Assembly (NCBI RefSeq): GCF_030291135.1
Contig: NZ_CP127409.1
Span: forward strand, 744,001-808,000
DNA length: 64,000 bases
Direction: 5' to 3'
From: Rhodanobacter thiooxydans
Lineage (GTDB): Bacteria > Pseudomonadota > Gammaproteobacteria > Xanthomonadales > Rhodanobacteraceae
The stretch's first letter is position 1. Each line of letters opens with the position of its first letter. Under the pieces are notes generated by a model. The model searched no databases, was not told where the DNA came from, and saw only the letters and a program-made list of their open reading frames with translations. Below, one piece after another: positions 1-64,000 of the stretch. Made by a program: the position numbers and the translations under genes.

Positions 1-1424
1 TCGTTGGACGGTTCGTCGAGCAGCAGCACGTTGCCGCCCTGCAGCAGGGTCTTGGCCATGTGCAGGCGGCCGCGTTCGCCGCCGGACAGGCTGCCGACGA
101 TCTTCTGCTGGTCGGTGCCCTTGAAGTTGAAGCGGCCGATGTAGGCGCGCGACTGGATCTCGAAGTTGCCGATGGTGAGGATGTCCGAGCCGCCGGAGAC
201 TTCCTGCCACACGTTGTTCTTCGGGTCGAGCGCGTCGCGCGACTGGTCGACATAAGCCAGCTTGGTGGTGTGGCCCAGCTTTACCTCGCCGGTGTCCGGC
301 TGCTCCTTGCCCATGATCATCTTCATCAGGGTGGACTTGCCCGCGCCGTTCGGGCCGATCACGCCGATGATCGCGCCCGGCGGCACCTTGAACGACAGGT
401 CTTCGATCAGCACGCGATCGCCGAACGACTTGGTCACGTTCTTGAACTCGATCACCTCCTGGCCCAGCCGCTCGCCCGGCGGGATGAAGATTTCATTGGT
501 CTCGTTGCGGCGCTGGTAGTCGACCGAGTTCAGCTCCTCAAAGCGGGCCAGGCGGGCCTTGCCCTTGGACTGGCGGCCCTTGGCGGCTGAACGCACCCAC
601 TCCAGCTCCTTCGCGATGGCCTTCTGGCGCGACTTCTCGGTGTTGGCTTCCTGCTTCAGGCGAGCGTCCTTCTGCTCCAGCCATTCGGTGTAGTTGCCCT
701 TCCACGGGATGCCGCGGCCGCGGTCGAGTTCGAGGATCCACTCGGCGGCGTTGTCGAGGAAGTAGCGGTCATGGGTGACTGCCACCACGGTGCCCGGATA
801 GTCGTGCAGGAACTGCTCCAGCCAGTCCACCGACTCGGCGTCCAGATGGTTGGTTGGCTCGTCCAGCAGCAGCATGTCCGGCTTGGACAGCAGCAGGCGG
901 CATAACGCGACGCGGCGTTTCTCGCCGCCGGACAGTGGGCCGATGATCGCGTCCCAGGCCGGCAGGCGCAGCGCGTCGGCGGCCACTTCCAGCTGGCGCT
1001 CCAGCGCATGGGCGTCGTTGGCGGCGAGCAGGTTTTCCAGTTGCTCCTGTTCCTTGGCCAGCTTGTCGAAATCCGCGCCGTCCTCGGCGTAGGCGGCGTA
1101 GACTTCTTCCAGCCGCTTCTGCGCGTCGAGGATCACCGAGACGCCTTCCTCAACCACTTCGCGCACGGTCTTTGCCGGATTCAGGTCCGGCTCCTGCGCC
1201 AGGTAGCCGATCTTGGTGCCCGGTTGTGCGCGCGCCTCGCCCTGGAAGTCGGTATCCACGCCGGCCATGATCTTCAGCACGGTGGACTTGCCCGCGCCGT
1301 TGACGCCAAGCAGGCCGATCTTGGCGCCGGGGAAGAAGCTGAGCGAGATGTCCTTGATGATCTGTCGCTTCGGCGGGACGATCTTGCTGACCCCGTTCAT
1401 GGTGTAGATGTACTGCGAGCTCAT
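1..1424 (-). CDS. ettA: EttA, energy-dependent translational throttle ABC-F ATPase (3' end cut by window)
   Basis: ABC-F proteins bind the ribosomal E site. EttA gates entry of 70S initiation complexes into elongation according to the ADP/ATP ratio. The visible 474 codons are the N-terminal part of a protein usually about 555 residues long; the C-terminus lies beyond base 1. The start reads MSSQYIYTMNGVSKIVPPKR, an N-terminus characteristic of EttA rather than Uup or YheS. Two ATPase cassettes are present, with Walker A motifs GVNGAGKST and GPNGAGKST and signatures LSGGEKRR and LSGGERGR, separated by the charged ABC-F linker. There is no membrane segment, as expected for a cytosolic protein. 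It is divergent from glyA. A perfect TATAAT lies about 70 bases upstream of the start. Confidence 0.95.
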   Translation of the reverse strand, partial: MSSQYIYTMNGVSKIVPPKRQIIKDISLSFFPGAKIGLLGVNGAGKSTVLKIMAGVDTDFQGEARAQPGTKIGYLAQEPDLNPAKTVREVVEEGVSVILDAQKRLEEVYAAYAEDGADFDKLAKEQEQLENLLAANDAHALERQLEVAADALRLPAWDAIIGPLSGGEKRRVALCRLLLSKPDMLLLDEPTNHLDAESVDWLEQFLHDYPGTVVAVTHDRYFLDNAAEWILELDRGRGIPWKGNYTEWLEQKDARLKQEANTEKSRQKAIAKELEWVRSAAKGRQSKGKARLARFEELNSVDYQRRNETNEIFIPPGERLGQEVIEFKNVTKSFGDRVLIEDLSFKVPPGAIIGVIGPNGAGKSTLMKMIMGKEQPDTGEVKLGHTTKLAYVDQSRDALDPKNNVWQEVSGGSDILTIGNFEIQSRAYIGRFNFKGTDQQKIVGSLSGGERGRLHMAKTLLQGGNVLLLDEPSN

Positions 1425-1494
1425 GCAACCTCCGAAGGCGTGCGCCGCACCGCCTGCTTGGGTCGGCACGGAAAGGGAATTCGTCAAACCGCGC

Positions 1495-1500
1495 ATTATA
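1495..1500 (-). promoter_or_regulatory. Candidate -10 box for ettA
   Basis: The minus strand reads TATAAT exactly here, 71 bases upstream of the ettA start and in an otherwise GC-rich spacer. No convincing -35 hexamer is seen 16-18 bases further upstream, so the call rests on the -10 match and position alone. Confidence 0.35.
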
Positions 1501-1612
1501 GCGGCTTGTGGCCCTGCGCCGATGCCGCCGCCCGGGTCCGCCCGGCGGTGGCCGCAAACGCCCGGCAGCGCTACACTTTCCGGCTAATCCCCCATCACCT
1601 GCCGAGGCCAGA

Positions 1613-2866
1613 ATGTTCCCCAAGGACTGCACGATTGCCGGTTACGACGACGAACTGGCCAAGGCCATCGCCGACGAGGGCCAGCGCCAGGAAGATCACG
1701 TCGAGCTGATCGCCTCGGAGAACTACGCCAGCCCGCGGGTGATGGAAGCACAGGGCTCCAAGCTCACCAACAAGTACGCCGAGGGTTACCCGGGCAAGCG
1801 CTACTACGGCGGCTGCGAGTACGTGGACGTCGCCGAGAAGCTGGCGATCGAGCGGCTGAAGCAGCTGTTCGACTGCGACTACGCCAACGTGCAGCCGCAC
1901 TCCGGCTCGCAGGCGAACCAGGCGGTGTACTTCGCGCTGCTGCAGCCGGGCGACAAGATTCTCGGCATGAGCCTGGCCCACGGTGGGCATCTCACCCACG
2001 GCGCCAAGGTGAATCTCTCCGGCAAGATCCTCGACGCGGTGCAGTACGGCGTCGACGAGAACGGCCTGGTCGACTACGACGAGGTCGAGCGCCTCGCCGT
2101 CGAGCACCAGCCGAAGATGATCGTGGCCGGGTTCTCCGCCTATTCGCAGGTGATGGACTGGGCGCGTTTCCGCGCCATCGCCGACAAGGTCGGCGCGTAT
2201 CTGTTCGTGGACATGGCGCACGTCGCCGGCCTGGTCGCCGCGGGTGTTTACCCCAGCCCGCTGCCGCATGCGCACGTGGTCACCTCGACCACCCACAAGA
2301 CCCTGCGCGGCCCGCGCGGCGGCATCATCGTGGCCAAGGGTGCCGGCGAGGAGATCGAGAAGAAGCTGCAATCGATCGTGTTCCCCGGCATCCAGGGCGG
2401 CCCGCTGATGCACGTGATCGCGGCCAAGGCGGTGGCGTTCAAGGAGGCGCTGGAGCCTGCGTTCAAGACCTATCAGGCCCAGGTGGTGAAGAACGCCAAG
2501 GCGATGGCGAAGACCTTCATCGCACGCGGCTACAAGATCGTCTCCGGCGGCACCGAGAACCACCTGATGCTGGTCGACCTGATCGGTCGCGAGGTCACCG
2601 GCAAGGCCGCTGAGGAAGCGCTGGGCAAGGCGCACATCACGGTCAACAAGAATGCGGTGCCGAACGACCCGCGCAAGCCCTTCGTCACTTCCGGCCTGCG
2701 CGTCGGCACCCCGGCCGTCACCACCCGCGGCTACATGGAAGCGGACGTGACCGAACTGGCGAACTGGATCTGCGATGTGCTGGACGCGCCGAACGACGAG
2801 GCGGTGATCGCCCGCGTGCGCGAGGCGGTGACGGCGCAGTGCCGGAAGTTTCCGGTGTATGGCTGA
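1613..2866 (+). CDS. glyA: Serine hydroxymethyltransferase
   Basis: A cytosolic PLP enzyme that interconverts serine and glycine while charging tetrahydrofolate with a one-carbon unit. The product is 417 residues, the normal bacterial length. The N-terminus [19 protein letters not shown] and the blocks [10 protein letters not shown] and [12 protein letters not shown] are typical. The PLP-binding lysine is K229 in [16 protein letters not shown]. The start at 1613 is chosen because GlyA homology begins there. The reading frame is open about 105 bases further upstream, but that extension looks non-coding (arginine/proline rich). It is followed by nrdR after a 99-base gap holding a degenerate inverted repeat. 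Confidence 0.97.
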
Positions 2867-2872
2867 GGTGCA

Positions 2873-2959
2873 GGGATTGGGGAGTCGGGATTCGGAAGAG
2901 TCCCGGGTTCCGTGAGCTTGTGCTTTTTCCGAAACCCCAAATTCCCATCCCGAATTCCG
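2873..2959. repeat. Imperfect palindromic intergenic repeat, type 3
   Basis: The left arm is GGATTGGGGAGTCGGGATTC and the right arm is a degenerate complement, roughly CCCAAATTCCCATCCCGAAT, separated by about 45 bases. Similar arms built from GGGAAT/GGGATT and their complements occur at 16860-16950 and 49429-49469. This suggests a dispersed extragenic element of the xanthomonad type. It may fold into a long stem between glyA and nrdR. Confidence 0.5.
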
Positions 2960-2965
2960 TAAAAA

Positions 2966-3478
2966 ATGCATTGCCCCTTCTGCCAGCACGAAGACACCCG
3001 CGTCATCGACTCCCGGCTGACCGAGGACGGCAGCAGTGTGCGTCGTCGTCGTGAGTGCGAGCAATGTGGTGAACGCTTCAACACGTTCGAGACGGCCGAG
3101 CTGAAGCTGCCGACGGTCGTGAAGAGCGGCGAGCGGCGCGAGACGTTCGACGAGCGCAAGCTGCGGGTGAGTTTCGAGCGCGCGCTGCAGAAACGGCCGG
3201 TGACCAGCGACGCGGTGGACGCGGCGGTACGCGCCATCGTCAACGACCTGCGCCGCAGCGGCGAGCGCGAGGTGCCGTCGCGCCAGGTGGGCGAACTGGT
3301 GATGCGCGAGCTGAAGAACCTCGACCAGGTCGCCTACGTGCGTTTCGCCTCGGTCTACCGCAAGTTCGAGGACGTGCACGCGTTCCGCGAGGAGATCGAG
3401 CGCCTGGAGCGCGACCTTCCCGGGCTGGCCGAACTGCAGTTGCCGTTGCTGGGCGGCGGCAAACGCGAAGGCAAGTGA
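2966..3478 (+). CDS. nrdR: Transcriptional repressor NrdR
   Basis: A zinc-ribbon/ATP-cone repressor of ribonucleotide reductase genes, responding to the dATP/ATP balance. The product is 170 residues. Zinc ligands C3, C6, C31 and C34 sit in MHCPFC and CEQCGERF, with the basic patch VRRRREC between them. The ATP-cone covers about residues 48-140 ([14 protein letters not shown] onwards). It lies between glyA and ribD, a common proteobacterial arrangement. Twenty bases separate it from ribD, so co-transcription is likely. The NrdR boxes it would bind are not expected in this window. Confidence 0.95.
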
Positions 3479-3497
3479 CAGCCAGGGGCGCGGCATC

Positions 3498-4595
3498 GTG
3501 ACCGACTCTTTTTCGGCGGTAGACCACGCCCACATGGCGCACGCCTTGCGCCTGGCCAGACGCGGCCTGTTCACCACCCAGCCCAACCCGCGCGTGGGCT
3601 GCGTGATCGCACGCGGCGACGAGGTGGTCGGCACCGGCTTTCACCAGCGCGCCGGCGAGCCGCATGCCGAGGTATACGCGCTGCGCGAAGCGGGCGGGCG
3701 CGCGCGCGGCGCTACTGCCTACGTGACGCTGGAGCCATGTGCGCACCATGGACGCACGCCGCCGTGCGCCGATGCTCTGGTGGCCGCCGGCGTGTCACGG
3801 GTAGTGATCGCGGCGGAGGATCCGTTCCCGCAGGTCGACGGCCGCGGCATCGGCAAGCTGCGCGCCGCCGGCATCGCCGTCGAATCCGGCCTGATGCGCG
3901 AAGTGGCGCGCGAGCTGAACTGCGGCTTCTTCAGCCGGATCGAGCGCGGCCGTCCGTTCGTGCGGCTGAAGCTGGCGATGAGCCTGGACGGGCGCACCGC
4001 GCTGGCCAGCGGCGAATCGAAATGGATCACCGGTGCGGCTGCGCGCGCCGACGTGCAGCGCTGGCGCGCGCGCAGCTCGGCGATCCTCACCGGCAGCGGC
4101 ACCGTGCTGGCTGACGACCCGCGGCTCACCGTGCGCTGGCCCGACGCCGCGACGTTCATGCCGCCGCTGCGCGTCGTGCTGGACCGCCAGCTGCGCACGC
4201 CGGCCGGCAGCCACGTGCTGGACGGTTCGGCGCCAACCCTGCTGCTGCACGGGGCGGCGGCCTCCTGCAACGATGGGCGCTTCACGCAGGTCGAGCGGAT
4301 GGTGCTGGCCACGCAGGACGATGTGCTCGACCTGCGCGCGGTGTTGGCCCTGCTGGCCGGGCGCGGCTGCAACGAGGTCCACGTGGAGGCCGGGCCGATC
4401 CTGTGCGGCGCGCTGCTCGCCGCCGGCCTGGTCGACGAGCTGCTGCTCTACATCGCCCCGCTGCTGCTGGGTGACAGCGCCCGCCCGCTGCTGCAGCTGC
4501 CCACGCTCGACGAGATGGCGCGGCGCTGGCAGTTGCAGGTGGTCGACCAGCGCATGCTCGGTGCCGACTGGCGGCTGCAGCTGCGCCCGGCGTGA
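3498..4595 (+). CDS. ribD: Bifunctional riboflavin biosynthesis deaminase/reductase RibD
   Basis: Carries out deamination and then NADPH-dependent side-chain reduction of the pyrimidine intermediate made from GTP. The product is 365 residues. The N-terminal deaminase has the zinc-site residues H56-A-E58 in GEPHAEVYAL, with C81 and C90 in LEPCAHHGRTPPC. The C-terminal RibD_C reductase domain begins near residue 155 (RLKLAMSLDGRTALASG). The start is GTG, 19 bases after nrdR ends. It lies upstream of the FMN riboswitch, so the riboswitch should not control its transcription, unlike ribE and the genes below it. Confidence 0.96.
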   Translation: MTDSFSAVDHAHMAHALRLARRGLFTTQPNPRVGCVIARGDEVVGTGFHQRAGEPHAEVYALREAGGRARGATAYVTLEPCAHHGRTPPCADALVAAGVSRVVIAAEDPFPQVDGRGIGKLRAAGIAVESGLMREVARELNCGFFSRIERGRPFVRLKLAMSLDGRTALASGESKWITGAAARADVQRWRARSSAILTGSGTVLADDPRLTVRWPDAATFMPPLRVVLDRQLRTPAGSHVLDGSAPTLLLHGAAASCNDGRFTQVERMVLATQDDVLDLRAVLALLAGRGCNEVHVEAGPILCGALLAAGLVDELLLYIAPLLLGDSARPLLQLPTLDEMARRWQLQVVDQRMLGADWRLQLRPA

Positions 4596-4706
4596 GCCAT
4601 TCGGGTGTGCGCCCCGGCGAACGCTGCATCCGCCACGGTGGCACGCGAGCCGGCGTGACGGCGGTGCTAGACTGCGTCGGCCGGCCTTGCCGGCAAACAC
4701 TACATA

Positions 4707-4882
4707 GCGTCTTCAGGGCGGGGTGAAATTCCCCACCGGCGGTAGGCCCCGGTTTTTACGGTTTGGGGCGAGCCCGTGAGCGCTTCCGGTCATGCCGGAA
4801 GGTCAGCAGATCCGGTCGGATTCCGGAGCCGACGGTTGGAAGCGGACGACCGCTTCCTCACAGTCCGGATAAAGAGAAGACG
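4707..4882 (+). promoter_or_regulatory. FMN riboswitch (RFN element)
   Basis: All the conserved RFN blocks are present in order: CTTCAGGGCGGGGTGAAATT and CCCCACCGGCGGT, then AGCCCGTGAGCG, GGTCAGCAGATCCGGT, GATTCCGGAGCCGACGG and the closing AGTCCGGATAAAGAGAAGA. Families with this architecture bind FMN and switch off riboflavin genes when FMN is plentiful. Its position between ribD and ribE predicts control of ribE and probably of ribB and ribH, but not of ribD. Confidence 0.96.
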
Positions 4883-4929
4883 GCACGGCGGGCGCTTCAC
4901 GGCGCGTGCCAGGCCTCATGCCTTGAGGC
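4882..4929 (+). promoter_or_regulatory. Candidate expression-platform hairpins after the FMN riboswitch
   Basis: Two consecutive inverted repeats follow the aptamer. GGCACG (4882-4887) pairs with CGTGCC (4905-4910). GCCTCA (4913-4918) pairs with TGAGGC (4924-4929) across a five-base loop. Neither is followed by a run of T, so a classical intrinsic terminator is unlikely. Translational or Rho-dependent control is the alternative. The function is inferred from position only. Confidence 0.4.
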
Positions 4930-5013
4930 GTACTCGCTCACAACATGCGGGATACGTTTCATGAAAGCCATCGCCATCATGCAGTCCATCACCCTCCGGT
5001 CGGAGGTGCGCTG

Positions 5014-5655
5014 ATGTTCACCGGCATCATCCAGTCCGTGGGCCGCGTCGCACGGCTCGAACCGCGCGGCGGCGACGTGCGGCTGGCCGTCGATACCGCC
5101 GACCTCGATCTTGCCGACGTGCAGCTGGGCGATTCGATCGCCGTGTCCGGTGTGTGCCTCACCGCGATCACGCTGGAGCCGCGCGGCTTCAGCGCGGACG
5201 TCTCCAACGAGACCTTGTCGCTGACCTCGCTGGGCCAGCTGAAGGCCGGCGATCCGGTGAACCTGGAGAAGGCGCTGCGCCTGGCCGACCGGCTAGGCGG
5301 GCACCTGGTCTCCGGTCACGTCGACGGCCTCGGCAAGGTAGTTTCGATCACGCCCGATGGCCGCTCGCAGCGCTGGACCTTCGAAGTGCCGGCGGCGCTG
5401 TCGCGCTACATCGCGGCGAAAGGCTCGGTCTGCATCGACGGCACCAGCCTCACCGTCAACGAGGTCGCCGGGTCGCGCTTCGGCGTCAACCTGATCCCGC
5501 ACACGGTCGAGCACACCGCATTCCATGCGCGCCGCGTGGGCGATGCGGTGAACATCGAAGTCGACGTGGTGGCGCGTTACATCGAGCGGCTGCTGTCCAG
5601 CGGCGAGACGCCGAGGCTGGACGAGGCGTTCCTCAAGCAGCACGGCTTTGCCTGA
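5014..5655 (+). CDS. ribE: Riboflavin synthase, alpha subunit
   Basis: Dismutates two lumazine molecules to riboflavin in the last step of the pathway. The product is 213 residues, the usual size, with two tandem lumazine-binding barrels. The N-terminus [16 protein letters not shown] is diagnostic. SISGV-type and SGHVDGLG loops occur in repeat 1, and the related [12 protein letters not shown] segment in repeat 2. The start at 5014 is chosen from that N-terminus. It has GGAGG 7 bases upstream and overlaps, as TGATG, the stop of a 17-codon reading frame beginning at 4961. That overlap could couple translation to events just after the riboswitch. ribB follows after a palindromic repeat. Confidence 0.96.
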
Positions 5656-5663
5656 TCTCCCGG

Positions 5664-5770
5664 CTCCTCCCCCTGCGAAGCAGGGGGAGGTTGGGAGGGG
5701 GTAGGGCTTTTGATTTCAGGATCAAGAGCGAACCCCTCCCCAACCCTCCCCCGCAAGCAGGGGAGGGGGA
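5664..5770. repeat. Type-1 palindromic intergenic repeat, copy R1 (ribE-ribB gap)
   Basis: Two G/C-block hairpins flank a T-rich centre. The first is CTCCCCCTGCGAAGCAGGGGGAG, written here as arms CTCCCCCTGC and GCAGGGGGAG. A middle part containing GGGCTTTTGA follows, and then a second block of CCCCTCCCCAACCCTCCCCC with GCAGGGGAGGGGG. The same plan recurs at seven other places in the window, always between genes. Confidence 0.8.
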
Positions 5771-5793
5771 ACATCTTCCTCAAAGGAATACCC

Positions 5794-6885
5794 ATGGCTT
5801 TCAACTCCATCCCCGACATCCTCGACGACCTCCGCGCCGGCCGCATGGTCGTCATCCTCGACGACGAGGACCGCGAGAACGAGGGCGACCTGATCATGGC
5901 TGCGCAGATGGTGCGGCCGGAGGACGTCAACTTCATGGTGCGCGAGGCGCGCGGCCTGCTCTGTCTCACCCTCACCGAGCAGCGCACGCGCCAGCTCGGC
6001 CTGCGCCCGATGGTCAGCGACAACACCTCGGCCTACCACACCAACTTCACCGTCTCGATCGAGGCGGCCGAGGGCGTCACCACCGGGATCTCGGCGCACG
6101 ACCGCGCACGCACGATCCAGGTGGCGGTGAAGTCGGACGCGAAGCCGCAGGACCTGTCGCAGCCGGGCCACATCTTCCCGCTCACCGCGCAACCCGGTGG
6201 CGTGCTGACCCGCGCCGGACACACCGAGGCCGGCTGCGACCTGGCCGCGCTGGCCGGACTGGAGCCGTCGGCGGTGCTGATCGAGATCCTGCACGAGGAC
6301 GGCTCGATGGCGCGCAGGCCGGAACTGGAGATCTTCGCGCAGAAGCACGGTCTGAAGATCGGCACCATCGCCGACCTGATCCGCTATCGCCTGGAGACCG
6401 AGAAGACCGTGCAGCGCGTGCATGAGGAAGACGTGGACACCGAGTTCGGCTCGTTCCGCCTGGTCGCCTACCGCGACGCGATCCGCCGTGGCCTGCACTA
6501 CGCGCTGGTACGCGGCAAGGTCAACGACGGTGCGCCGGTGCTGACCCGCGTGCATGTGCGCAATACGCTGTCTGACGTGCTGCACCTGAAACGCGACGAC
6601 CTCGGCCTCACCGTCACCTCGGCCTTGCGACGCATCGCCGACGAGGATCGCGGCGTGCTGCTGGTGCTGTCCGGCGAGGACACCCCCGAGGCGCTGCTGG
6701 CCCGGCTCAACCGCCAGCCCGGCACGCAGGCGCCGGAAGAAGCGCAGCAGCAGGAATGGCGCCAGCTCGGTCTCGGCGCGCAGATTTTGGTCGACCTCGG
6801 CGTGCGCCGCCTGCGCGTGCTGGGCACGCCGCGCAAGATGGTCGGGCTGGGCGGTTTCGGGCTGGAAGTGGTCGAATACGTGTGA
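5794..6885 (+). CDS. ribB: 3,4-dihydroxy-2-butanone-4-phosphate synthase with degenerate GTP cyclohydrolase II domain (RibBX type)
   Basis: Converts ribulose 5-phosphate to the four-carbon precursor of lumazine. The product is 363 residues. The N-terminal DHBP synthase domain (about residues 1-205) carries the acidic metal site [10 protein letters not shown] and the later [12 protein letters not shown] segment. The C-terminal region (about 210-363) aligns in layout with GTP cyclohydrolase II. It has none of the three zinc-binding cysteines of that enzyme and no RHEGRG-type arginine motif, so it is unlikely to open GTP. Such RibBX hybrids are known in proteobacteria, and a separate ribA is expected elsewhere. 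The start is the ATG after CAAAGGAATACCC. Confidence 0.9.
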
Positions 6886-7040
6886 AACCTCTCCTGCTGC
6901 GCAGGGTGGGCACTCCCCGCCGGCCTTTGCATTTGTCTTGTGCTTGACGCAGGGCGGGGGCGGTGACTGCCCTGCGAAGCGGCTCCGATTCGCCATGACG
7001 CCGCCCTGCAACCATTGCTTCGGCACCGTATGATCGACTC

Positions 7041-7985
7041 ATGCCTGAAACCCGCATCCGCCTGATCGCTCCCTCCGGTTACCCGCACGATCGCGCCGCG
7101 ATGACGCGCGGCGTGACGCGTTTGCGCGAGGCCGGTTGCGTATTGAGCAGCCTGGAGGTGCTCGATCGCAGCGAGCAGCGCTACGCCGGCAGCGACGCGC
7201 AGCGGGCCGGCGACCTCAATGCGCTGGCCACGCTGGACGAACTGCCGGATATCGCGCTGGCGATCCGCGGCGGCTACGGCGCCACCCGCCTGCTGGCGCA
7301 GCTGCATTACGACGCCTTGCGCGAACGGCTCGGCGGCGGCAACACCTTGCTGGTCGGCCACAGCGATTTCACCGCCCTGCAGCTGGCACTGCATGCAAAG
7401 AGCGGCCTGTGCACCTTCAGCGGCCCGATGCTCGGCGCCGATTTCGGCGCCGAGACGCTCAGCGAATTCACCTGGCGGCATTTCTGGGACACCGTGCGCG
7501 CACCGGCAACGCAGGTCGAGTGGACTACCGCATCCGACGCCGACCTCGACGTGGAGGGCCCGCTGTGGGGTGGCAACCTGGCTGTGCTGTGCAGCCTGCT
7601 CGGCACGCCGTACTTCCCCGGCATCGATGGCCGCGGGATCGACGGCGGCATCCTGTTCGTCGAGGACATCGGCGAGCCGCCGTTCCGGATCGAGCGGATG
7701 CTGTATCAGCTGCACCTGTCCGGCGTGCTGGGGCGCCAGCGTGCGCTGCTGCTGGGCCATTTCAGCCAGTGCCGGCCCAGCAGCTACGACAACGGCTACG
7801 ACCTGGCCGACAGCTTCGCGCAGATCCGCCGCGCCAGCGCGATGCCGGTGATCGACGGCCTGCCGATCGGCCACGAGCCGGACAAGTTCACCCTGCCGTT
7901 CGGCGCGCCGGCACGGCTGCGGGTCGCTGGCGGCAAGGCGCAGCTGGATTTCAGCGGTTATCCGCACTTGCCACCTCAGTCCTGA
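7041..7985 (+). CDS. LD-carboxypeptidase, peptidase family S66
   Basis: S66 enzymes cut the L-Lys/DAP-D-Ala bond of recycled murein tetrapeptides in the cytoplasm. The product is 314 residues, near the LdcA length, and lacks a signal peptide. The nucleophile elbow is [12 protein letters not shown] with S108. The inferred partners are E208 in [18 protein letters not shown] and H278 in [16 protein letters not shown], the spacing expected for the family triad. It sits between ribB and ribH, an unusual place for murein recycling. Cut-off microcin-type members (MccF) belong to the same fold, so self-immunity cannot be excluded, though nothing nearby suggests it. Confidence 0.88.
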
Positions 7986-7992
7986 CGCCCTG

Positions 7993-8015
7993 GCTCCCGC
8001 TGCCGGAGGGAGCCT
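7993..8015. other. Short perfect hairpin between the carboxypeptidase gene and ribH
   Basis: GGCTCCC (7993-7999) and GGGAGCC (8009-8015) form a seven-pair stem with a nine-base loop, just after the stop codon. No T-run follows, so this is at best a weak terminator or a pausing/attenuating structure. Confidence 0.35.
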
Positions 8016-8091
8016 GCGCGAGCAGTCCGGCGGACAAACCCGTAAAATGGCCGATCTGCATGGGCCGCGCGCCCCATCAAGGAAATCCGCA

Positions 8092-8553
8092 ATGAAGACC
8101 ATCGAAGGCGATTTCGCCACCCCGAAAGGCCGTTTCGCCATCGTCGCCGGCCGTTTCAACGGCTTCGTCGTGGAACCGCTGGTGGCTGGCGCACGCGACG
8201 CGCTGGTGCGCCACGGCGTGAAGGACGACGCGATCGAGCTGGTCCGCGTGCCGGGTGCGTGGGAGATCGCGCTGGTCGCGCACAAGTTGGCGAACTCCGG
8301 CAAGTACGCCGCGGTGATCGCGCTGGGTGCGGTGATCCGCGGTTCCACGCCGCATTTCGACTACGTCGCCGGCGAATGCGCCAAGGGCCTGGCCCAGGCC
8401 GCCTACAGCTCCGGCGTGCCGGTGGCGTTCGGCGTGCTGACCACCGACAGCATCGAGCAGGCGATCGAGCGCGCGGGCACCAAGGCCGGCAACAAGGGCG
8501 CCGACGCCGCGATCGCCGCGCTCGAGATGGTCAACCTGTACGGCAAGCTGTGA
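8092..8553 (+). CDS. ribH: 6,7-dimethyl-8-ribityllumazine synthase
   Basis: Condenses the pyrimidinedione and the four-carbon unit to lumazine, the substrate of RibE. The product is 153 residues, a normal length. The substrate-binding blocks [30 protein letters not shown] and [19 protein letters not shown] are all present, including the conserved histidine of the TPHFDYV loop. The start at 8092 follows AAGGAAATCCGCA and begins MKTIEGDF. An in-frame codon 45 bases upstream has no ribosome-binding site. The stop overlaps the nusB start (TGATG), so the two genes are translationally coupled. Confidence 0.96.
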
Positions 8554-8999
8554 TGCACACGCGTCCCGAAGGCATCGACCTGGCCGCGCGCTCGCGCGCC
8601 CGCCGCCGTGCGCTGCAGGCGCTGTATGCGTGGCAGTTGAGCGGCAGCCACATGAATGCGGTGATCGACCAGTTCCGCCATGAGCAGGACATGGAAGTGG
8701 CCGACCTCGACTACTTCGAGGACCTGCTGCACGGCGTGGAGAACAACGTCGACGCTCTGGATGAAGCCCTGCGCCCGCACCTCGACCGCGAGGTGGCGCA
8801 GGTCGATCCGATCGAGCGCGCCGCGCTGCGGCTGGCCGCGTACGAGCTGAAGTTCCGTCCGGACGTGCCGTACCGGGTGATCATCAACGAGGCGATCGAG
8901 GTCACCAAGCGCTTCGGCGCCGACCATGGCCACAGCTACGTCAACGGCGTGCTGGACAAGCTGGCCGGCGAGTTGCGCGCGGTCGAGAAGCGCGGCTGA
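8553..8999 (+). CDS. nusB: Transcription antitermination factor NusB
   Basis: An RNA-binding partner of NusE/S10 in rRNA antitermination complexes. The product is 148 residues, all-helical in composition. It has the typical N-terminal ARSRARRRALQALYAWQLSG and the C-terminal block VPYRVIINEAIEVTKRFGADHGHSYVNGVLDKLA. Its ATG shares bases with the ribH stop, the widespread ribH-nusB linkage. Its own TGA overlaps the ATG of the following acetyltransferase, so three reading frames run without a gap. Confidence 0.96.
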   Translation: MHTRPEGIDLAARSRARRRALQALYAWQLSGSHMNAVIDQFRHEQDMEVADLDYFEDLLHGVENNVDALDEALRPHLDREVAQVDPIERAALRLAAYELKFRPDVPYRVIINEAIEVTKRFGADHGHSYVNGVLDKLAGELRAVEKRG

Positions 9000-9535
9000 T
9001 GAGCGGCGCGGAGCCGCCGTTCCTCGTTCCTGTTCTCGACACCGAGCGCCTGCGGTTGCGAGCGCATCGTGTCGATGATCACGCCGAACGCGTCGCGATC
9101 TGGTCCGATCCAGAGGTGACCCGCTTCATCGGTGGCCGGCCGTTGACCGCGGAAGAAGTCTGGCGTCGATTCCTGCAGTTCATGGGTCTGTGGAGCGTGC
9201 TGGGCTACGGCTACTGGGCCGTGGAAGAGAAGTCCACCGGGCGCTATATCGGCGACATCGGGTTCGCCGACTTCAGGCGCAACCTGCAACCGTCGCTGGA
9301 CGGCATGCTGGAGTTCGGCTGGGTCTTGGCGTCGCACGCGCACGGCAAGGGCTATGCGAGCGAAGCCGTGGCCGCCGCGATCGGCTGGGCGGAGCAGCAC
9401 CGGCCGACCTTGCGCGCGGTCTGCATCATCGCGCCGGACAACCGCGCCTCGATCCGCGTGGCGGAGAAGGCCGGCTTCCGGCTGTGGCAGTCGTCGAGCT
9501 ATCACGACAGCCCCACCCTGGTGTTTACCCGCTAG
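8999..9535 (+). CDS. GNAT-family N-acetyltransferase, RimJ/RimL type
   Basis: A predicted acetyl-CoA-dependent N-acetyltransferase of 178 residues, cytosolic. The opening LDTERLRLRAHRVDDHAERVAIWSDPEVTRFIGG resembles RimJ/RimL proteins. The acetyl-CoA loop is seen as SHAHGKGYASEAVAAAIGWA (about residues 114-133), and the C-terminal strand NRASIRVAEKAGFRLWQ is also family-like. The substrate is unknown. It is inserted, with overlapping start and stop, between nusB and thiL, which are adjacent in many relatives. It probably shares their transcript without necessarily sharing their pathway. Confidence 0.85.
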   Translation: MSGAEPPFLVPVLDTERLRLRAHRVDDHAERVAIWSDPEVTRFIGGRPLTAEEVWRRFLQFMGLWSVLGYGYWAVEEKSTGRYIGDIGFADFRRNLQPSLDGMLEFGWVLASHAHGKGYASEAVAAAIGWAEQHRPTLRAVCIIAPDNRASIRVAEKAGFRLWQSSSYHDSPTLVFTR

Positions 9536-9545
9536 CCGCGCCGCC

Positions 9546-10514
9546 ATGGAATTCCGCCTGATCGAGTGCCTCCGCGAACTTACCGCGCAGCCGCGTGACG
9601 ACGTGCGCATCGGCATCGGCGACGACGCCGCGGTGCTGGCGCCACCATCGGGGAAGGAGCTCGCGGTGGCGATCGACACCCTGGTCGAGGGCGTGCATTT
9701 CCCTCGCGGCACGGCGCCGGCCGACATCGGCTGGAAGGCGCTGGCAGTAAATTTGTCCGACCTGGCCGCGATGGGGGCGAGCCCGGCCTGGGCGCTGCTG
9801 GCGCTGACCTTGCCCAGCGCGGACGCGGCCTTCGTCGAGGGTTTCGCCGAAGGCTTCGCGCAGCTGGCGCAGCCGCACCGCCTGGCCCTGGTCGGTGGCG
9901 ACACCACTCGCGGGCCGTTGACGATCAGTGTGGCCGTGCACGGCTTCGTGCCGCCGGGCCAGGCGCTCACCCGCGCCGGCGCACGGGTGGGCGATACCGT
10001 GCTGGTGACCGGCACGCTGGGCGACGCGGCCGCCGGCCTGCATGCCCTGCAGTACCCGCCGCGCGACGACGACGGTCGTGCCGGGCTGCGCGGCTTCCTG
10101 ATCGAGCGGCTGAACCGGCCGACGCCGCGATTGGCGGTCGGCACGGCGTTGCGTGGGCAGGCTACGGCTTGCGTCGACGTCTCCGACGGCCTGCTCGCCG
10201 ACCTGGGCCACATCTGCACTGCCAGCGGCGTCGCGGCGGAGATCGAGGCCGCCTTGCTGCCGCGTTCGTCGGCGCTGCTGGAGTTGTACGACGACGCCAC
10301 CGCGCTGCACTTCGCGCTGAGTGGCGGCGACGACTACGAATTGTGCTTCACCGTGCCGGCCGCCCGCGTGGCCGAGCTGCAGGCCGGCCTGGCCCGGCTC
10401 GGCTGCGGCGCCACGAAGATCGGCCGCATCGTGGAAGGCGAAGGTGTGCGTGTGCGTGCCACCGATGGCTCGTGGCTGGCGATGGACCGAGCGGGCTGGG
10501 AGCATTTCGCGTGA
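9546..10514 (+). CDS. thiL: Thiamine-monophosphate kinase
   Basis: Phosphorylates thiamine monophosphate to the cofactor thiamine diphosphate. The product is 322 residues with the AIR-synthase-like two-domain fold. Features include the glycine/aspartate segment IGDDAAVLAPP near residue 25, the metal-binding VAIDTLVEGVHF and NLSDLAAMGASPAWALL, and VDVSDGLLADLGHI and LSGGDDYELCFTVP in the C-terminal half. The start at 9546 gives the common N-terminus MEFRLIECL. The TGA overlaps the GTG start of pgpA. Confidence 0.95.
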   Translation: MEFRLIECLRELTAQPRDDVRIGIGDDAAVLAPPSGKELAVAIDTLVEGVHFPRGTAPADIGWKALAVNLSDLAAMGASPAWALLALTLPSADAAFVEGFAEGFAQLAQPHRLALVGGDTTRGPLTISVAVHGFVPPGQALTRAGARVGDTVLVTGTLGDAAAGLHALQYPPRDDDGRAGLRGFLIERLNRPTPRLAVGTALRGQATACVDVSDGLLADLGHICTASGVAAEIEAALLPRSSALLELYDDATALHFALSGGDDYELCFTVPAARVAELQAGLARLGCGATKIGRIVEGEGVRVRATDGSWLAMDRAGWEHFA

Positions 10515-11023
10515 GCGCAAAGAAGCACCTCAGCGCGGACCAGCGGCGCGCCCTGCTGGCCACGCCGGCGGGCTGGCTGGCTTGCGGCTTTGGTTCGGGC
10601 CTGGCGCCGGTAGCGCAGGGTACGTTCGGTTCGCTGGTCGCGCTGCTGCCGTGGCTGCTGCTGCGTGAACTGCCGTTGCCGATCTACCTGGTTGTGCTGC
10701 TGGCCGGTTTTGCCGTTGGCGTGTGGGCCTGCAACGTGGCCGGCCGTGCGCTCGGCGTCGATGACCACCGCAGCCTGGTATGGGATGAATTCATCGGCCA
10801 GTGGATCGCGCTGTTGCCGCTGCTGGTGCTGCCCGCACCGTGGTGGGCGATCGCATGCGGCTTCGTGCTGTTCCGCCTGTTCGACGTGTGGAAACCGTGG
10901 CCGATTCGCTGGCTGGACCGGCGCGTGAAGGGCGGCATGGGCGTGATGGCGGATGACGTCGTGGCCGGGGTTTTTGCTGCGGCGGTACTGTACCTGTCGT
11001 TCAAACTCGAATACGGCGCATGA
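10511..11023 (+). CDS. pgpA: Phosphatidylglycerophosphatase A
   Basis: An inner-membrane phosphatase that converts phosphatidylglycerophosphate to phosphatidylglycerol. The product is 170 residues. The signature GFGSGLAPVAQGTFGSL lies at about residues 24-40, and the acidic catalytic block LGVDDHRSLVWDEFIGQWI at about 80-97. Hydrophobic segments are seen near 40-50, 55-75, 98-125 and at the C-terminus. The GTG start overlaps thiL, as in many gammaproteobacterial thiL-pgpA pairs. It is the last gene of the run that begins at nrdR. The next 274 bases are AT-richer and hold no evident gene or terminator. Confidence 0.94.
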   Translation: MSAKKHLSADQRRALLATPAGWLACGFGSGLAPVAQGTFGSLVALLPWLLLRELPLPIYLVVLLAGFAVGVWACNVAGRALGVDDHRSLVWDEFIGQWIALLPLLVLPAPWWAIACGFVLFRLFDVWKPWPIRWLDRRVKGGMGVMADDVVAGVFAAAVLYLSFKLEYGA

Positions 11024-11297
11024 AGCTGCAAGCCGGAAACGTCGAGTAGCGAATCGATTTTCAACGCGGCGTCGCAAATAAATACGAAACATCGATCGGA
11101 TTTTCAGCCGGTCGTAGCTTTCGGTATGCGATTTATTTGCAATGATCTTGCACGGTTCGCAGAGCGTCGTGCATGATGATCGGACCGGTTTTTGTGTCCC
11201 ATTCCGGTGCAAGGGGAGTGGAGGTCCGCAACCAGGCCTCTGCAGCTGGCTTCGTTCCGGATGGCCAGGAATGCAAGTTGAAAATCAGGGGAAAAGG

Positions 11298-12089
11298 ATG
11301 GATTTCGTCGCAAGGAATATTTTTACGGCTTTGGTCGTGGTACTGCCCATGTCGACGGCTTTTGCGCAAGGCATGGGAGTTCCTGCTCAAGACCCGACCA
11401 ACTCGGTCGCCGTTGCACTGCATGACAAGGATGCTTACCTCCATCATCAGTATTCGCCTGATACGCTGCCGAAGAACGTTTTCGACGCCATAACGCAGCA
11501 CGGCGCGAAGTCGGTCGGCTTCAAGCGCATAAGCATCGAATCCAAGGTCGTGGTCGACAAGATGGGTGTGGCAGTGCCGGTTTCATCCGAGTCGGAGAGC
11601 ATTTACGAGAATGCCGGCAATGGTTTTGTCAGGCAGGTGGGCGTGACGAAATTGAATGGTTTTGAGCAGAGTTATTTCTTCGCGCTGAACTATAGAGGTG
11701 TCATGGCGCTGCGCGCCCAAGGCATTTCGGTGAATGCCACGACCATGCCGCCCATTGCTGACATGATCAGCGTCAGCCACATTGATGGCTCGGTCGAGGG
11801 TTCGCATTTTTCCTATGCGGCGACCGAGACCACCAACATGCCTGGTTCGGCAACGATCGAGGTCCGCTACGACTGTTCGGCTGGCAAATCCTATCCGGCC
11901 TCGCAGATAAATCCGATGATTCAAGGCTCGGCGCACGACGTGGAATGTCATTCCTTGAACGTCAATGGCGTCGTGATAGGCATCGCGCGCTATGGCTATC
12001 TTGAGAAGTATGGCGTTGCCATCCTCATTCATTCCAAAAACCCCAGCCTCGAAACAAGCAAGACGGTAACCAGTTTCAAGGAAGAGTAA
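11298..12089 (+). CDS. Exported protein of unknown function
   Basis: Not recognised. The product is 263 residues from the ATG at 11298, which follows GGGGAAAAGG. The reading frame stays open about 150 bases upstream, but the chosen start gives a clean signal peptide, MDFVARNIFTALVVVLPMS followed by TAFAQ, with cleavage likely after AFA or FAQ. The mature part is mixed beta-like, with two cysteines (in YDCSAG and VECHSLN) and no catalytic motif that I recognise. Base composition is visibly less GC-rich than the neighbours and codon use is relaxed (many GAT, AAT, TTT), which may indicate transfer. It stands alone between pgpA and a convergent dehydrogenase gene. Confidence 0.6.
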   Translation: MDFVARNIFTALVVVLPMSTAFAQGMGVPAQDPTNSVAVALHDKDAYLHHQYSPDTLPKNVFDAITQHGAKSVGFKRISIESKVVVDKMGVAVPVSSESESIYENAGNGFVRQVGVTKLNGFEQSYFFALNYRGVMALRAQGISVNATTMPPIADMISVSHIDGSVEGSHFSYAATETTNMPGSATIEVRYDCSAGKSYPASQINPMIQGSAHDVECHSLNVNGVVIGIARYGYLEKYGVAILIHSKNPSLETSKTVTSFKEE

Positions 12090-12290
12090 GCCCGGGCCCG
12101 GAATGCCGGCATCAGCGCGCCGGTTTTGTGTCGTGTCCTGATTCGACACGAAGCCCGTCGCGCTGCGTCGGGTGCCCGCATCCGGAGCGCCCCCAGGGTA
12201 AGAAGCGGCGCTACGCGTTGGATTGCGATACTCGGGCGGTAATGCATGGGAAGCGCCGGAAGGGGCCGCGCCAGCGCCTGCGGTACGAAC

Positions 12291-12323
12291 ACCCGGCGCA
12301 GGCATCGAGCGCCTGCGCCGGGT
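12291..12323. terminator. Strong 13-bp hairpin between convergent genes
   Basis: ACCCGGCGCAGGC (12291-12303) and GCCTGCGCCGGGT (12311-12323) are perfect complements with a seven-base loop. They lie just beyond the 3' end of the dehydrogenase gene on the minus strand and after the plus-strand exported-protein gene. There is no T-tract on either strand, so the hairpin may act as an mRNA 3' stabiliser rather than a true intrinsic terminator. The rest of 12090-12290 shows no gene. It contains one smaller inverted repeat, TCGTGTC/GACACGA, at 12131-12151. Confidence 0.45.
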
Positions 12324-12337
12324 GGTGCAGCAGGCGC

Positions 12338-13351
12338 TCAACTGGCCGCTTCCAGCACGATGCGGTAACGAGCCTTGCCTGCTTCCAGATGGGCAAGGGC
12401 GTCATTGACCTTCGCCATCGGGAACATTTCCACCTGTGGGCGGATGTCGTGGCGGGCGGCGAAGTCCAGCATGCGGGCGATGTCGACCGGCGAGCCGGTG
12501 GGCGAGCCGGACACCTCGCGCTGCTTGCCGATCAGGCTGAACGCCGGTACCGGAATCGGCTCCAGCACCGCGCCGACCACGTGCATGCGGCCCTTCGGGG
12601 CGAGTGTGCCGAGCAGCGCGTTCCAGTCCATCGCCACGTTGACAGTGATCAGCAGCAGGTCGAGCGAGCCGGCGATCGCCTTGATCGCGGCGCTGTCGCG
12701 GCTGGCGACCACGTGGTGCGCGCCGAAGCCGCGCGCCTCGTCGGCCTTGGCCAGGGTGGAGGTGAACGCGGTGACCTCGCAGCCCCACGCTGCGGCGAAC
12801 TTCACCGCCATGTGGCCCAGCCCGCCGATGCCGACCACGCCGACCCGCGCGGTAGGCTTGATGTCGTAGGCGAGGAACGGCTTCAGCACCGTGATGCCGC
12901 CACACAGCAGCGGGCCGGCGCTGGCCAGGTCGATGCCTTCGGGCAGCGGGATCGTCCACGCCCAGTGTGCGCGCAGCTTGTCGGCGAAGCCGCCGTGGTG
13001 GCCGCCGATGGTCGCCACCGATTGCGCGCACAGGTTCTGGTCGCCGGACAGGCACTGGCGGCAATGCATGCAGCTCTCGGCGGTCCAGCCGATGCCGACG
13101 CGCTGGCCGATCGACAAACCCTTCGCCTGCGCGCCCAGCGCGACGACCCGGCCGACCACTTCATGCCCCGGAATGAATGGATAGCGCGAACCACCCCATT
13201 CGTTGTGGATCATCGACAGGTCGGAATGGCAGATGCCGCAGTAGTCGACGGCAACCTCCACTTCCTCGGCGCCCAGTTCGCCCACGTCGAACGTGGCCAG
13301 TTTCAGCGCTTGGCCAGCCGCGCTGGCGGCCCAGCCGGTGATCGAGGACAT
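12338..13351 (-). CDS. Zinc-dependent alcohol dehydrogenase, YahK/cinnamyl-alcohol type
   Basis: A predicted NADP(H)-dependent aldehyde/alcohol oxidoreductase of 337 residues. Catalytic zinc ligands are in YCGICHSDLSM and PGHEVVGRV. The structural zinc site is CMHCRQCLSGDQNLC. The Rossmann loop is GVVGIGGLGHMAVKFAAAWG. The profile matches the YahK/Adh broad-range aldehyde reductases better than class III enzymes. The start at 13351 follows CAGGAGTTCGCC and begins MSSITGWAAS; an upstream in-frame ATG would put this ribosome-binding site inside the coding region. It is divergent from an aldo/keto reductase gene, and the two may share a detoxifying role. Confidence 0.9.
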   Translation of the reverse strand: MSSITGWAASAAGQALKLATFDVGELGAEEVEVAVDYCGICHSDLSMIHNEWGGSRYPFIPGHEVVGRVVALGAQAKGLSIGQRVGIGWTAESCMHCRQCLSGDQNLCAQSVATIGGHHGGFADKLRAHWAWTIPLPEGIDLASAGPLLCGGITVLKPFLAYDIKPTARVGVVGIGGLGHMAVKFAAAWGCEVTAFTSTLAKADEARGFGAHHVVASRDSAAIKAIAGSLDLLLITVNVAMDWNALLGTLAPKGRMHVVGAVLEPIPVPAFSLIGKQREVSGSPTGSPVDIARMLDFAARHDIRPQVEMFPMAKVNDALAHLEAGKARYRIVLEAAS

Positions 13352-13449
13352 GGCGAACTCCTGTAGCGGGGAAAACACAAGATTACGCCGTTGTGTCGCG
13401 CCCGTGGATTGGACATGCTGTCGGTCTTTCCCGTCACAGGAGCATCCCC

Positions 13450-14424
13450 ATGCTTTACCGCCGCCTCGGTACCTCCGGCCTGCAACTTTCCGCGCTGTCG
13501 TTCGGCGCCTGGGTCACCTTCGGCAAGCAGGTGGGGCGCGCGCAGGCACGCGAGCTGCTGGCGCTGGCGCACGAGCGCGGAGTGAACTACTTCGACAACG
13601 CCGAGACCTACAACAACGGCGTGGCCGAGCAGGTGATGGGCGACGTGCTGGCCGACCTGCGCTTCCCGCGCGATAGCTGGTGCGTCTCCAGCAAGGTGTT
13701 CTTCGGTGCGGTCGACAAGCCGCTGCCGACCCAGCGCGGGCTGTCGCGCAAGCACGTGATCGAGGCCTGCCACCAGGCGCTGCAGCGCCTGCGCGTGGAC
13801 TATCTGGACCTGTACTTCTGCCATCGCCCCGATCCGGACACGCCGATCACGGAAACGGTGGCCGCGATGGACACGCTGATTCGCCAGGGCAAGGTGCTGT
13901 ACTGGGGCACCAGCGAATGGCCGGCCGAGGCGATCCACGAGGCGCACCGGGTCGCCCGCGAAAACCATCTCTACGCGCCGGTGATGGAGCAGCCGCAGTA
14001 CAACCTGCTGCACCGCGAGCGGGTCGAAGTGGAATACGCGCCGCTGTACGAGGCCTACGGCATGGGCACCACGATCTGGTCGCCGCTGGCGTCCGGCCTG
14101 TTGAGCGGCAAGTACAACGACGGCGTGCCGGCCGACTCGCGGCTGGCCCAGCCCGGCTACGAGTGGCTGCGCGAGAGCGTGCTGGGCCACGGCGACGAGC
14201 GCCTGGGCAAGGTGCGTGCCTTGCAGCCGATCGCCGCCGAACTGGGCACCAGCCTGGCGCAGCTGGCGATTGCCTGGTGCCTGCTCAACCCGCACGTCTC
14301 CACGGTGATGCTGGGCGCCAGCAAGCGCGAGCAGCTGGAGCAAAACCTGGACGCGCTGGAACTGCTGCCACGGCTGGATGCGACGGTGGCGCAGCGGATC
14401 CGGCGTATCGTCGAGGCGGGCTGA
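13450..14424 (+). CDS. Aldo/keto reductase, Kv-beta/YghZ-like
   Basis: A TIM-barrel NADPH-dependent carbonyl reductase of 324 residues. The catalytic tetrad can be read as D and Y in NYFDNAETYNNGVAEQVMG, K in SSKVFFGA and H in LYFCHRPDPDTPI. The cofactor loop VMLGASKREQLEQNLDAL is near the C-terminus. Family members resembling potassium-channel beta subunits and YghZ reduce methylglyoxal and other aldehydes. The start follows AGGAGCATCCCC. It is transcribed away from the alcohol dehydrogenase gene with about 98 bases between starts, where a shared control region could lie. Confidence 0.9.
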   Translation: MLYRRLGTSGLQLSALSFGAWVTFGKQVGRAQARELLALAHERGVNYFDNAETYNNGVAEQVMGDVLADLRFPRDSWCVSSKVFFGAVDKPLPTQRGLSRKHVIEACHQALQRLRVDYLDLYFCHRPDPDTPITETVAAMDTLIRQGKVLYWGTSEWPAEAIHEAHRVARENHLYAPVMEQPQYNLLHRERVEVEYAPLYEAYGMGTTIWSPLASGLLSGKYNDGVPADSRLAQPGYEWLRESVLGHGDERLGKVRALQPIAAELGTSLAQLAIAWCLLNPHVSTVMLGASKREQLEQNLDALELLPRLDATVAQRIRRIVEAG

Positions 14425-14566
14425 ACGGGGCGGCCGAAGGGCGGGCATGCGAAACCCGCTCCCGCCGGGGATCCCGATGCCCATCCCTACGCTCATCGTC
14501 GGCGTTGCGATCGACGCCGGGGCTGTGCCGCGGCCGTCCGGCGGCGGATCGCCGGGCGTCCGGGCA

Positions 14567-14580
14567 GTGTCCGCGGACAC
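14567..14580. promoter_or_regulatory. Palindromic upstream activator site for the sigma-54 promoter (candidate)
   Basis: GTGTCCGCGGACAC is a perfect 14-base palindrome. Its centre lies about 100 bases upstream of the start site predicted from the -24/-12 element at 14646, the usual distance for an enhancer-binding protein. The natural ligand would be the Fis-type activator encoded at 30555. A weaker CCGCGG-centred relative occurs 43 bases upstream (14526-14535), about four helical turns away. The rest of 14425-14706 shows no gene. Confidence 0.6.
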
Positions 14581-14645
14581 CGCGCGGATGGCGCGGTCAC
14601 CATCCAAGCGCATGAGAAACAAGTAATTATCCAGTCGTTTCCGAA

Positions 14646-14661
14646 TGGCACACGGATTGCA
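14646..14661 (+). promoter_or_regulatory. Sigma-54 (-24/-12) promoter of the permease-array locus
   Basis: TGGCACACGGATTGCA matches the RpoN consensus TGGCAC-N5-TTGCA at every defined position. It lies 45 bases upstream of the adaptor start codon, on the same strand as the whole locus. Transcription should begin near 14673. The matching activator gene sits at the far end of the same locus. Confidence 0.85.
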
Positions 14662-14706
14662 GAAGACCGTATGCAACCGCGCTGCACGCGGTCAGGAACG
14701 GCATAG

Positions 14707-15978
14707 ATGATCCGCGACACTTCCGCACAAGACCGACTGGTCGAGGTCAAACCCAACCGCAAGCGCCAGCTGATCCTGCTGGGCGCCGGCGTACTCGTGC
14801 TGGCGCTGCTGGCCTGGCTGGCGCCGGGCATCGGCCGGCTGTTCTCGGCGTCCGCCTCGGTCAGCAGTTCGCGGCTTGCCTTCGCCACCGTCGAGCGCGG
14901 CCCGTTCGTGCGCGACATCGCCGCCGAGGGCAAGGTGGTGGCGGCGGTCAGCCCGACCCTGTACGCCAACTCCGGCGGCGCGGTGACGCTGCAGGTGCAT
15001 GCCGGCGACACGGTGAAGATCGGCCAGGTGCTGGCCACCATCGTCAGCCCGGAACTGACCAACAAGCTGGCGCAGGAACAGAGCAACGCCGACGCGATGG
15101 AAGTGGAGTACCGGCGCGCGCAGATCGACGCGCGCAAGCAGCGTTCCGCGCTGCAGGAAACCTACGACAACGCGGTCATCGACCAGACCACCGCCGAGCG
15201 CAACCTCGATCGTTACCAGAAGGCGTATGCCAAGGGCGCGGTGTCCAACATGGACGTGGACAAGGCCAAGGACGCGGTGGACAAGTCGAAAATCGCTACG
15301 GCGCACGCCAAGGCCAACCTCGGCCTCGACAACGACAGCCTCAGCTTCGACATCCAGTCCAAGAAGCTCGCGCACGAGCGCCAGCTGCTGCTGGTGAAGG
15401 ACCTGCAGCGCCAGGTCGACGACCTCAACGTGAAGTCGCCGGTGGACGGCCAGGTCGGCCAGTTGTTCATCGCCGAGCGCGCCACCGTGGCCAAGGACGC
15501 GCAGCTGCTCAGCGTGATCGACCTGTCCGCGCTGCAGGTGGAGATGCAGGTGCCGGAAAGCTTCGCCCGCGATCTCGGCATCGGCATGGCCGGCGAGATC
15601 AGCGGCAACGGCCACACCTGGAAGGGCCTGGTCAGCGCGATCTCGCCGGAAGTGGTCAACGGCCAGGTCGCCGCGCGGCTGCGCTTCGAGGGCGACACGC
15701 CGAAGCAGCTGCGGCAGAACCAGCGCCTGTCGGTGCGCGTGCTGCTGGACAAGCGCGACAACGTGCTGACCGTGCAGCGCGGCTCGTTCGTCGACGAATC
15801 CGGCGGCAGCTATGCCTACCTGGTGCGCGACGGCATCGCCAAGAAAACCCCGATCCGCGTCGGCGCTTCCAGCATCGACAAGGTGGAGATCCTCGATGGC
15901 CTGAAGGAAGGCGACCGCATCGTGATCTCCGGTACCGACAGCTTCAAGGGCGCGGCCACGGTCGCGATCAGCAACTGA
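14707..15978 (+). CDS. Periplasmic adaptor (HlyD/MacA-type membrane fusion protein)
   Basis: Links an inner-membrane ABC transporter to an outer-membrane channel. The product is 423 residues. The N-terminal cytoplasmic tail is followed by one membrane anchor, about residues 20-40 (LILLGAGVLVLALLAWLAP). The biotinyl-lipoyl halves VERGPFVRDIAAEGKVVAAVSP and DLNVKSPVDGQVGQLFIAERATV flank a long charged coiled coil (about 120-230). Beta-barrel and membrane-proximal domains follow to LKEGDRIVISGTDSFKG. It is the first gene after the sigma-54 promoter and is followed by the ATPase gene across repeat R2. It is the only adaptor in the locus and no outer-membrane channel gene lies nearby, so a TolC homologue elsewhere is presumably used. 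Confidence 0.92.
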   Translation: MIRDTSAQDRLVEVKPNRKRQLILLGAGVLVLALLAWLAPGIGRLFSASASVSSSRLAFATVERGPFVRDIAAEGKVVAAVSPTLYANSGGAVTLQVHAGDTVKIGQVLATIVSPELTNKLAQEQSNADAMEVEYRRAQIDARKQRSALQETYDNAVIDQTTAERNLDRYQKAYAKGAVSNMDVDKAKDAVDKSKIATAHAKANLGLDNDSLSFDIQSKKLAHERQLLLVKDLQRQVDDLNVKSPVDGQVGQLFIAERATVAKDAQLLSVIDLSALQVEMQVPESFARDLGIGMAGEISGNGHTWKGLVSAISPEVVNGQVAARLRFEGDTPKQLRQNQRLSVRVLLDKRDNVLTVQRGSFVDESGGSYAYLVRDGIAKKTPIRVGASSIDKVEILDGLKEGDRIVISGTDSFKGAATVAISN

Positions 15979-15988
15979 CGCAGATTCA

Positions 15989-16095
15989 CTCCCTCCCCTA
16001 CATGCAGGGGAGGGCTGGGGTGGGGTAGCTATTCGTCACACAAGATCAAAAGCGTCACCCCCTCCCGACCTCCCCCTGCGCAGCAGGGGGAGGGG
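15989..16095. repeat. Type-1 palindromic intergenic repeat, copy R2 (adaptor-ATPase gap)
   Basis: Left hairpin arms CCCTCCCCT and AGGGGAGGG, then GGGGTGGGGTAGC, a centre with AAGATCAAAAGC, then CCCCTCCCGACCTCCCCCTG and its complement CAGGGGGAGGGG. It fills almost the entire gap between the two genes. Confidence 0.85.
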
Positions 16096-16129
16096 CAGAA
16101 CACCATCACCACCACCAAAGGACGCAACC

Positions 16130-16852
16130 ATGCTGAAGATGACCCACCTGTCCAAGGTCTACCGCACCGAAGTGGTGGAGACCTATGCGCTGCGCGATTT
16201 CAACATCGACGTGAAAGAGGGCGAGTTCGTCGCCGTCACCGGCCCGTCCGGCTCCGGCAAGACCACCTTTCTGACCATCGCCGGACTGCTGGAAACCTTC
16301 TCGGGTGGCGAGTACCACCTGGACGGCATCGAGGTGAGCAACCTCAACGACAACGCCCGCTCGAAGATCCGCAACGAGAAGATCGGCTTCATCTTCCAGG
16401 CGTTCAACCTGATCCCCGACCTCAACGTGTTCGACAACATCGAGGTGCCGCTGCGCTACCGCGGCATGAAAGCGGCCGAGCGCAAGCAGCGCATCATGGA
16501 GTCGCTGGAGCGTGTCGGCCTGGCCTCGCGCGCCAAGCACTATCCGGCCGAACTTTCCGGCGGCCAGCAGCAGCGCGTGGCGATCGCCCGCGCGCTGGCC
16601 GGCTCGCCGCGCCTGCTGCTGGCGGACGAACCGACCGGCAACCTGGACACCCAGATGGCGCGCGGCGTGCTCGAGCTGCTGGAGGACATCCATCGCGAAG
16701 GCGCCACCATCGTGATGGTCACGCACGACCCGGAACTGGCCGCCCGCGCCCAGCGCAACGTGCACATCATCGACGGCCAGGTGGTGGACCTGTCGGAGGA
16801 CCCGCGTTTCCACACCATGCACGCGGTCGAGGCCGACGAGGCGCATGGCTGA
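16130..16852 (+). CDS. ABC transporter ATPase, MacB/LolD type
   Basis: The only ATP-binding subunit in the locus, 240 residues with no membrane segment. Walker A GPSGSGKT is at 38-45, the Q-loop in [17 protein letters not shown], the signature LSGGQQQR begins at 142, Walker B LLLADEP has D166-E167, and the switch histidine is in MVTHDPELA. The profile is that of MacB, LolD and FtsE ATPases, which work with FtsX-like permeases by mechanotransmission. It must serve as the motor for the permeases that follow, because none carries its own ATPase domain. A 119-base gap with a type-3 repeat separates it from the first permease gene. Confidence 0.95.
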
Positions 16853-16859
16853 TTGGGCG

Positions 16860-16950
16860 GGAATAGAGAGCAGGGAATAGGGAATGGCAAAAGCGTGCAC
16901 GGACGTGGCGTCGTGGCAACTCCCTATCCCGATTCTCCATTTCCCACCCA
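16860..16950. repeat. Imperfect palindromic intergenic repeat, type 3
   Basis: Left part GGGAATAGAGAGCAGGGAAT followed by AGGGAATGG. The right part CCCTATCCCGATTCTCCATT is roughly its complement, about 50 bases away. It resembles the elements after glyA and after the dodecin gene. Confidence 0.5.
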
Positions 16951-16971
16951 CTTCTCCGGCAGAGATTCCTG

Positions 16972-18282
16972 ATGCTTGCCTACTACCTCCAACTCGGCCT
17001 GCGCAGCCTGCGGCGCAACCCCGCGCTCACCACCTTGATGGTGATGGCGATCGGCTTCGGCGTGGCCGCGTCGATGATCACCTGGTCGGTGTTCCGCGCG
17101 GTGTCGGGCAACCCGATCCCGGGCAAGTCCTCGCAGCTGTTCACGCCGCAGGTGGACGGCTGGGGGCCGCAGCAGAACCTGAAGGGCGAGCCGGCGGAAG
17201 CGCTGGGTTACGTCGACGCGATGGCGCTGCTGCGTGCGCTTCAGGCAAAGCGCCAGACCCTGCTGTATCCGGTGCAGCTGTCGGTGATGCCGGGAGGCAA
17301 CCGCGAGCTTCCGCTGAACGCCAACGGCTACGCCGTCACCGCCGATTTCTTCGGCATGTTCGAGGTGCCGTTTCGCTACGGCAGGGGCTGGGCCGCGCAG
17401 GACGACGACGCGCGGGCCAGCGACGTGGTCATCAGCAGCGAGCTCAACCAGAAGCTGTTCGGCGGCGCCGACAGCGTGGGGCGCACGCTCGGGCTGGGCG
17501 GCCATGACTTCCGCATCGTGGGCGTCGCCAGCCACTGGAACCCGCGCCCGCGCTTCTACGACCTGTTCAGCACCAGCGGCTTCGCCGACGAGCCGGACAT
17601 CTACATGGTGTTCAATCGCGCGCTGGACCTGCAGATGCGCACGGGCGGGCGCAACAGTTGCCGCGGTTCGATCAGCTACACCAGCTGGCAGGGCTACCTG
17701 CAGAGCAACTGCGTGTGGCTCACGCCGTGGGTGGAACTGGACAGCCCCGCCGAAGTCACCCGCTACCGTGCTTTCCTGGAGAACTACGCCGCCGACCAGC
17801 AGCGCGCGGGCCGCTTCGGCTGGGCCGCCAACGTGCGCCTGCGCGACGTGACGCAGTGGCTCGACTACGAGCATGTGGTGCCGCCGGAAAGCCGCATCGC
17901 GCTGGTGGTGGCACTGGGCTTCTTCCTGATCTGCCTGGTCAACACCATCGGCCTGCTGCTGGCCAAGTTCATGCGCCGCGCCGGCGAGATCGGCGTGCGC
18001 CGCGCGCTGGGCGCAACGCGCGGCGAGATCTACACGCAATACCTGGTCGAGGCCGGCACGGTGGGCCTCGCCGGCGGCGTGCTCGGCCTGCTGTTCACCG
18101 CGGTGGGCGTGTCCGGCGTGGGCATCCTGTTCCAGCCGGAGATCGCCAGGCTGGCGCGGCTCGACCTCTCGCTGGTGGGCCTGACCTTCGTGGTGGCGAT
18201 CCTCGCCACCGTGGCGGCAGCGTTCTACCCGGCGTGGCGCGCAGCACACGTGCAGCCCGCCTGGCAACTGAAGTCGAGCTGA
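16972..18282 (+). CDS. FtsX/MacB-type permease, A subunit of pair 1
   Basis: An ATPase-free permease of 436 residues. A first membrane helix (about 20-45, LTTLMVMAIGFGVAASMITW) is followed by a large periplasmic domain with the MacB-PCD signature DVVISSELNQKLFGGADSVG. Three C-terminal helices include the FtsX core FMRRAGEIGVRRALGATRG. The C-terminus AWQLKSS is typical of the A class. Two periplasmic cysteines (NSCRG and SNCVW) are conserved in position in all five A proteins and could form a disulphide. Only 10 bases separate it from its B partner. With A2 it forms the subgroup reading TWSVFRAVSG after helix 1. The substrate is unknown. Confidence 0.9.
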   Translation: MLAYYLQLGLRSLRRNPALTTLMVMAIGFGVAASMITWSVFRAVSGNPIPGKSSQLFTPQVDGWGPQQNLKGEPAEALGYVDAMALLRALQAKRQTLLYPVQLSVMPGGNRELPLNANGYAVTADFFGMFEVPFRYGRGWAAQDDDARASDVVISSELNQKLFGGADSVGRTLGLGGHDFRIVGVASHWNPRPRFYDLFSTSGFADEPDIYMVFNRALDLQMRTGGRNSCRGSISYTSWQGYLQSNCVWLTPWVELDSPAEVTRYRAFLENYAADQQRAGRFGWAANVRLRDVTQWLDYEHVVPPESRIALVVALGFFLICLVNTIGLLLAKFMRRAGEIGVRRALGATRGEIYTQYLVEAGTVGLAGGVLGLLFTAVGVSGVGILFQPEIARLARLDLSLVGLTFVVAILATVAAAFYPAWRAAHVQPAWQLKSS

Positions 18283-18292
18283 GGAGAGCGCC

Positions 18293-19531
18293 ATGCATAT
18301 CCAGATCAGGCCCATCCTCACCGCGCTGCGCCGGCACAAGGCGGGCACCCTGCTGATCGCGCTGCAGATCGCGCTGACGCTGGCCATCGTGTGCAATGCG
18401 TTGTTCATCATCCACCAGCGGCTGGCCAACCTGTCAGCGGCGAGTGGCGTGGACGAGGCGAACGTGTTCGTCATCCAGAACCAGTGGGCCGCCGACCGCT
18501 CGACGGAACAGGTCGATGCGCAGGTGCGCGCCGACCTGCTCGCGCTTCGGCAGCTGCCGGCCGTGCGCAACGCCACGCCGGCCAGCGGCTATCCGCTCAG
18601 GGGCGGCGGCTGGGACAACTTCGTCACCATGACGCCCGAGCAGGTCAAGCCGACCACGGATGCGGCGGTGTACACCGGCGACGAGCATTTCATCGACACG
18701 CTGGGCCTGAAGCTCGTCGCCGGGCGCAATTTCCGCCCTGACGAGGTGATGGTGATGGGCACCCAGCAGGCCATCACGCCGCCGACGGCGATCGTGAGCA
18801 AGGCGCTGGCCGACCGTTTGTTCCCCGACGGCAAGGCGCTGGGCAAAAGCTTCTACGCGATGGGCACCGAGCCGAGCACCATCGTCGGCATCGTCGACCC
18901 GCTGCACCGGCAGGGCGTGGACCAGTGGAGCAACGGCTATGCCGGGCAGGCGCTGATCTGGCCGATGCGGGCGGATGACGCGCGCGGGATCTACTACATC
19001 GTGCGCGCCAAACCCGGCCAGCTCGCCGACGCCATGCGCGAGGCGCCCAAGGCGTTGTACGCGCAAAGCCGCCTGCGCATCATCGAGCCGAAGGACGGCA
19101 TCCAGGACTACGCCGCCATCCGTCACAAGGTCTACGATCGCGACCGCGGCATGGCGATCCTGATGGGCATCATCAGCGTGGTGCTGCTGGCGATCACCGC
19201 CGCGGGCATCGTCGGCCTCACCAGCTTCTGGGTCGGCCAGCGGCGCAAGCAGATCGGCGTGCGCCGCGCGCTGGGCGCCAGGCAGCGCGACATTCTCGCC
19301 TACTTCCTCACCGAGAACTTCCTGATCAGCGCGACGGGCGTGGTGCTGGGCGCCGTGCTGGCGGTCGCCTTCAACCTGTGGACGGTGACCCGTTTCGAGA
19401 TGAGCCACATGTCGATGGCCTACGTGGGCATTGGCATGGTGGCGCTGCTCCTGCTCGGCCAGGGCGCGGTGCTTGCGCCGGCGTTGCGTGCTTCGCGCGT
19501 GTCGCCGGTGGAGGCGACGCGCTCGGTGTGA
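18293..19531 (+). CDS. FtsX/MacB-type permease, B subunit of pair 1
   Basis: The product is 412 residues with one N-terminal helix, a periplasmic domain and three C-terminal helices. The B-class opening is IRPILTALRRHKAGTLLIAL, with the helix-1 motif AIVCNALFII. The periplasmic core SKALADRLFPDGKALGKSF is the MacB-PCD signature, and the FtsX region reads GLTSFWVGQRRKQIGVRRAL. It ends PVEATRSV, as MacB-like proteins do. It starts 10 bases after A1 with GAGGAGAGCGCC before the ATG, so it is almost certainly co-translated. It probably forms a heterodimer with an A protein. That pairing is inferred from gene order. Confidence 0.9.
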   Translation: MHIQIRPILTALRRHKAGTLLIALQIALTLAIVCNALFIIHQRLANLSAASGVDEANVFVIQNQWAADRSTEQVDAQVRADLLALRQLPAVRNATPASGYPLRGGGWDNFVTMTPEQVKPTTDAAVYTGDEHFIDTLGLKLVAGRNFRPDEVMVMGTQQAITPPTAIVSKALADRLFPDGKALGKSFYAMGTEPSTIVGIVDPLHRQGVDQWSNGYAGQALIWPMRADDARGIYYIVRAKPGQLADAMREAPKALYAQSRLRIIEPKDGIQDYAAIRHKVYDRDRGMAILMGIISVVLLAITAAGIVGLTSFWVGQRRKQIGVRRALGARQRDILAYFLTENFLISATGVVLGAVLAVAFNLWTVTRFEMSHMSMAYVGIGMVALLLLGQGAVLAPALRASRVSPVEATRSV

Positions 19532-19534
19532 TTT

Positions 19535-19663
19535 CTCCCTCCCCTGTGACCGAAGGGAATCCATCTTCGGGACAAGCAGGGGAGGGCTGGGGTGGGGTGC
19601 TCTTGCTCTTTGCCTCAAAAGCTTCACCCCCTCCCGACCTCCCCCTGCCAAGGCAGGGGGAGG
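19535..19663. repeat. Type-1 palindromic intergenic repeat, copy R3 (pair 1-pair 2 gap)
   Basis: The usual arms CTCCCTCCCCTG and CAGGGGAGGG are separated here by a 27-base insert containing its own small hairpin (CCGAAGGGA...TCTTCGGG). A T/C-rich centre follows, then the right hairpin CCCCTGCCAAGGCAGGGGG. The insert recurs in R4 and R5, marking a sub-variant limited to this locus within the window. Confidence 0.85.
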
Positions 19664-19686
19664 AGACCAACAACGGAGTGACCGCA

Positions 19687-21003
19687 ATGTTTTCCTACTA
19701 CCTCGAACTGGCGTTGCGCAGCCTGAAACGCAGCCCCGGCCTCACCGCACTGATGGTGCTGGCGATCGGCTTCGGCGTGGCCGCGTCGATGACCACCTGG
19801 TCGGTGTTCCGCGCCGTGTCGGGCGATCCGATCCCGTGGAAGTCCGCGCAGTTGTTCGTGCCGCAGATCGACAACTGGGGGCCGAACGGACGCGGCAGCG
19901 ACGGCGAGCCGCCGGACGCGATGTCCTACAACGAGGCGATCACCCTGATGCGCGATCACCGCGCCAAGCTGCAGTCGGCGATGTATCAGATTTCCCCGTC
20001 GATCGTGCCGGCGGATGCCAGCAAGCATCCGATCAACGTCAGCGGCCATGCGGTCTACAGCGAATTTTTCCCGATGCTGGACGTGCCGTTCCTGTTCGGC
20101 AGCGGCTGGAGCGCCACCGACGACGCGCAACGCGCCGCCGTGGTGGTGATCAGCAGCAAGCTCAACCAGAAGCTGTTCGGTGGCAGCAACAGCGTGGGCA
20201 GGACGGTCAACGTCGAGGGCAAGGACTATCGCGTGGTTGGCGTGCTGAACGACTGGAATCCGCAGCCGCGTTTCTTCGACGTGGTCAACAGCGGCGGCTT
20301 CTCCACCGGTGTCGAGGATGTGTTTGTGCCGTTCCAGCGCGCCATCGCGGTTGGCATGCCGAACGACGGCAATACCAATTGCAACGCGGTGCCGGCCGAA
20401 TCGGGATTCGTCGGCCTGCAGCACTCCGCTTGCGTGTGGATTGCCTACATGGCCGAACTGGACGACGCGGCTGCGGTGACGGCTTACAAGCAGTATCTCG
20501 ACGGTTATGCGCGCGACATGCAGCAGTCCGGCCGCTTTGGCTGGGCGCCGAACAACCGCCTGCGCGACCTGCCGTCATGGCTGGACAACCAGCATGTCGT
20601 GCCCAGCGATACCAAGGTATCGCTGCTGGTGGCGCTGGGCCTGCTGCTGGCATGCCTGGTCAACACGACCGGCCTGCTGCTGGCGAAGTTCCTGCGTCGC
20701 AGCGGCGAGATCGGCGTACGCCGCGCACTGGGTGCGCCGCGCCTGGCGATCTATGCGCAGTTCCTGGTCGAGGCCGGCATTGTCGGACTGAGCGGGGGCT
20801 TGCTTGGCTTGCTGCTGACCGGTGTCGGGGTGGCCAGCGTGGGCTGGGTGTTGCCGAAGGACATCGCCGCACTGGCGCGGGTCGACTTCTCGCTGCTCGT
20901 GCTCACGCTGCTGGTGGCCGTCATCGCGACCATGCTGGCCGGGCTCTATCCCACTTTCCGCGCCTCGCGCGTGCAGCCGGCGTGGCAGCTCAAGTCCAAT
21001 TAG
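19687..21003 (+). CDS. FtsX/MacB-type permease, A subunit of pair 2
   Basis: The product is 438 residues. The start ATG at 19687 gives MFSYYLELALRSLKRSPGLT, matching the other A proteins. The open frame extends about 300 bases upstream, but through B1 and the repeat. Helix 1 is LMVLAIGFGVAASMTTWSVF. The periplasmic signature is VVVISSKLNQKLFGGSNSVG. The cysteine pair is in TNCNAV and SACVW. The FtsX core is LRRSGEIGVRRALGAPRLAI, and it ends AWQLKSN. It is closest to A1 by eye (shared TWSVFRAVSGDPIP and NWGP segments). An 87-base gap containing a type-2 repeat separates it from B2. Confidence 0.9.
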   Translation: MFSYYLELALRSLKRSPGLTALMVLAIGFGVAASMTTWSVFRAVSGDPIPWKSAQLFVPQIDNWGPNGRGSDGEPPDAMSYNEAITLMRDHRAKLQSAMYQISPSIVPADASKHPINVSGHAVYSEFFPMLDVPFLFGSGWSATDDAQRAAVVVISSKLNQKLFGGSNSVGRTVNVEGKDYRVVGVLNDWNPQPRFFDVVNSGGFSTGVEDVFVPFQRAIAVGMPNDGNTNCNAVPAESGFVGLQHSACVWIAYMAELDDAAAVTAYKQYLDGYARDMQQSGRFGWAPNNRLRDLPSWLDNQHVVPSDTKVSLLVALGLLLACLVNTTGLLLAKFLRRSGEIGVRRALGAPRLAIYAQFLVEAGIVGLSGGLLGLLLTGVGVASVGWVLPKDIAALARVDFSLLVLTLLVAVIATMLAGLYPTFRASRVQPAWQLKSN

Positions 21004-21004
21004 C

Positions 21005-21070
21005 GTGCTGTCCCCATGCACGAAAGCAGCCATCCATGGCCGCACTCCTCAATAAAGCCGGCTTCATAGG
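21005..21070. repeat. Type-2 palindromic repeat (A2-B2 gap)
   Basis: The core GCAGCCATCCATGGCCGC (21026-21043) is a near-perfect palindrome. It is preceded by GTGCTGTCCCCATGCACG and followed by ACTCCTCAATAAAG. The same core and flanks occur in the A3-B3 and A4-B4 gaps, with a degenerate copy after B5. Confidence 0.8.
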
Positions 21071-21090
21071 GTAGTAAAAGGAAAATCATC

Positions 21091-22344
21091 ATGACCCTGC
21101 ATCCCATTCTTGCGGCATTGCGCAAACACAAGGCCGGCGTCGTGCTCATTTCGCTGCAGATCGCGCTGACTCTGGCGATCGTCTGCAATGCGGTGTTCAT
21201 CATCGGCCAGCGTGTCGAACGGGTGAACCGGCCCACCGGCCTCGACGAGAACGATCTGTTCCTGGTCTCCCAGCAATGGGTGGGTGCGCCGAGCGGGGAT
21301 GATCCGGCCGGCGTGGAAAAACTCGACGTGATGCAGCGGGAGGACCTGGCGGCGCTGCGCAACCTGCCCGACGTGGCCTCGGTGGCGCCGAGCAATTCGA
21401 TACCGCTGCTCAATTCCTCGTGGACGGGTGCGTTGTCGCTCAAGCCCGATCAGAAATTTGAAAAAGGCATCACGCGTACGGCGTACTACTTCACCGACGA
21501 GCATGCCCTGGCCACGCTGGGGCTGCGCCTGGTTTCCGGCCGCGCCTTCACTGCCGCTGACGTGCAGCATCAGGGTGCCCGCGACCAGCGCAATCGTCCG
21601 ATCGTGATCGTGACCCAGGCGCTGGCCGACAAGCTGTTCCCGCAAGGCGGTGCGGTAGGCAAGGTGGTCTATACCGACGGCAGCAGTGCACCGAGCACCG
21701 TCATCGGTGTGGTTGCGCGCCTGCAGACACCCAGCACCGGCAGCTTCGGCAACGATTTCGCCTGGAACTCGACCCTGGTGCCGGCCCGGCTGGATGCGAA
21801 CTTTGCGCGCTATGTGGTGCGGGCCAAACCGGGCCGGCGCGATGCGGCGATGCACGCCGTGCCCGCGGCGCTGTATGCAGTGAACCCGATGCGCGTGCTC
21901 GACGACGACAGCGTCAAGTCATTCACCGATATCCGCGCCAGCGCCTACCGCGCCGACGTCGGCATGGCGATCCTGATGGGCGTGGTCTGCCTGATCCTGC
22001 TCTGCGTCACCGCCGCCGGCATCGTCGGCCTGACCAGTTTCTGGGTCGGCCAGCGGCATCGGCAGATCGGCGTGCGCCGCGCGCTGGGCGCGCGCAAGGT
22101 CGACATCCTGCACTACTTCCAGATCGAGAACCTGCTGATCGCCGGCACCGGCGTGGTAATTGGCGTGCTGCTGGCGGTGGGCCTGAACATGTGGCTGATG
22201 AGCCATTACGAGATGACCCGCATCCCGCTGTCGTACGTGCTGGCCGGCGTGCTGGCGATGCTGGCGATCGGCCAGGCCGCGGTGTTCGTGCCGGCCAGGC
22301 GTGCGTCCAACGTGCCGCCGGTGGAGGCGACGCGGGCGGCGTGA
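21091..22344 (+). CDS. FtsX/MacB-type permease, B subunit of pair 2
   Basis: The product is 417 residues with the B-class layout. The opening is LHPILAALRKHKAGVVLISL and helix 1 is AIVCNAVFIIGQR. The periplasmic signature is TQALADKLFPQGGAVGKVV, and the FtsX segment is GLTSFWVGQRHRQIGVRRAL. It ends PPVEATRAA. It shares with B1 the LTSFWVGQR stretch and the LSYVLAGVLA-type last helix, unlike B3-B5. The ATG follows AAAAGGAAAATCATC. Type-1 repeat R4 lies directly downstream. Confidence 0.9.
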   Translation: MTLHPILAALRKHKAGVVLISLQIALTLAIVCNAVFIIGQRVERVNRPTGLDENDLFLVSQQWVGAPSGDDPAGVEKLDVMQREDLAALRNLPDVASVAPSNSIPLLNSSWTGALSLKPDQKFEKGITRTAYYFTDEHALATLGLRLVSGRAFTAADVQHQGARDQRNRPIVIVTQALADKLFPQGGAVGKVVYTDGSSAPSTVIGVVARLQTPSTGSFGNDFAWNSTLVPARLDANFARYVVRAKPGRRDAAMHAVPAALYAVNPMRVLDDDSVKSFTDIRASAYRADVGMAILMGVVCLILLCVTAAGIVGLTSFWVGQRHRQIGVRRALGARKVDILHYFQIENLLIAGTGVVIGVLLAVGLNMWLMSHYEMTRIPLSYVLAGVLAMLAIGQAAVFVPARRASNVPPVEATRAA

Positions 22345-22352
22345 TGACTTTC

Positions 22353-22480
22353 GCTCCCTCCCCTGCGCTCGCAGGGGAGGGCTGGGGAGGGTAAGGCTTT
22401 TGACCTTGAAGCCAAAAGCACCCCCTCCCGACCTCCCCCTGCGACCGAAGGAAGTCCCTTGGGGCTTGCAGGGGGAGGGG
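22353..22480. repeat. Type-1 palindromic intergenic repeat, copy R4 (pair 2-pair 3 gap)
   Basis: Left hairpin CCCTCCCCTGCG and CGCAGGGGAGGG, a centre with AAGGCTTTTGACC and CCAAAAGC, then CCCCTCCCGACCTCCCCCTG, followed by the GACCGAAGGAAGTCCCTTGG insert and CAGGGGGAGGGG. Confidence 0.85.
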
Positions 22481-22503
22481 TCAAGAACAATGGAGCACAT
22501 GGA

Positions 22504-23811
22504 ATGTTCGGCTACTACTTCGACCTCGCCCTGCACAGCCTCAGGCGCAACAAGGCGCTCACCGCGCTGATGGTGCTGGCGATAGCGCTGGGCATCGGCG
22601 CCAGCATGACCACGCTCACCGTGCTGCACGTGCTGTCGGGCGATCCGCTGCCGGGGCGCAGCGGCACGCTGTACTACCCGCAGGTCGATCCGCGCGACAA
22701 CAGCGGCATCATGCCGGGCCAGGAGCCGCCGCAGCAGCTCACGGAGATCGACGGTTTCAACCTGCTGCATGCGGGGCGGGCGGATCGGCAGGCGCTGATG
22801 ACGGGCGGCGCGGTGCCGATCCAGCCGGACTCCGCCGCGATCGATCCGTTCTACGTGGAGGCGCGCTACACCACGGCGGATTTCTTCGCGATGTTCGGGG
22901 CGCCGTTCCGCTACGGTCGCGGCTGGAGCGCGGCCGACGACGAGGCGAAGGCGCGCGATGTGGTGATCAGCAGCGAGTTGAACGAGCGCCTGTTCGGCGG
23001 CAGCAACAGCGTGGGCCGCACCTTGCTCGTGGCTGGCAGCCTGTTGCGCATCGTGGGCGTGCTCGACGACTGGACGCCCAGCCCGCACTTCTACGACCTC
23101 AATACCGGCTCCTACGGTTATGCCGAGCAAGTGTTCATGCCGCTGCAGACCGCGCTGGACCTGCACGTGGACCACAACGGTTCCACCGACTGCTGGGGCA
23201 ACGGCACCGGCGGCGTGGGAACCATCTATCCCGCGTCGAGCTGCGTCTGGATGCAGTTCTGGGTGCAGCTGGACACGCCGGCCAAGGCCGCCGACTACAA
23301 GGAGTTCCTGGTCCATTACTCCGAGCAGCAGAAGGCACTCGGGCGTTTCGTGAAGGCACCGAACGTGCGCCTGCGCAACCTGATGCAGTGGCTGGCCTAT
23401 CAACAAGTGGTACCCGACGACGTGCGCCTGCAGGCCGGGCTGGCCTTCGGCTTCCTGCTGGTCTGCCTGGTGAACACGGTGGGCCTGATGCTGGCGAAGT
23501 TCCTGCGTCGCACCGGCGAGCTGAGCGTGCGGCGCGCGCTGGGCGCCTCGCGGCGTGCGCTGTTCGCGCAGCTGTTGATCGAGTCGGGGGTGGTGGGGCT
23601 GGTGGGCGGCGTGGGCGGCCTGCTGCTGGCGCTGTTCGGCCTGTGGGTGGTGCGGCACCGGCCTTCCGACTATGCCGCGCTGGCGCACCTCGATCCCGCC
23701 ATGCTGCTGACCACCTTCCTGCTGGCGCTGGGCGCAAGCCTGCTGGCCGGCCTGCTGCCGGCCTGGCGCGCCTGCCAGGTGGCACCCGCGCTCCAGCTGA
23801 AAAGTAATTAG
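22504..23811 (+). CDS. FtsX/MacB-type permease, A subunit of pair 3
   Basis: The product is 435 residues from the ATG giving MFGYYFDLALHSLRRNKALT. Helix 1 LMVLAIALGIGASMTTLTVL is followed by HVLSGDPLPGRSGTLYYPQV, a stretch shared with A4 and A5 but not A1/A2. The periplasmic signature is VVISSELNERLFGGSNSVG, the cysteine pair is in TDCWGN and SSCVW, and the FtsX core is LRRTGELSVRRALGASRRAL. It ends PALQLKSN. The 86-base gap to B3 carries a type-2 repeat. Confidence 0.9.
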   Translation: MFGYYFDLALHSLRRNKALTALMVLAIALGIGASMTTLTVLHVLSGDPLPGRSGTLYYPQVDPRDNSGIMPGQEPPQQLTEIDGFNLLHAGRADRQALMTGGAVPIQPDSAAIDPFYVEARYTTADFFAMFGAPFRYGRGWSAADDEAKARDVVISSELNERLFGGSNSVGRTLLVAGSLLRIVGVLDDWTPSPHFYDLNTGSYGYAEQVFMPLQTALDLHVDHNGSTDCWGNGTGGVGTIYPASSCVWMQFWVQLDTPAKAADYKEFLVHYSEQQKALGRFVKAPNVRLRNLMQWLAYQQVVPDDVRLQAGLAFGFLLVCLVNTVGLMLAKFLRRTGELSVRRALGASRRALFAQLLIESGVVGLVGGVGGLLLALFGLWVVRHRPSDYAALAHLDPAMLLTTFLLALGASLLAGLLPAWRACQVAPALQLKSN

Positions 23812-23880
23812 TGCGCTTTCCCTGCGCGTGGAAGCGGCCATCCATGGCCGCACTACTCAAGAAAAGCCGCTCCGATCAGG
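23812..23880. repeat. Type-2 palindromic repeat (A3-B3 gap)
   Basis: The core GCGGCCATCCATGGCCGC (23834-23851) is a palindrome apart from its two central bases. The flanks TCCCTGCGCGTGGAA and ACTACTCAAGAAAAG match the A4-B4 copy closely. Confidence 0.85.
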
Positions 23881-23897
23881 GGCATGGGACAAGACTC

Positions 23898-25133
23898 ATG
23901 GAACTGCGACCGATACTTTCCACGCTGCGACGGCACAAGATCACCGCGTGGCTGCTGATCCTGGAGATCGCGCTGACCTGCGCGATCGTGTGCAACGCGG
24001 TGTTCATGATCGGCCACCGGCTGCAGCACATGCACATGTCCAGCGGCATCGACGAGCATGCGCTGGTGCAGATCCAGCTGGCCCAGATCGCACCCACGCC
24101 GGACATCTTCGCCCGGGCGAGGGAAGATCTTGCCGTGTTGCGACAGGTGCCGGGCGTGCAGGCGGCGGCGCTGACCAACCAGTTGCCGATGCAGGGTTCC
24201 TCGTCGAACGCCAGCCTCAAGCTGGATCCGGCGCAGCGCGAGCCCACGCTCAGCGCCGGCACCTACTTCGGCGAGGACATTCCGCAGACCATGGGCGCGC
24301 GGCTGGTGGCCGGGCGCAACCTGCAGCCGGACGAGATCGTCAATGCGGATGTGGTGGTCAAGGCACTGGCCAGCGGCAACACCAAGGCCCTGCCTGCTGC
24401 GGTCACGGTGATCACCCAGGCGCTGGCCGACCGCCTGTGGCCGGGGCAGAACCCGCTGGGCAAGACGATCTACCTCACCGACCAGGTGAGCGTGCGGGTG
24501 GTCGGCGTGCTGGCCGACCTGGCGCGTGCCAACGCCTACAACGACGCCACCGCGCATTACTCGGTCGTCCTGCCGCTGTTCATGGGCGCGGGCAAGAACC
24601 AGAGCTATGTCATCCGCACCCGGCCGCAGGATCGCGAGACGGTGCTCAAGGCCGCCGTGGCCGCGCTGAAGAAGGCCGACCCGCAACGGGTGGTGACCCA
24701 GCAGCGCACCTACGACGAACTGCGCGGGAAGTTCTTCGCCAACGACCGCGCGATGGCCGGCATCCTGGTCGGCGTGATCGTGGCGCTGCTGGTGGTTACC
24801 GCGCTGGGCATCGTCGGTCTGGCCAGCTTCTGGGTGGCGCAGCGCCGCCGCACCATCGGCGTGCGCCGTGCGTTGGGCGCCACCCGCGGCGACATCCTGC
24901 GCTACTTCCTGACCGAGAACTTCCTGCTCGCCGGCTTCGGCATCGTGTTGGGCATGCTGCTGGCCTACGGCATCAACCTGTTCCTGATGCTGCATTACGA
25001 ATTGCCAAGGCTCCCGGCCATCTATTTCCCGGTGGGCGCCATCGTGTTGTGGCTGATCGGGCAAGTGGCGGTGCTGGGGCCGGCGCTGCGCGCCGCGGCG
25101 GTGCCACCGGTGGTGGCGACGCGGTCGGTGTGA
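23898..25133 (+). CDS. FtsX/MacB-type permease, B subunit of pair 3
   Basis: The product is 411 residues. The start at 23898 gives MELRPILSTLRRHKITAWLL; the frame is open back through the repeat, but B-class homology starts here. Helix 1 is CAIVCNAVFMIGHR. The periplasmic signature is TQALADRLWPGQNPLGKTI and the FtsX segment GLASFWVAQRRRTIGVRRAL. The region MLHYELPRLPAIYFPVGAI and the C-terminus RAAAVPPVVATRSV mark the B3-B5 subgroup. The last 60 bases and the following GTGTGACGCTTTTTA are nearly identical to those of B4, which suggests recent duplication or gene conversion. Confidence 0.9.
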   Translation: MELRPILSTLRRHKITAWLLILEIALTCAIVCNAVFMIGHRLQHMHMSSGIDEHALVQIQLAQIAPTPDIFARAREDLAVLRQVPGVQAAALTNQLPMQGSSSNASLKLDPAQREPTLSAGTYFGEDIPQTMGARLVAGRNLQPDEIVNADVVVKALASGNTKALPAAVTVITQALADRLWPGQNPLGKTIYLTDQVSVRVVGVLADLARANAYNDATAHYSVVLPLFMGAGKNQSYVIRTRPQDRETVLKAAVAALKKADPQRVVTQQRTYDELRGKFFANDRAMAGILVGVIVALLVVTALGIVGLASFWVAQRRRTIGVRRALGATRGDILRYFLTENFLLAGFGIVLGMLLAYGINLFLMLHYELPRLPAIYFPVGAIVLWLIGQVAVLGPALRAAAVPPVVATRSV

Positions 25134-25144
25134 CGCTTTTTATT

Positions 25145-25197
25145 TCCTCCACTGTGACTGAAGGGAATCCCTCTTCGGGGCAAACAGGGGGAGGGGA
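25145..25197. repeat. Type-1 repeat remnant, copy R5 (pair 3-pair 4 gap)
   Basis: Half-length copy. CCTCCACTGTGACTGAAGGG and TCCCTCTTCGGGG correspond to the insert-bearing arm of R3, ending in CAGGGGGAGGGG. The second hairpin and the central T-rich part are missing, so the element is truncated or internally deleted. Confidence 0.7.
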
Positions 25198-25221
25198 CAT
25201 GACCAGAGATGGAGTGATGCA

Positions 25222-26544
25222 ATGTTCGGCTACTACCTCGACCTCGCGCTGCGCAGCCTGAAGCGCAACAAGGTACTGACCGTGCTGATGGTGATCGCGA
25301 TTGCCGTCGGCATCGGCGCCAGCATGACCACGCTGACGGTGATGCACCTGCTGTCCGGTGACCCGGTGCCGACCCGCAGCGGCACGCTGTTCTATCCGCA
25401 GGTCGACCCGGATCCCAGTCCGGCCGCCAACCATCAGCCCTACGACATGATGGATTACCGCTCCGCACTGGATCTGTGGAGCGCGCACCGCGCCGACCGC
25501 CAGGCAATGGTGACCAGCAGCCAGCTGCGGCTGACCGCGCCGCAGGTGAACCTGCCGCCGCTGATGGCGCAGATGCTGTCGACCACCAGCGATTTCTTCC
25601 CGATGTTCGATGTGCCGTTCCGCTATGGCGGCGGGTGGACGGCACAGGACGACCAGAGCCGGGCACGGGTCGCGGTGATCTCGTCGGATCTCAACAACAA
25701 GTTGTTCAACGGTGCCGACAGTGTGGGTCGCACGCTGCGGCTGAAAGATTCGGATGTGCGCATCATCGGTGTGTTGGCACCGTGGCGGCCGTCGCCGCAG
25801 TTCTACGACGTGGCAGGCGGACGCTTCTCCAACGGCAATACGGCGGGTTTCTACAGCCGGCCTGAGGATGTCTTTATGCCGTTCCAGAGTTCGCTGGAAA
25901 TCAATGCCGGCGGCTTCCAGCCGTTCACCTGCTGGAGCTTGCCAGGCGATCCGGTGCACCTGCAGAACTCGCCCTGTGTGTGGGTGGCGTTGTGGGTGCA
26001 GCTGGACAGCGCGGCCAAGGTCGCTGGCTACCGGCGGTTCGTGGCCGATTACGCGACCCAGCAAAAGGCGTTGGGGCGATTCGTGCATGCCGACAACACG
26101 CAGTTGCGCAGCTTGATGGCGTGGCTCGACTTCAACCAGGTGGTGCCCAGCGATGTACGCCTGCAGACGTGGCTGGCATTTGCCTTCCTGCTGATCTGCC
26201 TGTTCAACACGGTGGGCCTGTTGCTGGCGAAGTTCCTGCGCCGCGCGGGCGAGATCGGCGTGCGCCGCGCACTGGGAGCGAGCCGGGCAGCGGTATTTGC
26301 GCAATGCCTGGTCGAAGCCGGCCTGATCGGTCTGCTCGGCGGCGCAGGTGGCCTGCTGCTGACCTTGTTCGGCCTGTGGCTGGTCCGCCGCCAGCCGGTC
26401 GAGTATGCCGATCTGGTGCATCTGGATGCGGCGATGTTCCTGGCCACGTTCGCTCTCGCCCTCGCCGCCAGCCTGCTGGCCGGCGTGTTGCCGGCGCTAC
26501 GTGCCAGCCGCATGGCGCCCAGCCTGCAACTGAAGACGCTTTAG
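25222..26544 (+). CDS. FtsX/MacB-type permease, A subunit of pair 4
   Basis: The product is 440 residues, opening MFGYYLDLALRSLKRNKVLT. Helix 1 is LMVIAIAVGIGASMTTLTVM, followed by HLLSGDPVPTRSGTLFYPQV. The periplasmic signature is VAVISSDLNNKLFNGADSVG. The cysteine pair is in FTCWSLPGD and SPCVW. The FtsX core is LRRAGEIGVRRALGASRAAV, and it ends SLQLKTL. Opening and helix 1 are very close to A5, so A4 and A5 may be the youngest duplicates. A type-2 repeat occupies the 57 bases before B4. Confidence 0.9.
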   Translation: MFGYYLDLALRSLKRNKVLTVLMVIAIAVGIGASMTTLTVMHLLSGDPVPTRSGTLFYPQVDPDPSPAANHQPYDMMDYRSALDLWSAHRADRQAMVTSSQLRLTAPQVNLPPLMAQMLSTTSDFFPMFDVPFRYGGGWTAQDDQSRARVAVISSDLNNKLFNGADSVGRTLRLKDSDVRIIGVLAPWRPSPQFYDVAGGRFSNGNTAGFYSRPEDVFMPFQSSLEINAGGFQPFTCWSLPGDPVHLQNSPCVWVALWVQLDSAAKVAGYRRFVADYATQQKALGRFVHADNTQLRSLMAWLDFNQVVPSDVRLQTWLAFAFLLICLFNTVGLLLAKFLRRAGEIGVRRALGASRAAVFAQCLVEAGLIGLLGGAGGLLLTLFGLWLVRRQPVEYADLVHLDAAMFLATFALALAASLLAGVLPALRASRMAPSLQLKTL

Positions 26545-26596
26545 TGCGCCATCCCTGCGCGTGAAAGCGGCCATCCACGGCCGCACTCCTCGAAAA
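26545..26596. repeat. Type-2 palindromic repeat (A4-B4 gap)
   Basis: The core GCGGCCATCCACGGCCGC (26567-26584) differs from the A3-B3 core by one base. The flanks ATCCCTGCGCGTGAAA and ACTCCTCGAAAAG are also shared. Confidence 0.85.
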
Positions 26597-26601
26597 GAGC
26601 A

Positions 26602-27825
26602 ATGAAAACCATGCAGATCCAGCCCATCCTTGCCGCCCTCCGTCGCCATCGGCTGGCAAGCATCCTGATCGCACTGGAAATCGCGCTGGCCTGCGCGGTG
26701 CTGTGCAATGCCTGCTTCCTGATCGTCAACCGCGTGCAGCAGACGCGGGTGATCAGCGGCGTCGACGAGAGTGCCCTGGCTGCCATCAAGCTGACCGGCT
26801 ATGACCCGGCGAGGGGCATCGACCTCAATGCACGCGTGCTCAGCGGCCTTGCCAAGCTTCCCGGCGTGCAGTCGGTGAGCGCGATCAACCAGGTGCCATT
26901 CGGCGACCACGCCGGCACCGCCGGCATCACCACCGATCCGGAGGGCAAACGCTTCGGTGGCGTGGTGGATTTTTATGTCGGTGGCCCGGGCAGCTTCAAG
27001 GCGCTCGGCGTGCAGCTGGTCGCTGGTCGCGTGCCGCAGCCCGGCGATTACCAGCCGGTCGATTTCTTCGTGCCGGATGACTCCGCCGTATGGGTGACCC
27101 GCGCGCTGGCCGAGCACCTGTGGCCGGGCGTCGACCCGCTGGGCAAGGAATTCTGGACCGGGAAATTCCACTTCCGGGTGGCCGGCGTGCTGGCACACCT
27201 GGCGCGTCCCTACGGTGGCGAGGGCGGCCCGAGCACGATCGAATGGTCGGTATACGTGCCGGCGCAGCCGGGTGTACAGCTTGCAGCCGTCTACCTGCTG
27301 CGCGCCGATCCCGTCCAATTGCCGCGGGTGCTGCGCGACGCGCGGGCCGCGATGGCCACCATCGCCCCCGACGCGGTGCTCGACAGCAAGGCAAGCCAGA
27401 CCATCGGCAGCCTGCGCGAGAACTATTTCCGGCAGGACCGCGTCATGGCCGGCATCCTTGTCGGCGTGATCGCCGCCCTGCTGCTGGTCACCGCGCTCGG
27501 CATCGTCGGCCTGGCCAGCTTCTGGGTGCAGCAGCGCCGCCGCCAGATTGGGGTGCGCCGCGCGCTGGGCGCCACCCGCGGCGACATCCTGCGCTACTTC
27601 CAGACCGAGAACTTCCTGATCGTCACGGGCGGCATCGCGCTGGGCATGCTGCTCGCCTTCGCGCTGAACCTGGTGCTGATGCAGCACTACGAGTTGCCGC
27701 GATTGCCGCTGTATTACCTGCCGATCGGCGCGCTGCTGCTGTGGGGGTTGGGGCAGCTGGCGGTGCTCGGTCCGGCGCTGCGCGCCGCGGCGGTACCGCC
27801 GGTGGTGGCGACGCGGTCGGTGTGA
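26602..27825 (+). CDS. FtsX/MacB-type permease, B subunit of pair 4
   Basis: The product is 407 residues. The opening is [20 protein letters not shown], after MKT, and helix 1 is CAVLCNACFLIVNR. The periplasmic signature is TRALAEHLWPGVDPLGKEF. The FtsX segment is GLASFWVQQRRRQIGVRRAL followed by GATRGDILRYFQTENFLI. The C-terminal part is MQHYELPRLPLYYLPIGALL and ends PPVVATRSV. It has an unusual second cysteine in helix 1 (CNAC). The start is preceded by AAAGAGCA, a weak ribosome-binding site, in line with dependence on upstream translation. Confidence 0.9.
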   Translation: MKTMQIQPILAALRRHRLASILIALEIALACAVLCNACFLIVNRVQQTRVISGVDESALAAIKLTGYDPARGIDLNARVLSGLAKLPGVQSVSAINQVPFGDHAGTAGITTDPEGKRFGGVVDFYVGGPGSFKALGVQLVAGRVPQPGDYQPVDFFVPDDSAVWVTRALAEHLWPGVDPLGKEFWTGKFHFRVAGVLAHLARPYGGEGGPSTIEWSVYVPAQPGVQLAAVYLLRADPVQLPRVLRDARAAMATIAPDAVLDSKASQTIGSLRENYFRQDRVMAGILVGVIAALLLVTALGIVGLASFWVQQRRRQIGVRRALGATRGDILRYFQTENFLIVTGGIALGMLLAFALNLVLMQHYELPRLPLYYLPIGALLLWGLGQLAVLGPALRAAAVPPVVATRSV

Positions 27826-27834
27826 CGCTTTTTA

Positions 27835-27928
27835 CTCCCTCTCCTGCTTTGCAGGGGAGGGTTGGGGAGGGGTGCTTTTGCCTGTGGGAAAGAGCACCCC
27901 CTCCCTCCCCTTGTGAGCAGGGGGAGGA
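27835..27928. repeat. Type-1 palindromic intergenic repeat, copy R6 (pair 4-pair 5 gap)
   Basis: Left hairpin CTCCTGCTTTGCAGGGGAGG, then GGTTGGGGAGGGGTGCTTTT, a short centre, and the right arms CCCCCTCCCTCCCC with GCAGGGGGAGGAG. It lacks the 27-base insert of R3-R5. Confidence 0.85.
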
Positions 27929-27949
27929 GATGGTCCATGGAGTGATGAC

Positions 27950-29251
27950 ATGTTTGCCTACTACCTCGACCTGGCGCTGCGCAGCCTGAAGCGCAACAAG
28001 GTGCTCACCGCGCTGATGGTGCTGGCGATCGGGCTGGGCATCGGCGCCAGCATGACCACGCTGACCGTGATGCACCTGCTGTCGGGCGACCCATTGCCGG
28101 AGCGCAGCGGCAGGCTGTTCCATCCGCAGGTGGATCCGAAGCCCGCGGATCCACACGAGCTGCCCGGGCAGATGACGTACATCGACGCGATGAACCTGTG
28201 GCATTCCGGTCGTGCCGATCGCCAGGCCATCCTGGTGGGCTCGAACGTGAAGGTGAAAGCGGCGCAGGCCGGCGCGAAGCCGATGGGGCTGCATACCCTG
28301 GCGACGACGGCAGATTTCTTCCCGATGTTTGGCGTGTCGTTCATCCATGGCGGTCCGTGGACGGCGGCCGATGACACCGGCAAGGCCCGGGTCGCCGTGC
28401 TTTCGCGCAGTGCCTACGAGCGGCTTTTCCACGGCCGCGACGGCGTCGGTCAGCCGATCCGCATAGGGCAGTGGGATTTCCGCGTCGTCGGGGTGATCGA
28501 GGACTGGCGGCCCGCGCCGCATTTCTACGACCTGGATCGCGATGCCTATGGCCAGGGCGACGACGTGTTCATCCCGTTCCTGACCTCGCGCGATCTGGCC
28601 GAGCTCGGCATCACCGGCTACAGCCTGGATTGCTATGGCACGACCACCGACGACCTCCATCTGGAAAACCAGCCCTGCCTGTGGCTGAAGTTCTGGGTCG
28701 AGCTGGACAGCCCGGCCAGGGTCCATGCGTATCGCCGGTTCCTGGACAACTATTCGCGCGAGCAGCAGGCGCAGGGTCGCTTCATTTATGCCGGGGCGCC
28801 ACGCACGGCCTTGCCCGACGTGATGCAGTGGCTGGACCAGAACGGGGTGGTGCCGGCGGACGTCCGCCTCAAGGCGTGGATCGCGTTCGGCTTCCTGCTG
28901 GTTTGCCTGATGAACACGACGGGATTGCTGCTGGCCAAGTTCCTGCAGCGCGGCGCCGAGATCAGCGTGCGCCGCGCGCTCGGCGCGTCGCGCCGGCAGG
29001 TGTTTTTCCAGTGCCTGGTGGAGGCGGCCATCGTAGGCGCTGCCGGCGGCGTGCTCGGCCTGCTGCTGGCCTGGGCGGGCCTGTGGGGCATTCGCCAGAC
29101 GCCGGCGGACTACGCCGACCTGGCGCGTCTCGACGTGTCGATGTTCGCGATGACCTTCGCGCTGTCGATCGCGGCCAGCCTGCTCGCCGGTTTGTTGCCG
29201 GCCTGGCGTGCCTGCCATATCGCTCCCGCCCTCCAGCTCAAGACCCTCTGA
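27950..29251 (+). CDS. FtsX/MacB-type permease, A subunit of pair 5
   Basis: The product is 433 residues. The opening is MFAYYLDLALRSLKRNKVLT and helix 1 LMVLAIGLGIGASMTTLTVM. The periplasmic signature is the most divergent of the five, VAVLSRSAYERLFHGRDGVG. The cysteine pair is retained in LDCYGTT and QPCLW. The FtsX core is LQRGAEISVRRALGASRRQV, and it ends PALQLKTL. Nine bases separate it from B5, with no repeat in between, as in pair 1. Confidence 0.9.
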   Translation: MFAYYLDLALRSLKRNKVLTALMVLAIGLGIGASMTTLTVMHLLSGDPLPERSGRLFHPQVDPKPADPHELPGQMTYIDAMNLWHSGRADRQAILVGSNVKVKAAQAGAKPMGLHTLATTADFFPMFGVSFIHGGPWTAADDTGKARVAVLSRSAYERLFHGRDGVGQPIRIGQWDFRVVGVIEDWRPAPHFYDLDRDAYGQGDDVFIPFLTSRDLAELGITGYSLDCYGTTTDDLHLENQPCLWLKFWVELDSPARVHAYRRFLDNYSREQQAQGRFIYAGAPRTALPDVMQWLDQNGVVPADVRLKAWIAFGFLLVCLMNTTGLLLAKFLQRGAEISVRRALGASRRQVFFQCLVEAAIVGAAGGVLGLLLAWAGLWGIRQTPADYADLARLDVSMFAMTFALSIAASLLAGLLPAWRACHIAPALQLKTL

Positions 29252-29260
29252 GGCATACAC

Positions 29261-30469
29261 ATGCAGCTACGCCATGTCCTTGCCGCATTGCCCCGACACA
29301 AGCTGGTCTGCCTGCTGGTGGCGGTCGAGATCGCGGTGGCCTTCGCGATCCTGTGCAACGCGATCTTCATCATCCGCGGACGCGTGCAGCAGATGCAGAT
29401 CACCACCGGCATTGCCGAGGACGGCTTGATCTACATCCACAACGACGGCGTCGGCGATGACGCCAATGCGCCGCTGGTCGCCCGCAACCTGGCGGCGCTG
29501 CGCGGCCTGGGCGGCGTGCAGTCCGCGGTGGCGATGTTCCCGTTGCCGCTGGAGAACATGTCGATCAATTTCCGGCCGTGGCTGACCCCGGACATGAAGC
29601 TGCGCGGCCCGGCTGTCGGCATGTTCGTCGGCACACCGGGTTACCTGGACACGCTGGGGTTGAAGATCGTGCAGGGCCGCGATTTCAACGACGCGGAATA
29701 CGACGGCATGGTTCAGACCTGGAAGACGCTGTCGCCAGCGGCGATCGTCACCCGCGACCTTGCCGACAAGCTGTGGCCCGGACAGAACCCGATCGGCAAG
29801 ACATTCTGGCGCAGCCCGAGCCGCGGCTACACCGTGGTCGGCGTGGTCGAGCGGCTGGTGCGCGGCTACCTGCGCAAGGACTTCGTGCCGGAATACTCGG
29901 CGATGTTCCCGGTCAGGCCGGTGTCTTTCGTGTCGTCGCTCTACGTGATGCGGGTGGCGCCGTCCGATCGCGACCGGCTGCTGCGCGAGTCCTCGGACCT
30001 GCTGCTGAAACTCAACCCGGACATGCTGATCGACGCCAGCGGCAGCTATGCCGACATGCGTGCGGATTATTTCCGCCAGGACGCGTCGCTGGTGTGGCTG
30101 CTGGCCCTGGTCTGCGTGGCAATGCTGCTGGTGACCGCACTGGGCATCGCCGGGCTGGCCAATTTCTGGGTGCAGCAGCGTGGCCGCAGCATCGGCATAC
30201 GGCGGGCCATCGGTGCCACCCGTGGCGACATCCTGCGCTACTTCCAGGCCGAGAATTTCCTGATCGTCGGTTTCGGCATCGCGCTGGGCGTGCTGCTGGC
30301 CTTCGTGCTCAACCTGCTGCTGATGACGCACTACGAACTGCCGCGCCTGCCGCTGTCCTACCTGCCGGTCGGCGCGCTGGTGCTGTGGGGGCTGGGGCAA
30401 CTGGCGGTGCTCGGCCCGGCGTTACGCGCGGCGGCGGTGCCGCCGGTGGTGGCGACGCGGTCGACATGA
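29261..30469 (+). CDS. FtsX/MacB-type permease, B subunit of pair 5
   Basis: The product is 402 residues. The opening MQLRHVLAALPRHKLVCLLV has P in place of the R of other B proteins. Helix 1 is FAILCNAIFIIRGR. The periplasmic signature is TRDLADKLWPGQNPIGKTF. The FtsX segment is GLANFWVQQRGRSIGIRRAI with GATRGDILRYFQAENFLI. The end is PPVVATRST. It belongs with B3 and B4. The regulator gene follows after 85 bases that include a degenerate type-2 repeat. Confidence 0.9.
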   Translation: MQLRHVLAALPRHKLVCLLVAVEIAVAFAILCNAIFIIRGRVQQMQITTGIAEDGLIYIHNDGVGDDANAPLVARNLAALRGLGGVQSAVAMFPLPLENMSINFRPWLTPDMKLRGPAVGMFVGTPGYLDTLGLKIVQGRDFNDAEYDGMVQTWKTLSPAAIVTRDLADKLWPGQNPIGKTFWRSPSRGYTVVGVVERLVRGYLRKDFVPEYSAMFPVRPVSFVSSLYVMRVAPSDRDRLLRESSDLLLKLNPDMLIDASGSYADMRADYFRQDASLVWLLALVCVAMLLVTALGIAGLANFWVQQRGRSIGIRRAIGATRGDILRYFQAENFLIVGFGIALGVLLAFVLNLLLMTHYELPRLPLSYLPVGALVLWGLGQLAVLGPALRAAAVPPVVATRST

Positions 30470-30471
30470 GC

Positions 30472-30552
30472 AGCAAGCCGGGTATACGCGTGACCATAGT
30501 CATGGCAACCTTTCGGACCGGAGCGGCATCCATAGCCGCATGTGCAGAAAAA
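30472..30552. repeat. Degenerate type-2 repeat (after B5)
   Basis: The core GCGGCATCCATAGCCGC (30523-30539) keeps the palindromic plan of the other three type-2 copies with one base lost and one changed. The upstream flank is not conserved. Confidence 0.6.
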
Positions 30553-30554
30553 AG

Positions 30555-31901
30555 ATGCGAACCGTACTGATCATCGACGACAACCCGGCCGTGGGCGAGG
30601 CGCTTTCGCTGGCCTTGTCGCTGCACGAGATCCGCCCGCTCGCCGCGCTGACGCCCGACGAAGGCCTGCTCGCGCTGGAGCGCGAGGCGGTCGACGTGGT
30701 GATCCAGGACATGAACTTCACCGCCGACACCACCTCGGGCGAGGAGGGCGTGGCGCTGTTCCGCGCGATCCGCGAGCGCCATCCGGACCTGCCGGTGATC
30801 CTGCTGACCGCGTGGACGCACCTGGAGACCGCGGTGGAGCTGGTCAAGGCCGGCGCCGCCGATTACCTGGCCAAGCCGTGGGACGACAACAAGCTGCTGG
30901 CCACGGTGGAGAACCTGCTGGAGCTGTCCGAGTCGACCCGCGAGGTGGCGCGCAGCCGGCTTGAGCGCCGCCAGCGGCGTGAGCACCTGCGCAGCAAGTT
31001 CGACCTCGATGGCCTGGTGTTCGCCTCCGAGGCGATGGGGCGCACGCTCAACCTGGCCTGCCAGGTGGCCCGTTCCGACGTGCCGGTGCTGATCACCGGT
31101 CCCAACGGCACCGGCAAGGAGCGCATCGCGGCGATCGTGCATGCGAACTCAGCGGTGAAGCGCGGCCCGTTCGTGGCGGTGAACTGCGGCGCGCTGCCCG
31201 GCGAACTGATCGAGGCGGAGCTGTTCGGCGCCGAGGCCGGCGCGTACACCGGTGCCAACAAGGCGCGCGAAGGGCGTTTCGAGCTGGCCGACGGCGGCAC
31301 GCTGTTCCTGGACGAGATCGGCAACCTGCCGCTGCCCGGCCAGATGAAGCTGCTGCGCGTGCTGGAGACCGGTCAGTTCGAGCGGCTCGGTTCCGGCAAG
31401 ACGCGGCAGGCCAAGGTGCGCGTGTTGAGCGCGACCAACGCCGACCTCAAGGCAATGATCCAGGCCGGCACCTTCCGCGAGGACCTGTACTACCGGCTCA
31501 ACGTGATCGAGGTGAACCTGCCGCCGCTGAGCGAGCGCAACGACGACATCCTGCCGCTGGCCGAATTTTTCCTGGACGGTCGCGCCGAGCTCGGCGACGC
31601 CGCGCGCGAGGCCATGCTGGCCTACCCGTGGCCGGGCAATGTGCGCGAGCTGAAGAACGCGATCGAGCGCGCATCGCTGCTGGCCGGGGGCCAGCCGATC
31701 ACCCCCGAGCTGCTGAACCTGCCGCAGTACGTGGCGATGGCCCCGGCGGCACGAAATCTGGACGAGCCCAGCCGCGAGGCGGTGGAAAGCGCACTGCACA
31801 AGGCCGATGGCGTGGTCAGCCGCGCGGCACAGAGCCTGGGCCTCTCGCGCCAGGCGCTGTATCGGCGGATGGAGCGCTACGGCCTGGCAACCACGGCTTG
31901 A
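30555..31901 (+). CDS. Sigma-54-dependent response regulator (NtrC family)
   Basis: The product is 448 residues with three domains. The receiver (about 1-120) has acidic residues D8-D9, the phosphoacceptor D52 in VVIQDMNF and the lysine in LAKPWD. The AAA+ domain has Walker A GPNGTGKE, the sigma-54 loop GAYTGA at 229-234 (Y replaces the usual F, an accepted variant), Walker B GGTLFLDEIG and the arginine finger region FREDLYYRLN. A C-terminal Fis helix-turn-helix reads AAQSLGLSRQALYRRMERYG. It should activate the -24/-12 promoter at 14646. The ATG at 30540 is an alternative start but lies inside the repeat; MRTVLIIDDN is preferred because the receiver begins there. The partner kinase is at 32338. 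Confidence 0.94.
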   Translation: MRTVLIIDDNPAVGEALSLALSLHEIRPLAALTPDEGLLALEREAVDVVIQDMNFTADTTSGEEGVALFRAIRERHPDLPVILLTAWTHLETAVELVKAGAADYLAKPWDDNKLLATVENLLELSESTREVARSRLERRQRREHLRSKFDLDGLVFASEAMGRTLNLACQVARSDVPVLITGPNGTGKERIAAIVHANSAVKRGPFVAVNCGALPGELIEAELFGAEAGAYTGANKAREGRFELADGGTLFLDEIGNLPLPGQMKLLRVLETGQFERLGSGKTRQAKVRVLSATNADLKAMIQAGTFREDLYYRLNVIEVNLPPLSERNDDILPLAEFFLDGRAELGDAAREAMLAYPWPGNVRELKNAIERASLLAGGQPITPELLNLPQYVAMAPAARNLDEPSREAVESALHKADGVVSRAAQSLGLSRQALYRRMERYGLATTA

Positions 31902-31979
31902 GTGATCTGTGACGACGATGCTTGCCCCGACCCCGAAGGCGTAGAAAGATGAGTGCATGCATCCAGCAGGGGAGGCGTC

Positions 31980-32306
31980 ATGCGATATCGCCGGATCATG
32001 CTTGTTGCCGCCTGGCTGACCGCCGGCGTGGCCATGGCGCAGGTGCCGTCAGTCTCCCGCGAGGCGTGGGCATGGCAGCCGGTCGCCGCCGCTGCGGTCG
32101 AGTACCGACTCGGCTCGCCGATGGTGCTGGCGGACGCCGGGAGCAGCCCGTTCCGCTTCAGCGATGGCCGCGAGCGCGACCTGGTGAACAAGCCGCCGCC
32201 ACGTCCGATGGACCGGGCTGCCGTGCTCGGCACCGAGCGTGGCTGGGTGGGCGGGCGACCACCGCTCGATTGCGCGATGACACCGATCGACGCCAGGTGC
32301 CACTGA
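31980..32306 (+). CDS. Small exported protein of unknown function between regulator and kinase
   Basis: Not recognised. The product is 108 residues. The start at 31980 follows GGGGAGGCGTC. The signal peptide MRYRRIMLVAAWLTAGVAMA ends in a clear AMA site before QVPSVSREAW. The mature part of about 87 residues is proline- and arginine-rich with no helix pattern, and has two cysteines close to the C-terminus (DCAMTPIDARCH). It sits between the response regulator and the sensor kinase, so it may be a periplasmic accessory of signalling or of the transporter. That role is inferred from position only. Confidence 0.65.
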   Translation: MRYRRIMLVAAWLTAGVAMAQVPSVSREAWAWQPVAAAAVEYRLGSPMVLADAGSSPFRFSDGRERDLVNKPPPRPMDRAAVLGTERGWVGGRPPLDCAMTPIDARCH

Positions 32307-32337
32307 GCCGGCTTTTTCCCGCCGGGGAGAACAGCCA

Positions 32338-33717
32338 ATGTGGCGTCGCCTGAATTCGCTGCAGGGGCGCCTGACCTTTTTGCTGGCGGTGGCCGGCCTG
32401 GCCGGCGCGCTGGTCTATGCCGGCGTCACCCAGTGGCCGCTGCCGCAGTTGCTGCTGTGGCTGCACAAGGACCTGTCGCTGTCGATCCGCGCGCCGATGC
32501 AGCTGGGCATCTACGGCGGCCTGCTGGCCAGCGTGGTGGTGCTGCTGCCACTGTCGTTCTGGCTGGCCGGTCGGGTGATGGCGCCGGTGAGTCGGCTGCT
32601 GCGCGCGCTGGAAGGCGCGGTGGCCAGCTACCGCGACGGTGATTTCAGCTTCTCGATCGCGGTGAACCGGCGCGACGAGCTGGGTGAGCTGATCCGCATG
32701 CACAACGCGCTGGGCCAGACCCTGCGCGAGCAGCGCCAGCACCTGGTGCAGCGTGAGCTGCTGCTCGACACGGTGGTGCAGAACACCCCGGTGGCGCTGG
32801 TGCTGACCGATGCGATCGGCAAGGTGGCCTACGCCAACATCGCCTCGCGGCACCTGTTCAACGAAGGCCGCAGCCTGGTCGGGCTGGACTTCGCCGAACT
32901 GCTGGCCGAGGCGCCCGAGGCGCTGCGCAAGGCGGTGGAGAGCGGCGAGGATGCCCTGCTCAGCGTGGAGATGGACGGCAGCGAGGAAACCTTCCACCTG
33001 TCGCAGCGCGCGTTCCGGCTGCAGGGCCGGCCGCACCGACTGCACCTGTTCCGGCGCATGACGCGCGAGCTGTCGCGGCAGGAAGTGGCGACCTGGAAGC
33101 GGGTGATCCGGGTGATCAGCCACGAGCTCAACAACTCGCTGGCGCCGATCACCTCGCTGGCGCACTCCGGCGCGGAGCTGGCCCGCCGCGGCCAGCTCGA
33201 GCGGTTGCCCGGCGTGTTCGCCACCATCGGCGAGCGCGCGCTGCACCTGCACCGCTTCATCGCCGGCTACGCCAGCTTCGCCAAGCTGCCCACGCCACAG
33301 CCGGTGGACATCGCGTGGAAGCCGTTTCTGGATGGGCTGGCGTTGCATTGCCAGTACCGCCTGGCAACACCGGCGCCGCAACGACCGGGGCATTTCGATG
33401 CAGTGCAGGTCGAGCAGGTGCTGATCAACCTGATCAAGAACGCGCACGAGTCGGGTGGGCCGGCGGACGAGGTCACGCTGTCGATCCAGGATGTCGGCAA
33501 CGAGTTGCGCATCGAGGTGGCCGACCGCGGCCCCGGCATGAGCGAGACGGTGCTGGCGCAGGCATTGCTGCCGTTCTATTCGACCAAGCGTTCCGGCACC
33601 GGCCTGGGCCTGGCGCTGGCACGCGAGATCACCGAGGCGCACGGCGGCCGTGTGCTGCTGGCCAACCGCGAGGGCGGCGGCCTGCGGGTGAGCCTGCGCC
33701 TGCCGCAGTCGCGCTAG
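32338..33717 (+). CDS. Sensor histidine kinase (HAMP-PAS-HisKA-HATPase)
   Basis: The product is 459 residues, NtrY-like. Two membrane helices (about 12-32 and 58-80) enclose only some 25 periplasmic residues. A HAMP segment (about 80-132), a PAS domain (about 140-230), the phosphorylated H262 in RVISHELNNSLAPIT, and an ATPase domain with N-box LINLIKNAHES, DRGPGM and GTGLGLALAREI follow. It is the expected partner of the sigma-54 regulator upstream. The minimal periplasmic loop recalls intramembrane-sensing kinases that read the state of an associated ABC transporter. Whether that holds here is inference. Confidence 0.93.
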   Translation: MWRRLNSLQGRLTFLLAVAGLAGALVYAGVTQWPLPQLLLWLHKDLSLSIRAPMQLGIYGGLLASVVVLLPLSFWLAGRVMAPVSRLLRALEGAVASYRDGDFSFSIAVNRRDELGELIRMHNALGQTLREQRQHLVQRELLLDTVVQNTPVALVLTDAIGKVAYANIASRHLFNEGRSLVGLDFAELLAEAPEALRKAVESGEDALLSVEMDGSEETFHLSQRAFRLQGRPHRLHLFRRMTRELSRQEVATWKRVIRVISHELNNSLAPITSLAHSGAELARRGQLERLPGVFATIGERALHLHRFIAGYASFAKLPTPQPVDIAWKPFLDGLALHCQYRLATPAPQRPGHFDAVQVEQVLINLIKNAHESGGPADEVTLSIQDVGNELRIEVADRGPGMSETVLAQALLPFYSTKRSGTGLGLALAREITEAHGGRVLLANREGGGLRVSLRLPQSR

Positions 33718-33766
33718 CCGTCGGCTCGCCTATACTCAAGCCTTCTTCAAGGAATGGGGGTAGGCA

Positions 33767-34711
33767 ATGGGACAGCTTCTCGCGTTGGTCATCGTGGCCG
33801 TCGTCGTCATCGGCGTGGCCAAGCTGGTGCGCATCGTGCCGCAGGGTTTCGAGTGGACGGTGGAGACATTCGGCAAGTACACCCGCACGCTCAGCCCCGG
33901 GCTGCATTTCCTGATCCCGATCTACCAGGCGGTCGGGCGCAAGATCAACATGATGGAACAGGTGCTGGATGTGCCCAGCCAGGACGTCATCACCAAGGAC
34001 AATGCCGTCGTGCGCGTCGACGGCGTGGTGTTCTACCAGGTGCTCGACGCCTCCAAGGCCGCCTACGAGGTGTCCAACCTGGAGCAGGCGTCGCTGGCGC
34101 TGATCATGACCAATATCCGCACCGTGCTCGGCTCGATGGACCTGGACGAGTCGCTGAGCCAGCGTGATGCAATCAACGCGAAGCTGCTCAAGGTGGTGGA
34201 CGAGGCGACCCACCCGTGGGGCGTCAAGGTCAACCGCATCGAGATCAAGGATATCGCGCCGCCGCGCGACCTGGTCGATGCGATGGCGCGGCAGATGAAG
34301 GCCGAGCGCGAGAAGCGCGCGAACATCCTCGATGCCGAGGGCTTCCGCCAGGCGGCGATCCTCAAGGCCGAGGGCGAGAAGCAGTCGGTGATCCTGGCCG
34401 CCGAGGGCGAGAAGGAAGCGGCGTTCCGTGCCGCCGAGGCGCGCGAGCGTTCGGCCGAGGCCGAGGCGAAGGCGACCACGATGGTGTCCGACGCGATTGC
34501 CAACGGCAATGTCAACGCGCTGAACTACTTCGTCGCCAACAACTACGTCGAGGCGCTGAAGGCGATGGCCGCCTCGCCGAACCAGAAGATGCTGCTGCTG
34601 CCGATCGAGGCCACCGGCGTGATCGGCGCACTGGCCGGCATCGGCGAGCTGGCGAAGGAATCGCTCGGCCAGCAGCAGAAGACCGCGGCGATCCAGCCGC
34701 CGCTGCGCTGA
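33767..34711 (+). CDS. SPFH/Band-7 membrane protein, QmcA type
   Basis: An integral membrane scaffold of the stomatin/prohibitin/HflK superfamily. The product is 314 residues. An N-terminal helix (about 4-24, [18 protein letters not shown]) leads into the Band-7 domain ([20 protein letters not shown] to about residue 200). A long charged coiled coil with repeated [16 protein letters not shown] motifs follows, and then the C-terminal [20 protein letters not shown]. It is paired with an NfeD-like gene ten bases downstream, the classical SPFH-NfeD operon linked to membrane microdomain organisation. It starts 49 bases after the kinase gene and may or may not belong to the same transcript. Confidence 0.92.
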
Positions 34712-34721
34712 GGGCACGCCG

Positions 34722-35168
34722 ATGTGGGAGCTATCGACGCATTATCTGTGGTGGATCCTGGCGCTGCTGCTGATCGCCGGCGAGTTGCTGCTGCCCGGTT
34801 ACTTCCTGCTGTGGATCGGACTGGCTGCTGCCGCGATGGGCGTGGTGCTGTGGATCGATCCGACGCTGGGCCTGCTGGTGCAGGCGGTGCTGTTCGGCCT
34901 GCTCGCGTTTGCCGCGTGCGTGGGTTATGCCCGCTGGCTGCGGCCGCGGCTTGAACGCCGCGCGCCCGGTGGCGAGCGCCTGAACCGCCGCGCCGAGCAG
35001 TTGATCGGTCAGCGCTACCAGCTGATCGAGCCGATCGTCAACGGCCGTGGCAAGGCCCGCGTGGGCGACGGCCAGTGGCTGGTCAGCGGGCCGGACCTGC
35101 CGCTGGGCGCCACGGTGGAGGTGGTTGCGGTGGAAGGCACCACGCTGCAGGTGCGCGCTGCGGCATGA
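34722..35168 (+). CDS. NfeD-like membrane protein
   Basis: The product is 148 residues. Two or three N-terminal hydrophobic helices (about 8-70, WWILALLLIAGELLLPGYFL and LLVQAVLFGLLAFAACVGYA) are followed by a soluble OB-fold domain (about 85-148) reading RAEQLIGQRYQLIEPIVNGR to VEVVAVEGTTLQVRAA. This short form, without the serine-protease domain, is the usual partner of QmcA-type SPFH proteins. Its TGA overlaps the ATG of the next gene. Confidence 0.9.
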   Translation: MWELSTHYLWWILALLLIAGELLLPGYFLLWIGLAAAAMGVVLWIDPTLGLLVQAVLFGLLAFAACVGYARWLRPRLERRAPGGERLNRRAEQLIGQRYQLIEPIVNGRGKARVGDGQWLVSGPDLPLGATVEVVAVEGTTLQVRAAA

Positions 35169-36445
35169 GCGCGGGCGACGCCATCAGTCCACAGCAGTTC
35201 GCCACCACCGCGCCGGCCACGCGCATTGCATTCGTGCTGGAACTGGCGCGGCGGCTGCACCAGTACGGCACCTCGGCGCCGCGGCTGGAAATGGCGATCG
35301 CCGGCGCGGCGCAGCGGCTGGGACTGTCCGCCGACGTCTGGTCCAGCCCCACCGCAATCATCATCTCGTTCGCCGATCTGGCCCAGGGTGAGGAAGGCGT
35401 GGCGCAGACCACTCAGGTGATGCGGCTGGCACCCGGCGAGGTGAACCTGGAGCGGCTGTGCCAGGCCGACGACATCGCCGACCGCGCGATCGCCGGCGAG
35501 CTGGGCTTGCGCGAGGGCTTCCGCCTGCTGCGCGAGCTGGGCCGGCCCGACACGCGGCGCGAGAAGATCGGCTCGATCGCCAGCTACGGGCTGTCCGCGG
35601 CCAGCATCGCGGCGCTGTTCCTGCACAGTTCCTGGGTGGACCTGGTGGTGGCCGGTGTGATCGGTGCGGGCATCGGCGGGATCACCCTGCTGGCCGGTAG
35701 CCGGCCGCGGCTGGCGGTGGCCAGTGATGCGATCTGCGCGCTGGTGGCGACCACGGTGGCGATCGTGGTGAGTGCACTGGTGGTGCCGCTGGCGATCAGG
35801 TCGGTGGTGCTGGCCAGCCTGATCATCCTGGTGCCGGGCATGTCGCTGACCAACGCGGTGCGCGAGATCTCCAGCGGGCACCTGGTGTCCGGCATGGCGC
35901 GCATGGGCGGCGCCATGTCGACCCTGCTCAAGCTCACCTTCGGCACCATCGCGGCGACCCAGCTGTGCGCCGCGGTGGGCATCACGGCACGTGACTTCGC
36001 GCTGCCGGCACTGCCGGCCTGGACTGATTACCCGGCGCTGCTGGTCGCGGCGATCGCGTTCGCCATCCTGTTCCGCGCCGCCCGGCGCGACTGGCCGGTG
36101 GTGATCGTGGCGGTGGTAGTGGGCTATCTGGCCACGCGCTGGGGCGGAGCGATCTCCGGCTCGCTGCCGGGCGCACCGGTGGGGGTGTTCCTGGGCGGGT
36201 TGCTGCTGGGCGCGCTGGCGAACGTCTACGCGCGCTTCGCGCACCGCCCGGGTGCGGTCATCCGCGAGCCGGGCATCCTGTTGCTGGTGCCGGGCAGCGT
36301 GGGCTTTCGCAGCGTGTCGTTTCTGCTCGAACGCGATACCACGCTGAGCGTGGATACCGGCCTGCTGCTGGTGACCCTGCTGGTGTCGCTGGTGGCGGGG
36401 CTGATGTTCGGCGACCTGCTGGTTTCGCCCCGGAGATCTCTTTAA
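35165..36445 (+). CDS. Threonine/serine exporter family protein (fused ThrE halves)
   Basis: A predicted inner-membrane exporter of small amino acids, 426 residues. The N-terminal soluble part (about 1-115) has the family block LARRLHQYGTSAPRLEMAI. It is followed by about ten hydrophobic helices from residue 135 on, ending LLLVTLLVSLVAGLMFGDLL. Both the YjjP-like and the YjjB-like modules appear to be in one chain, as in actinobacterial ThrE. Enterobacteria use two genes. It starts inside the stop codon of the NfeD gene, hence co-translated. The amino-acid specificity is not proven. Confidence 0.85.
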   Translation: MSAGDAISPQQFATTAPATRIAFVLELARRLHQYGTSAPRLEMAIAGAAQRLGLSADVWSSPTAIIISFADLAQGEEGVAQTTQVMRLAPGEVNLERLCQADDIADRAIAGELGLREGFRLLRELGRPDTRREKIGSIASYGLSAASIAALFLHSSWVDLVVAGVIGAGIGGITLLAGSRPRLAVASDAICALVATTVAIVVSALVVPLAIRSVVLASLIILVPGMSLTNAVREISSGHLVSGMARMGGAMSTLLKLTFGTIAATQLCAAVGITARDFALPALPAWTDYPALLVAAIAFAILFRAARRDWPVVIVAVVVGYLATRWGGAISGSLPGAPVGVFLGGLLLGALANVYARFAHRPGAVIREPGILLLVPGSVGFRSVSFLLERDTTLSVDTGLLLVTLLVSLVAGLMFGDLLVSPRRSL

Positions 36446-36520
36446 ATCAAAAGTGGCCGAAGACGCGGACGATGTCGTTTGCCCTGCACGTCAGGACAAC
36501 GAGACTGCACGGCACGCTGG

Positions 36521-36615
36521 CCTCCTCCCCTGCAACGCAGGGGAGGATTGAGGAGGGGTTGCTCTTGGTTTGGACAAGATCAAAAGCTACCTCCCCCTGC
36601 CTTGCAGGAGGAGGA
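36521..36615. repeat. Type-1 palindromic intergenic repeat, copy R7
   Basis: CCTCCTCCCCTGCAACGCAG with GGGGAGG, then AGGAGGGGTTGCTCTTGG, AGATCAAAAGC and the right hairpin CCTCCCCCTGCCTTGCAGGA with GGAGG. It lies in the 273-base gap between the ThrE-like gene and the convergent H-NS gene. The remainder of that gap holds only the terminator listed next. Confidence 0.8.
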
Positions 36616-36667
36616 ACCGGTATGTGCCGGCTCGCACCAAATGGATGCGGCATTGCCTCGAACCAAC

Positions 36668-36697
36668 AAAAAACGCCGGCACAAAGCCGGCGTTTTC
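36668..36697 (-). terminator. Intrinsic terminator of the H-NS-like gene
   Basis: CGCCGGC (36674-36680) and GCCGGCG (36686-36692) form a stem with loop ACAAA. On the minus strand it ends in a run of six T, directly downstream of the H-NS stop. The A-run and T-run on both sides also allow it to work for the plus strand. Confidence 0.9.
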
Positions 36698-36718
36698 ATT
36701 GCAGCAGTGGAGCGGCAG

Positions 36719-37042
36719 TCAGATCGCCAGATCCTTTTCCTTCTTGCCGGCCTTCAATGCGTCGTTGAACCAGTGCGGACGCTTGCCGCGGCCGGACCAG
36801 GTCTGCGCGGGATTGGCCGGGTTGCGGTATTTCGGCGCCACCGTGCCGGTGCTGCGCTTGGCCTTGCCGCGCGCGCTGCCGAAGATGTCTTCGAAGGTAT
36901 AACCCTCGGCTTTGATCAGCGCATGCACTTTCTCGCGCAGCTTGACGACTTTTTCCTTGCGCAGTTCATTCTGGCGAACCTGCGCCTTGCTGATCAGGTC
37001 GTTGAGCTGGTTGTGATTGAGGTTCTTGATGTCGACGGCCAT
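36719..37042 (-). CDS. H-NS family nucleoid protein (XrvA-like)
   Basis: A DNA-bridging silencer of AT-rich DNA, 107 residues. The N-terminal dimerisation helices (NHNQLNDLISKAQVRQNELR and following) are coiled-coil-like. The C-terminal DNA-binding motif is YRNPANPAQTWSGRGKRPHW, the AT-hook-like core of H-NS/BpH3/XrvA proteins. The basic linker ARGKAKRSTGT precedes it. The start at 37042 follows CCCGGGAGTCCATC. A second in-frame ATG 27 bases upstream has no ribosome-binding site. The upstream region is unusually AT-rich, as is common for self-regulated H-NS genes. Confidence 0.93.
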   Translation of the reverse strand: MAVDIKNLNHNQLNDLISKAQVRQNELRKEKVVKLREKVHALIKAEGYTFEDIFGSARGKAKRSTGTVAPKYRNPANPAQTWSGRGKRPHWFNDALKAGKKEKDLAI

Positions 37043-37069
37043 GATGGACTCCCGGGTAAGTATCGGCAA

Positions 37070-37260
37070 TTAAATGGTCTGGCCATTATGAGGAACGAAG
37101 CCTGACGCATTGGAAGCTGGTGCAGTCGCGATTCTCGCTGATCTGCGGAATCCTTGTAAAGTGCGATGCAATCCGTGAAGGGGATTTCACATTAAGAATG
37201 ATTAATAATGTGACCGGTTTTGAATTAGTCGCGCCCATTGATTTCCTCACGGAAAATGCA
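37070..37260. other. AT-rich segment upstream of the H-NS-like gene
   Basis: The stretch contains TTAAGAATGATTAATAATGT and similar runs, far more AT-rich than the surroundings. CATAAT on the minus strand at 37085-37090 is a possible -10 box for the H-NS gene. No gene is seen. It is a plausible H-NS autoregulatory target. Confidence 0.45.
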
Positions 37261-37261
37261 G

Positions 37262-37286
37262 AAACGGCCGCACTGGGCGGCCGTTT
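37262..37286 (-). terminator. Terminator of proS
   Basis: AAACGGCCG (37262-37270) and CGGCCGTTT (37278-37286) are perfect complements, 24 bases beyond the proS stop on the minus strand. The stem ends in TTT followed by CTGCATTTTCC. Confidence 0.75.
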
Positions 37287-37309
37287 CGGTTAATGCGGAT
37301 ATGGCGGGC

Positions 37310-39007
37310 TCAGCCGAGCAAGGCAATCAATTCATCCTCGTTCAAAGAGCGGCTTTCGCTGTCCCCGCGGCCGCGATATTCCAGGGTGCCCGCGGCCAGC
37401 CCGCGCTCGCTGACCACCACGCGGTGCGGGATGCCGATCAGCTCCATGTCGGCGAACATGCTGCCGGCGCGCACGCCGCGATCGTCCAGCACCGCCTCGA
37501 TGCCGCGCTGGCCCAGGGCCTGGTACAGCGACTCGGCGGCTGCGCTGACGGCGGGTGAGTTCTTCGGGTTGATCACGCACACCGCTACCCGCCATGGCGC
37601 CATCGCCTCCGGCCAGAGGATGCCGGCTTCGTCGTGGCGCTGCTCGATCGCGGCGGCGACGATGCGGCTGACGCCGATGCCGTAGCAGCCCATGGTCATC
37701 ACCTGCGGCTTGCCGGTTTCGTCCACCACGGTGGCGCCGAGCGCCTCGGCGTACTTCGTGCCCAGCTGGAACACGTGGCCGACCTCGATGCCACGGGCGA
37801 TATGCAGCACGCCCTTGCCATCGGGCGACAGGTCGCCCTCGATCACGTTGCGCAGGTCGGCGATGCGGGTCACGCGTGCGTCGCGCTCCCAGTTCGCCCC
37901 GGTGCAGTGCGTGCGGTCGGCATTGCCGCCGCAGACGAAGTCGGCAAGTACCGCGGCATCACGGTCGACGATCACCGGGATCGACGCCGGCAGCCCGACC
38001 GGGCCGATGAAGCCGGGGCGGGTGCCGGTGGCGGCGAGGATTTCTTCCTCGCTGGCAAGCACCGACTCGTCCGGCAGTTCGACGAGCTTGCCGGCCTTCA
38101 CTTCATTGATCTGATGGTCGCCGCGCAGGCACAGCGCCACCAGGCCGTCGCGGCCGCGCACCAGCAGCGTCTTCACGCATTGCTGCGGGCTGACCTTGAG
38201 GAAGGCGGCAACGTCCTCGATGGTCTTCTGGGTGGGCGTATCGACCCGCACCAACGCGGCCGCGGGAGCAGGGCGCGCCGCACTCGGCGCCAGCGCCTCG
38301 GCCTTTTCGAGGTTCGCGGCGTAATCGGAGCCGTCGGAAAACGCTATGGCATCCTCGCCGGAATCGGCCAGCACCTGGAATTCGTGGCTGGCATTGCCGC
38401 CGATGGCGCCGGTATCGGCCTGCACCGCGCGGAAGGTCAACCCCAGGCGGGTGAAAATGCGCACATAAGCCTGGTACATCGCGGCGTAGGTCTCGGCCAG
38501 CGATTCCTGGGTCAGGTGAAACGAATAGGCATCCTTCATCAGGAATTCGCGTGCGCGCATCACGCCGAAACGCGGGCGGATCTCGTCGCGGAACTTGGTC
38601 TGGATCTGGTAGAAGTTGACCGGCAGCTGCTTGTAGCTTTTCAGCTCGTTGCGGGCAAAGTCGGTAACCACTTCCTCGTGGGTCGGGCCGTAGCAGAATT
38701 CCTGGCCCTTGCGATCCTTGATTTTCAGCAACTGGCCGCCGAATTTCTCCCAGCGGCCGGTTTCTTCCCACAGTTCCCGCGGCTGCACCGACGGCATCAG
38801 CATTTCGATCGCGCCAGCGCGGTCCATTTCCTCGCGCACGATGTTTTCCACCTTGCGCAGCACGCGCAGGCCCAGCGGGCTCCAGGTATACAGGCCGGAG
38901 GCGAGCTTGCGGATCATGCCGGCGCGCAGCATCAGCCGGTGGCTGGCGATTTCGGCGTCGGCGGGGACTTCCTTGACGGTGGCCAGGTGGAATTGGCTGA
39001 GGCGCAT
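37310..39007 (-). CDS. proS: Prolyl-tRNA synthetase
   Basis: Charges tRNA-Pro in the cytosol. The product is 565 residues, the bacterial-type length with the editing insertion. Class II motif 1 region [20 protein letters not shown], motif 2 [21 protein letters not shown] (split over residues 138-158) and motif 3 [15 protein letters not shown] are seen. The INS editing domain (about 220-380) includes the [20 protein letters not shown] stretch. The start at 39007 gives [19 protein letters not shown], while the open frame continues 57 bases upstream. A TACAAT hexamer lies at 39038-39043 on the minus strand without a clear -35 box. Confidence 0.97.
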
Positions 39008-39100
39008 GCGGGTGGTTCCGGCGGATTGAAGACGCCTATTGTAGCGGCCTGCCGTCGCCGGCACCGGCCCGGCCGCCGCCGCGCCATGGCGTGAGGGCGA

Positions 39101-39517
39101 TCAGTTCCTGCAGTACTGGTCGTATTGCGCCTGGGTCGAAACGGTCTTTTGCTTGCGCTCGTCGCCGCCCAGGGCCACGGATTTGCCATCCTGCTGCATC
39201 ACCACCGGGCCGCCGCCCTGCAGCGCGGCGAGGTTGGCTTTCAGCGAGGCACACAGCTTGCTGCGGTTTTCCGGCGTGTCGGCCGCTGGCTTGGCGGGTT
39301 CGGCCGCGGATTCACTGCGGCTGGCCGTGGTGCTGGGGGCCGGGGCAGCCAGCGGCTCGGCCGTGCCGGTGGTGGTCACCTTCACGAACTTGGTGCCCTG
39401 TGCCGGTGGCGCTTCCGAGTAGTGCACGGTGCCGCTGGCATCCGTCCACTTGTAGACCTGGGCGGCGGCCAGTGGGGCCAGCAACAGCAGCGCCACGGCA
39501 ATCAGCGAACGATGCAT
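39101..39517 (-). CDS. Exported DUF4124-domain protein
   Basis: A periplasmic protein of unknown function, 138 residues. The signal peptide MHRSLIAVALLLLAPLAAA is followed by QVYKWTDASGTVHYSEAPPA, the DUF4124 signature. A low-complexity alanine/serine/proline linker and a C-terminal part with two cysteines (LCASLKANLA and YDQYCRN) follow. The ATG at 39517 is preferred because GGAGA lies seven bases before it. The ATG twelve bases upstream overlaps that site. Proteins of this kind are abundant in xanthomonads and often multi-copy. Confidence 0.8.
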   Translation of the reverse strand: MHRSLIAVALLLLAPLAAAQVYKWTDASGTVHYSEAPPAQGTKFVKVTTTGTAEPLAAPAPSTTASRSESAAEPAKPAADTPENRSKLCASLKANLAALQGGGPVVMQQDGKSVALGGDERKQKTVSTQAQYDQYCRN

Positions 39518-39628
39518 GGTGTTCTCCATTTTGCAGGGGAATGACGGTTCACCTTGTTATCACTCCGGCGGGCCGGACTCAAGCAGTCGATGGTTTACAC
39601 TGCGCGCATCCTGTCACGGTCTTGATTC

Positions 39629-40411
39629 ATGAGTGAGCCATTGCCCGCCCGCCCACCCCGTCACCGGGGTATTTACCTGCTGCCGAACCTGTTCACCACG
39701 GGAGCGATGTTCGCGGGTTTCTACGCGATCATCGCCAGCATCGGCGGCCGTTACACCGAGGCGGCGGTGGCGGTGTTCATTGCCGCGCTGCTGGACGGCA
39801 TGGACGGGCGCGTGGCGCGGATGACCGGCACCCAGACCGAGTTCGGCGTGCAATACGACTCGTTGTCCGATCTGGTCAGCTTCGGCCTGGCACCGGCGCT
39901 GGTGATGTATACGTGGTCGCTGTCGGCACTGCGCGATTTCGGCCCGCTGTGGGGCAAGCTGGGCTGGGCCGCCGCGTTCATCTACGCCGCCTGCGCCGCG
40001 TTGCGGCTGGCACGCTTCAATACCCAGGTCGGCGTGGCCGACAAGCGCTATTTCCAGGGGCTGGCCAGCCCGGCGGCGGCGGCGGTGTGCATGTCGTTCG
40101 TGTGGAGCGTGGACAAGTTCGGCCTGGCCGGCAGCGATTTCTGTTTCGTCACGCCGGTGATCGCGATCGTGGTCGGCCTGCTGATGGTCAGCCGCTTCCG
40201 CTATTTCAGTTTCAAATCGTTGCCGACGGGCGATCGCCAGCGCGTGCCGTTCGTGTGGATGGTGGTCGCGGTGCTGCTGCTGGCCTTGCTGATCCTGGAT
40301 ACGCCGCGCGTGCTGTTCGTCGGCTTCACGCTCTATCTGTTGTCCGGCCCGGTGTGGACGATCTGGAGCCTGGCCACGCACCGGCGCCGGTCGCGGCGCA
40401 GCGCGGCATGA
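39629..40411 (+). CDS. pssA: CDP-diacylglycerol-serine O-phosphatidyltransferase
   Basis: A membrane enzyme making phosphatidylserine, the precursor of phosphatidylethanolamine. The product is 260 residues with about seven hydrophobic helices. The CDP-alcohol phosphotransferase motif is read as LDGMDGRVARMTGTQTEFG followed by VQYDSLSDLVSFG (about residues 54-86). This polytopic type II form differs from the peripheral enzyme of E. coli. The N-terminus RHRGIYLLPNLFTTGAMFAG is typical. The TGA overlaps the ATG of the next gene. Confidence 0.93.
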   Translation: MSEPLPARPPRHRGIYLLPNLFTTGAMFAGFYAIIASIGGRYTEAAVAVFIAALLDGMDGRVARMTGTQTEFGVQYDSLSDLVSFGLAPALVMYTWSLSALRDFGPLWGKLGWAAAFIYAACAALRLARFNTQVGVADKRYFQGLASPAAAAVCMSFVWSVDKFGLAGSDFCFVTPVIAIVVGLLMVSRFRYFSFKSLPTGDRQRVPFVWMVVAVLLLALLILDTPRVLFVGFTLYLLSGPVWTIWSLATHRRRSRRSAA

Positions 40412-40887
40412 GCGCCCCGGCACGCCAGCATGCCGACGCCGGTCATCGCGCCCGCGTGTTGCGCGCGCTGGGCGTGACGCCGTGGCAACTACGGGTGGCG
40501 GCGCCGGAATACGCGGCTTCCGCCGCCCCTGACATGGCGGCGGGCGTGGCCTGCGTGGTGGTGTTGCCGCCGGGCTGCAGCGCGCGCGAGCTTGACCTGA
40601 TCGGACGCGCCCTGAATGCGTGCGGCGCTGCACTGGCGCGTGCCGCGCGGGTCACGGCGAGCGACGGCCAGCTGGCCGCGGGCGTGCCCGAGGCGCAGGC
40701 CTACCTGGTGTTCGGCGAAGCGCAGGCGCATGCGCTGGGTCGCGCGCTGCCGGCGGCAGTGATGCACCAGGCGCAGATCGTGCTGGCCGACGAACCGGCG
40801 CTGGTGCTGGGCAGTGCCGGCGCCAAGCGTCGGCTGTGGAACGCGCTGCGCAGCGTGCGCCGCGCACTGGCCGCTGCGGCCGGCTGA
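40408..40887 (+). CDS. holD: Probable DNA polymerase III psi subunit (HolD-like)
   Basis: The product is 159 residues. The N-terminal segment RARVLRALGVTPWQLR resembles the clamp-loader-binding peptide of E. coli HolD (WQLQQLGITQWSLR). The C-terminal ALVLGSAGAKRRLWNALRSV resembles the HolD end, where a conserved W lies in RAALWQQI. The alanine-rich middle is divergent. The gene directly precedes rimI, exactly as holD does in E. coli. HolD connects the clamp loader with HolC and SSB. The match is short and was judged by eye, so the assignment rests on motif plus synteny. ATGA overlap with pssA implies translational coupling. Confidence 0.65.
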   Translation: MSAPARQHADAGHRARVLRALGVTPWQLRVAAPEYAASAAPDMAAGVACVVVLPPGCSARELDLIGRALNACGAALARAARVTASDGQLAAGVPEAQAYLVFGEAQAHALGRALPAAVMHQAQIVLADEPALVLGSAGAKRRLWNALRSVRRALAAAAG

Positions 40888-40892
40888 GCGCC

Positions 40893-41375
40893 ATGGTCGC
40901 GGTGATCAAGCCGGTGATCCAGGTGCGCGGCATGCGGGCCGAAGACCTGGATACGGTCAGCGCGCTGGAAAATGCCTCCTACGAATTCCCGTGGTCGGCG
41001 GGCATCTTCAGCGATTGCGTGAAGGCCGGGCACCCGTGCTGGGTGCTGTGCGTGGACGCGGTGGTCGCCGGCTACGGCATCCTGTCGACGGGGGCCGGCG
41101 AGGCGCACGTGCTGAATCTGTGCATCGGGCCGGACTGGCGCGGCCGCGGCCTGGGCCGCCACCTGCTGGGGCGCCTGCTGGACATCGCACGCTGGAACGG
41201 CGCCGAGCGGGTATTCCTCGAAGTGCGGCCGTCGAATCCGCTGGCGAAGGCGTTGTACGAGTCGGTGGGTTTTCGCGAGATCGGCCGCCGGCCGCGCTAT
41301 TACCCGGCGCGCCATGGTCGCGAGGACGCGATCGTCATGGTGCTTGATATCGCCGCAGGCGATATCAAGAAATAG
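40893..41375 (+). CDS. rimI: Ribosomal protein S18-alanine N-acetyltransferase
   Basis: A GNAT enzyme acetylating the N-terminal alanine of ribosomal protein S18. The product is 160 residues. The opening is VRGMRAEDLDTVSALENASYEFPWS, the substrate-binding stretch of RimI. The acetyl-CoA loop is IGPDWRGRGLGRHLLGRLLD, and the C-terminal block NPLAKALYESVGFREIGRRP with YYPARHGREDAIVMVLD is highly typical. It starts five bases after the HolD-like gene. The end converges on valS, with a hairpin between. Confidence 0.93.
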   Translation: MVAVIKPVIQVRGMRAEDLDTVSALENASYEFPWSAGIFSDCVKAGHPCWVLCVDAVVAGYGILSTGAGEAHVLNLCIGPDWRGRGLGRHLLGRLLDIARWNGAERVFLEVRPSNPLAKALYESVGFREIGRRPRYYPARHGREDAIVMVLDIAAGDIKK

Positions 41376-41425
41376 GCAAGAGCGTTCTTGCTTGATGTGT
41401 TGAGGGGCAAAAGCACTCCCCCTCA

Positions 41426-41453
41426 GCCCTTCTCCCGCTTCGCGGGAAGGGCG
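41426..41453. terminator. Hairpin between convergent rimI and valS (type-1-like remnant R8)
   Basis: GCCCTTCTCCCGC and GCGGGAAGGGC pair with one bulge around a TTC loop. The preceding GAGGGGCAAAAGCACTCCCC resembles the T-rich centre and flank of the type-1 repeats, so this may be a degraded copy acting as a two-way terminator. Confidence 0.5.
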
Positions 41454-41460
41454 AGAAAGA

Positions 41461-44292
41461 TCAGCCAGCCAGCTTCGCGGCCTGCTCGCGCAGCGCGCCC
41501 AGCGTGTTGTTCCAGTCGGCGATGCGCTGACGTTCCTGGGTGACCACTTCGGCCGGCGCGTTGGCAACGAAGCTGGCGTTGCCCAGCTTGCCTTCGCACT
41601 TTTTGATCTCGACTTCGATGCGGGCGATTTCCTTGGCCAGGCGCGTCTTTTCAGCACCGAGGTCGATCAGTCCGGCGAGGGGAATCAGCACGCGCAGCGT
41701 GCCGACCACGGCGGCCGCGGCGGCTGGTTCGTCGGCACCGGCTTCGATCCACTGCGGCGCTTCCGTGCGGGCGAGGAAGGCGATCTGCGTGGCGAACTTT
41801 GCTACCCGCGTACGGTCGCCGCTGTCACCGTCGGCGAGCAGCAGTGGGATCGTCTTGCCGGGTGAAATATTCATTTCCGAGCGAATCCGGCGGATGCCGG
41901 AGAGCACGTTCTTGAACCACTCGATTTCGGACATCGCTGCAATATCGGCAACGATTTCATCCGGGCGGGGCCACGGCCGCTGCATCAGACTGCTTTCGCT
42001 GAAGGCCAGCTTCGGTGCCACCGACTGCCAGATTTCTTCGGTGATGAACGGAATCACCGGGTGCAGTGCACGCAGCACGCTTTCCAGCACCACGAGCAGG
42101 GTATGGCGGGTCGATGCAGCGGCATTCGCGTCGTCGCCGCTCAAGGCCGGCTTGGCCAGCTCCAGGAACCAGTCGCAGTACTCGTTCCAGACGAACTCGT
42201 ACAGCGCTTGCGCGAGCTGGTCGAAGCGGTAACTGGTGAAGTGCTGATCGACATGTTCGAGAGTGTGCTTGAGGCGGGTGATGATCCAGCGCTCGGCCTC
42301 GGTCACCGGCGCGCCGACCGGTGCAGCAATCTCGCCTTCCGGCAGGTTCATCAGCACGAACCGCGCCGCGTTCCACAGCTTGTTGCAGAACGCCTTGTAG
42401 CCTTCGGCGCGCTTGATGTCGAAGTTGATGGTGCGGCTGTAGCTGGCCAGCGCGGCGAAGGTGAAGCGCAGCGCGTCGGTGCCGATCGCCGGAATGCCGT
42501 CGGGGTAGTCCTTGCGGATGCGTTTCTCGACCTTGGTGCGTACCTGCGGGATCAGCAGCGACCTGGTGGACTTTTCCACCAGCGGTTCCAGCGCGATGCC
42601 GTCGATCAGGTCCAGCGGGTCCAGCGTGTTGCCCTTGGACTTGGACATCTTCTGGCCTTCCGCATCGCGCACGATGGCGTTGATGTAGACCTCGCGGAAC
42701 GGGATCCGGCCGGTGAAGTATTTGGTCGCCATCACCATGCGGGCGACCCAGAAAAAGATGATGTCGAAGCCGGTGACCAGCACGGCGCTGGGCAGGAAGA
42801 TCTTGTCCTGCTCCCAGTTGGCGACCACGTCGCCGCGCTCGTTCTTCACCGGGCCATCGGCCGGCCAGCCCAGCGTGGAGAACGGCCACAGTGCCGAGGA
42901 GAACCAGGTGTCCAGCACGTCGTCGTCCTGGCGCAGCGCGCCGATCGGCGCGGTGGTGGCGCTGGCTCGCGCGTCGGCCTCGTCCTCGCCCACGAAGATG
43001 TTGCCGGCCTCGTCGTACCACGCCGGGATGCGGTGGCCCCACCACAGCTGGCGGCTGATGCACCAGTCCTGGATGTTGTCCAGCCATTGTGTATACGTCG
43101 TGCTCCAGTTCTCCGGCACGAACTTGATCTCACCCGAGCGTACGGCGTCCAGCGCCGGCTCGGTGATCGCCTTGCGGCCGCCCGGACGTCCATCTGTCTG
43201 GACATCCGAGGTGAGGTCGACGAACCACTGGTCGGTCAGCATCGGCTCGATCACCGCGTCCGAGCGCTGGCTTACCGGCACCTGCAACTTGTGCGGCTTC
43301 GTCTCGACCAGCAGGCCGGCGGCTTCGAGATCGGCCAGCATGGCCTTGCGCGCATCGTAGCGATCGAGTCCGCGATACTTCTCCGGCGCGTTGTCGTTGA
43401 CCTTGGCGTCCAGCGTGAAGATGGTGATCGGCGCCAACTTGTGCCGCTGGCCGATCGCGTAGTCGTTGAAATCGTGCGCGGGGGTGATCTTCACGCAGCC
43501 GGTGCCGAAATCCTTGTCCACATAGTCGTCGGCGATCACCGGAATCTCGCGATCGGTCAGCGGCAGCTTCAGCGTCCTGCCGACCAGGTGCGCGTAGCGC
43601 TCGTCCTCCGGATGCACGGCCACGGCCACGTCGCCGAGCATGGTTTCCGGTCGCGTGGTCGCAACGACCAGCGAAGCGGCGCCGTCGGTCGTCATGTAGC
43701 GGATAGACCACATGTGGCCGTCGCGCTCGACGTTGTTCACTTCCAGATCGGACACCGCGGTGCCCAGTACCGGGTCCCAGTTCACCAGCCGGTTGCCGCG
43801 ATAGATCAGGCCGGCGCGATACCAGTCGATGAACACCTTGCGCACCGCGGCAGACAAGCCTTCATCCATGGTGAAGCGCTCGCGCGACCAGTCCGCGGCG
43901 GCGCCGATGCGGCGCATCTGGTTGGTGATGGTGGAGCCGGATTCCTCCTTCCACTGCCACACCCGCTCGACGAAGGCATCGCGGCCCAGGTCGTGCCGGG
44001 TCTTCTCCTCGACCGCCAGCTGGTTCTCCACGATCTTCTGGGTGGCGATGCCGGCATGGTCGGTGCCGACCTGCCACAGCGTGTTGAAACCGCGCATGCG
44101 GTGGTAGCGCACCAGCATGTCCATCACCGTCTGCTGGAACGCATGGCCCATGTGCAGCGTGCCGGTGACGTTCGGCGGCGGCAGCAGGATGCAATACGGC
44201 TCGCCCTGGCCCGACGGCCTGAACGCACCGCTGGCTTCCCAGCGCGCGTACCACGTCGACTCGATCTGGGCGGGTTCGAAACTCTTGTCCAT
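41461..44292 (-). CDS. valS: Valyl-tRNA synthetase
   Basis: Charges tRNA-Val and edits threonyl errors. The product is 943 residues, normal for bacteria. Class I signatures are HMGH in [16 protein letters not shown] near residue 47 and KMSKSKGN in [17 protein letters not shown]. The tRNA-zipped C-terminal coiled coil ([20 protein letters not shown]) is complete. The start at 44292 gives [21 protein letters not shown] good vegetative promoter lies 58 bases upstream. Unlike in E. coli, no holC adjoins it. Confidence 0.97.
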
Positions 44293-44350
44293 CAGGGGAC
44301 TCGCAATGGCGCGCCGTGGCCGGCGCGTGGGGGTAGAAGCAAAGAAAGCA

Positions 44351-44379
44351 ATTGTACGGGGCGGGCGGCTGGCTGCCAA
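44351..44379 (-). promoter_or_regulatory. Sigma-70-type promoter of valS
   Basis: On the minus strand TTGGCA (44379-44374) and TACAAT (44356-44351) are separated by exactly 17 bases. They are 58 bases upstream of the valS ATG, implying a leader of about 50 bases. Confidence 0.65.
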
Positions 44380-44392
44380 AAGCCCAGTTCGC

Positions 44393-44746
44393 TCAGGGCA
44401 GCAACTCGATGCCGAAGCGGCGCACCAGCAGGGCGAAGAGGCCGAAGCAGATCACGGTGATCAGCACGCAGACGAGCAGGGTGGGCCAGAAGCCGAGACG
44501 CGGCAGCAGTGCCGGGAAGGCCAGGAACATCGGCAGCGTGGGCACCACGTACCAGAACGTGTACCAGGCGTGGTTGGCGATCTTCGCCGGCGACTGGTGC
44601 TCGAGCTGCAGCCAGATCAGGGCCAGCACGGTGACCAGCGGCAACGCGGCGATCAGGCCGCCGAGGCGGTCGCTGCGCTTGGCCACCTCCGAGACGATCA
44701 CCACCACGGCGGCGGTGATCAGGTACTTGCTGACGAGCCAGGCCAT
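44393..44746 (-). CDS. DUF3147 family membrane protein
   Basis: A small inner-membrane protein of unknown function, 117 residues with four hydrophobic helices (about 7-20, 31-47, 63-82 and 88-109). The opening [20 protein letters not shown] and the loop [20 protein letters not shown] are characteristic of the DUF3147 family. No catalytic or ligand residues are apparent. It lies between valS and hemE on the same strand, 16 bases after the hemE stop codon, so it probably shares the hemE transcript. Confidence 0.8.
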
Positions 44747-44762
44747 GCCGCCGCTCCTCCGC

Positions 44763-45833
44763 TCAGCCGCCGCGCAACGCGCGGCCGTAAGCGTGCACCT
44801 CGTCGACCAGCACCTTCACATGTTCCGGATCGACTTCCGGCGTGATGCCGTGGCCGAGGTTGAACACGTGGCCGGGGTGGTTGCCGTAGCTGTCCAGCAC
44901 GGTACGAGCCTCGCGGCGGATCACTTCCGGGCTGGCGCGCATCACGGCGGGGTCGAGGTTGCCCTGCAGGGCAACCTTGCCGGCGACGGCGCGGCGGGCG
45001 TCGGCTAGGTCCATCGTCCAGTCGACGCCGAGCGCGGCGCAGCCGCTGTCGGCCATCTCGGCCAGGTGCATGCCGGCGCCCTTGGAGAACAGGATCACCG
45101 GCAATTCGCGCGCATGGGCATCGGCCTTCAGCGCGGCCACGATTTGCGTCATGTAGCGCAGCGAGAACTCGCGGAACGGCGCCGGGCCGAGCAGGCCACC
45201 CCAGGTGTCGAAGATCATCAGCGCCTGCGCGCCGGCAGCAGCCTGGGCGACCAGGTAGGCGGCGACGGCGCGGGCCAGCGTGTCGAGCAGCTGGTGGGCG
45301 AGTTTCGGTTCGTTCCAGCACATCGCCTTCAGCGTGGCGAAGTCGCGCGAGCCGTGGCCTTCGACCATGTAGCAGGCCAGCGTCCACGGGCTGCCGGAAA
45401 AGCCGATCAACGGCACGCGGCCATGCAGTTCCTGGCGAATCAGGCGCACCGCGTCCATCACGTAGCGCAGCTCGCCGTCCATGTCGGGCACGGCAAGTTG
45501 CGCGATGTCGGCGGCGTTGCGCACGGGACGCGCGAACTGCGGGCCTTCGCCGTGGGCAAACGACAGGCCCAGGCCCATCGCGTCGGGAATGGTGAGGATG
45601 TCGGAGAACAGGATCGCGGCATCCAGCTCGAAGCGTTCCAGCGGCTGCAGGGTCACTTCGCAGGCGTATTCGGGATGCTGCGCCAGGGCCATGAAGCTGC
45701 CGGCACGCTCGCGGGTGGCGCGGTATTCGGGCAGGTAGCGGCCGGCCTGGCGCATCACCCAGATCGGCGTGGTGTCGGTGGGTTCGCGGCGCAGTGCGCG
45801 CAGGAAGCGGTCGTTCTTCAACACGTCAGTCAT
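44763..45833 (-). CDS. hemE: Uroporphyrinogen decarboxylase
   Basis: Removes four acetate carboxyls to make coproporphyrinogen III in haem synthesis. The product is 356 residues, the standard length. The N-terminal active-site signature [16 protein letters not shown], the [16 protein letters not shown] block with the catalytic aspartate, and [16 protein letters not shown] and [20 protein letters not shown] near the end are all present. The start at 45833 is placed by the [14 protein letters not shown] homology. The WGR-domain gene ends five bases upstream. Confidence 0.96.
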
Positions 45834-45838
45834 TTCAA

Positions 45839-46099
45839 TCAGCGTCCGTACGGGCCTTCCAGCCCCTGGGCAAACATCAGGCGAAAGCCGCGCTTGAGCT
45901 GGGCGTCGCGGGCCTTCTCGAAGGCGGTGACCGCCTCGTCGCGCTCCAGGAACTGCTCGCGCTTCATGGTGGCGCGGCCGCCCTGGATGCCGGATTCGCG
46001 GTACAGCGTCCAGCCGCCGAGCAGGTCCTGCTCCAGCGTGATCTGGACGTAGCGGGGTGCGTCGGTACTGCCGGGCACGGTTTGCAGATAGAGGCGCAT
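45839..46099 (-). CDS. Stand-alone WGR-domain protein
   Basis: The product is 86 residues, made up almost entirely of one WGR domain ([20 protein letters not shown] then [15 protein letters not shown]). This nucleic-acid-associated module is otherwise found in PARPs and in MolR-type proteins. The motif here is GGR rather than the classical WGR. The start at 46099 gives [10 protein letters not shown]; an open frame continues 45 bases upstream. It is five bases ahead of hemE and convergent with nothing. The role is unknown, and its tight linkage to a haem gene may be just operon packing. Confidence 0.75.
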
Positions 46100-46208
46100 G
46101 GGTTCCAGGGATGCCGCACGAACAGGCGCGTAGCCGGACGGCACAGTTTATAGGATTTGCGCGGGCAGACTCGTGGCCGGGTCGGGCCATGTCGTCACAC
46201 CCGGCGGT

Positions 46209-47300
46209 TCATCCCGCGGCTTGCAGCACGGCCAGCACGTCGGCCTCGTTCACGCCGCCGACGATCTCGGCCCGGCCGATGCCGCGCCACAGGATCAGCC
46301 GCAGCGTGCCGGCGGTGTTCTTCTTGTCCAGCCGCATCAGCGCCAGCAGTTGCTGCGCGTCCATCCCGGGCGGGATCGCCACCGGCAGGCCGAGGGTTTC
46401 CAGCAGGCGCTGCAGGCGGGCGGTGGCGGCCGGTTCGCTCATGCCCAGCTGCTCGGACAGCCGGGCGGCCAGCAGCATGCCCACCGCCACGCCCTCGCCG
46501 TGCAGCAGGGTGGTGTAGCGGCCGGCAGTTTCCAGCGCATGGCCGAAAGTGTGGCCGAAGTTGAGCAGGGCGCGTTCGCCCTGCTCGGTCTCGTCGCGGG
46601 CGACCACGCCGGCCTTGTACCGAACCTTCCGCGCGATCGCTTCCATCACGATGGCGGGATCGCGCGCGGCGAGCGCGGCGGCATGCTGTTCCAGCCAGGC
46701 GAAGAACGGCTCGTCGCCGATCGCCGCACCCTTGATCACCTCGGCCAGGCCGGCGCGGTATTCGCGATCGGGCAGTGTCGCCAGGGTGTCGATGTCGGCG
46801 ATCACGGCGCGCGGCTGGTGGAACGCGCCGGCGAGGTTTTTGCCGACCGGCAGGTTGACGCCGGTCTTGCCGCCGACCGAGGAATCGACCATCGCCAGCA
46901 GGGTGGTCGGCATCTGGATGAAGTCGATGCCGCGCATCCAGCACGCCGCGCTGAAGCCGGCCAGGTCGCCGACCACGCCGCCGCCCAGCGCGATCACGCA
47001 GGCGTCGCGGGTGGCGCCGAGTTCGCCCAGCGCCTCCAGCGCGCGGCCGACGTTGGCGAAGCTCTTGTGCATCTCGCCGTCGTCGAGCAGGAACGTCGAC
47101 CGGTGCAACCCGTCCAGTCCCGCTTCGATGCGCGGCAGGTACAGCGGCGCCACCGTGGTGTTGCTGACCACCAGCGCATGCCGGCCGCGCAGCACGGCGC
47201 GCCAGCGCGCGTGATCGGCGAGCAGGCCGGCGCCGATCCACACCGGATAGCTGCGCTGGCCGAGGGCGACGGTGATGGTGTGGAATGCGTGGTCGTTCAT
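46209..47300 (-). CDS. aroB: 3-dehydroquinate synthase
   Basis: The second step of the shikimate pathway, an NAD- and zinc-dependent cyclisation. The product is 363 residues. The NAD-binding block is [18 protein letters not shown]. Also seen are the [20 protein letters not shown] motif and zinc ligands in [27 protein letters not shown] and the histidine of [13 protein letters not shown]. The ATG overlaps the aroK stop codon, the usual aroKB arrangement. The next 108 bases downstream contain no gene. Confidence 0.97.
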
Positions 47301-47851
47301 GCCGTCTGCCTGGGTGCTGCGCCGGGGCGCTGCCAATGGTGGTCGATCAGCGCGATGCAGCGCTCGCTGGCGGCGGCAACGCTGCCGTGTTCGCCGGGCA
47401 CCGCGAGGTCGGCCAGTTCGCGGTAGAGCGGCTCGCGCTCCTGCGCCATCGCCTGCAGCCGTGCGTGGCGGTCGGGCACCGCCAGCAGCGGGCGGCGGTG
47501 GTCGCGCTCCAGCCGTTCCAGTTGCTGTTCGATCGTGGTCTGCAGCCACACCACGTAGCCGCGCTCGCGCAGATGCCGGCGGTTGTGTGGCGCGAGCACC
47601 ACGCCGGCACCGGTGGCCAGCAGCACGCCGGGACGGCGGCTGCACTCGTCCAGCAGCGTGCTTTCGCGCTGGCGGAAACCAGCCTCGCCCTCGATCGCGA
47701 ACACCGTGTTCACGTCCACCCCGCAATGATGTTCGATCTCCTGGTCGAGATCGACGAAGCTCAGGCCATAATGCGCGGCAAGTCGTCGCCCGATCGAGGT
47801 CTTGCCGGCGCCGGTCGGGCCGATGATGAAAAGGTTGGGCGACGGATTCAT
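47297..47851 (-). CDS. aroK: Shikimate kinase
   Basis: Phosphorylates shikimate with ATP. The product is 184 residues, cytosolic. Walker A is [16 protein letters not shown], the shikimate-binding aspartate is in [13 protein letters not shown], the conserved arginine is in [11 protein letters not shown], and the glycine-rich strand is [11 protein letters not shown]. The lid lies around [15 protein letters not shown]. The start [11 protein letters not shown] is preferred over a TTG six bases upstream. It overlaps aroB by four bases. Confidence 0.96.
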
Positions 47852-47901
47852 GGGCAAATGCTAACAGGGCGGATCGGCCCGGATGGCGTGACGGGAGGTT
47901 G

Positions 47902-48738
47902 ATGGTGAGTGAACGTATCCTGCTGGCCGGATGCGGCGACCTGGGCGAACGCGTGGCGCAGCGCCTGCGCGCGCGCGGCGACGAGGTCTGGGCGCTACGG
48001 CGCCAGCCGCCGGCGCGCGGCGGGCACGGCATCCACTGGCTGCGCGGCGACCTGACCGATCCGGCCAGCCTGCGCGAACTGCCGGCCGGGATCACCCGGC
48101 TGGCCTACCTGCCGGCGCCGGCGACGCGCGACAAGGCGGCGTACCGCGCGATCTTCGTGGACGGCCTGCGCCACCTGCTGGACGCACTCGATCGCCGCAA
48201 GCTGGCACGCGTGCTGTTCGTCTCGTCCAGCGCCGTCTACGGCGAACACGACGGCGACTGGGTCGACGAGGCCACCCCGACCGACCCACCCGGGTTCAAC
48301 GGTGCAGTGCTGCTGGAGGCCGAGCAATGGCTGGCGGAGCAATCGCTGCCGTCGACCGTGCTGCGGCTGGCCGGGCTATACGGGCCGGGACGGCTGCAGC
48401 TGATTGAGCGCCTGCGCGCGGGGCAGCTGCGGGTGCCGCGCGAGGCGCCGCACTGGGCCAACCGGATCCATGTCGACGATGCCGCTGCCGCGATCGTGCA
48501 CTTGCTGGGATTGAAATCGCCGCAGCCGCTGTATCTCGGCGTGGACGACACGCCGATGCCGCTCGACGAGCTGTACGACTTCCTCGCGGCCCTGATCGAT
48601 GCACCGTTGCCCGCCGAGGGTGCGGCGCCGGCCGGCGTGGGCAGCAAGCGGCTGCGCAATGCGCGGCTGCGCGCCAGCGGCTGGGCGCCGCAATGGCCGG
48701 ACGCGCGCGAAGGCTATGCCGCGCTGCTCGACGGCTGA
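47902..48738 (+). CDS. NAD(P)-dependent epimerase/SDR protein, YeeZ-like
   Basis: The product is 278 residues of an extended short-chain dehydrogenase fold. The nucleotide loop is [13 protein letters not shown] near residue 10, a variant of the GxxGxxG motif as in YeeZ proteins. The [19 protein letters not shown] segment carries the serine and the YxxxE remnant, in which the catalytic lysine of YxxxK is absent. [10 protein letters not shown] and [12 protein letters not shown] are also family-like. The loss of the YxxxK pair suggests it may not be a classical oxidoreductase. The start ATG at 47902 follows GGGAGG closely; the GTG at 47905 has better spacing. Confidence 0.82.
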
Positions 48739-48762
48739 ACCATCCACCACAGGAGAACTGCC

Positions 48763-49107
48763 ATGGCCAACGCGGTCCCGCATCACCAGGTCAGCACCGC
48801 CAACGACATTCCCGGCTGCCGCATCGTGCGTTCGCTGGGCATCGTGCGCGGCATCACCGTGCGTTCGCGCAGCGTGGTCGGCAATCTCGGCGCGGCGCTG
48901 CAGACCATCGTCGGCGGCAACATCTCGATCTACACCGAACTGTGCGAGAAGGCGCGCGAGGAAGCGTACGAGCTGATGCTGCAGCACGCCGCCGCGATGG
49001 GCGCGAATGGCGTGGTGGCAATGCGCTACGACGCGAACGAGGTAGCGCAGGGTGTCACCGAGGTGCTGGCCTACGGCACCGCGGTGCAGGTCGAGGCGTC
49101 AACGTGA
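48763..49107 (+). CDS. YbjQ/UPF0145 family protein
   Basis: The product is 114 residues, a small soluble protein forming pentamers in solved family members. No enzyme activity is established. The block [20 protein letters not shown] followed by [20 protein letters not shown] and [14 protein letters not shown] is diagnostic. The start follows CAGGAGAACTGCC. It is the second gene of a short plus-strand cluster with the YeeZ-like gene and dodecin. Confidence 0.9.
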
Positions 49108-49217
49108 GGTGATTTTGCAGTGCGGCTTGCCCCCGCCGATGGCGGCGGCACAGACTCGGACTTCGGGCGGGGGGAGCGCTGCGTGCCGCTTGCACGATTC
49201 CACGGGAGATTGACGCC

Positions 49218-49421
49218 ATGTCGGTAGCCAAGGTCATCGAAATCAACGCTTCGTCCAGCAAGGGCTTCGAGCACGCCGTGCAGCATGGCCTGAGCAAGGC
49301 CGCCGAGTCGGTGAAGAACATCAAGGGCGCATGGGTCAACGAGATCAAGGTGGTGACCAAGGACGACGGCACGGTGACCGAGTGGCGCGTCAACATGAAG
49401 GTGAACTTCGTGGTCGATTGA
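49218..49421 (+). CDS. Dodecin
   Basis: A flavin-storing dodecamer of 67 residues, one of the smallest flavoprotein families. The N-terminal VAKVIEINASSSKGFEHAVQ, the flavin-stacking tryptophan in NIKGAWVNEIKV, and the C-terminal EWRVNMKVNFVVD fit the family. Bacterial dodecins bind FMN or riboflavin and buffer free flavin. The start follows GGGAGATTGACGCC. A hairpin follows the stop. Confidence 0.92.
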   Translation: MSVAKVIEINASSSKGFEHAVQHGLSKAAESVKNIKGAWVNEIKVVTKDDGTVTEWRVNMKVNFVVD

Positions 49422-49428
49422 TCGCCGC

Positions 49429-49469
49429 GGGAATCGGGATTGGCGCCGTGCGATGCTTTCCCGATTCCC
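49429..49469. terminator. Two-way hairpin between dodecin and the convergent kinase gene (type-3 repeat arms)
   Basis: GGGAATCGGGA (49429-49439) and TCCCGATTCCC (49459-49469) are perfect complements, separated by 19 bases. They fill the gap between two convergent genes. The arms are the same kind as in the type-3 repeats after glyA and before the first permease. Confidence 0.6.
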
Positions 49470-49473
49470 GGCT

Positions 49474-50304
49474 TCAGCCGTGGCTGAGCCCGGTCACGTG
49501 GCGGTCGTCGTCGTATTCCACGCAGGTATCGGCCAGTGCCGGCAGGGTGGCCAGCGCGTGCCGGCTGAGCCGCTCGAAGTGCGCCAGGAACCGTTCCATC
49601 GCGGCGGCGTCCATCGCCAGCGGTGCGTGCCGGGCCAGCAGCTCCTGTTCCTGCTCGCCGCGCCAGCGGCGCACGATCTCCCAGCTTGGCGCCTGCAGCA
49701 CGATCAGCGCGTCGAACTTGCGCCACAGCGGCTGGTAGCCGCGCAGCTGCTTGTTGACCCAGTGCCGCCAGCTGCCGTCGGGGTCCTCGGTACGCTCCAG
49801 TTCGTTGACCGGCCTGGCCAGCGCGGCTTGCAGCTGCGGGCGGATGCCCAGCGCCCAGCCTTCCACGATCACCAGCCGCGGCGGCCGCGTGGTGCGCGGC
49901 CAGCGCGACGGCGGGAAGCGGGTGTCGCGGCCCTTGTCGAAGCGCGGGTGCGACACCGGCAGCTTGTCCGAGGCATGCGGCAGGGCAGCCAGCACCGACA
50001 TCAGCAGCTCGATCTCGTGCGTGCCCGGCACGCCGCGGCTGCGCAGCAGCGGGTGCACGTCGCGCGCCAGCCCCTCGCGGTCACTGCGGGCGTAATAGAA
50101 GTCGTCCAGCGCGAGCACCTCGGTGGCCCAGCCGCGGGCTTCGGCCTGGGCCTTCATCACCCGCGCCAGGGTGCTCTTGCCGCTGCCCTGCAGGCCGGAC
50201 AGGCCGAGGATGTACGGGCGGCGCGAACGGGCGATGCGCCCGGCGTACTGGTCGAGCAGGTGGCCGGCGAGGGCCTCGTTCTGCATGTCGGCGTGGGACG
50301 TCAT
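49474..50304 (-). CDS. P-loop kinase of the glycerate 3-kinase/YGR205W type
   Basis: Family members in plants (GLYK) phosphorylate D-glycerate. The yeast and many bacterial relatives have no proven substrate. The product is 276 residues, cytosolic. Walker A GLSGLQGSGKST is at about 33-44. The segment VLALDDFYYARSDREGLARD carries the Walker-B-like aspartates, and LVIVEGWALGIRP follows in the centre. It resembles uridine kinase and pantothenate kinase in layout. It is encoded convergently to dodecin and divergently from pdxH with about 230 bases between starts. Confidence 0.8.
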   Translation of the reverse strand: MTSHADMQNEALAGHLLDQYAGRIARSRRPYILGLSGLQGSGKSTLARVMKAQAEARGWATEVLALDDFYYARSDREGLARDVHPLLRSRGVPGTHEIELLMSVLAALPHASDKLPVSHPRFDKGRDTRFPPSRWPRTTRPPRLVIVEGWALGIRPQLQAALARPVNELERTEDPDGSWRHWVNKQLRGYQPLWRKFDALIVLQAPSWEIVRRWRGEQEQELLARHAPLAMDAAAMERFLAHFERLSRHALATLPALADTCVEYDDDRHVTGLSHG

Positions 50305-50537
50305 CCGCGAGGTACCGTGGTTCCGGGGGGAATTTCCGCCACCGGCAGGCCGCGGCGGCGAAGCATCGCGCCAGCGGGCATATCGCTGCCGCCTTCACAT
50401 GTCGTGGCGGAAGATGGCGCCGTCATCCGGGCCAGGCTGGTACGGGATGGATGGGGCATTGCACTATTATCAGTCGGATTCATCCGCACCATGATGGCGC
50501 GTGTCGGCCACGATGCAAAAGGAAAGTTTCAGACACC

Positions 50538-51125
50538 ATGCTCAAATCCGAGATTCTAGACACCTTCCAGCACCTGCTGGACGAAGCCAAGGCCAGTGGC
50601 GACCGCGAGCCGACGGCGATGAACCTGGCCACCGTGGACGGTTCCGGCCGGGTCGCCTCGCGCATCGTGCTGCTCAAGGGAGTCGACGAGCGCGGCTTCC
50701 GCTTCTACACCAACTACGACAGCGACAAGGGCAGCCAGCTCGAGGCGCATCCGCAGGTGGCGTTGTGCTTCCACTGGAAGCAGCTGCGCGAAGGCGTGCA
50801 GGTGCGTGTGGAAGGCGTGGTACGCAAGCTGCAGGCGGAAGAGTCGGACGCCTACTTCGCCAGCCGGCCGCGCGGCAGCCAGATCGGCGCATGGGCCTCG
50901 CTGCAATCGCAGACGCTGCCTGATCGCGACAGCTTCGAGCAGCGGGTGGCGCGCTACGAACAGCAGTTCGAGGGCCATGAGGTGACCCGCCCGCCGCACT
51001 GGGGCGGCTTCGTGGTGGAGCCGGACATGCTGGAATTCTGGTACGGCGCCGAGTTCCGCCTGCACGAGCGGGTGCGCTGGGATCGCCACGGCCAGACCTG
51101 GACCAGCCGGATGCTGTACCCGTGA
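50538..51125 (+). CDS. pdxH: Pyridoxine/pyridoxamine 5'-phosphate oxidase
   Basis: An FMN-dependent oxidase producing pyridoxal phosphate. The product is 195 residues, shorter than the E. coli enzyme (218) by the disordered N-terminus. The FMN-binding stretch SRIVLLKGVDERGFRFYTNY, the substrate motif ASRPRGSQIGAWASLQSQ and the C-terminal signature FWYGAEFRLHERVRWDR to RMLYP are seen. The start at 50538 (MLKSEILDTFQHLLDEA) is based on family alignment. The TGA overlaps the next GTG. Confidence 0.95.
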   Translation: MLKSEILDTFQHLLDEAKASGDREPTAMNLATVDGSGRVASRIVLLKGVDERGFRFYTNYDSDKGSQLEAHPQVALCFHWKQLREGVQVRVEGVVRKLQAEESDAYFASRPRGSQIGAWASLQSQTLPDRDSFEQRVARYEQQFEGHEVTRPPHWGGFVVEPDMLEFWYGAEFRLHERVRWDRHGQTWTSRMLYP

Positions 51126-51562
51126 CCCGCGCGCTGCCCGCAGAGCATGTGGCGCAGGGCAGCTTCACCGTGCACACGCGCGGGCGCGGTTTCAGCGAAA
51201 TCACCACGCAGGTCGGCGACGCGGTGGCGGCCAGCCACGTACAGACCGGCATCGCGCAGGTGTTCACCGCGCATACCAGCTGTTCGCTTTTGATCAGCGA
51301 GAATGCGGACCCCGCCGTGTGCAACGACCTGGAGCGCTGGTTCGCCCGCGCCGTGCCGGACGGTGATCCGCTCTTCCAGCATGACGCGGAAGGCCCGGAC
51401 GACATGCCGGCCCACGTCCGCTCGACCCTCACCGGGGTCAGCCTCACCGTGCCGGTGCACGGCGGCAAGCTGATGCTGGGTACCTGGCAGGGCATCTACC
51501 TGTGGGAACACCGCCTCGACCCGCACCAGCGCAAGGTCGTGGTGACCGTGTTGGGGAATTGA
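51122..51562 (+). CDS. YjbQ/UPF0047 family protein
   Basis: The product is 146 residues. Family members are beta-rich trimers with a metal-like site, and thiamin-phosphate synthase activity has been reported in vitro for some. The signature SCSLLISENADPAVCNDLER, the histidines in FTAHTSC, and GTWQGIYLWEHR with KVVVTVLG are conserved. GTG start; translationally coupled to pdxH. The true function is unsettled. Confidence 0.85.
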   Translation: MTRALPAEHVAQGSFTVHTRGRGFSEITTQVGDAVAASHVQTGIAQVFTAHTSCSLLISENADPAVCNDLERWFARAVPDGDPLFQHDAEGPDDMPAHVRSTLTGVSLTVPVHGGKLMLGTWQGIYLWEHRLDPHQRKVVVTVLGN

Positions 51563-51566
51563 ACGC

Positions 51567-52391
51567 ATGCATCACGCCGCACCGGATGCCGGCTTGCCGG
51601 ACCACTACCCGCAGCGCATCGTCTGCCTCACCGAGGAGCCCACCGAGGTGCTGTACGCGCTCGGCGAGGAGCGCCGCATCGTCGGCATCTCCGGCTTCAC
51701 CGTGCGGCCGCCGCGCGCGCGCAGGGAGAAGCCGAAGGTCTCCGCCTTCACCAGCGCGAAGATCGGCGAGATCCTGAAACTGGAACCGGACCTGGCGATC
51801 GGTTTCTCCGACATCCAGGCCGACATCGCGCGCGAGCTGGTCAAAGCCGGCGTCGAGGTGTGGATCAGCAACCACCGCAGCGTCGACGGCATCCTGGCCT
51901 ACATCCGCCGGCTCGGCGCGATGGTCGGCTCACACGAGAAAGCCGAGGCCTACGCGCAGCGAGCCGAGCGGCACATCGCCGAGATCCGCGCCGCCGCCGC
52001 ACGACTGCCGCGGCGGCCCAGGGTGTACTTCGAGGAATGGGACGAGCCGATCATCACCGGCATCCGCTGGGTCGCCGAGATCATCGGCCTCGCCGGCGGC
52101 GACGACTGCTTTCCCGAACTCGCGCGCGAACCGCTGGCGAAGCAGCGCATCCTGCCAAACGGCGACGAGGTGGTACGGCGCGCGCCGGACATCATCCTCG
52201 GCTCCTGGTGCGGCAAGCGTTTTCGTCCCGAGAAAGTCGCGGCGCGGCCAGGCTGGGACACGACCCCCGCGGTGCGCCACGGCGAGCTGCACGAGATCAA
52301 GTCGCCGATCATCCTGCAGCCGGGCCCGGCGGCGCTGTTCGACGGGCTGGACGAGATCCATCGGATCATCGCCGCATGGGCGCTGCGCTGA
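51567..52391 (+). CDS. Orphan BtuF-like ABC substrate-binding-fold protein without signal peptide
   Basis: The product is 274 residues. The fold of cobalamin/siderophore-binding proteins is indicated by RIVCLTEEPTEVLYALGEER, then ILKLEPDLAIGFSDIQADIA, the long bridging helix (GSHEKAEAYAQRAERHIAEI) and the C-terminal IILGSWCGKRFRPEKV. No signal peptide, lipobox or TAT motif exists at the N-terminus (MHHAAPDAGLPDHYP). No permease or ATPase gene is nearby. The protein is therefore predicted to stay in the cytoplasm. It follows the YjbQ gene by four bases. Confidence 0.8.
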   Translation: MHHAAPDAGLPDHYPQRIVCLTEEPTEVLYALGEERRIVGISGFTVRPPRARREKPKVSAFTSAKIGEILKLEPDLAIGFSDIQADIARELVKAGVEVWISNHRSVDGILAYIRRLGAMVGSHEKAEAYAQRAERHIAEIRAAAARLPRRPRVYFEEWDEPIITGIRWVAEIIGLAGGDDCFPELAREPLAKQRILPNGDEVVRRAPDIILGSWCGKRFRPEKVAARPGWDTTPAVRHGELHEIKSPIILQPGPAALFDGLDEIHRIIAAWALR

Positions 52392-52517
52392 GAGCTTGAT
52401 TCCCTGGCTGTCGCGCAAGCGGTTTCGGCCGCGGCTTCAGGATCGTGTCCAGCATCGAATCAGCCATGTCGGCCGCAAGGTCCTGGCTGAAAGAAGGCAT
52501 GAAAAGGCACCGGTCGA

Positions 52518-53531
52518 TTACGCCTGGGGGACTACCCGCAACACCAGCTTTCCCCGATGGCTTCCATCAAACAGCCGGTTCAATACCTCCGGTGCGTTCT
52601 CCAGGCCATCGGCAATCGTCTCCTCCGCCTTCAACCGCCCGTCGCGAATCCACCCGGCAAGTGCCTGCACCGCCTCGCGCGTCCTGGTGTAGTCGAGCAC
52701 CAGAAACCCGCGCATGCTCAGCCGCTTCATCACGAACACACCGTAATCGTCGCGCGGCCGCTCGTCGCTGTTGTAGCCAGAGATCAGGCCGCACAACGCC
52801 ACGCGTCCGCCGATCACCATGCGTGAGAGCACCGCCCGCATCACCTCGCCGCCCACGTTCTCGAAGTTGACGTGCACGCCGTCGGGAGTGGCGGCCTTGA
52901 GTTGCTGCTTGAAGTCGGCGGCCTTGTAGTCGACGGCGGCATCGAAGCCGAGTTCGTCGGTGAGGTAGCGGCACTTGTCGCTGCCGCCGGCGATGCCGAC
53001 CACGCGGGCGCCCATGATCTTGCCGATCTGGCCGGCGACGGAGCCGACCGAGCCGGCGGCGGCGGAGACCACCAGGGTTTCGCCGGCCTGCACGGGAGCG
53101 ATATCGGTGAGGCCGTAGTAGGCGGTGACGCCACTCATGCCGGCTGCGCCAAGCAGGGTGGGCAGCGGGATGCCGGGGTCGGCGGGCAGGCGCACGTAAC
53201 CCCTGGCGCTTTCGTGCAGCACCAGGTAGTCCTGCCAGCCGGTGACGCCCTGCACCAGGTCGCCTTCGCGGTACTGCGCCGAACGCGACTGCACCACGCG
53301 GCCCAGGCCGAGCGCACGCATTACCTCACCGATCGCCACCGGCGGCAGGTACTGCGGGATGTCGCGCATCCACACGCGGTTGGTCGGGTCCATCGAGATA
53401 TACAGCACGCGCACGAGTACCTCGCCGTCCTTCAGCGCGGGCACGGGCTGTTCGACCAGGTCGAAATCCTCGCGCCGGACCAGGCCTTCGGGGCGGGTCC
53501 GGAGGCGCAGCTGGCGATTGAGTCGGGTCAT
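52518..53531 (-). CDS. NADPH-dependent double-bond reductase, CurA/prostaglandin-reductase type (MDR family)
   Basis: A zinc-free medium-chain reductase that saturates alpha-beta-unsaturated carbonyls. The product is 337 residues. The opening RQLRLRTRPEGLVRREDFDL, the YISMDPTNRVWM block, and the cofactor stretch AAAGSVGSVAGQIGKIMGAR with the GGSDKCRYLTDELGFDAAVD loop are typical of CurA-like enzymes. The end is YGVFVMKRLSMRGFLVLDY and so on. The start at 53531 gives MTRLNRQLRL. It is divergent from the 1387-residue protein, with 196 bases between starts that show no other feature. Confidence 0.9.
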   Translation of the reverse strand: MTRLNRQLRLRTRPEGLVRREDFDLVEQPVPALKDGEVLVRVLYISMDPTNRVWMRDIPQYLPPVAIGEVMRALGLGRVVQSRSAQYREGDLVQGVTGWQDYLVLHESARGYVRLPADPGIPLPTLLGAAGMSGVTAYYGLTDIAPVQAGETLVVSAAAGSVGSVAGQIGKIMGARVVGIAGGSDKCRYLTDELGFDAAVDYKAADFKQQLKAATPDGVHVNFENVGGEVMRAVLSRMVIGGRVALCGLISGYNSDERPRDDYGVFVMKRLSMRGFLVLDYTRTREAVQALAGWIRDGRLKAEETIADGLENAPEVLNRLFDGSHRGKLVLRVVPQA

Positions 53532-53727
53532 GCGGTTCACCGTGACGGGAAAGCCCGTCCCACTATACGGCGGCGTCGTTGCCGGCACGTAACCCCGTTG
53601 TGTCGCCGGCAGCGTTGAATCAGTGGCGAGGTCGTTTCGTGCCGGAGCGGCAACCGGGGCGACATCGCTTGTGCCTGTCGTGTTCCACTTACACTGTGCC
53701 GGCTGCGCGGCACACAGGGAGAAACGC

Positions 53728-56700
53728 ATGCTTGCTCGAACGCTCGGACTGCTGGGCTTGTGGCTGTTGCTGGCGGCGCCATTGCCGGCGCAGGACGTAC
53801 CGCCGCCGCTGCGCGACTGGCAGGGCTGGGTGCTGCATGACGTGCCGCAGCACGACTGTCCATTCCTCGCCACCCAGACGCCGAATGCCGGCAGTCATGA
53901 GTGCGCCTGGCCCGGTCGACTGGTGCTTGCGGCGGACAAGGACGGTGGCCGCTTCAGCCTGGATGTGCACGTGGATGCGTCGAGCTGGGTGGTGCTGCCC
54001 GGCGACGCGCGGAGCTGGCCGCAGCAGGTCAGCGCGAACAACCAGCCGGCCACCGTGCTGCAGCGGGGCGACCAGCCGATGTTGTGGCTGGTGCCCGGTG
54101 ACTATCAGCTGCGTGGCGTACTGCCGTGGATGGCGCGCCCGGCGCGCCTGCGCGTGCCTTCGACGATCGGGCTGGTGGTGCTGAGCGTCGACGGCGCGGC
54201 GGTTACGCGCATCGAACGCAACGGCGAACAGCTCACCCTGGGCGAGGCCGCCGCCGCACAGCGCGCCGCCGACGCGCTGGCGCTGCGCGTGTATCGGCGC
54301 CTGGTCGACGGCCTGCCGGCCACGCTGGAGACGCAGCTGCAGTTCAACGTCGCCGGCAGCGCGCGCGAGCAGTCGCTCGGCCCGGTGCTGCCGGAGGGTT
54401 TCGTGGCCACCGCCTTGTCCGGCGACCTGCCCGCACGGCTGGACAACGACGGCCAGCTGCGCGTGCAACTGCGCCCGGGCCAGTGGGCGGTCACGCTGGC
54501 CGCACGCAGCGTCGCCCCGCTGGGCAAGGTGGCGCTGAAGCTGCCGGCGGCACCGTGGCCGCGGCAGGAGATCTGGAGTTACGACGATGCGCCCGCCCTG
54601 CGCAACACCCGGGTGGAAGGCAACGCCACCGATGCCGCGCAAGCCGGTGTGCCGGGCGAGTGGCGCGAGCTGCCGGCCTTCGTGCTGAACGACGGCGCGG
54701 GCCTGGCGATCGAGCAGGGCACGCGCGGCGACGAGGGCGGCAAGGGCGACCAACTGCACCTGCAGCGCCAGCTGTGGCTGGACTTCGACGGCGGCGGCCT
54801 CAGCGTGGCCGACCGGCTCAGCAGCGAGCTGCGTCATCACCAGCGCCTCGACGTGGCGGCGCCGTGGCAGTTGCAGCGGGCCAGCCAGGACGGTGAGCCG
54901 CTGCTGGTCAGCAAGGGTGGGGACGGCCGCAGTGGCGTCGAACTGCGCGAGCAGCAGCTCGATCTGGATGCCGGCCTGCGCCTGCCGACACATCACGGCG
55001 CGATTCCCAGCGCCGGCTGGCAGCTGCCGCTGGAAAGCATCGACGCCACCTTGCACCTGCCGCACGGCTACCGCCTGCTCGGCGTGACCGGCGTGGACCG
55101 CTCGCCCGATTCGTGGGTTGCCCAGTGGAGCCTGCTCGACCTGTTCGTGGTGGCCTTGATCGCACTGCTGGCCGGCCGTCTGCTGGGCTGGCCGTGGGCG
55201 CTGCTGGCGGCCGGCTATTTGGCGCTGGCGCAGCACGAGAGCGCTGCGCCGCTGTGGACGCTGGCGGTGACGCTGGCACTCGCGCTGCTGCTGCGCGCGT
55301 TGCCGGAAGGGCGTTTGCGCTCGGTGGCGCGCGCCGGCGCGGTGGCGATCTTCGCATTGGCGGTGTTGTGGACGCTGCCGTTCGCCGCAGCGCAGTTGCA
55401 GTACGCGCTGCATCCGCAACTGGAAGGTGGAAGCCAGAGCCGGATTGTTTCGGTGGGTTATGCCGAGCAGGCAGCACAGGAAGAGGTTCATGCGAAGGCA
55501 CGGATGACGCAGTCGGCGCCGGCGCCTGCACCCATGGCGCCGCCATCGGTCGCCGAAGTTTCCGCCGACGCGACGATGCCGCCGCCACCGCCGCTGCCAC
55601 CACCGGCGCCCGCGATGGCTATGCAAAACGGTTCGAACTTGTCGCTGCAAGCCGTCTCCGTCACCGGGTCAGCCGTGCGGAACCTGAGCGGCGTACCGAC
55701 CCTTGCCGGCAACGCCGTCGACAGCCGCAGCGTGACCCAGGCTGGCGCCGGTACGCCGCACTGGGACCAGGGCAACAACTACCGGCTCGGCTGGTCCGGC
55801 CCGGTGACCGCGCAGCAGAGTACGCACCTGGTGATCGCGCCGGCCTGGCTGGTGCGGTTGCTGCGGGTGCTCATGGTGGGCCTGCTGGCGCTGCTGCTGG
55901 CGAAGCTGGTGCCGCTGCTGCTGACGCCGCTGCGCGGCCGCTGGCGTGATTGGCGCGGCGGTGGCGTGGCGAGCGCGGCCTTGCTGGCCATCGCCTTGTT
56001 GCCGGCCGGCGTGCATGCGCAAAGTCTTCCCGACCAGCAGTTGCTGAACCAGTTGCGCAGCCGGCTGACCGAAGCGCCGAAGTGTGCGCCGGCCTGCGCC
56101 GTCGTGGCGCAGGCGCAAGTGCAGGCGAGCGGCGATACGCTGGGCGTGGAACTGGAAGCGCACATCGGCGCGGTCGTCGCACTGCCGTTACCGCAGGCCG
56201 ATGACGCGCTGCAGTTGCTCGATGTCGGTGTGGACGGCCATGCGAATGCACCGCTGAGCCGTCGCGGCGACCAGCTGCTGCTGCGGCTGGAGCGTGGCGT
56301 ACACCGGGTCAGCCTGCGCTACCGCATCGGCGTGACGGACAACGCCAGCCTGCGTTTTGTGCTGCGCCCGCAGCGCATGGCGTTCAACGGCCAGGGCTGG
56401 TCGCTGGCTGGCGTCGACGACGGTCGCCTGCTGGGCGACAGCATTGCCTTGCAGCGCGTGCACACGGCCACCGATGGCAAGGACCTGCCGCCCGCACAGA
56501 GTTTTCCGCCGTACGTGCGGCTTACCCGCCGCCTGCAGCTGGGCGTGGACTGGACGGTCGAGAACACGGTCGAGCGGATCGCCCCACAGGACGGTGGTTT
56601 CAGTGTCACGTTGCCGCTGCTGCCCGGTGAGCATCCGCTGGGCGACGGCGTGCTGGTGAAGGATGGCCGCATCGGCATCACCTTCAACGCGAACAGCCGT

Positions 56701-57891
56701 GAGGTGCGCTGGACCAGTCGTCTCGACCACGCGGCGACGCTGGCACTCGAGGCGCCGGCGCTGGGCGAGCGCGCCGAGGTGTGGGAAGTCCACGCCGCGC
56801 CGATGTGGCACGTGGACGCGAAGGGCGTACCGACCAGCGCCAGCGACGAGGGGCTGCTGTACCAGCCGCTGCCTGGCGAGAGCCTGCAGCTGGCCTTCAG
56901 CCAGCCGATGGCGATCGCCGGCGACAGCCTGGCGTTCGATGGCGTGCAGGTAACCAGCCGCGCCGGGGAGCGTGCTACCGAAACCACGCTGGACCTGCGC
57001 GCGCGCAGCACCCGCGGCGGCGAACACGCGATCGGTCTGCCTGCCGGCGCCGAGCTGCTGGACGCGAACCGCGATGGCCAACCGGTCAACCTGGCCGTGC
57101 GCGACGGCACGCTCAGCCTACCGCTGCTGCCCGGCGAACACGGCTACACGTTGCGCCTGCGCGAGCCGCACGGCGTGGCCACACGCACGCACGCGCCGGT
57201 GTTCGCCTTGCATGCGCCGGTGGCGAACATCGACCTCGCGCTGCAGCTGCCGCAGGATCGCTGGGTACTGTGGACGTGGGGGCCGACTACCGGCCCGGCG
57301 GTGCTGTACTGGTCGCAGCTGGTTGTGCTGTTGTTCGCCGCCTGGCTGCTCGCGCGTTACGCGCCAACGCCGCTACGCTTCCGGCACTGGTTGCTGCTCG
57401 GGCTGGGCTTCTCCGCGTTTGCCTGGAGCGCCTACGCGCTGGTGGTGGTGTGGCTGATCCTGTTGGGCCTGCGTGCGCGCAGCACGCCGTCGGAACGGCT
57501 GGACAGCACGACGTTCAACCTGATGCAGCTGGGCCTCGCGCTGCTCACCGTGCTGGCGCTGGTGGTGCTGGTCGGCGCGGTGCCCAAGGGCCTGCTTGGC
57601 CTGCCGGACATGCACGTGGCCGGCAACACCTCCAATGCGTGGAGCCTGCGCTGGTTCGCCGACCAGAGCGCCAATGCGCTGCCCGGTGCCGGTGTGTTCA
57701 GCGTCCCGCTGTGGGTGTACAAGCTGGCCATGCTGGCGTGGGCGCTGTGGCTGGCGTGGTCGCTGATCGACTGGCTGCGCTGGGCGTTCGGCGCGTGGAC
57801 GCGCGGCGGCTACTGGCGCAAGCGCGCGCCGAAGCCGGGCGTGACGCCGCCGCAGCTGTCGCCCTCGGCGACGGAGCCGCCGCATGCCTGA
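53728..57891 (+). CDS. Large exported, multi-helix membrane protein of unknown function with an internal signal-peptide-like segment
   Basis: The product is 1387 residues and not recognised. The start at 53728 gives a clear signal peptide, [20 protein letters not shown] then AQD. Order: beta-rich domain with two cysteines (HDCPF, HECAW; about 30-465); three helices (about 468-560); a proline/alanine linker with [11 protein letters not shown] near 620; a helix (about 703-730); a basic loop; a second signal-peptide-like stretch ending GVHAQ at 761-765; another beta-rich domain with a cysteine pair ([10 protein letters not shown]; about 775-1185); and at least four helices near the end. The two halves share the same plan, suggesting fusion or duplication. 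It overlaps prmC by eight bases. Confidence 0.75.
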
Positions 57892-58708
57892 TGTCCGCAA
57901 CATGCTGGCTGCCGCGACCGCTCGGCTCGGCGAGCGCGTCGACGCCGAGCTGTTGCTGCTGCATGTGCTGCGGCAGCCGCGCAGCTGGCTGTTCGCCCAC
58001 GCCGACGACGTGCCGGATATGGACGTCCAGACGGCTTATGCCGCCCTGGTCGAACGCCGCGCCGCGGGCGAGCCAGTGGCCTATCTCACCGGCCGGCGCG
58101 GCTTCTGGTCGCTGGATCTGGAAGTGACCCCGGCCACGCTGATCCCGCGCCCGGAAACCGAACTGCTGGTGGAGCTGGCGCTGCAGCGCCTGCCGCCAAT
58201 CGCCGCCTGCAGCGTAGCCGACCTCGGCACCGGCAGCGGGGCGATCGCGCTGGCGATTGCGCGCGAGCGGCCACGCGCCCGGGTGGTCGCCACCGACGCC
58301 AGCGCTGCCGCACTCGCCGTGGCCCAGCGCAATGCGCAAAGCCATGCCCTCGGCAACGTCGCCTTCGTGCATGGCGACTGGCTGGCGCCGCTGGCCGGCC
58401 AGCACTTCGACCTGATCGTCTCCAACCCCCCGTACATCGAAGCCGCCGACCCACACCTGGCGCAGGGCGATTTGCGCCATGAACCCGCCAGTGCGCTGGC
58501 CTCCGGCCCCGACGGTCTCGACGACATCCGCCGCATCGTGCGCGACGCCCGTGCCCACCTGCATGCCGATGCCTGGCTGCTGTTCGAACACGGCTGGAAC
58601 CAGGGCACCGCCGCCCGCGCCCTGCTCATCGAGGCCGGCTATGCCGAGGTATTCACGGCGCAGGATCTGGAGTCGCGCGATCGGGTCAGCGGCGGGCGTC
58701 TCGGGTAG
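57884..58708 (+). CDS. prmC: Release factor glutamine N5-methyltransferase
   Basis: Methylates the GGQ glutamine of RF1 and RF2. The product is 274 residues. The N-terminal helical domain (about 1-75), with [20 protein letters not shown], is followed by the SAM-binding motif [19 protein letters not shown]. The catalytic NPPY sits in [17 protein letters not shown], and PRPETELLV precedes. It begins inside the end of the preceding large gene, so its expression probably depends on translation of that gene. prfA is not in this window. Confidence 0.95.
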
Positions 58709-58754
58709 GTCGTCGCGCACCGACCCGCCTGCCGGCGCGGCGGGACGGCGGATC

Positions 58755-60647
58755 TCAGCCCGCGCTGGCGATGCTGGCGGCGGCAAGCTGCGGGAAGCGC
58801 GCGCGGATCGCGTGGCGGATGCCGGGCAGGTCGAGGCCGGCCATGCTCAGCACTTCCTCGCGGCTGCCGTGTTCCAGATAGACGTCTGGAAGGCCGAGAT
58901 GCAGGATCGGCAGGGTGATGCCGTGTGCGGCCAGGCATTCGGCCACGGCGGAGCCGGCACCGCCGGCGACCGCGTTGTCTTCCAGGGTGACGAAGGCGTC
59001 GTGGGTCTGCGCCAGTTCCACGAGCAGCGCCTCGTCCAGCGGTTTCACGAAGCGCATGTTGACCAGGGTGGCGTCGAGCTCGGCGGCGATCGTGGCGGCG
59101 GGTGCCAGCATCGTGCCGAAGCTGAGCAGGGCCAGGCCGTGGCCGCGCCGGCGCAGCTCGGCCTTGCCGAGCGGCAGCGTGTCGAGTTGCTGGTGGATCG
59201 CGGCGCCGGGGCCGGTGCCGCGCGGATAGCGGATGGCGGCGGGGCCGTGGTGGTGGAAGCCGGTGCTCAGCATCATGCGGCACTCGTTCTCGTCGGCCGG
59301 CGCCATGATGACCATGTTCGGCAGGCAGCGCAGGTAGGTCAGGTCGAAGCTGCCCGAGTGGGTGGCGCCGTCCGGGCCGACCACGCCGGCGCGGTCGATG
59401 GCGAAAGTGACGTCGAGGTTCTGCAGCGCCACGTCGTGGATGGCCTGGTCGTAGGCGCGCTGCAGGAAGGTGGAGTAGATCGCCACCACCGGCTTGGCGC
59501 CCTCGCAGGCCATGCCGGCGGCCAGCGTCACCGCGTGCTGTTCGGCGATCGCCACGTCGAAGTAGCGCTCGGGGTATTCCTTCGAGAAACGCACCAGGCC
59601 GGAACCCTCGCGCATCGCCGGGGTAATGCCGAGCAGGCGCTCGTCGGCGGCGGCCTGGTCGCACAGCCAGTCGCCGAAGACGTCGGTATAGGCAGGCCGG
59701 GCCGGCGCCGCCTTCTTGACCAGGCCCGCCTGCGGATCGAACGGACCCACCGCGTGGTACTTGATCTGTTCCTGCTCGGCCGGGGCGTAGCCCTTGCCCT
59801 TGGTGGTGATCACGTGCAGCAGCTGCGGGCCGGGCAGGTTCTTCACCGTGCGCAGCGCCTGCAGCAGCTTCGGGATGTTGTGGCCGTCGATCGGACCGGT
59901 GTAATGGAAGCCCAGCTCCTCGAACAGCGTCGAGGGCACGAACATGCCCTTGGCGTGCTCTTCCCAGCGCTTGAAGAAGCGGCCCATGAAGGACTGCTTC
60001 GGGATTGCCCGCTTGGCCCGTTCGCGCAGCTGGTTGAGGCGGCGGCTGGCCATGGCGCGGGCCATCATCTTGGTCATCGCGCCCACGTTCTCGCTGATCG
60101 ACATGCCGTTGTCGTTGAACACCACCAGCAGGTTCGGCTCGACGTCGCCGCCGTGGTTGAGCGCCTCGAACGCCATGCCGGCGGTCATCGCGCCGTCGCC
60201 GATCACCGCGACGACCTTGCGCTGGTCGCCCTTGTGCTGCGCGGCGATCGCCATGCCCAGCGCGGCCGAGATCGAGGTGGACGAATGGCCGACGCCGAAG
60301 GTGTCGTATTCGCTTTCCTCGCGGCGCGGGAATGGCGCCAGGCCGTCCTTCTTCTTGATCGTGGTGATGCGGTCGCGGCGGCCGGTGAGGATCTTGTGCG
60401 GGTAGCACTGGTGGCCGACGTCCCACACCAGGCGGTCGTGCGGCGTGTCGAATTCGTGGTGCAACGCCACGGTCAGTTCCACCACGCCCAGGCCCGCGCC
60501 GAAATGGCCGCCGGAGCTGGCCACCGCCTCGATCAGGTACTGGCGCAGCTCGTCGGCGACGGCGGGAAGCTCGTCGTCGGGCACGCGGCGCAGATCGGCC
60601 GGCGTCTCGATCGGCGCCAGGTGGGGGTAGTGGGAAAGGTCGTTCAT
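58755..60647 (-). CDS. dxs: 1-deoxy-D-xylulose-5-phosphate synthase
   Basis: A thiamine-diphosphate enzyme making the first intermediate of the MEP isoprenoid pathway. The product is 630 residues, full length. The thiamine motif is [19 protein letters not shown]. The N-terminal histidines lie in [20 protein letters not shown], and the transketolase central domain has [20 protein letters not shown]. The start at 60647 gives [20 protein letters not shown]. The 165 bases between it and the upstream HNH gene show no gene. Confidence 0.97.
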
Positions 60648-60812
60648 CCGCGTATTGTTGGTCCAGCGGCGGGGCGGGGCAAGGGCAGACATGTGAACAG
60701 GCGCTGGCGGGGCGCCGCAGGAGGTGCCCGCGTGGCGCGCGGGTTCACGTGGCGCCGTCGTCGGGACCGTGGCGCGCACAACGACAAATCGGGACGACCC
60801 GATCGATCGGGC

Positions 60813-61430
60813 TCAGGCGGCCACGGGCGCGGGCATGGACATCGAGCGCCGGTCGCGCGGCAGCCGGCTGACCAGGAATTCCATCTGGTCGGCCAGGATG
60901 TTGCGGTTGGACAGGATCAGGTGCTCCACCCAGCTCGGCCGGTACGGCACCGCCAGCAGCGGCATGTTGGCTTCCTGCGGGGTGCGGTTGCTCTTCTTCA
61001 GGTTGCACGCGAGGCAGGCGCTGACCACGTTCTCCCACTCGTCCTTGCCGCGCTTGGAGATCGGCAGCACGTGGTCGCGGGTGAGTTCGGCGCGGACGAA
61101 ATGCTCGCCGCAATACAGGCAGATGTGGCGGTCGCGGGCGAACAGGGCGGTGTTGGTCAATGCCGGCGCCGGGTCGATCGCATGCTCGCGGCAGTGGCCG
61201 GTGCTGGCGATGATCGGGTGCAGCTGCAGCAGGCTCTGCGCGCCAAGCAGGCGGTTGTGGCCGCCGTGCACGGTGAGGCAGGGGTCGCCCAGGGTCCAGG
61301 CGACCGCGTCACGGACGTACAGGCAAACCGCCTCCTGCCAGCTGATCCAGTCGAGGATGCGGCCGGCGGCGTCCAGTGACAACACGCGGGTCGCGTTGAA
61401 GTCGGCCCGACTTGGCACTTCCATCAGCAT
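60813..61430 (-). CDS. HNH endonuclease-family protein
   Basis: The product is 205 residues. The C-terminal half has an HNH module. Two zinc-knuckle pairs, ICLYCGEHF and CLACNLKKSN, flank the DHVLPISKRGKDEWENVV stretch with the catalytic histidine and asparagine. The N-terminal half (VLSLDAAGRILDWISWQEAV and so on) is typical of a widespread bacterial group that is not part of restriction systems. The biological role is unknown. The ATG at 61430 follows GAAGGACG; an ATG six bases later is an alternative. The 241 bases from 61431 to 61671 hold only a possible promoter for the next gene. Confidence 0.85.
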   Translation of the reverse strand: MLMEVPSRADFNATRVLSLDAAGRILDWISWQEAVCLYVRDAVAWTLGDPCLTVHGGHNRLLGAQSLLQLHPIIASTGHCREHAIDPAPALTNTALFARDRHICLYCGEHFVRAELTRDHVLPISKRGKDEWENVVSACLACNLKKSNRTPQEANMPLLAVPYRPSWVEHLILSNRNILADQMEFLVSRLPRDRRSMSMPAPVAA

Positions 61431-61671
61431 GTAAATCGTCCTTCAGCCAGGGGCGTCGAAAGAGCGTTCAGGCAATGCGGGGTGCTTGTCTGCGGCCAGC
61501 ATAGAACAATTTCGTTGCAATCCGCATGCAAATGAGGCAGCGCCACCCCTGGCGGGCAGTCGCCGTTGCGGATAAGCACTGATATGATTGCCAGTCAACA
61601 CAGACCCGACGCCGGGTTTGGTAGGGGCGCTTGGTGGTGACCCGGCACGGCGGTGGGCAGAGGTGGACAAC

Positions 61672-62454
61672 GTGGCTGAAGTTCTTTTCTACGAGCATCC
61701 GGTACCGCTCAACCGTGTCGAGCACAAAGACCTGCGCATGAAGGCCGTGCCGAACGTGAAGTTCGCCATGAACGCGCATTCCGTGCCGCTGACCGGCGTC
61801 GAATTCGGCGTCGCCGCGCGCGACCTGCTGATCGTGTTCGCCGGCACCAGCACCGCCGATGCCGGCCCGATGGCCCTGCTGGGCCTGCGCCAGAACGAAA
61901 ACCTGTACGTCGACGCCAACGGCCAGTGGGCGCCGGATACGTACGTTCCCGCCTTCGTGCGCCGCTACCCGTTCGTGCTGGCCGAGAAGCCGGTCGGGCA
62001 GGAAGGCGATGACTTCACCGTGTTCCTCGACGAGCGTTACGAGGGCTTCAACGCGGACGAAGGCCAGCGCCTGTTCCAGGAAGACGGTACCGACAGCGAA
62101 CTGCTGGCCAATGCCGTGGGCTTCCTCGGCGATTTCCAGCAGAACGTGGCGCGCACCAAGTGGTTCGTGGAGCAGCTGAACAAGCACGACCTGCTGGAGC
62201 CGCGCAGCGTGCAGCTGCAGAAGGAAGGCAAGGACGGCCAGCAGGGCAAGTCGATCAACCTCAATGGCCTGTTCGTGGTCAACGAGGCCAAGCTGCGCGA
62301 GCTGGACGAGAAGACCGCCCAGGAATTCCTGCGCGAGGGCATCTTCGGCTGGATCTATGCGCACCTGCTGTCGCTGACCAACATCGACCGCCTGGCCCGC
62401 CGGCTGGACGTGCGTGAGCAGGCCGAAGCGGCTGCCGGCACGGTCGCGAACTGA
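61672..62454 (+). CDS. SapC-family protein
   Basis: The product is 260 residues from the GTG at 61672. The family block is LNRVEHKDLRMKAVPNVKFA and the later PLTGVEFGVAARDLLIVFAG. YVPAFVRRYPFVLAEKPVG and the C-terminal HLLSLTNIDRLARRLDVREQ support it. No signal peptide or membrane helix is seen. SapC-domain proteins often accompany TonB receptors and tryptophan-halogenase-like genes in this order, but none is nearby here. The biochemical function is unknown. GAGGTGG precedes the chosen GTG; another GTG lies nine bases upstream. An extended -10 (TGATATGAT) lies at 61580-61588. Confidence 0.8.
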   Translation: MAEVLFYEHPVPLNRVEHKDLRMKAVPNVKFAMNAHSVPLTGVEFGVAARDLLIVFAGTSTADAGPMALLGLRQNENLYVDANGQWAPDTYVPAFVRRYPFVLAEKPVGQEGDDFTVFLDERYEGFNADEGQRLFQEDGTDSELLANAVGFLGDFQQNVARTKWFVEQLNKHDLLEPRSVQLQKEGKDGQQGKSINLNGLFVVNEAKLRELDEKTAQEFLREGIFGWIYAHLLSLTNIDRLARRLDVREQAEAAAGTVAN

Positions 62455-62480
62455 GCGTTCCATTCCGCTGGTCGCAACAA

Positions 62481-62508
62481 GGAAGCCGCCCTCGGGCGGC
62501 TTCTTTCG
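62481..62508 (+). terminator. Terminator after the SapC-family gene
   Basis: GAAGCCGCC and GGCGGCTTC form a nine-base stem around a four-base loop, followed by TTTCGTT. It is 28 bases past the stop codon and would also serve the convergent GNAT gene. Confidence 0.85.
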
Positions 62509-62517
62509 TTGGCGCAT

Positions 62518-62994
62518 TCAGCGGACCGGCTTGGCCAGCCGCAGCAGGTCGGGCGAATAGCCGGAAGTTTCGTACAGCGCCCGGGCGCGCTCGTTGCCGG
62601 GGAATACCGCCAGCGTCACCAGCTGGCACTGATGGTCGCGTGCCCAGGCCTCGGCGTGCGCCAGCAGCGCCTTGCCGACGCCGCGGTTCTCGTATTGTGG
62701 CGCCACCGCGATGTCGGAGATGTGGCAGTTGCTGCGCCCGGTGAAGAAATCCGCGGTGCGCTGCAGGTGGATGAAGCCGGCCCGTTCGCCGTCCGCATCT
62801 TCGGCCACGAACAGGTAGCTGTTCGCCGGCTGGTCTTCCAGGTGGCGCAACAGATCGCTGCGGATGCCCTCGATGCATTCGTGGCGCCGTCGCCACGGTG
62901 GCAGCGTGAAATCCACGAAACGCGGCACCTGCGCCAGGATGAATTCGTCGTCTTCTTCTTCGGCCAGGCGGATCAGCAGGGACATGTCGGTCAT
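62518..62994 (-). CDS. GNAT-family N-acetyltransferase
   Basis: The product is 158 residues. The opening IRLAEEEDDEFILAQVPRFV is of the kind seen in aminoglycoside- or peptide-type acetyltransferases of unknown substrate. The acetyl-CoA loop is APQYENRGVGKALLAHAEAW. The final motif GNERARALYETSGYSPDLLR is also typical. There is no strong ribosome-binding site before the ATG at 62994, and MSLLIRL nine bases further in is an alternative. It is convergent with the SapC gene and divergent from the RNB gene. Confidence 0.85.
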   Translation of the reverse strand: MTDMSLLIRLAEEEDDEFILAQVPRFVDFTLPPWRRRHECIEGIRSDLLRHLEDQPANSYLFVAEDADGERAGFIHLQRTADFFTGRSNCHISDIAVAPQYENRGVGKALLAHAEAWARDHQCQLVTLAVFPGNERARALYETSGYSPDLLRLAKPVR

Positions 62995-63154
62995 GAGGAG
63001 CGATCGGTGGCGGGGTGACGGTGCCGTTTCTACACCTTGCCTCGTGGCTGCGGTAGTCCCTGCCGGCACGTGTATATTCCACGAAGTGCGGCAAACGCGA
63101 GAGCGCTGCATCGACCCCGCGGCGCCGAACGGCATCCACGCAAGGAGATCGCCC

Positions 63155-64000
63155 ATGTCGACCACCCGCCGCCTCCACATCCAGCCTGCCGGGGATCCGG
63201 TGCTCGCGCAGGGCATGCGCGACATCCACGCCGAGCTGAAATTGCCGTTGGCGTTCCCGCCCGAGGTCGAGGCCGCCGCGGCGCAGGCGGCGGCGAACCC
63301 GCGGCTGCCGGAACTGGATCGCAGCAACATCGCCCTGGTGACCATCGACCCGCCTGGCTCGATGGACCTGGACCAGGCGATGTACGTCGAGCACACCGCT
63401 GGTGGCTACCGGGTGTATTACGCGATCGCCGACGTCGCCGCCTTCGTCAGCGCCGGCGACCCGGTCGACCTGGAAGCGAACCGGCGCGGCGAGACGCTGT
63501 ATGGCGCGGACGCGAAAATCCCGCTGCACCCGACGGTGTTGTCCGAAGGTGCCACCTCGTTGCTGCCCGATCAATTGCGTCCGGCGCTGCTGTGGACGAT
63601 CGAGCTGGACGGGGCCGGCGAAAGCATCGCCGTCGACGTGCGGCGGGCGAAGGTTAGGAGTCGCGCCCGGCTCGACTACGCCGGCGTGCAGCAACGCATC
63701 GACGCGGGGACGGCCGAGCCGATGTGGGCGGTGCTGCGCGAGGTCGGCGAGTTGCGTCGGCAGCGCGAGTTCGCCCGCGGCGGCATCAGCCTGCCGCTGC
63801 CGGAGCAGGAGATCAGCGTGGTCGATGGCCGCTGGAAGCTGGCATTTCGCGCGCGCCTGCCGATCGAGGACTGGAACGAGCAGATCTCGCTGCTGATCGG
63901 GATGGCCGCGGCGGACCTGATGGTACAGGCGAAGGTGGGCGTGCTGCGCACCTTGCCGCCGCCCGATCCGCGCGCGATCGAGCGCCTGCACGTCACCGCG
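63155..64000 (+). CDS. RNB-domain (RNase II/R family) exoribonuclease, 5' part only
   Basis: A 3'-to-5' exoribonuclease, cut by the window edge after 282 codons. The RNB catalytic block begins early (about residue 55) with DRSNIALVTIDPPGSMDLDQ, whose aspartates bind magnesium, followed by YRVYYAIADVAAFVSAGDPV. No N-terminal cold-shock domains precede it, unlike RNase II and RNase R of E. coli. The start follows AAGGAGATCGCCC. It may be one of the short single-RNB proteins seen in several proteobacteria; the missing C-terminus prevents a firmer name. Confidence 0.88.
   Translation, partial: MSTTRRLHIQPAGDPVLAQGMRDIHAELKLPLAFPPEVEAAAAQAAANPRLPELDRSNIALVTIDPPGSMDLDQAMYVEHTAGGYRVYYAIADVAAFVSAGDPVDLEANRRGETLYGADAKIPLHPTVLSEGATSLLPDQLRPALLWTIELDGAGESIAVDVRRAKVRSRARLDYAGVQQRIDAGTAEPMWAVLREVGELRRQREFARGGISLPLPEQEISVVDGRWKLAFRARLPIEDWNEQISLLIGMAAADLMVQAKVGVLRTLPPPDPRAIERLHVTA

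Follow-up and report, generated by a model that had tools for sequence, protein, structure and literature searches.

Whether a single ATPase can power ten permease genes, and for what purpose, is the question raised by a locus of Rhodanobacter thiooxydans (assembly GCF_030291135.1, contig NZ_CP127409.1). The window, that is, the whole stretch of DNA analysed here, comprises 64,000 nt (positions 744,001–808,000 of the forward strand), and the positions given below refer to it. Between 14707 and 33717, an adaptor, an ATPase, five intact A–B permease pairs, a sigma54 response regulator and a kinase were found, all open and all on the plus strand; the strict A-B-A-B gene order described in the initial annotation was thereby confirmed by the reading frames. 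The periplasmic adaptor of the HlyD/RND_mfp type (14707–15978; Pfam and NCBIfam), present in a single copy in the genome, is followed by an ABC ATPase of the type VII clade (16130–16852; NCBIfam, with Walker A, LSGGQ and LLADEP). The permeases are A1 of the N-half ADOP type (16972–18282) and B1 of the C-half ADOP type (18293–19531), then A2 (19687–21003), B2 (21091–22344), A3 (22504–23811), B3 (23898–25133), A4 (25222–26544), B4 (26602–27825), A5 (27950–29251) and B5 (29261–30469). Compared with the initial list of open reading frames, the starts of A2 (19687, GTG), A3 (22504) and B3 (approximately 23898) were revised. The operon ends with an NtrC-type sigma54 response regulator (30540–31901; NCBIfam, receiver Asp in a QDM context, Walker A and GAYTGA) and a sensor histidine kinase with two hydrophobic transmembrane cores (32338–33717; NCBIfam and motif check). 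The A–B units recur at intervals of about 2.7 kb, with families of direct repeats, in up to five copies, standing in register, and REP-like GC-rich repeats, which could promote tandem duplication, were seen in some spacers.

All ten permeases were assigned by motif check together with profile searches, as the initial annotation had proposed. Pfam FtsX matched all six permeases run (A1–A3 and B1–B3) and MacB_PCD five of them, B3 being the exception; a genome scan with PF12704 matched eight of the ten, B3 and B4 not among them. In the six permeases run against TIGR03434 (A1, B1, A4, B4, A5 and B5), the A proteins cover profile positions 5–401 and the B proteins 410–802, and the genome-side scan gave the same division, A as the N half and B as the C half, for all ten. 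The halves scored 160–187 bits in the six permeases run and the joined frames up to 367; the full-length ADOP cut-off of 622.3 bits (TIGR03434) was reached by no array permease, single or joined. The MacB structures 5lil, 5nik and 5gko were matched by profile with E-values of 3.9e-23 (A) and 5.8e-31 (B). Judged by these profiles, each A–B pair represents a type VII (MacB-fold) ABC permease in split form and, at the same time, one ADOP permease divided in two. The comparison with the ADOP family suggested earlier was thus apt, as A and B correspond to opposite halves of its profile and fused ADOP forms occur within the same genus.

None of the ten permeases contains an internal stop, and an ATPase-contact (coupling) loop was found in each of them (in A3 by eye), so the widespread frameshifts or loss of the contact helix against which the initial annotation had cautioned did not materialise. 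The five A proteins align mutually, as do the five B proteins, with shared conserved columns. Paralogue identity was 0.74 and 0.67 at the major-coupling-helix segments of A (321–360), 0.79 and 0.73 at those of B (301–340), 0.64 (A) and 0.85 (B) at the C-termini, and also high (0.68) at the N-terminus of A; by alignment, the segments that correspond to the MacB major coupling helix rank among the most conserved. The NBD contacts of MacB are formed by the major and the C-terminal minor coupling helices, according to an excerpt of PMC5985334.

The ATPase itself is nearest to the DarD family among the named families of NCBIfam, followed by LolD, FtsE and MacB, and the adaptor exceeds the cut-offs of HlyD_D23 and RND_mfp, with DarC among its nearest named families. 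A distant ATPase partner for each pair had been considered in the initial annotation, and the R. thiooxydans genome turned out to hold no second close copy of the ATPase. One could still suppose that the local enzyme serves the first pair only and that the pairs draw on different ATPases encoded elsewhere in the genome (LolD, YbbA or MacB-like), since 13 further ATPases give matches at E ≤ 1e-20, of which the top three show 41–45% identity. However, two of these three directly adjoin MacB_PCD matches, the third has a weak match to TIGR03434 some 2 kb away, the ATPases of fused systems accompany their own permeases, and the coupling loop is retained throughout the array and also in two further A–B pairs located near 870 kb and 2755 kb of the genome, which makes this supposition highly improbable. 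Neither an ATPase nor an adaptor was found beside these two pairs in the 19 kb read, and no palindrome or sigma54 site in the upstream stretches searched. The ADOP “orphan” trait (no ATPase nearby) fits only these two pairs; the main operon opens with an adaptor and an ATPase.

At ≥92% identity, exactly one copy of the ATPase is present in 40 of the 45 genomes of the genus. Eleven of the 45 hold a second ATPase, 51–57% identical, beside at least one to three fused ADOPs, the permease counts of this survey being minima (the best 17 candidates were scored in most genomes). At locus L150, an NRPS gene adjoins a fused ADOP and its related ATPase. With a mean pairwise identity of 0.940, the ATPase is the best-conserved part of the system, ahead of the regulator (0.861), the adaptor (0.792), the kinase (0.747) and the A (0.695) and B (0.644) orthologues. 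Taken together, these observations support a single motor that alternative heterodimers share, but are no proof of it.

The survey of related genomes for pair number, proposed at the outset, resulted in 61 complete arrays, R. thiooxydans included, after removal of a duplicate genome. The regulator was queried at 50 of 80 named loci, 49 of which had it, and 48 were extended; an array was taken as complete when its regulator was seen, so arrays lacking one are uncounted. Fifty-six of the 61 arrays were strictly intact (A-B)n with n from 1 to 11, and five contained broken or unpaired permeases. Five, a count for which the initial annotation knew of no standard system, is therefore not special, given this range among relatives and the two further pairs elsewhere in the same genome. 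Adaptor and ATPase were present in 60 of 61 arrays, and in 60 of 61 a kinase followed the regulator, single-pair arrays included, the missing genes lying beyond the sequence stretch examined; wherever the start of an array fell within that stretch, the adaptor gene comes first in the operon. In another survey, no kinase was found in 2 of 29 complete arrays.

The number of pairs differs greatly among relatives, and the GC-rich spacer repeats could drive tandem duplication; it could hence be argued that all pairs do one job and merely provide dosage, or that they are by-products of recombination. Against this, each of the 280 intact pairs has its closest relative in the array of another genome, indicating that the pairs are old, retained types; divergence within arrays is large, while recent dosage copies should be near-identical, and the great majority of arrays have stayed intact, as counted above. 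Redundant amplification is, in our estimate, very improbable. At the same time, faster periplasmic divergence within arrays was not found: at matched identity of the transmembrane and loop regions it is no greater than between arrays, which gives no sign of accelerated diversification of the heads. The distant single-pair operons look ancestral.

The trees of A and B mirror each other (within-array r = 0.868 against 0.191 for the best of 500 shuffles), a result also expected from mere duplication of A and B as a linked unit. Because all A proteins align together, and all B proteins likewise, with the conserved columns shared, any A might join any B, so that five pairs would give up to 25 pumps. 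But A and B of a pair descend together, one and the same partner being nearest by both A and B in 88% of comparisons versus 24% by chance, and the fused ADOPs fix the pairing; such combinatorial assembly appears quite improbable. Genome G025, identical with that of L061, was dropped from the pair-relative and mirror-tree analyses and kept in those of paralogue identity, sigma54 scan, part identity and periplasmic divergence.

Beyond the initial annotation, the analysis brought to light a sigma54 promoter with an enhancer palindrome, and co-regulated genes elsewhere in the genome. A promoter of the -24/-12 type, TGGCACACGGATTGCA, was located by promoter scan at 14646–14661 (plus strand), preceded at 14568–14579 by the palindrome TGTCCGCGGACA, to which no strand is assigned; the stretch originally noted begins at 14567, one base 5′ of this palindrome. 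In a 13-locus alignment, 11 of the 12 bases of TGTCCGCGGACA are invariant and the last is kept in 12 of 13. The best sigma54 match begins 47–64 nt 5′ of the adaptor gene in all 81 loci with enough upstream DNA (L019 and L033, with too short upstream DNA, were left out) and scores 21–23 of 23, versus averages of 16.2–18.1 and a maximum of 22 for 20 shuffles of each. With the AAA+ loop of the GAFTGA type in the regulator, the traits of an NtrC-type sigma54 regulon are present, and the palindrome is the presumed binding site of this regulator. Considered singly, the elements discriminate weakly: the exact box TGGCACN5TTGCA occurs once in the genome, at the operon promoter, against two for the reversed control, and the palindrome with up to one mismatch gave 19 matches per strand, its reversed pattern 9. 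Only the composite enhancer–sigma54 site, detected in 43 of 45 genomes with none for the reversed control, separates cleanly. Three perfect copies of TGTCCGCGGACA are present in the genome, each with a sigma54 box.

Of the 55 composite sites found outside arrays in the 45 genomes, 52 precede genes of the MKFE micro-proteins, and a 53rd was recognised by eye. These are proteins of 49–73 aa encoded at loci unlinked to the array; a search of Pfam and NCBIfam with two of them returned nothing at E ≤ 1. Among genomes with a close adaptor, 87 of 104 have them; among the others, 2 of 53 do (157 family genomes sampled, kinship ignored). The number of peptides does not track the number of pairs within the 43 peptide-bearing genomes (rho 0.08); over the 59 genomes with both counts, rho was 0.48 (kinship ignored). 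No MKFE peptide was found among up to 38 candidates scored per genome in five g24 genomes with two to four pairs each. An M16-type peptidase was considered as the target of the palindrome at 354 kb and rejected, as the accompanying sigma54 box faces the other way, toward an MKFE peptide; a peptidase regulon in general was weakened, an M3-type peptidase (by eye) following some peptide genes and other genes the rest. The MKFE proteins may belong to the pump as small accessory subunits in the membrane, or may act on it as feedback factors.

With moderate confidence, we favour a tripartite exporter of the MacAB-TolC (type VII ABC) kind that is both inducible and modular, its ATPase and adaptor being common to alternative A–B heterodimers. 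One ATPase and one periplasmic adaptor would serve seven pairs, five in the operon and two elsewhere. With its conserved coupling helices, each A–B heterodimer would dock two copies of the ATPase. Its periplasmic head would differ from those of the other pairs, and so would its substrate, which would be taken from the periplasm or the inner membrane and passed through the adaptor to an outer-membrane channel. Peptides, or amphipathic compounds resembling them, are the probable substrates. The regulator and kinase encoded last in the operon would switch on the whole operon from its one sigma54 promoter and the TGTCCGCGGACA enhancer, and the same circuit would turn on the unlinked MKFE genes.

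A sensor array instead of a pump is conceivable as well: as in FtsEX or BceAB-type systems, the A-B-ATPase complexes could serve mainly to detect ligands or envelope stress and to inform the kinase, several pairs widening the range of signals. The kinase, which follows the regulator in 60 of 61 arrays, has only about 25 residues between its transmembrane cores and almost no outer domain, and transmembrane signalling has been proposed for non-pump MacB homologues, as far as an excerpt of PMC5985334 goes. This seems rather unlikely, however. The adaptor gene stands first in the operon, and TolC-type genes are inserted in some loci, which fits export. Among 81 loci a gap of more than 1 kb follows the ATPase in 20, four of which were read, with a TolC-type PF02321 (OEP) match in both of the two scanned; in the window, no TolC gene lies between the ATPase and A1, a point against the exporter. 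The NRPS neighbour at L150 and the two arrays in which no kinase was seen also speak against a sensor.

A broader and more tentative idea, possible but on balance doubtful, is a new principle in which one motor–adaptor chassis carries a library of exchangeable heterodimeric heads (up to 11 in one species), switched on as a set by a dedicated sigma54 circuit together with MKFE proteins, which would select or recruit particular heads or be exported by them, while ADOP orphans would borrow the cell's single DarD-like ATPase. With 1 to 11 pairs behind one ATPase, a series that probably began with the single-pair state seen in relatives, soil bacteria offer a way to test whether motors are shared and heads specialised; the clean sigma54 regulon, consisting of the operon and an undescribed micro-protein family, opens a route to the inducing signal and to the substrate. 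ADOP permeases of unknown function gain a concrete candidate partner and, if the shared-motor reading is true, the “orphans” among them gain a motor.

Among the literature matches listed, such arrays are described in no title or abstract opening. The described type VII exporters have, to our knowledge, one permease dimer per ATPase. The MceG and MsmK systems are importers, not MacB-type exporters, and we know of none with tandem permease pairs behind the ATPase. In both, a single ATPase seems to work for more than one set of permeases (PMC9947336, PMC4519317). LolCDE resembles the array in its heterodimeric type VII permease and separate ATPase (PMC5985334, in part), whereas the array has an adaptor and many pairs; equivalog cut-offs were unmet for LolD (217.8 vs 307.75 bits) and, in the six permeases run, for LolCE (at most 27.8 vs 362.45). 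DarBCD is close through DarD and DarC, the array differing in its several pairs and in scores below the equivalog cut-offs (DarD 258 vs 375 bits, DarC 86.8 vs 450); no family named DarB turned up in the matches that the six permeases run gave, and darobactin production does not require darBCD (PMC9055067, in part). With ADOP (TIGR03434) the array shares identical profile positions for its two halves, but it uses two genes, scores below the cut-off and is linked to an ATPase and an adaptor; ADOP-annotated genes of unknown function reach 28 and 33 copies in two Dyadobacter genomes, as an excerpt of PMC11573002 states. Finally, MacB is a homodimer with a fused ATPase (PMC5985334, in part), and the array, like MacAB-TolC in its MacB-fold permeases, periplasmic adaptor and, in some relatives, TolC-type gene, differs from it by a separate ATPase, two permease types in pairs, 1–11 pairs per ATPase and sigma54 control.

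The operon lies on the + strand at window 14707–33717 of a 3.52-Mb, single-contig genome, and consists of one adaptor gene, one ABC ATPase gene, ten permease genes (A-B × 5), a sigma54 response regulator gene and a histidine kinase gene. This gene order confirmed the initial annotation, in which ten permeases in A-B order follow one adaptor and one ATPase on the same strand, and the feared frameshifting of most permeases was absent, with internal stops in 0 of the 10. DNA repeat families in the window reach at most five copies, in register, with a period of ~2.7 kb. GC-rich REP-like repeats occupy 16046–16090 (the spacer before the ATPase), 19615–19659 (before A2) and 22409–22453 (before A3), and such repeats in the array spacers are possible recombination sites. 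The regulator–kinase gap (31902–32337) spans ~440 nt; in two Luteibacter arrays in which it was measured, L068 and L077, it is 26 and 28 nt. The downstream neighbours are ordinary: NfeD-like and ThrE-like genes, with uroporphyrinogen decarboxylase encoded on the opposite strand (34722–36445 and 44763–46190).

The profile comparisons with MacB_PCD, FtsX and TIGR03434 that had been proposed for the permeases were carried out, and the suspected kinship with acidobacterial duplicated permeases (ADOPs) held, down to matching halves. Pfam detected FtsX in 6/6 permeases run and MacB_PCD in 5/6 (B3 being without it); in the whole-genome scan, MacB_PCD was present in 8/10. In the NCBIfam scan of six of the ten permeases (A1, B1, A4, B4, A5 and B5), A proteins aligned with TIGR03434 positions 5–401 and B proteins with positions 410–802, every score being under the family cut-off, and the genome scan repeated this division for 10/10 permeases. 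Since A and B align to opposite halves of the profile, the A-B pair is a split ADOP. Profiles built from 60 A and 60 B proteins matched MacB structures, the B profile spanning nearly the entire permease part.

Several observations favour, as a probable reading, a single motor that the pairs share. The array-type adaptor and the close ATPase each occur once in the genome. The next ATPases are 41–45% identical; of the nearest three, two adjoin MacB_PCD hits and the third lies ~2 kb from a weak TIGR03434 match. No matching ATPase or adaptor was found in the 19 kb around each of the two A-B pairs outside the array, near 870 kb and 2755 kb. The second of these orphan pairs (~2754–2757 kb, L002) adjoins a different regulator and a kinase-like gene, so it may respond to a different signal. 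Within the genus, the ATPase was detected at E ≤ 1e-60 in 42/45 genomes, with exactly one copy at ≥ 92% identity in 40/45 and a cut copy of 90% identity in one further genome. Its mean identity of 0.940 is the highest in the operon (regulator 0.861, adaptor 0.792, kinase 0.747, A orthologues 0.695 and B 0.644). Among paralogues of one array, the most conserved stretches are A321–340 (0.74), B401–410 (0.85) and B301–340 (0.79 and 0.73), followed by the A N-terminus (0.68), A341–360 (0.67) and the A C-terminus (0.64), and identity in periplasmic stretches falls to 0.17–0.19. According to a review of MacB (PMC5985334), TM2 and TM3 flank the major coupling helix, and the C-terminus carries a minor one; on the basis of the MacB alignment of the B profile and a shared motif, A321–360 and B301–340 probably correspond to the major helix. 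At equal identity of TM segments and loops, periplasmic divergence was no greater within than between arrays, which argues against diversification.

The five pairs counted earlier in the window were correct but are not a fixed number, as revealed by a survey of relatives. The adaptor, at most 97% identical to those of named Rhodanobacter loci, which places the genome in that genus, was used to query genome contigs (106 relatives, 80 named loci retained); the regulator was then sought for 50 loci, found in 49 and reached by extension in 48. Together with the loci already complete, with three genus arrays (G017, G025 and G027) and with that of the window, this gave 62 regulator-bearing arrays, or 61 after one duplicate genome was dropped (G025, identical to L061). 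Strict intact (AB)n was found in 56/61, with n = 1 in two arrays, 2 in seven, 3 in three, 4 in twelve, 5 in twelve, 6 in seven, 7 in six, 8 in two, 9 in four and 11 in one, the last being Rhodanobacter glycinis MO64 (L055). In the five exceptions (L016, L034, L035, L039 and L051), a permease is missing, split or partial. Adaptor and ATPase were seen in 60/61 arrays, the G027 stretch beginning downstream of both (its ATPase was detected separately), and the kinase likewise in 60/61, the L043 stretch stopping short of it. Among 40 further stretches of family genomes, 29 contained the regulator, none of them with a partial permease (n = 1–6), and ten of the 29 held a single pair. Nine of these ten belong to genera g2, g5, g15, g17 and g26, with adaptors 51–55% identical, and the tenth is a g18 genome with a close adaptor; G174 (g25) has a 52% identical adaptor, yet three pairs. 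The distant single-pair operons may represent the starting state.

The nearest relative of a pair was located in a different array in 280/280 cases. Distances between A and between B proteins inside arrays were correlated (r = 0.868, against a mean of 0.08 and a maximum of 0.19 in 500 shuffles), and A and B pointed to the identical nearest partner in 13079/14842 comparisons versus 24% by chance. Judged by their sequences, the pairs are not junk copies. Linked inheritance alone could produce such agreement, and therefore it demonstrates units rather than contacts. That fused ADOPs exist within the genus suggests A-B contact; in 11/45 genomes, one to three of them adjoin a second ATPase type (51–57% identical). 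Tandem fused permeases accompany this ATPase at loci L148, L149, L152 and L153; a sigma54 regulator stands alongside in L152, and an adaptor was confirmed in L148. In genome G040, two second-type ATPases adjoin two fused ADOPs, so ATPase sharing is not the rule for the fused system.

The best sigma54-type site starts 47–64 nt 5' of the adaptor in 81/81 loci with enough upstream DNA, and the palindrome TGTCCGCGGACA is invariant at 11/12 bases in a 13-locus alignment. The composite site (palindrome, 55–85 nt, then the −24/−12 box) was found 97 times in 43/45 genus genomes, with 0 in the reversed control. Array association was assigned to 42 sites (38 from ATPase distance, three from the reading frame that follows and one by visual inspection). 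Of the 55 others, 52 lie upstream of an unlinked 49–73-aa peptide starting MKFE, MKYE or MKIE, and L181, judged by eye, is the 53rd peptide-linked case. By eye, the site at L180 precedes an alpha/beta-hydrolase-like gene and that at L218 a gene whose product begins in a signal-like manner, rather than an MKFE peptide. With a protein profile built from 19 site-linked peptides, the composite site was present at 28 of the best 30 MKFE loci, 12 of which come from the genus itself and overlap with the first site set; of the 18 from other genera, 16 have it. The family is present in 89/157 family genomes, with 10 matches in G200. Two unlinked MKFE genes, each preceded by the palindrome and a sigma54 box, occur in the window's own genome: L146 (67 aa, ~353.8–354.1 kb) and L147 (52 aa, ~3009.6–3009.9 kb). 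Each peptide contains a single hydrophobic segment (19-residue mean 2.1–2.8), starting at residue 6–11, and a variable tail, and C-x(5-9)-C is present in 42/52; no Pfam or NCBIfam family matched the two scanned. Nine columns are invariant in the first 26 residues and none beyond (19 sequences), a pattern that would suit a membrane partner or a recognised leader more than it would a plain signal peptide.

In the kinase, a short loop separates the two TM cores, as in kinases sensing through a transporter. A sensor array is a less probable alternative to an exporter. Of 81 loci examined, 20 have a gap of > 1 kb behind the ATPase; a TolC-type gene lies there in 4/4 read, and 2/2 scanned contain the OEP domain, which points to a tripartite exporter. 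Export by mechanotransmission from the periplasm, each pair with its own range, is the favoured reading. L150 (G040:C12:96000–115500) holds an NRPS gene with TubC_N, condensation, AMP-binding and PCP domains, together with flanking genes for two related ATPases, two fused ADOPs and an adaptor-like protein, possibly an exporter inside a biosynthetic cluster. Because a fused ADOP and related ATPase adjoin this NRPS gene, and because the nearest named ATPase belongs to a peptide-antibiotic cluster, peptide-type export is favoured; peptides or similar amphipathic compounds are proposed, rather tentatively, as the substrate class.

The components of the array are individually known. Among the matches listed from open-licence PMC text, there was no description of one ATPase with up to 11 permease pairs, nor of a sigma54 regulon with a micro-protein family. 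In NCBIfam, the nearest named family for the ATPase is DarD, of the darobactin exporter, followed by LolD, FtsE and MacB, and for the adaptor it is RND_mfp, with DarC third; both fall below the Dar equivalog cut-offs. For importers, sharing of an ATPase is known, as with MceG (PMC9947336).
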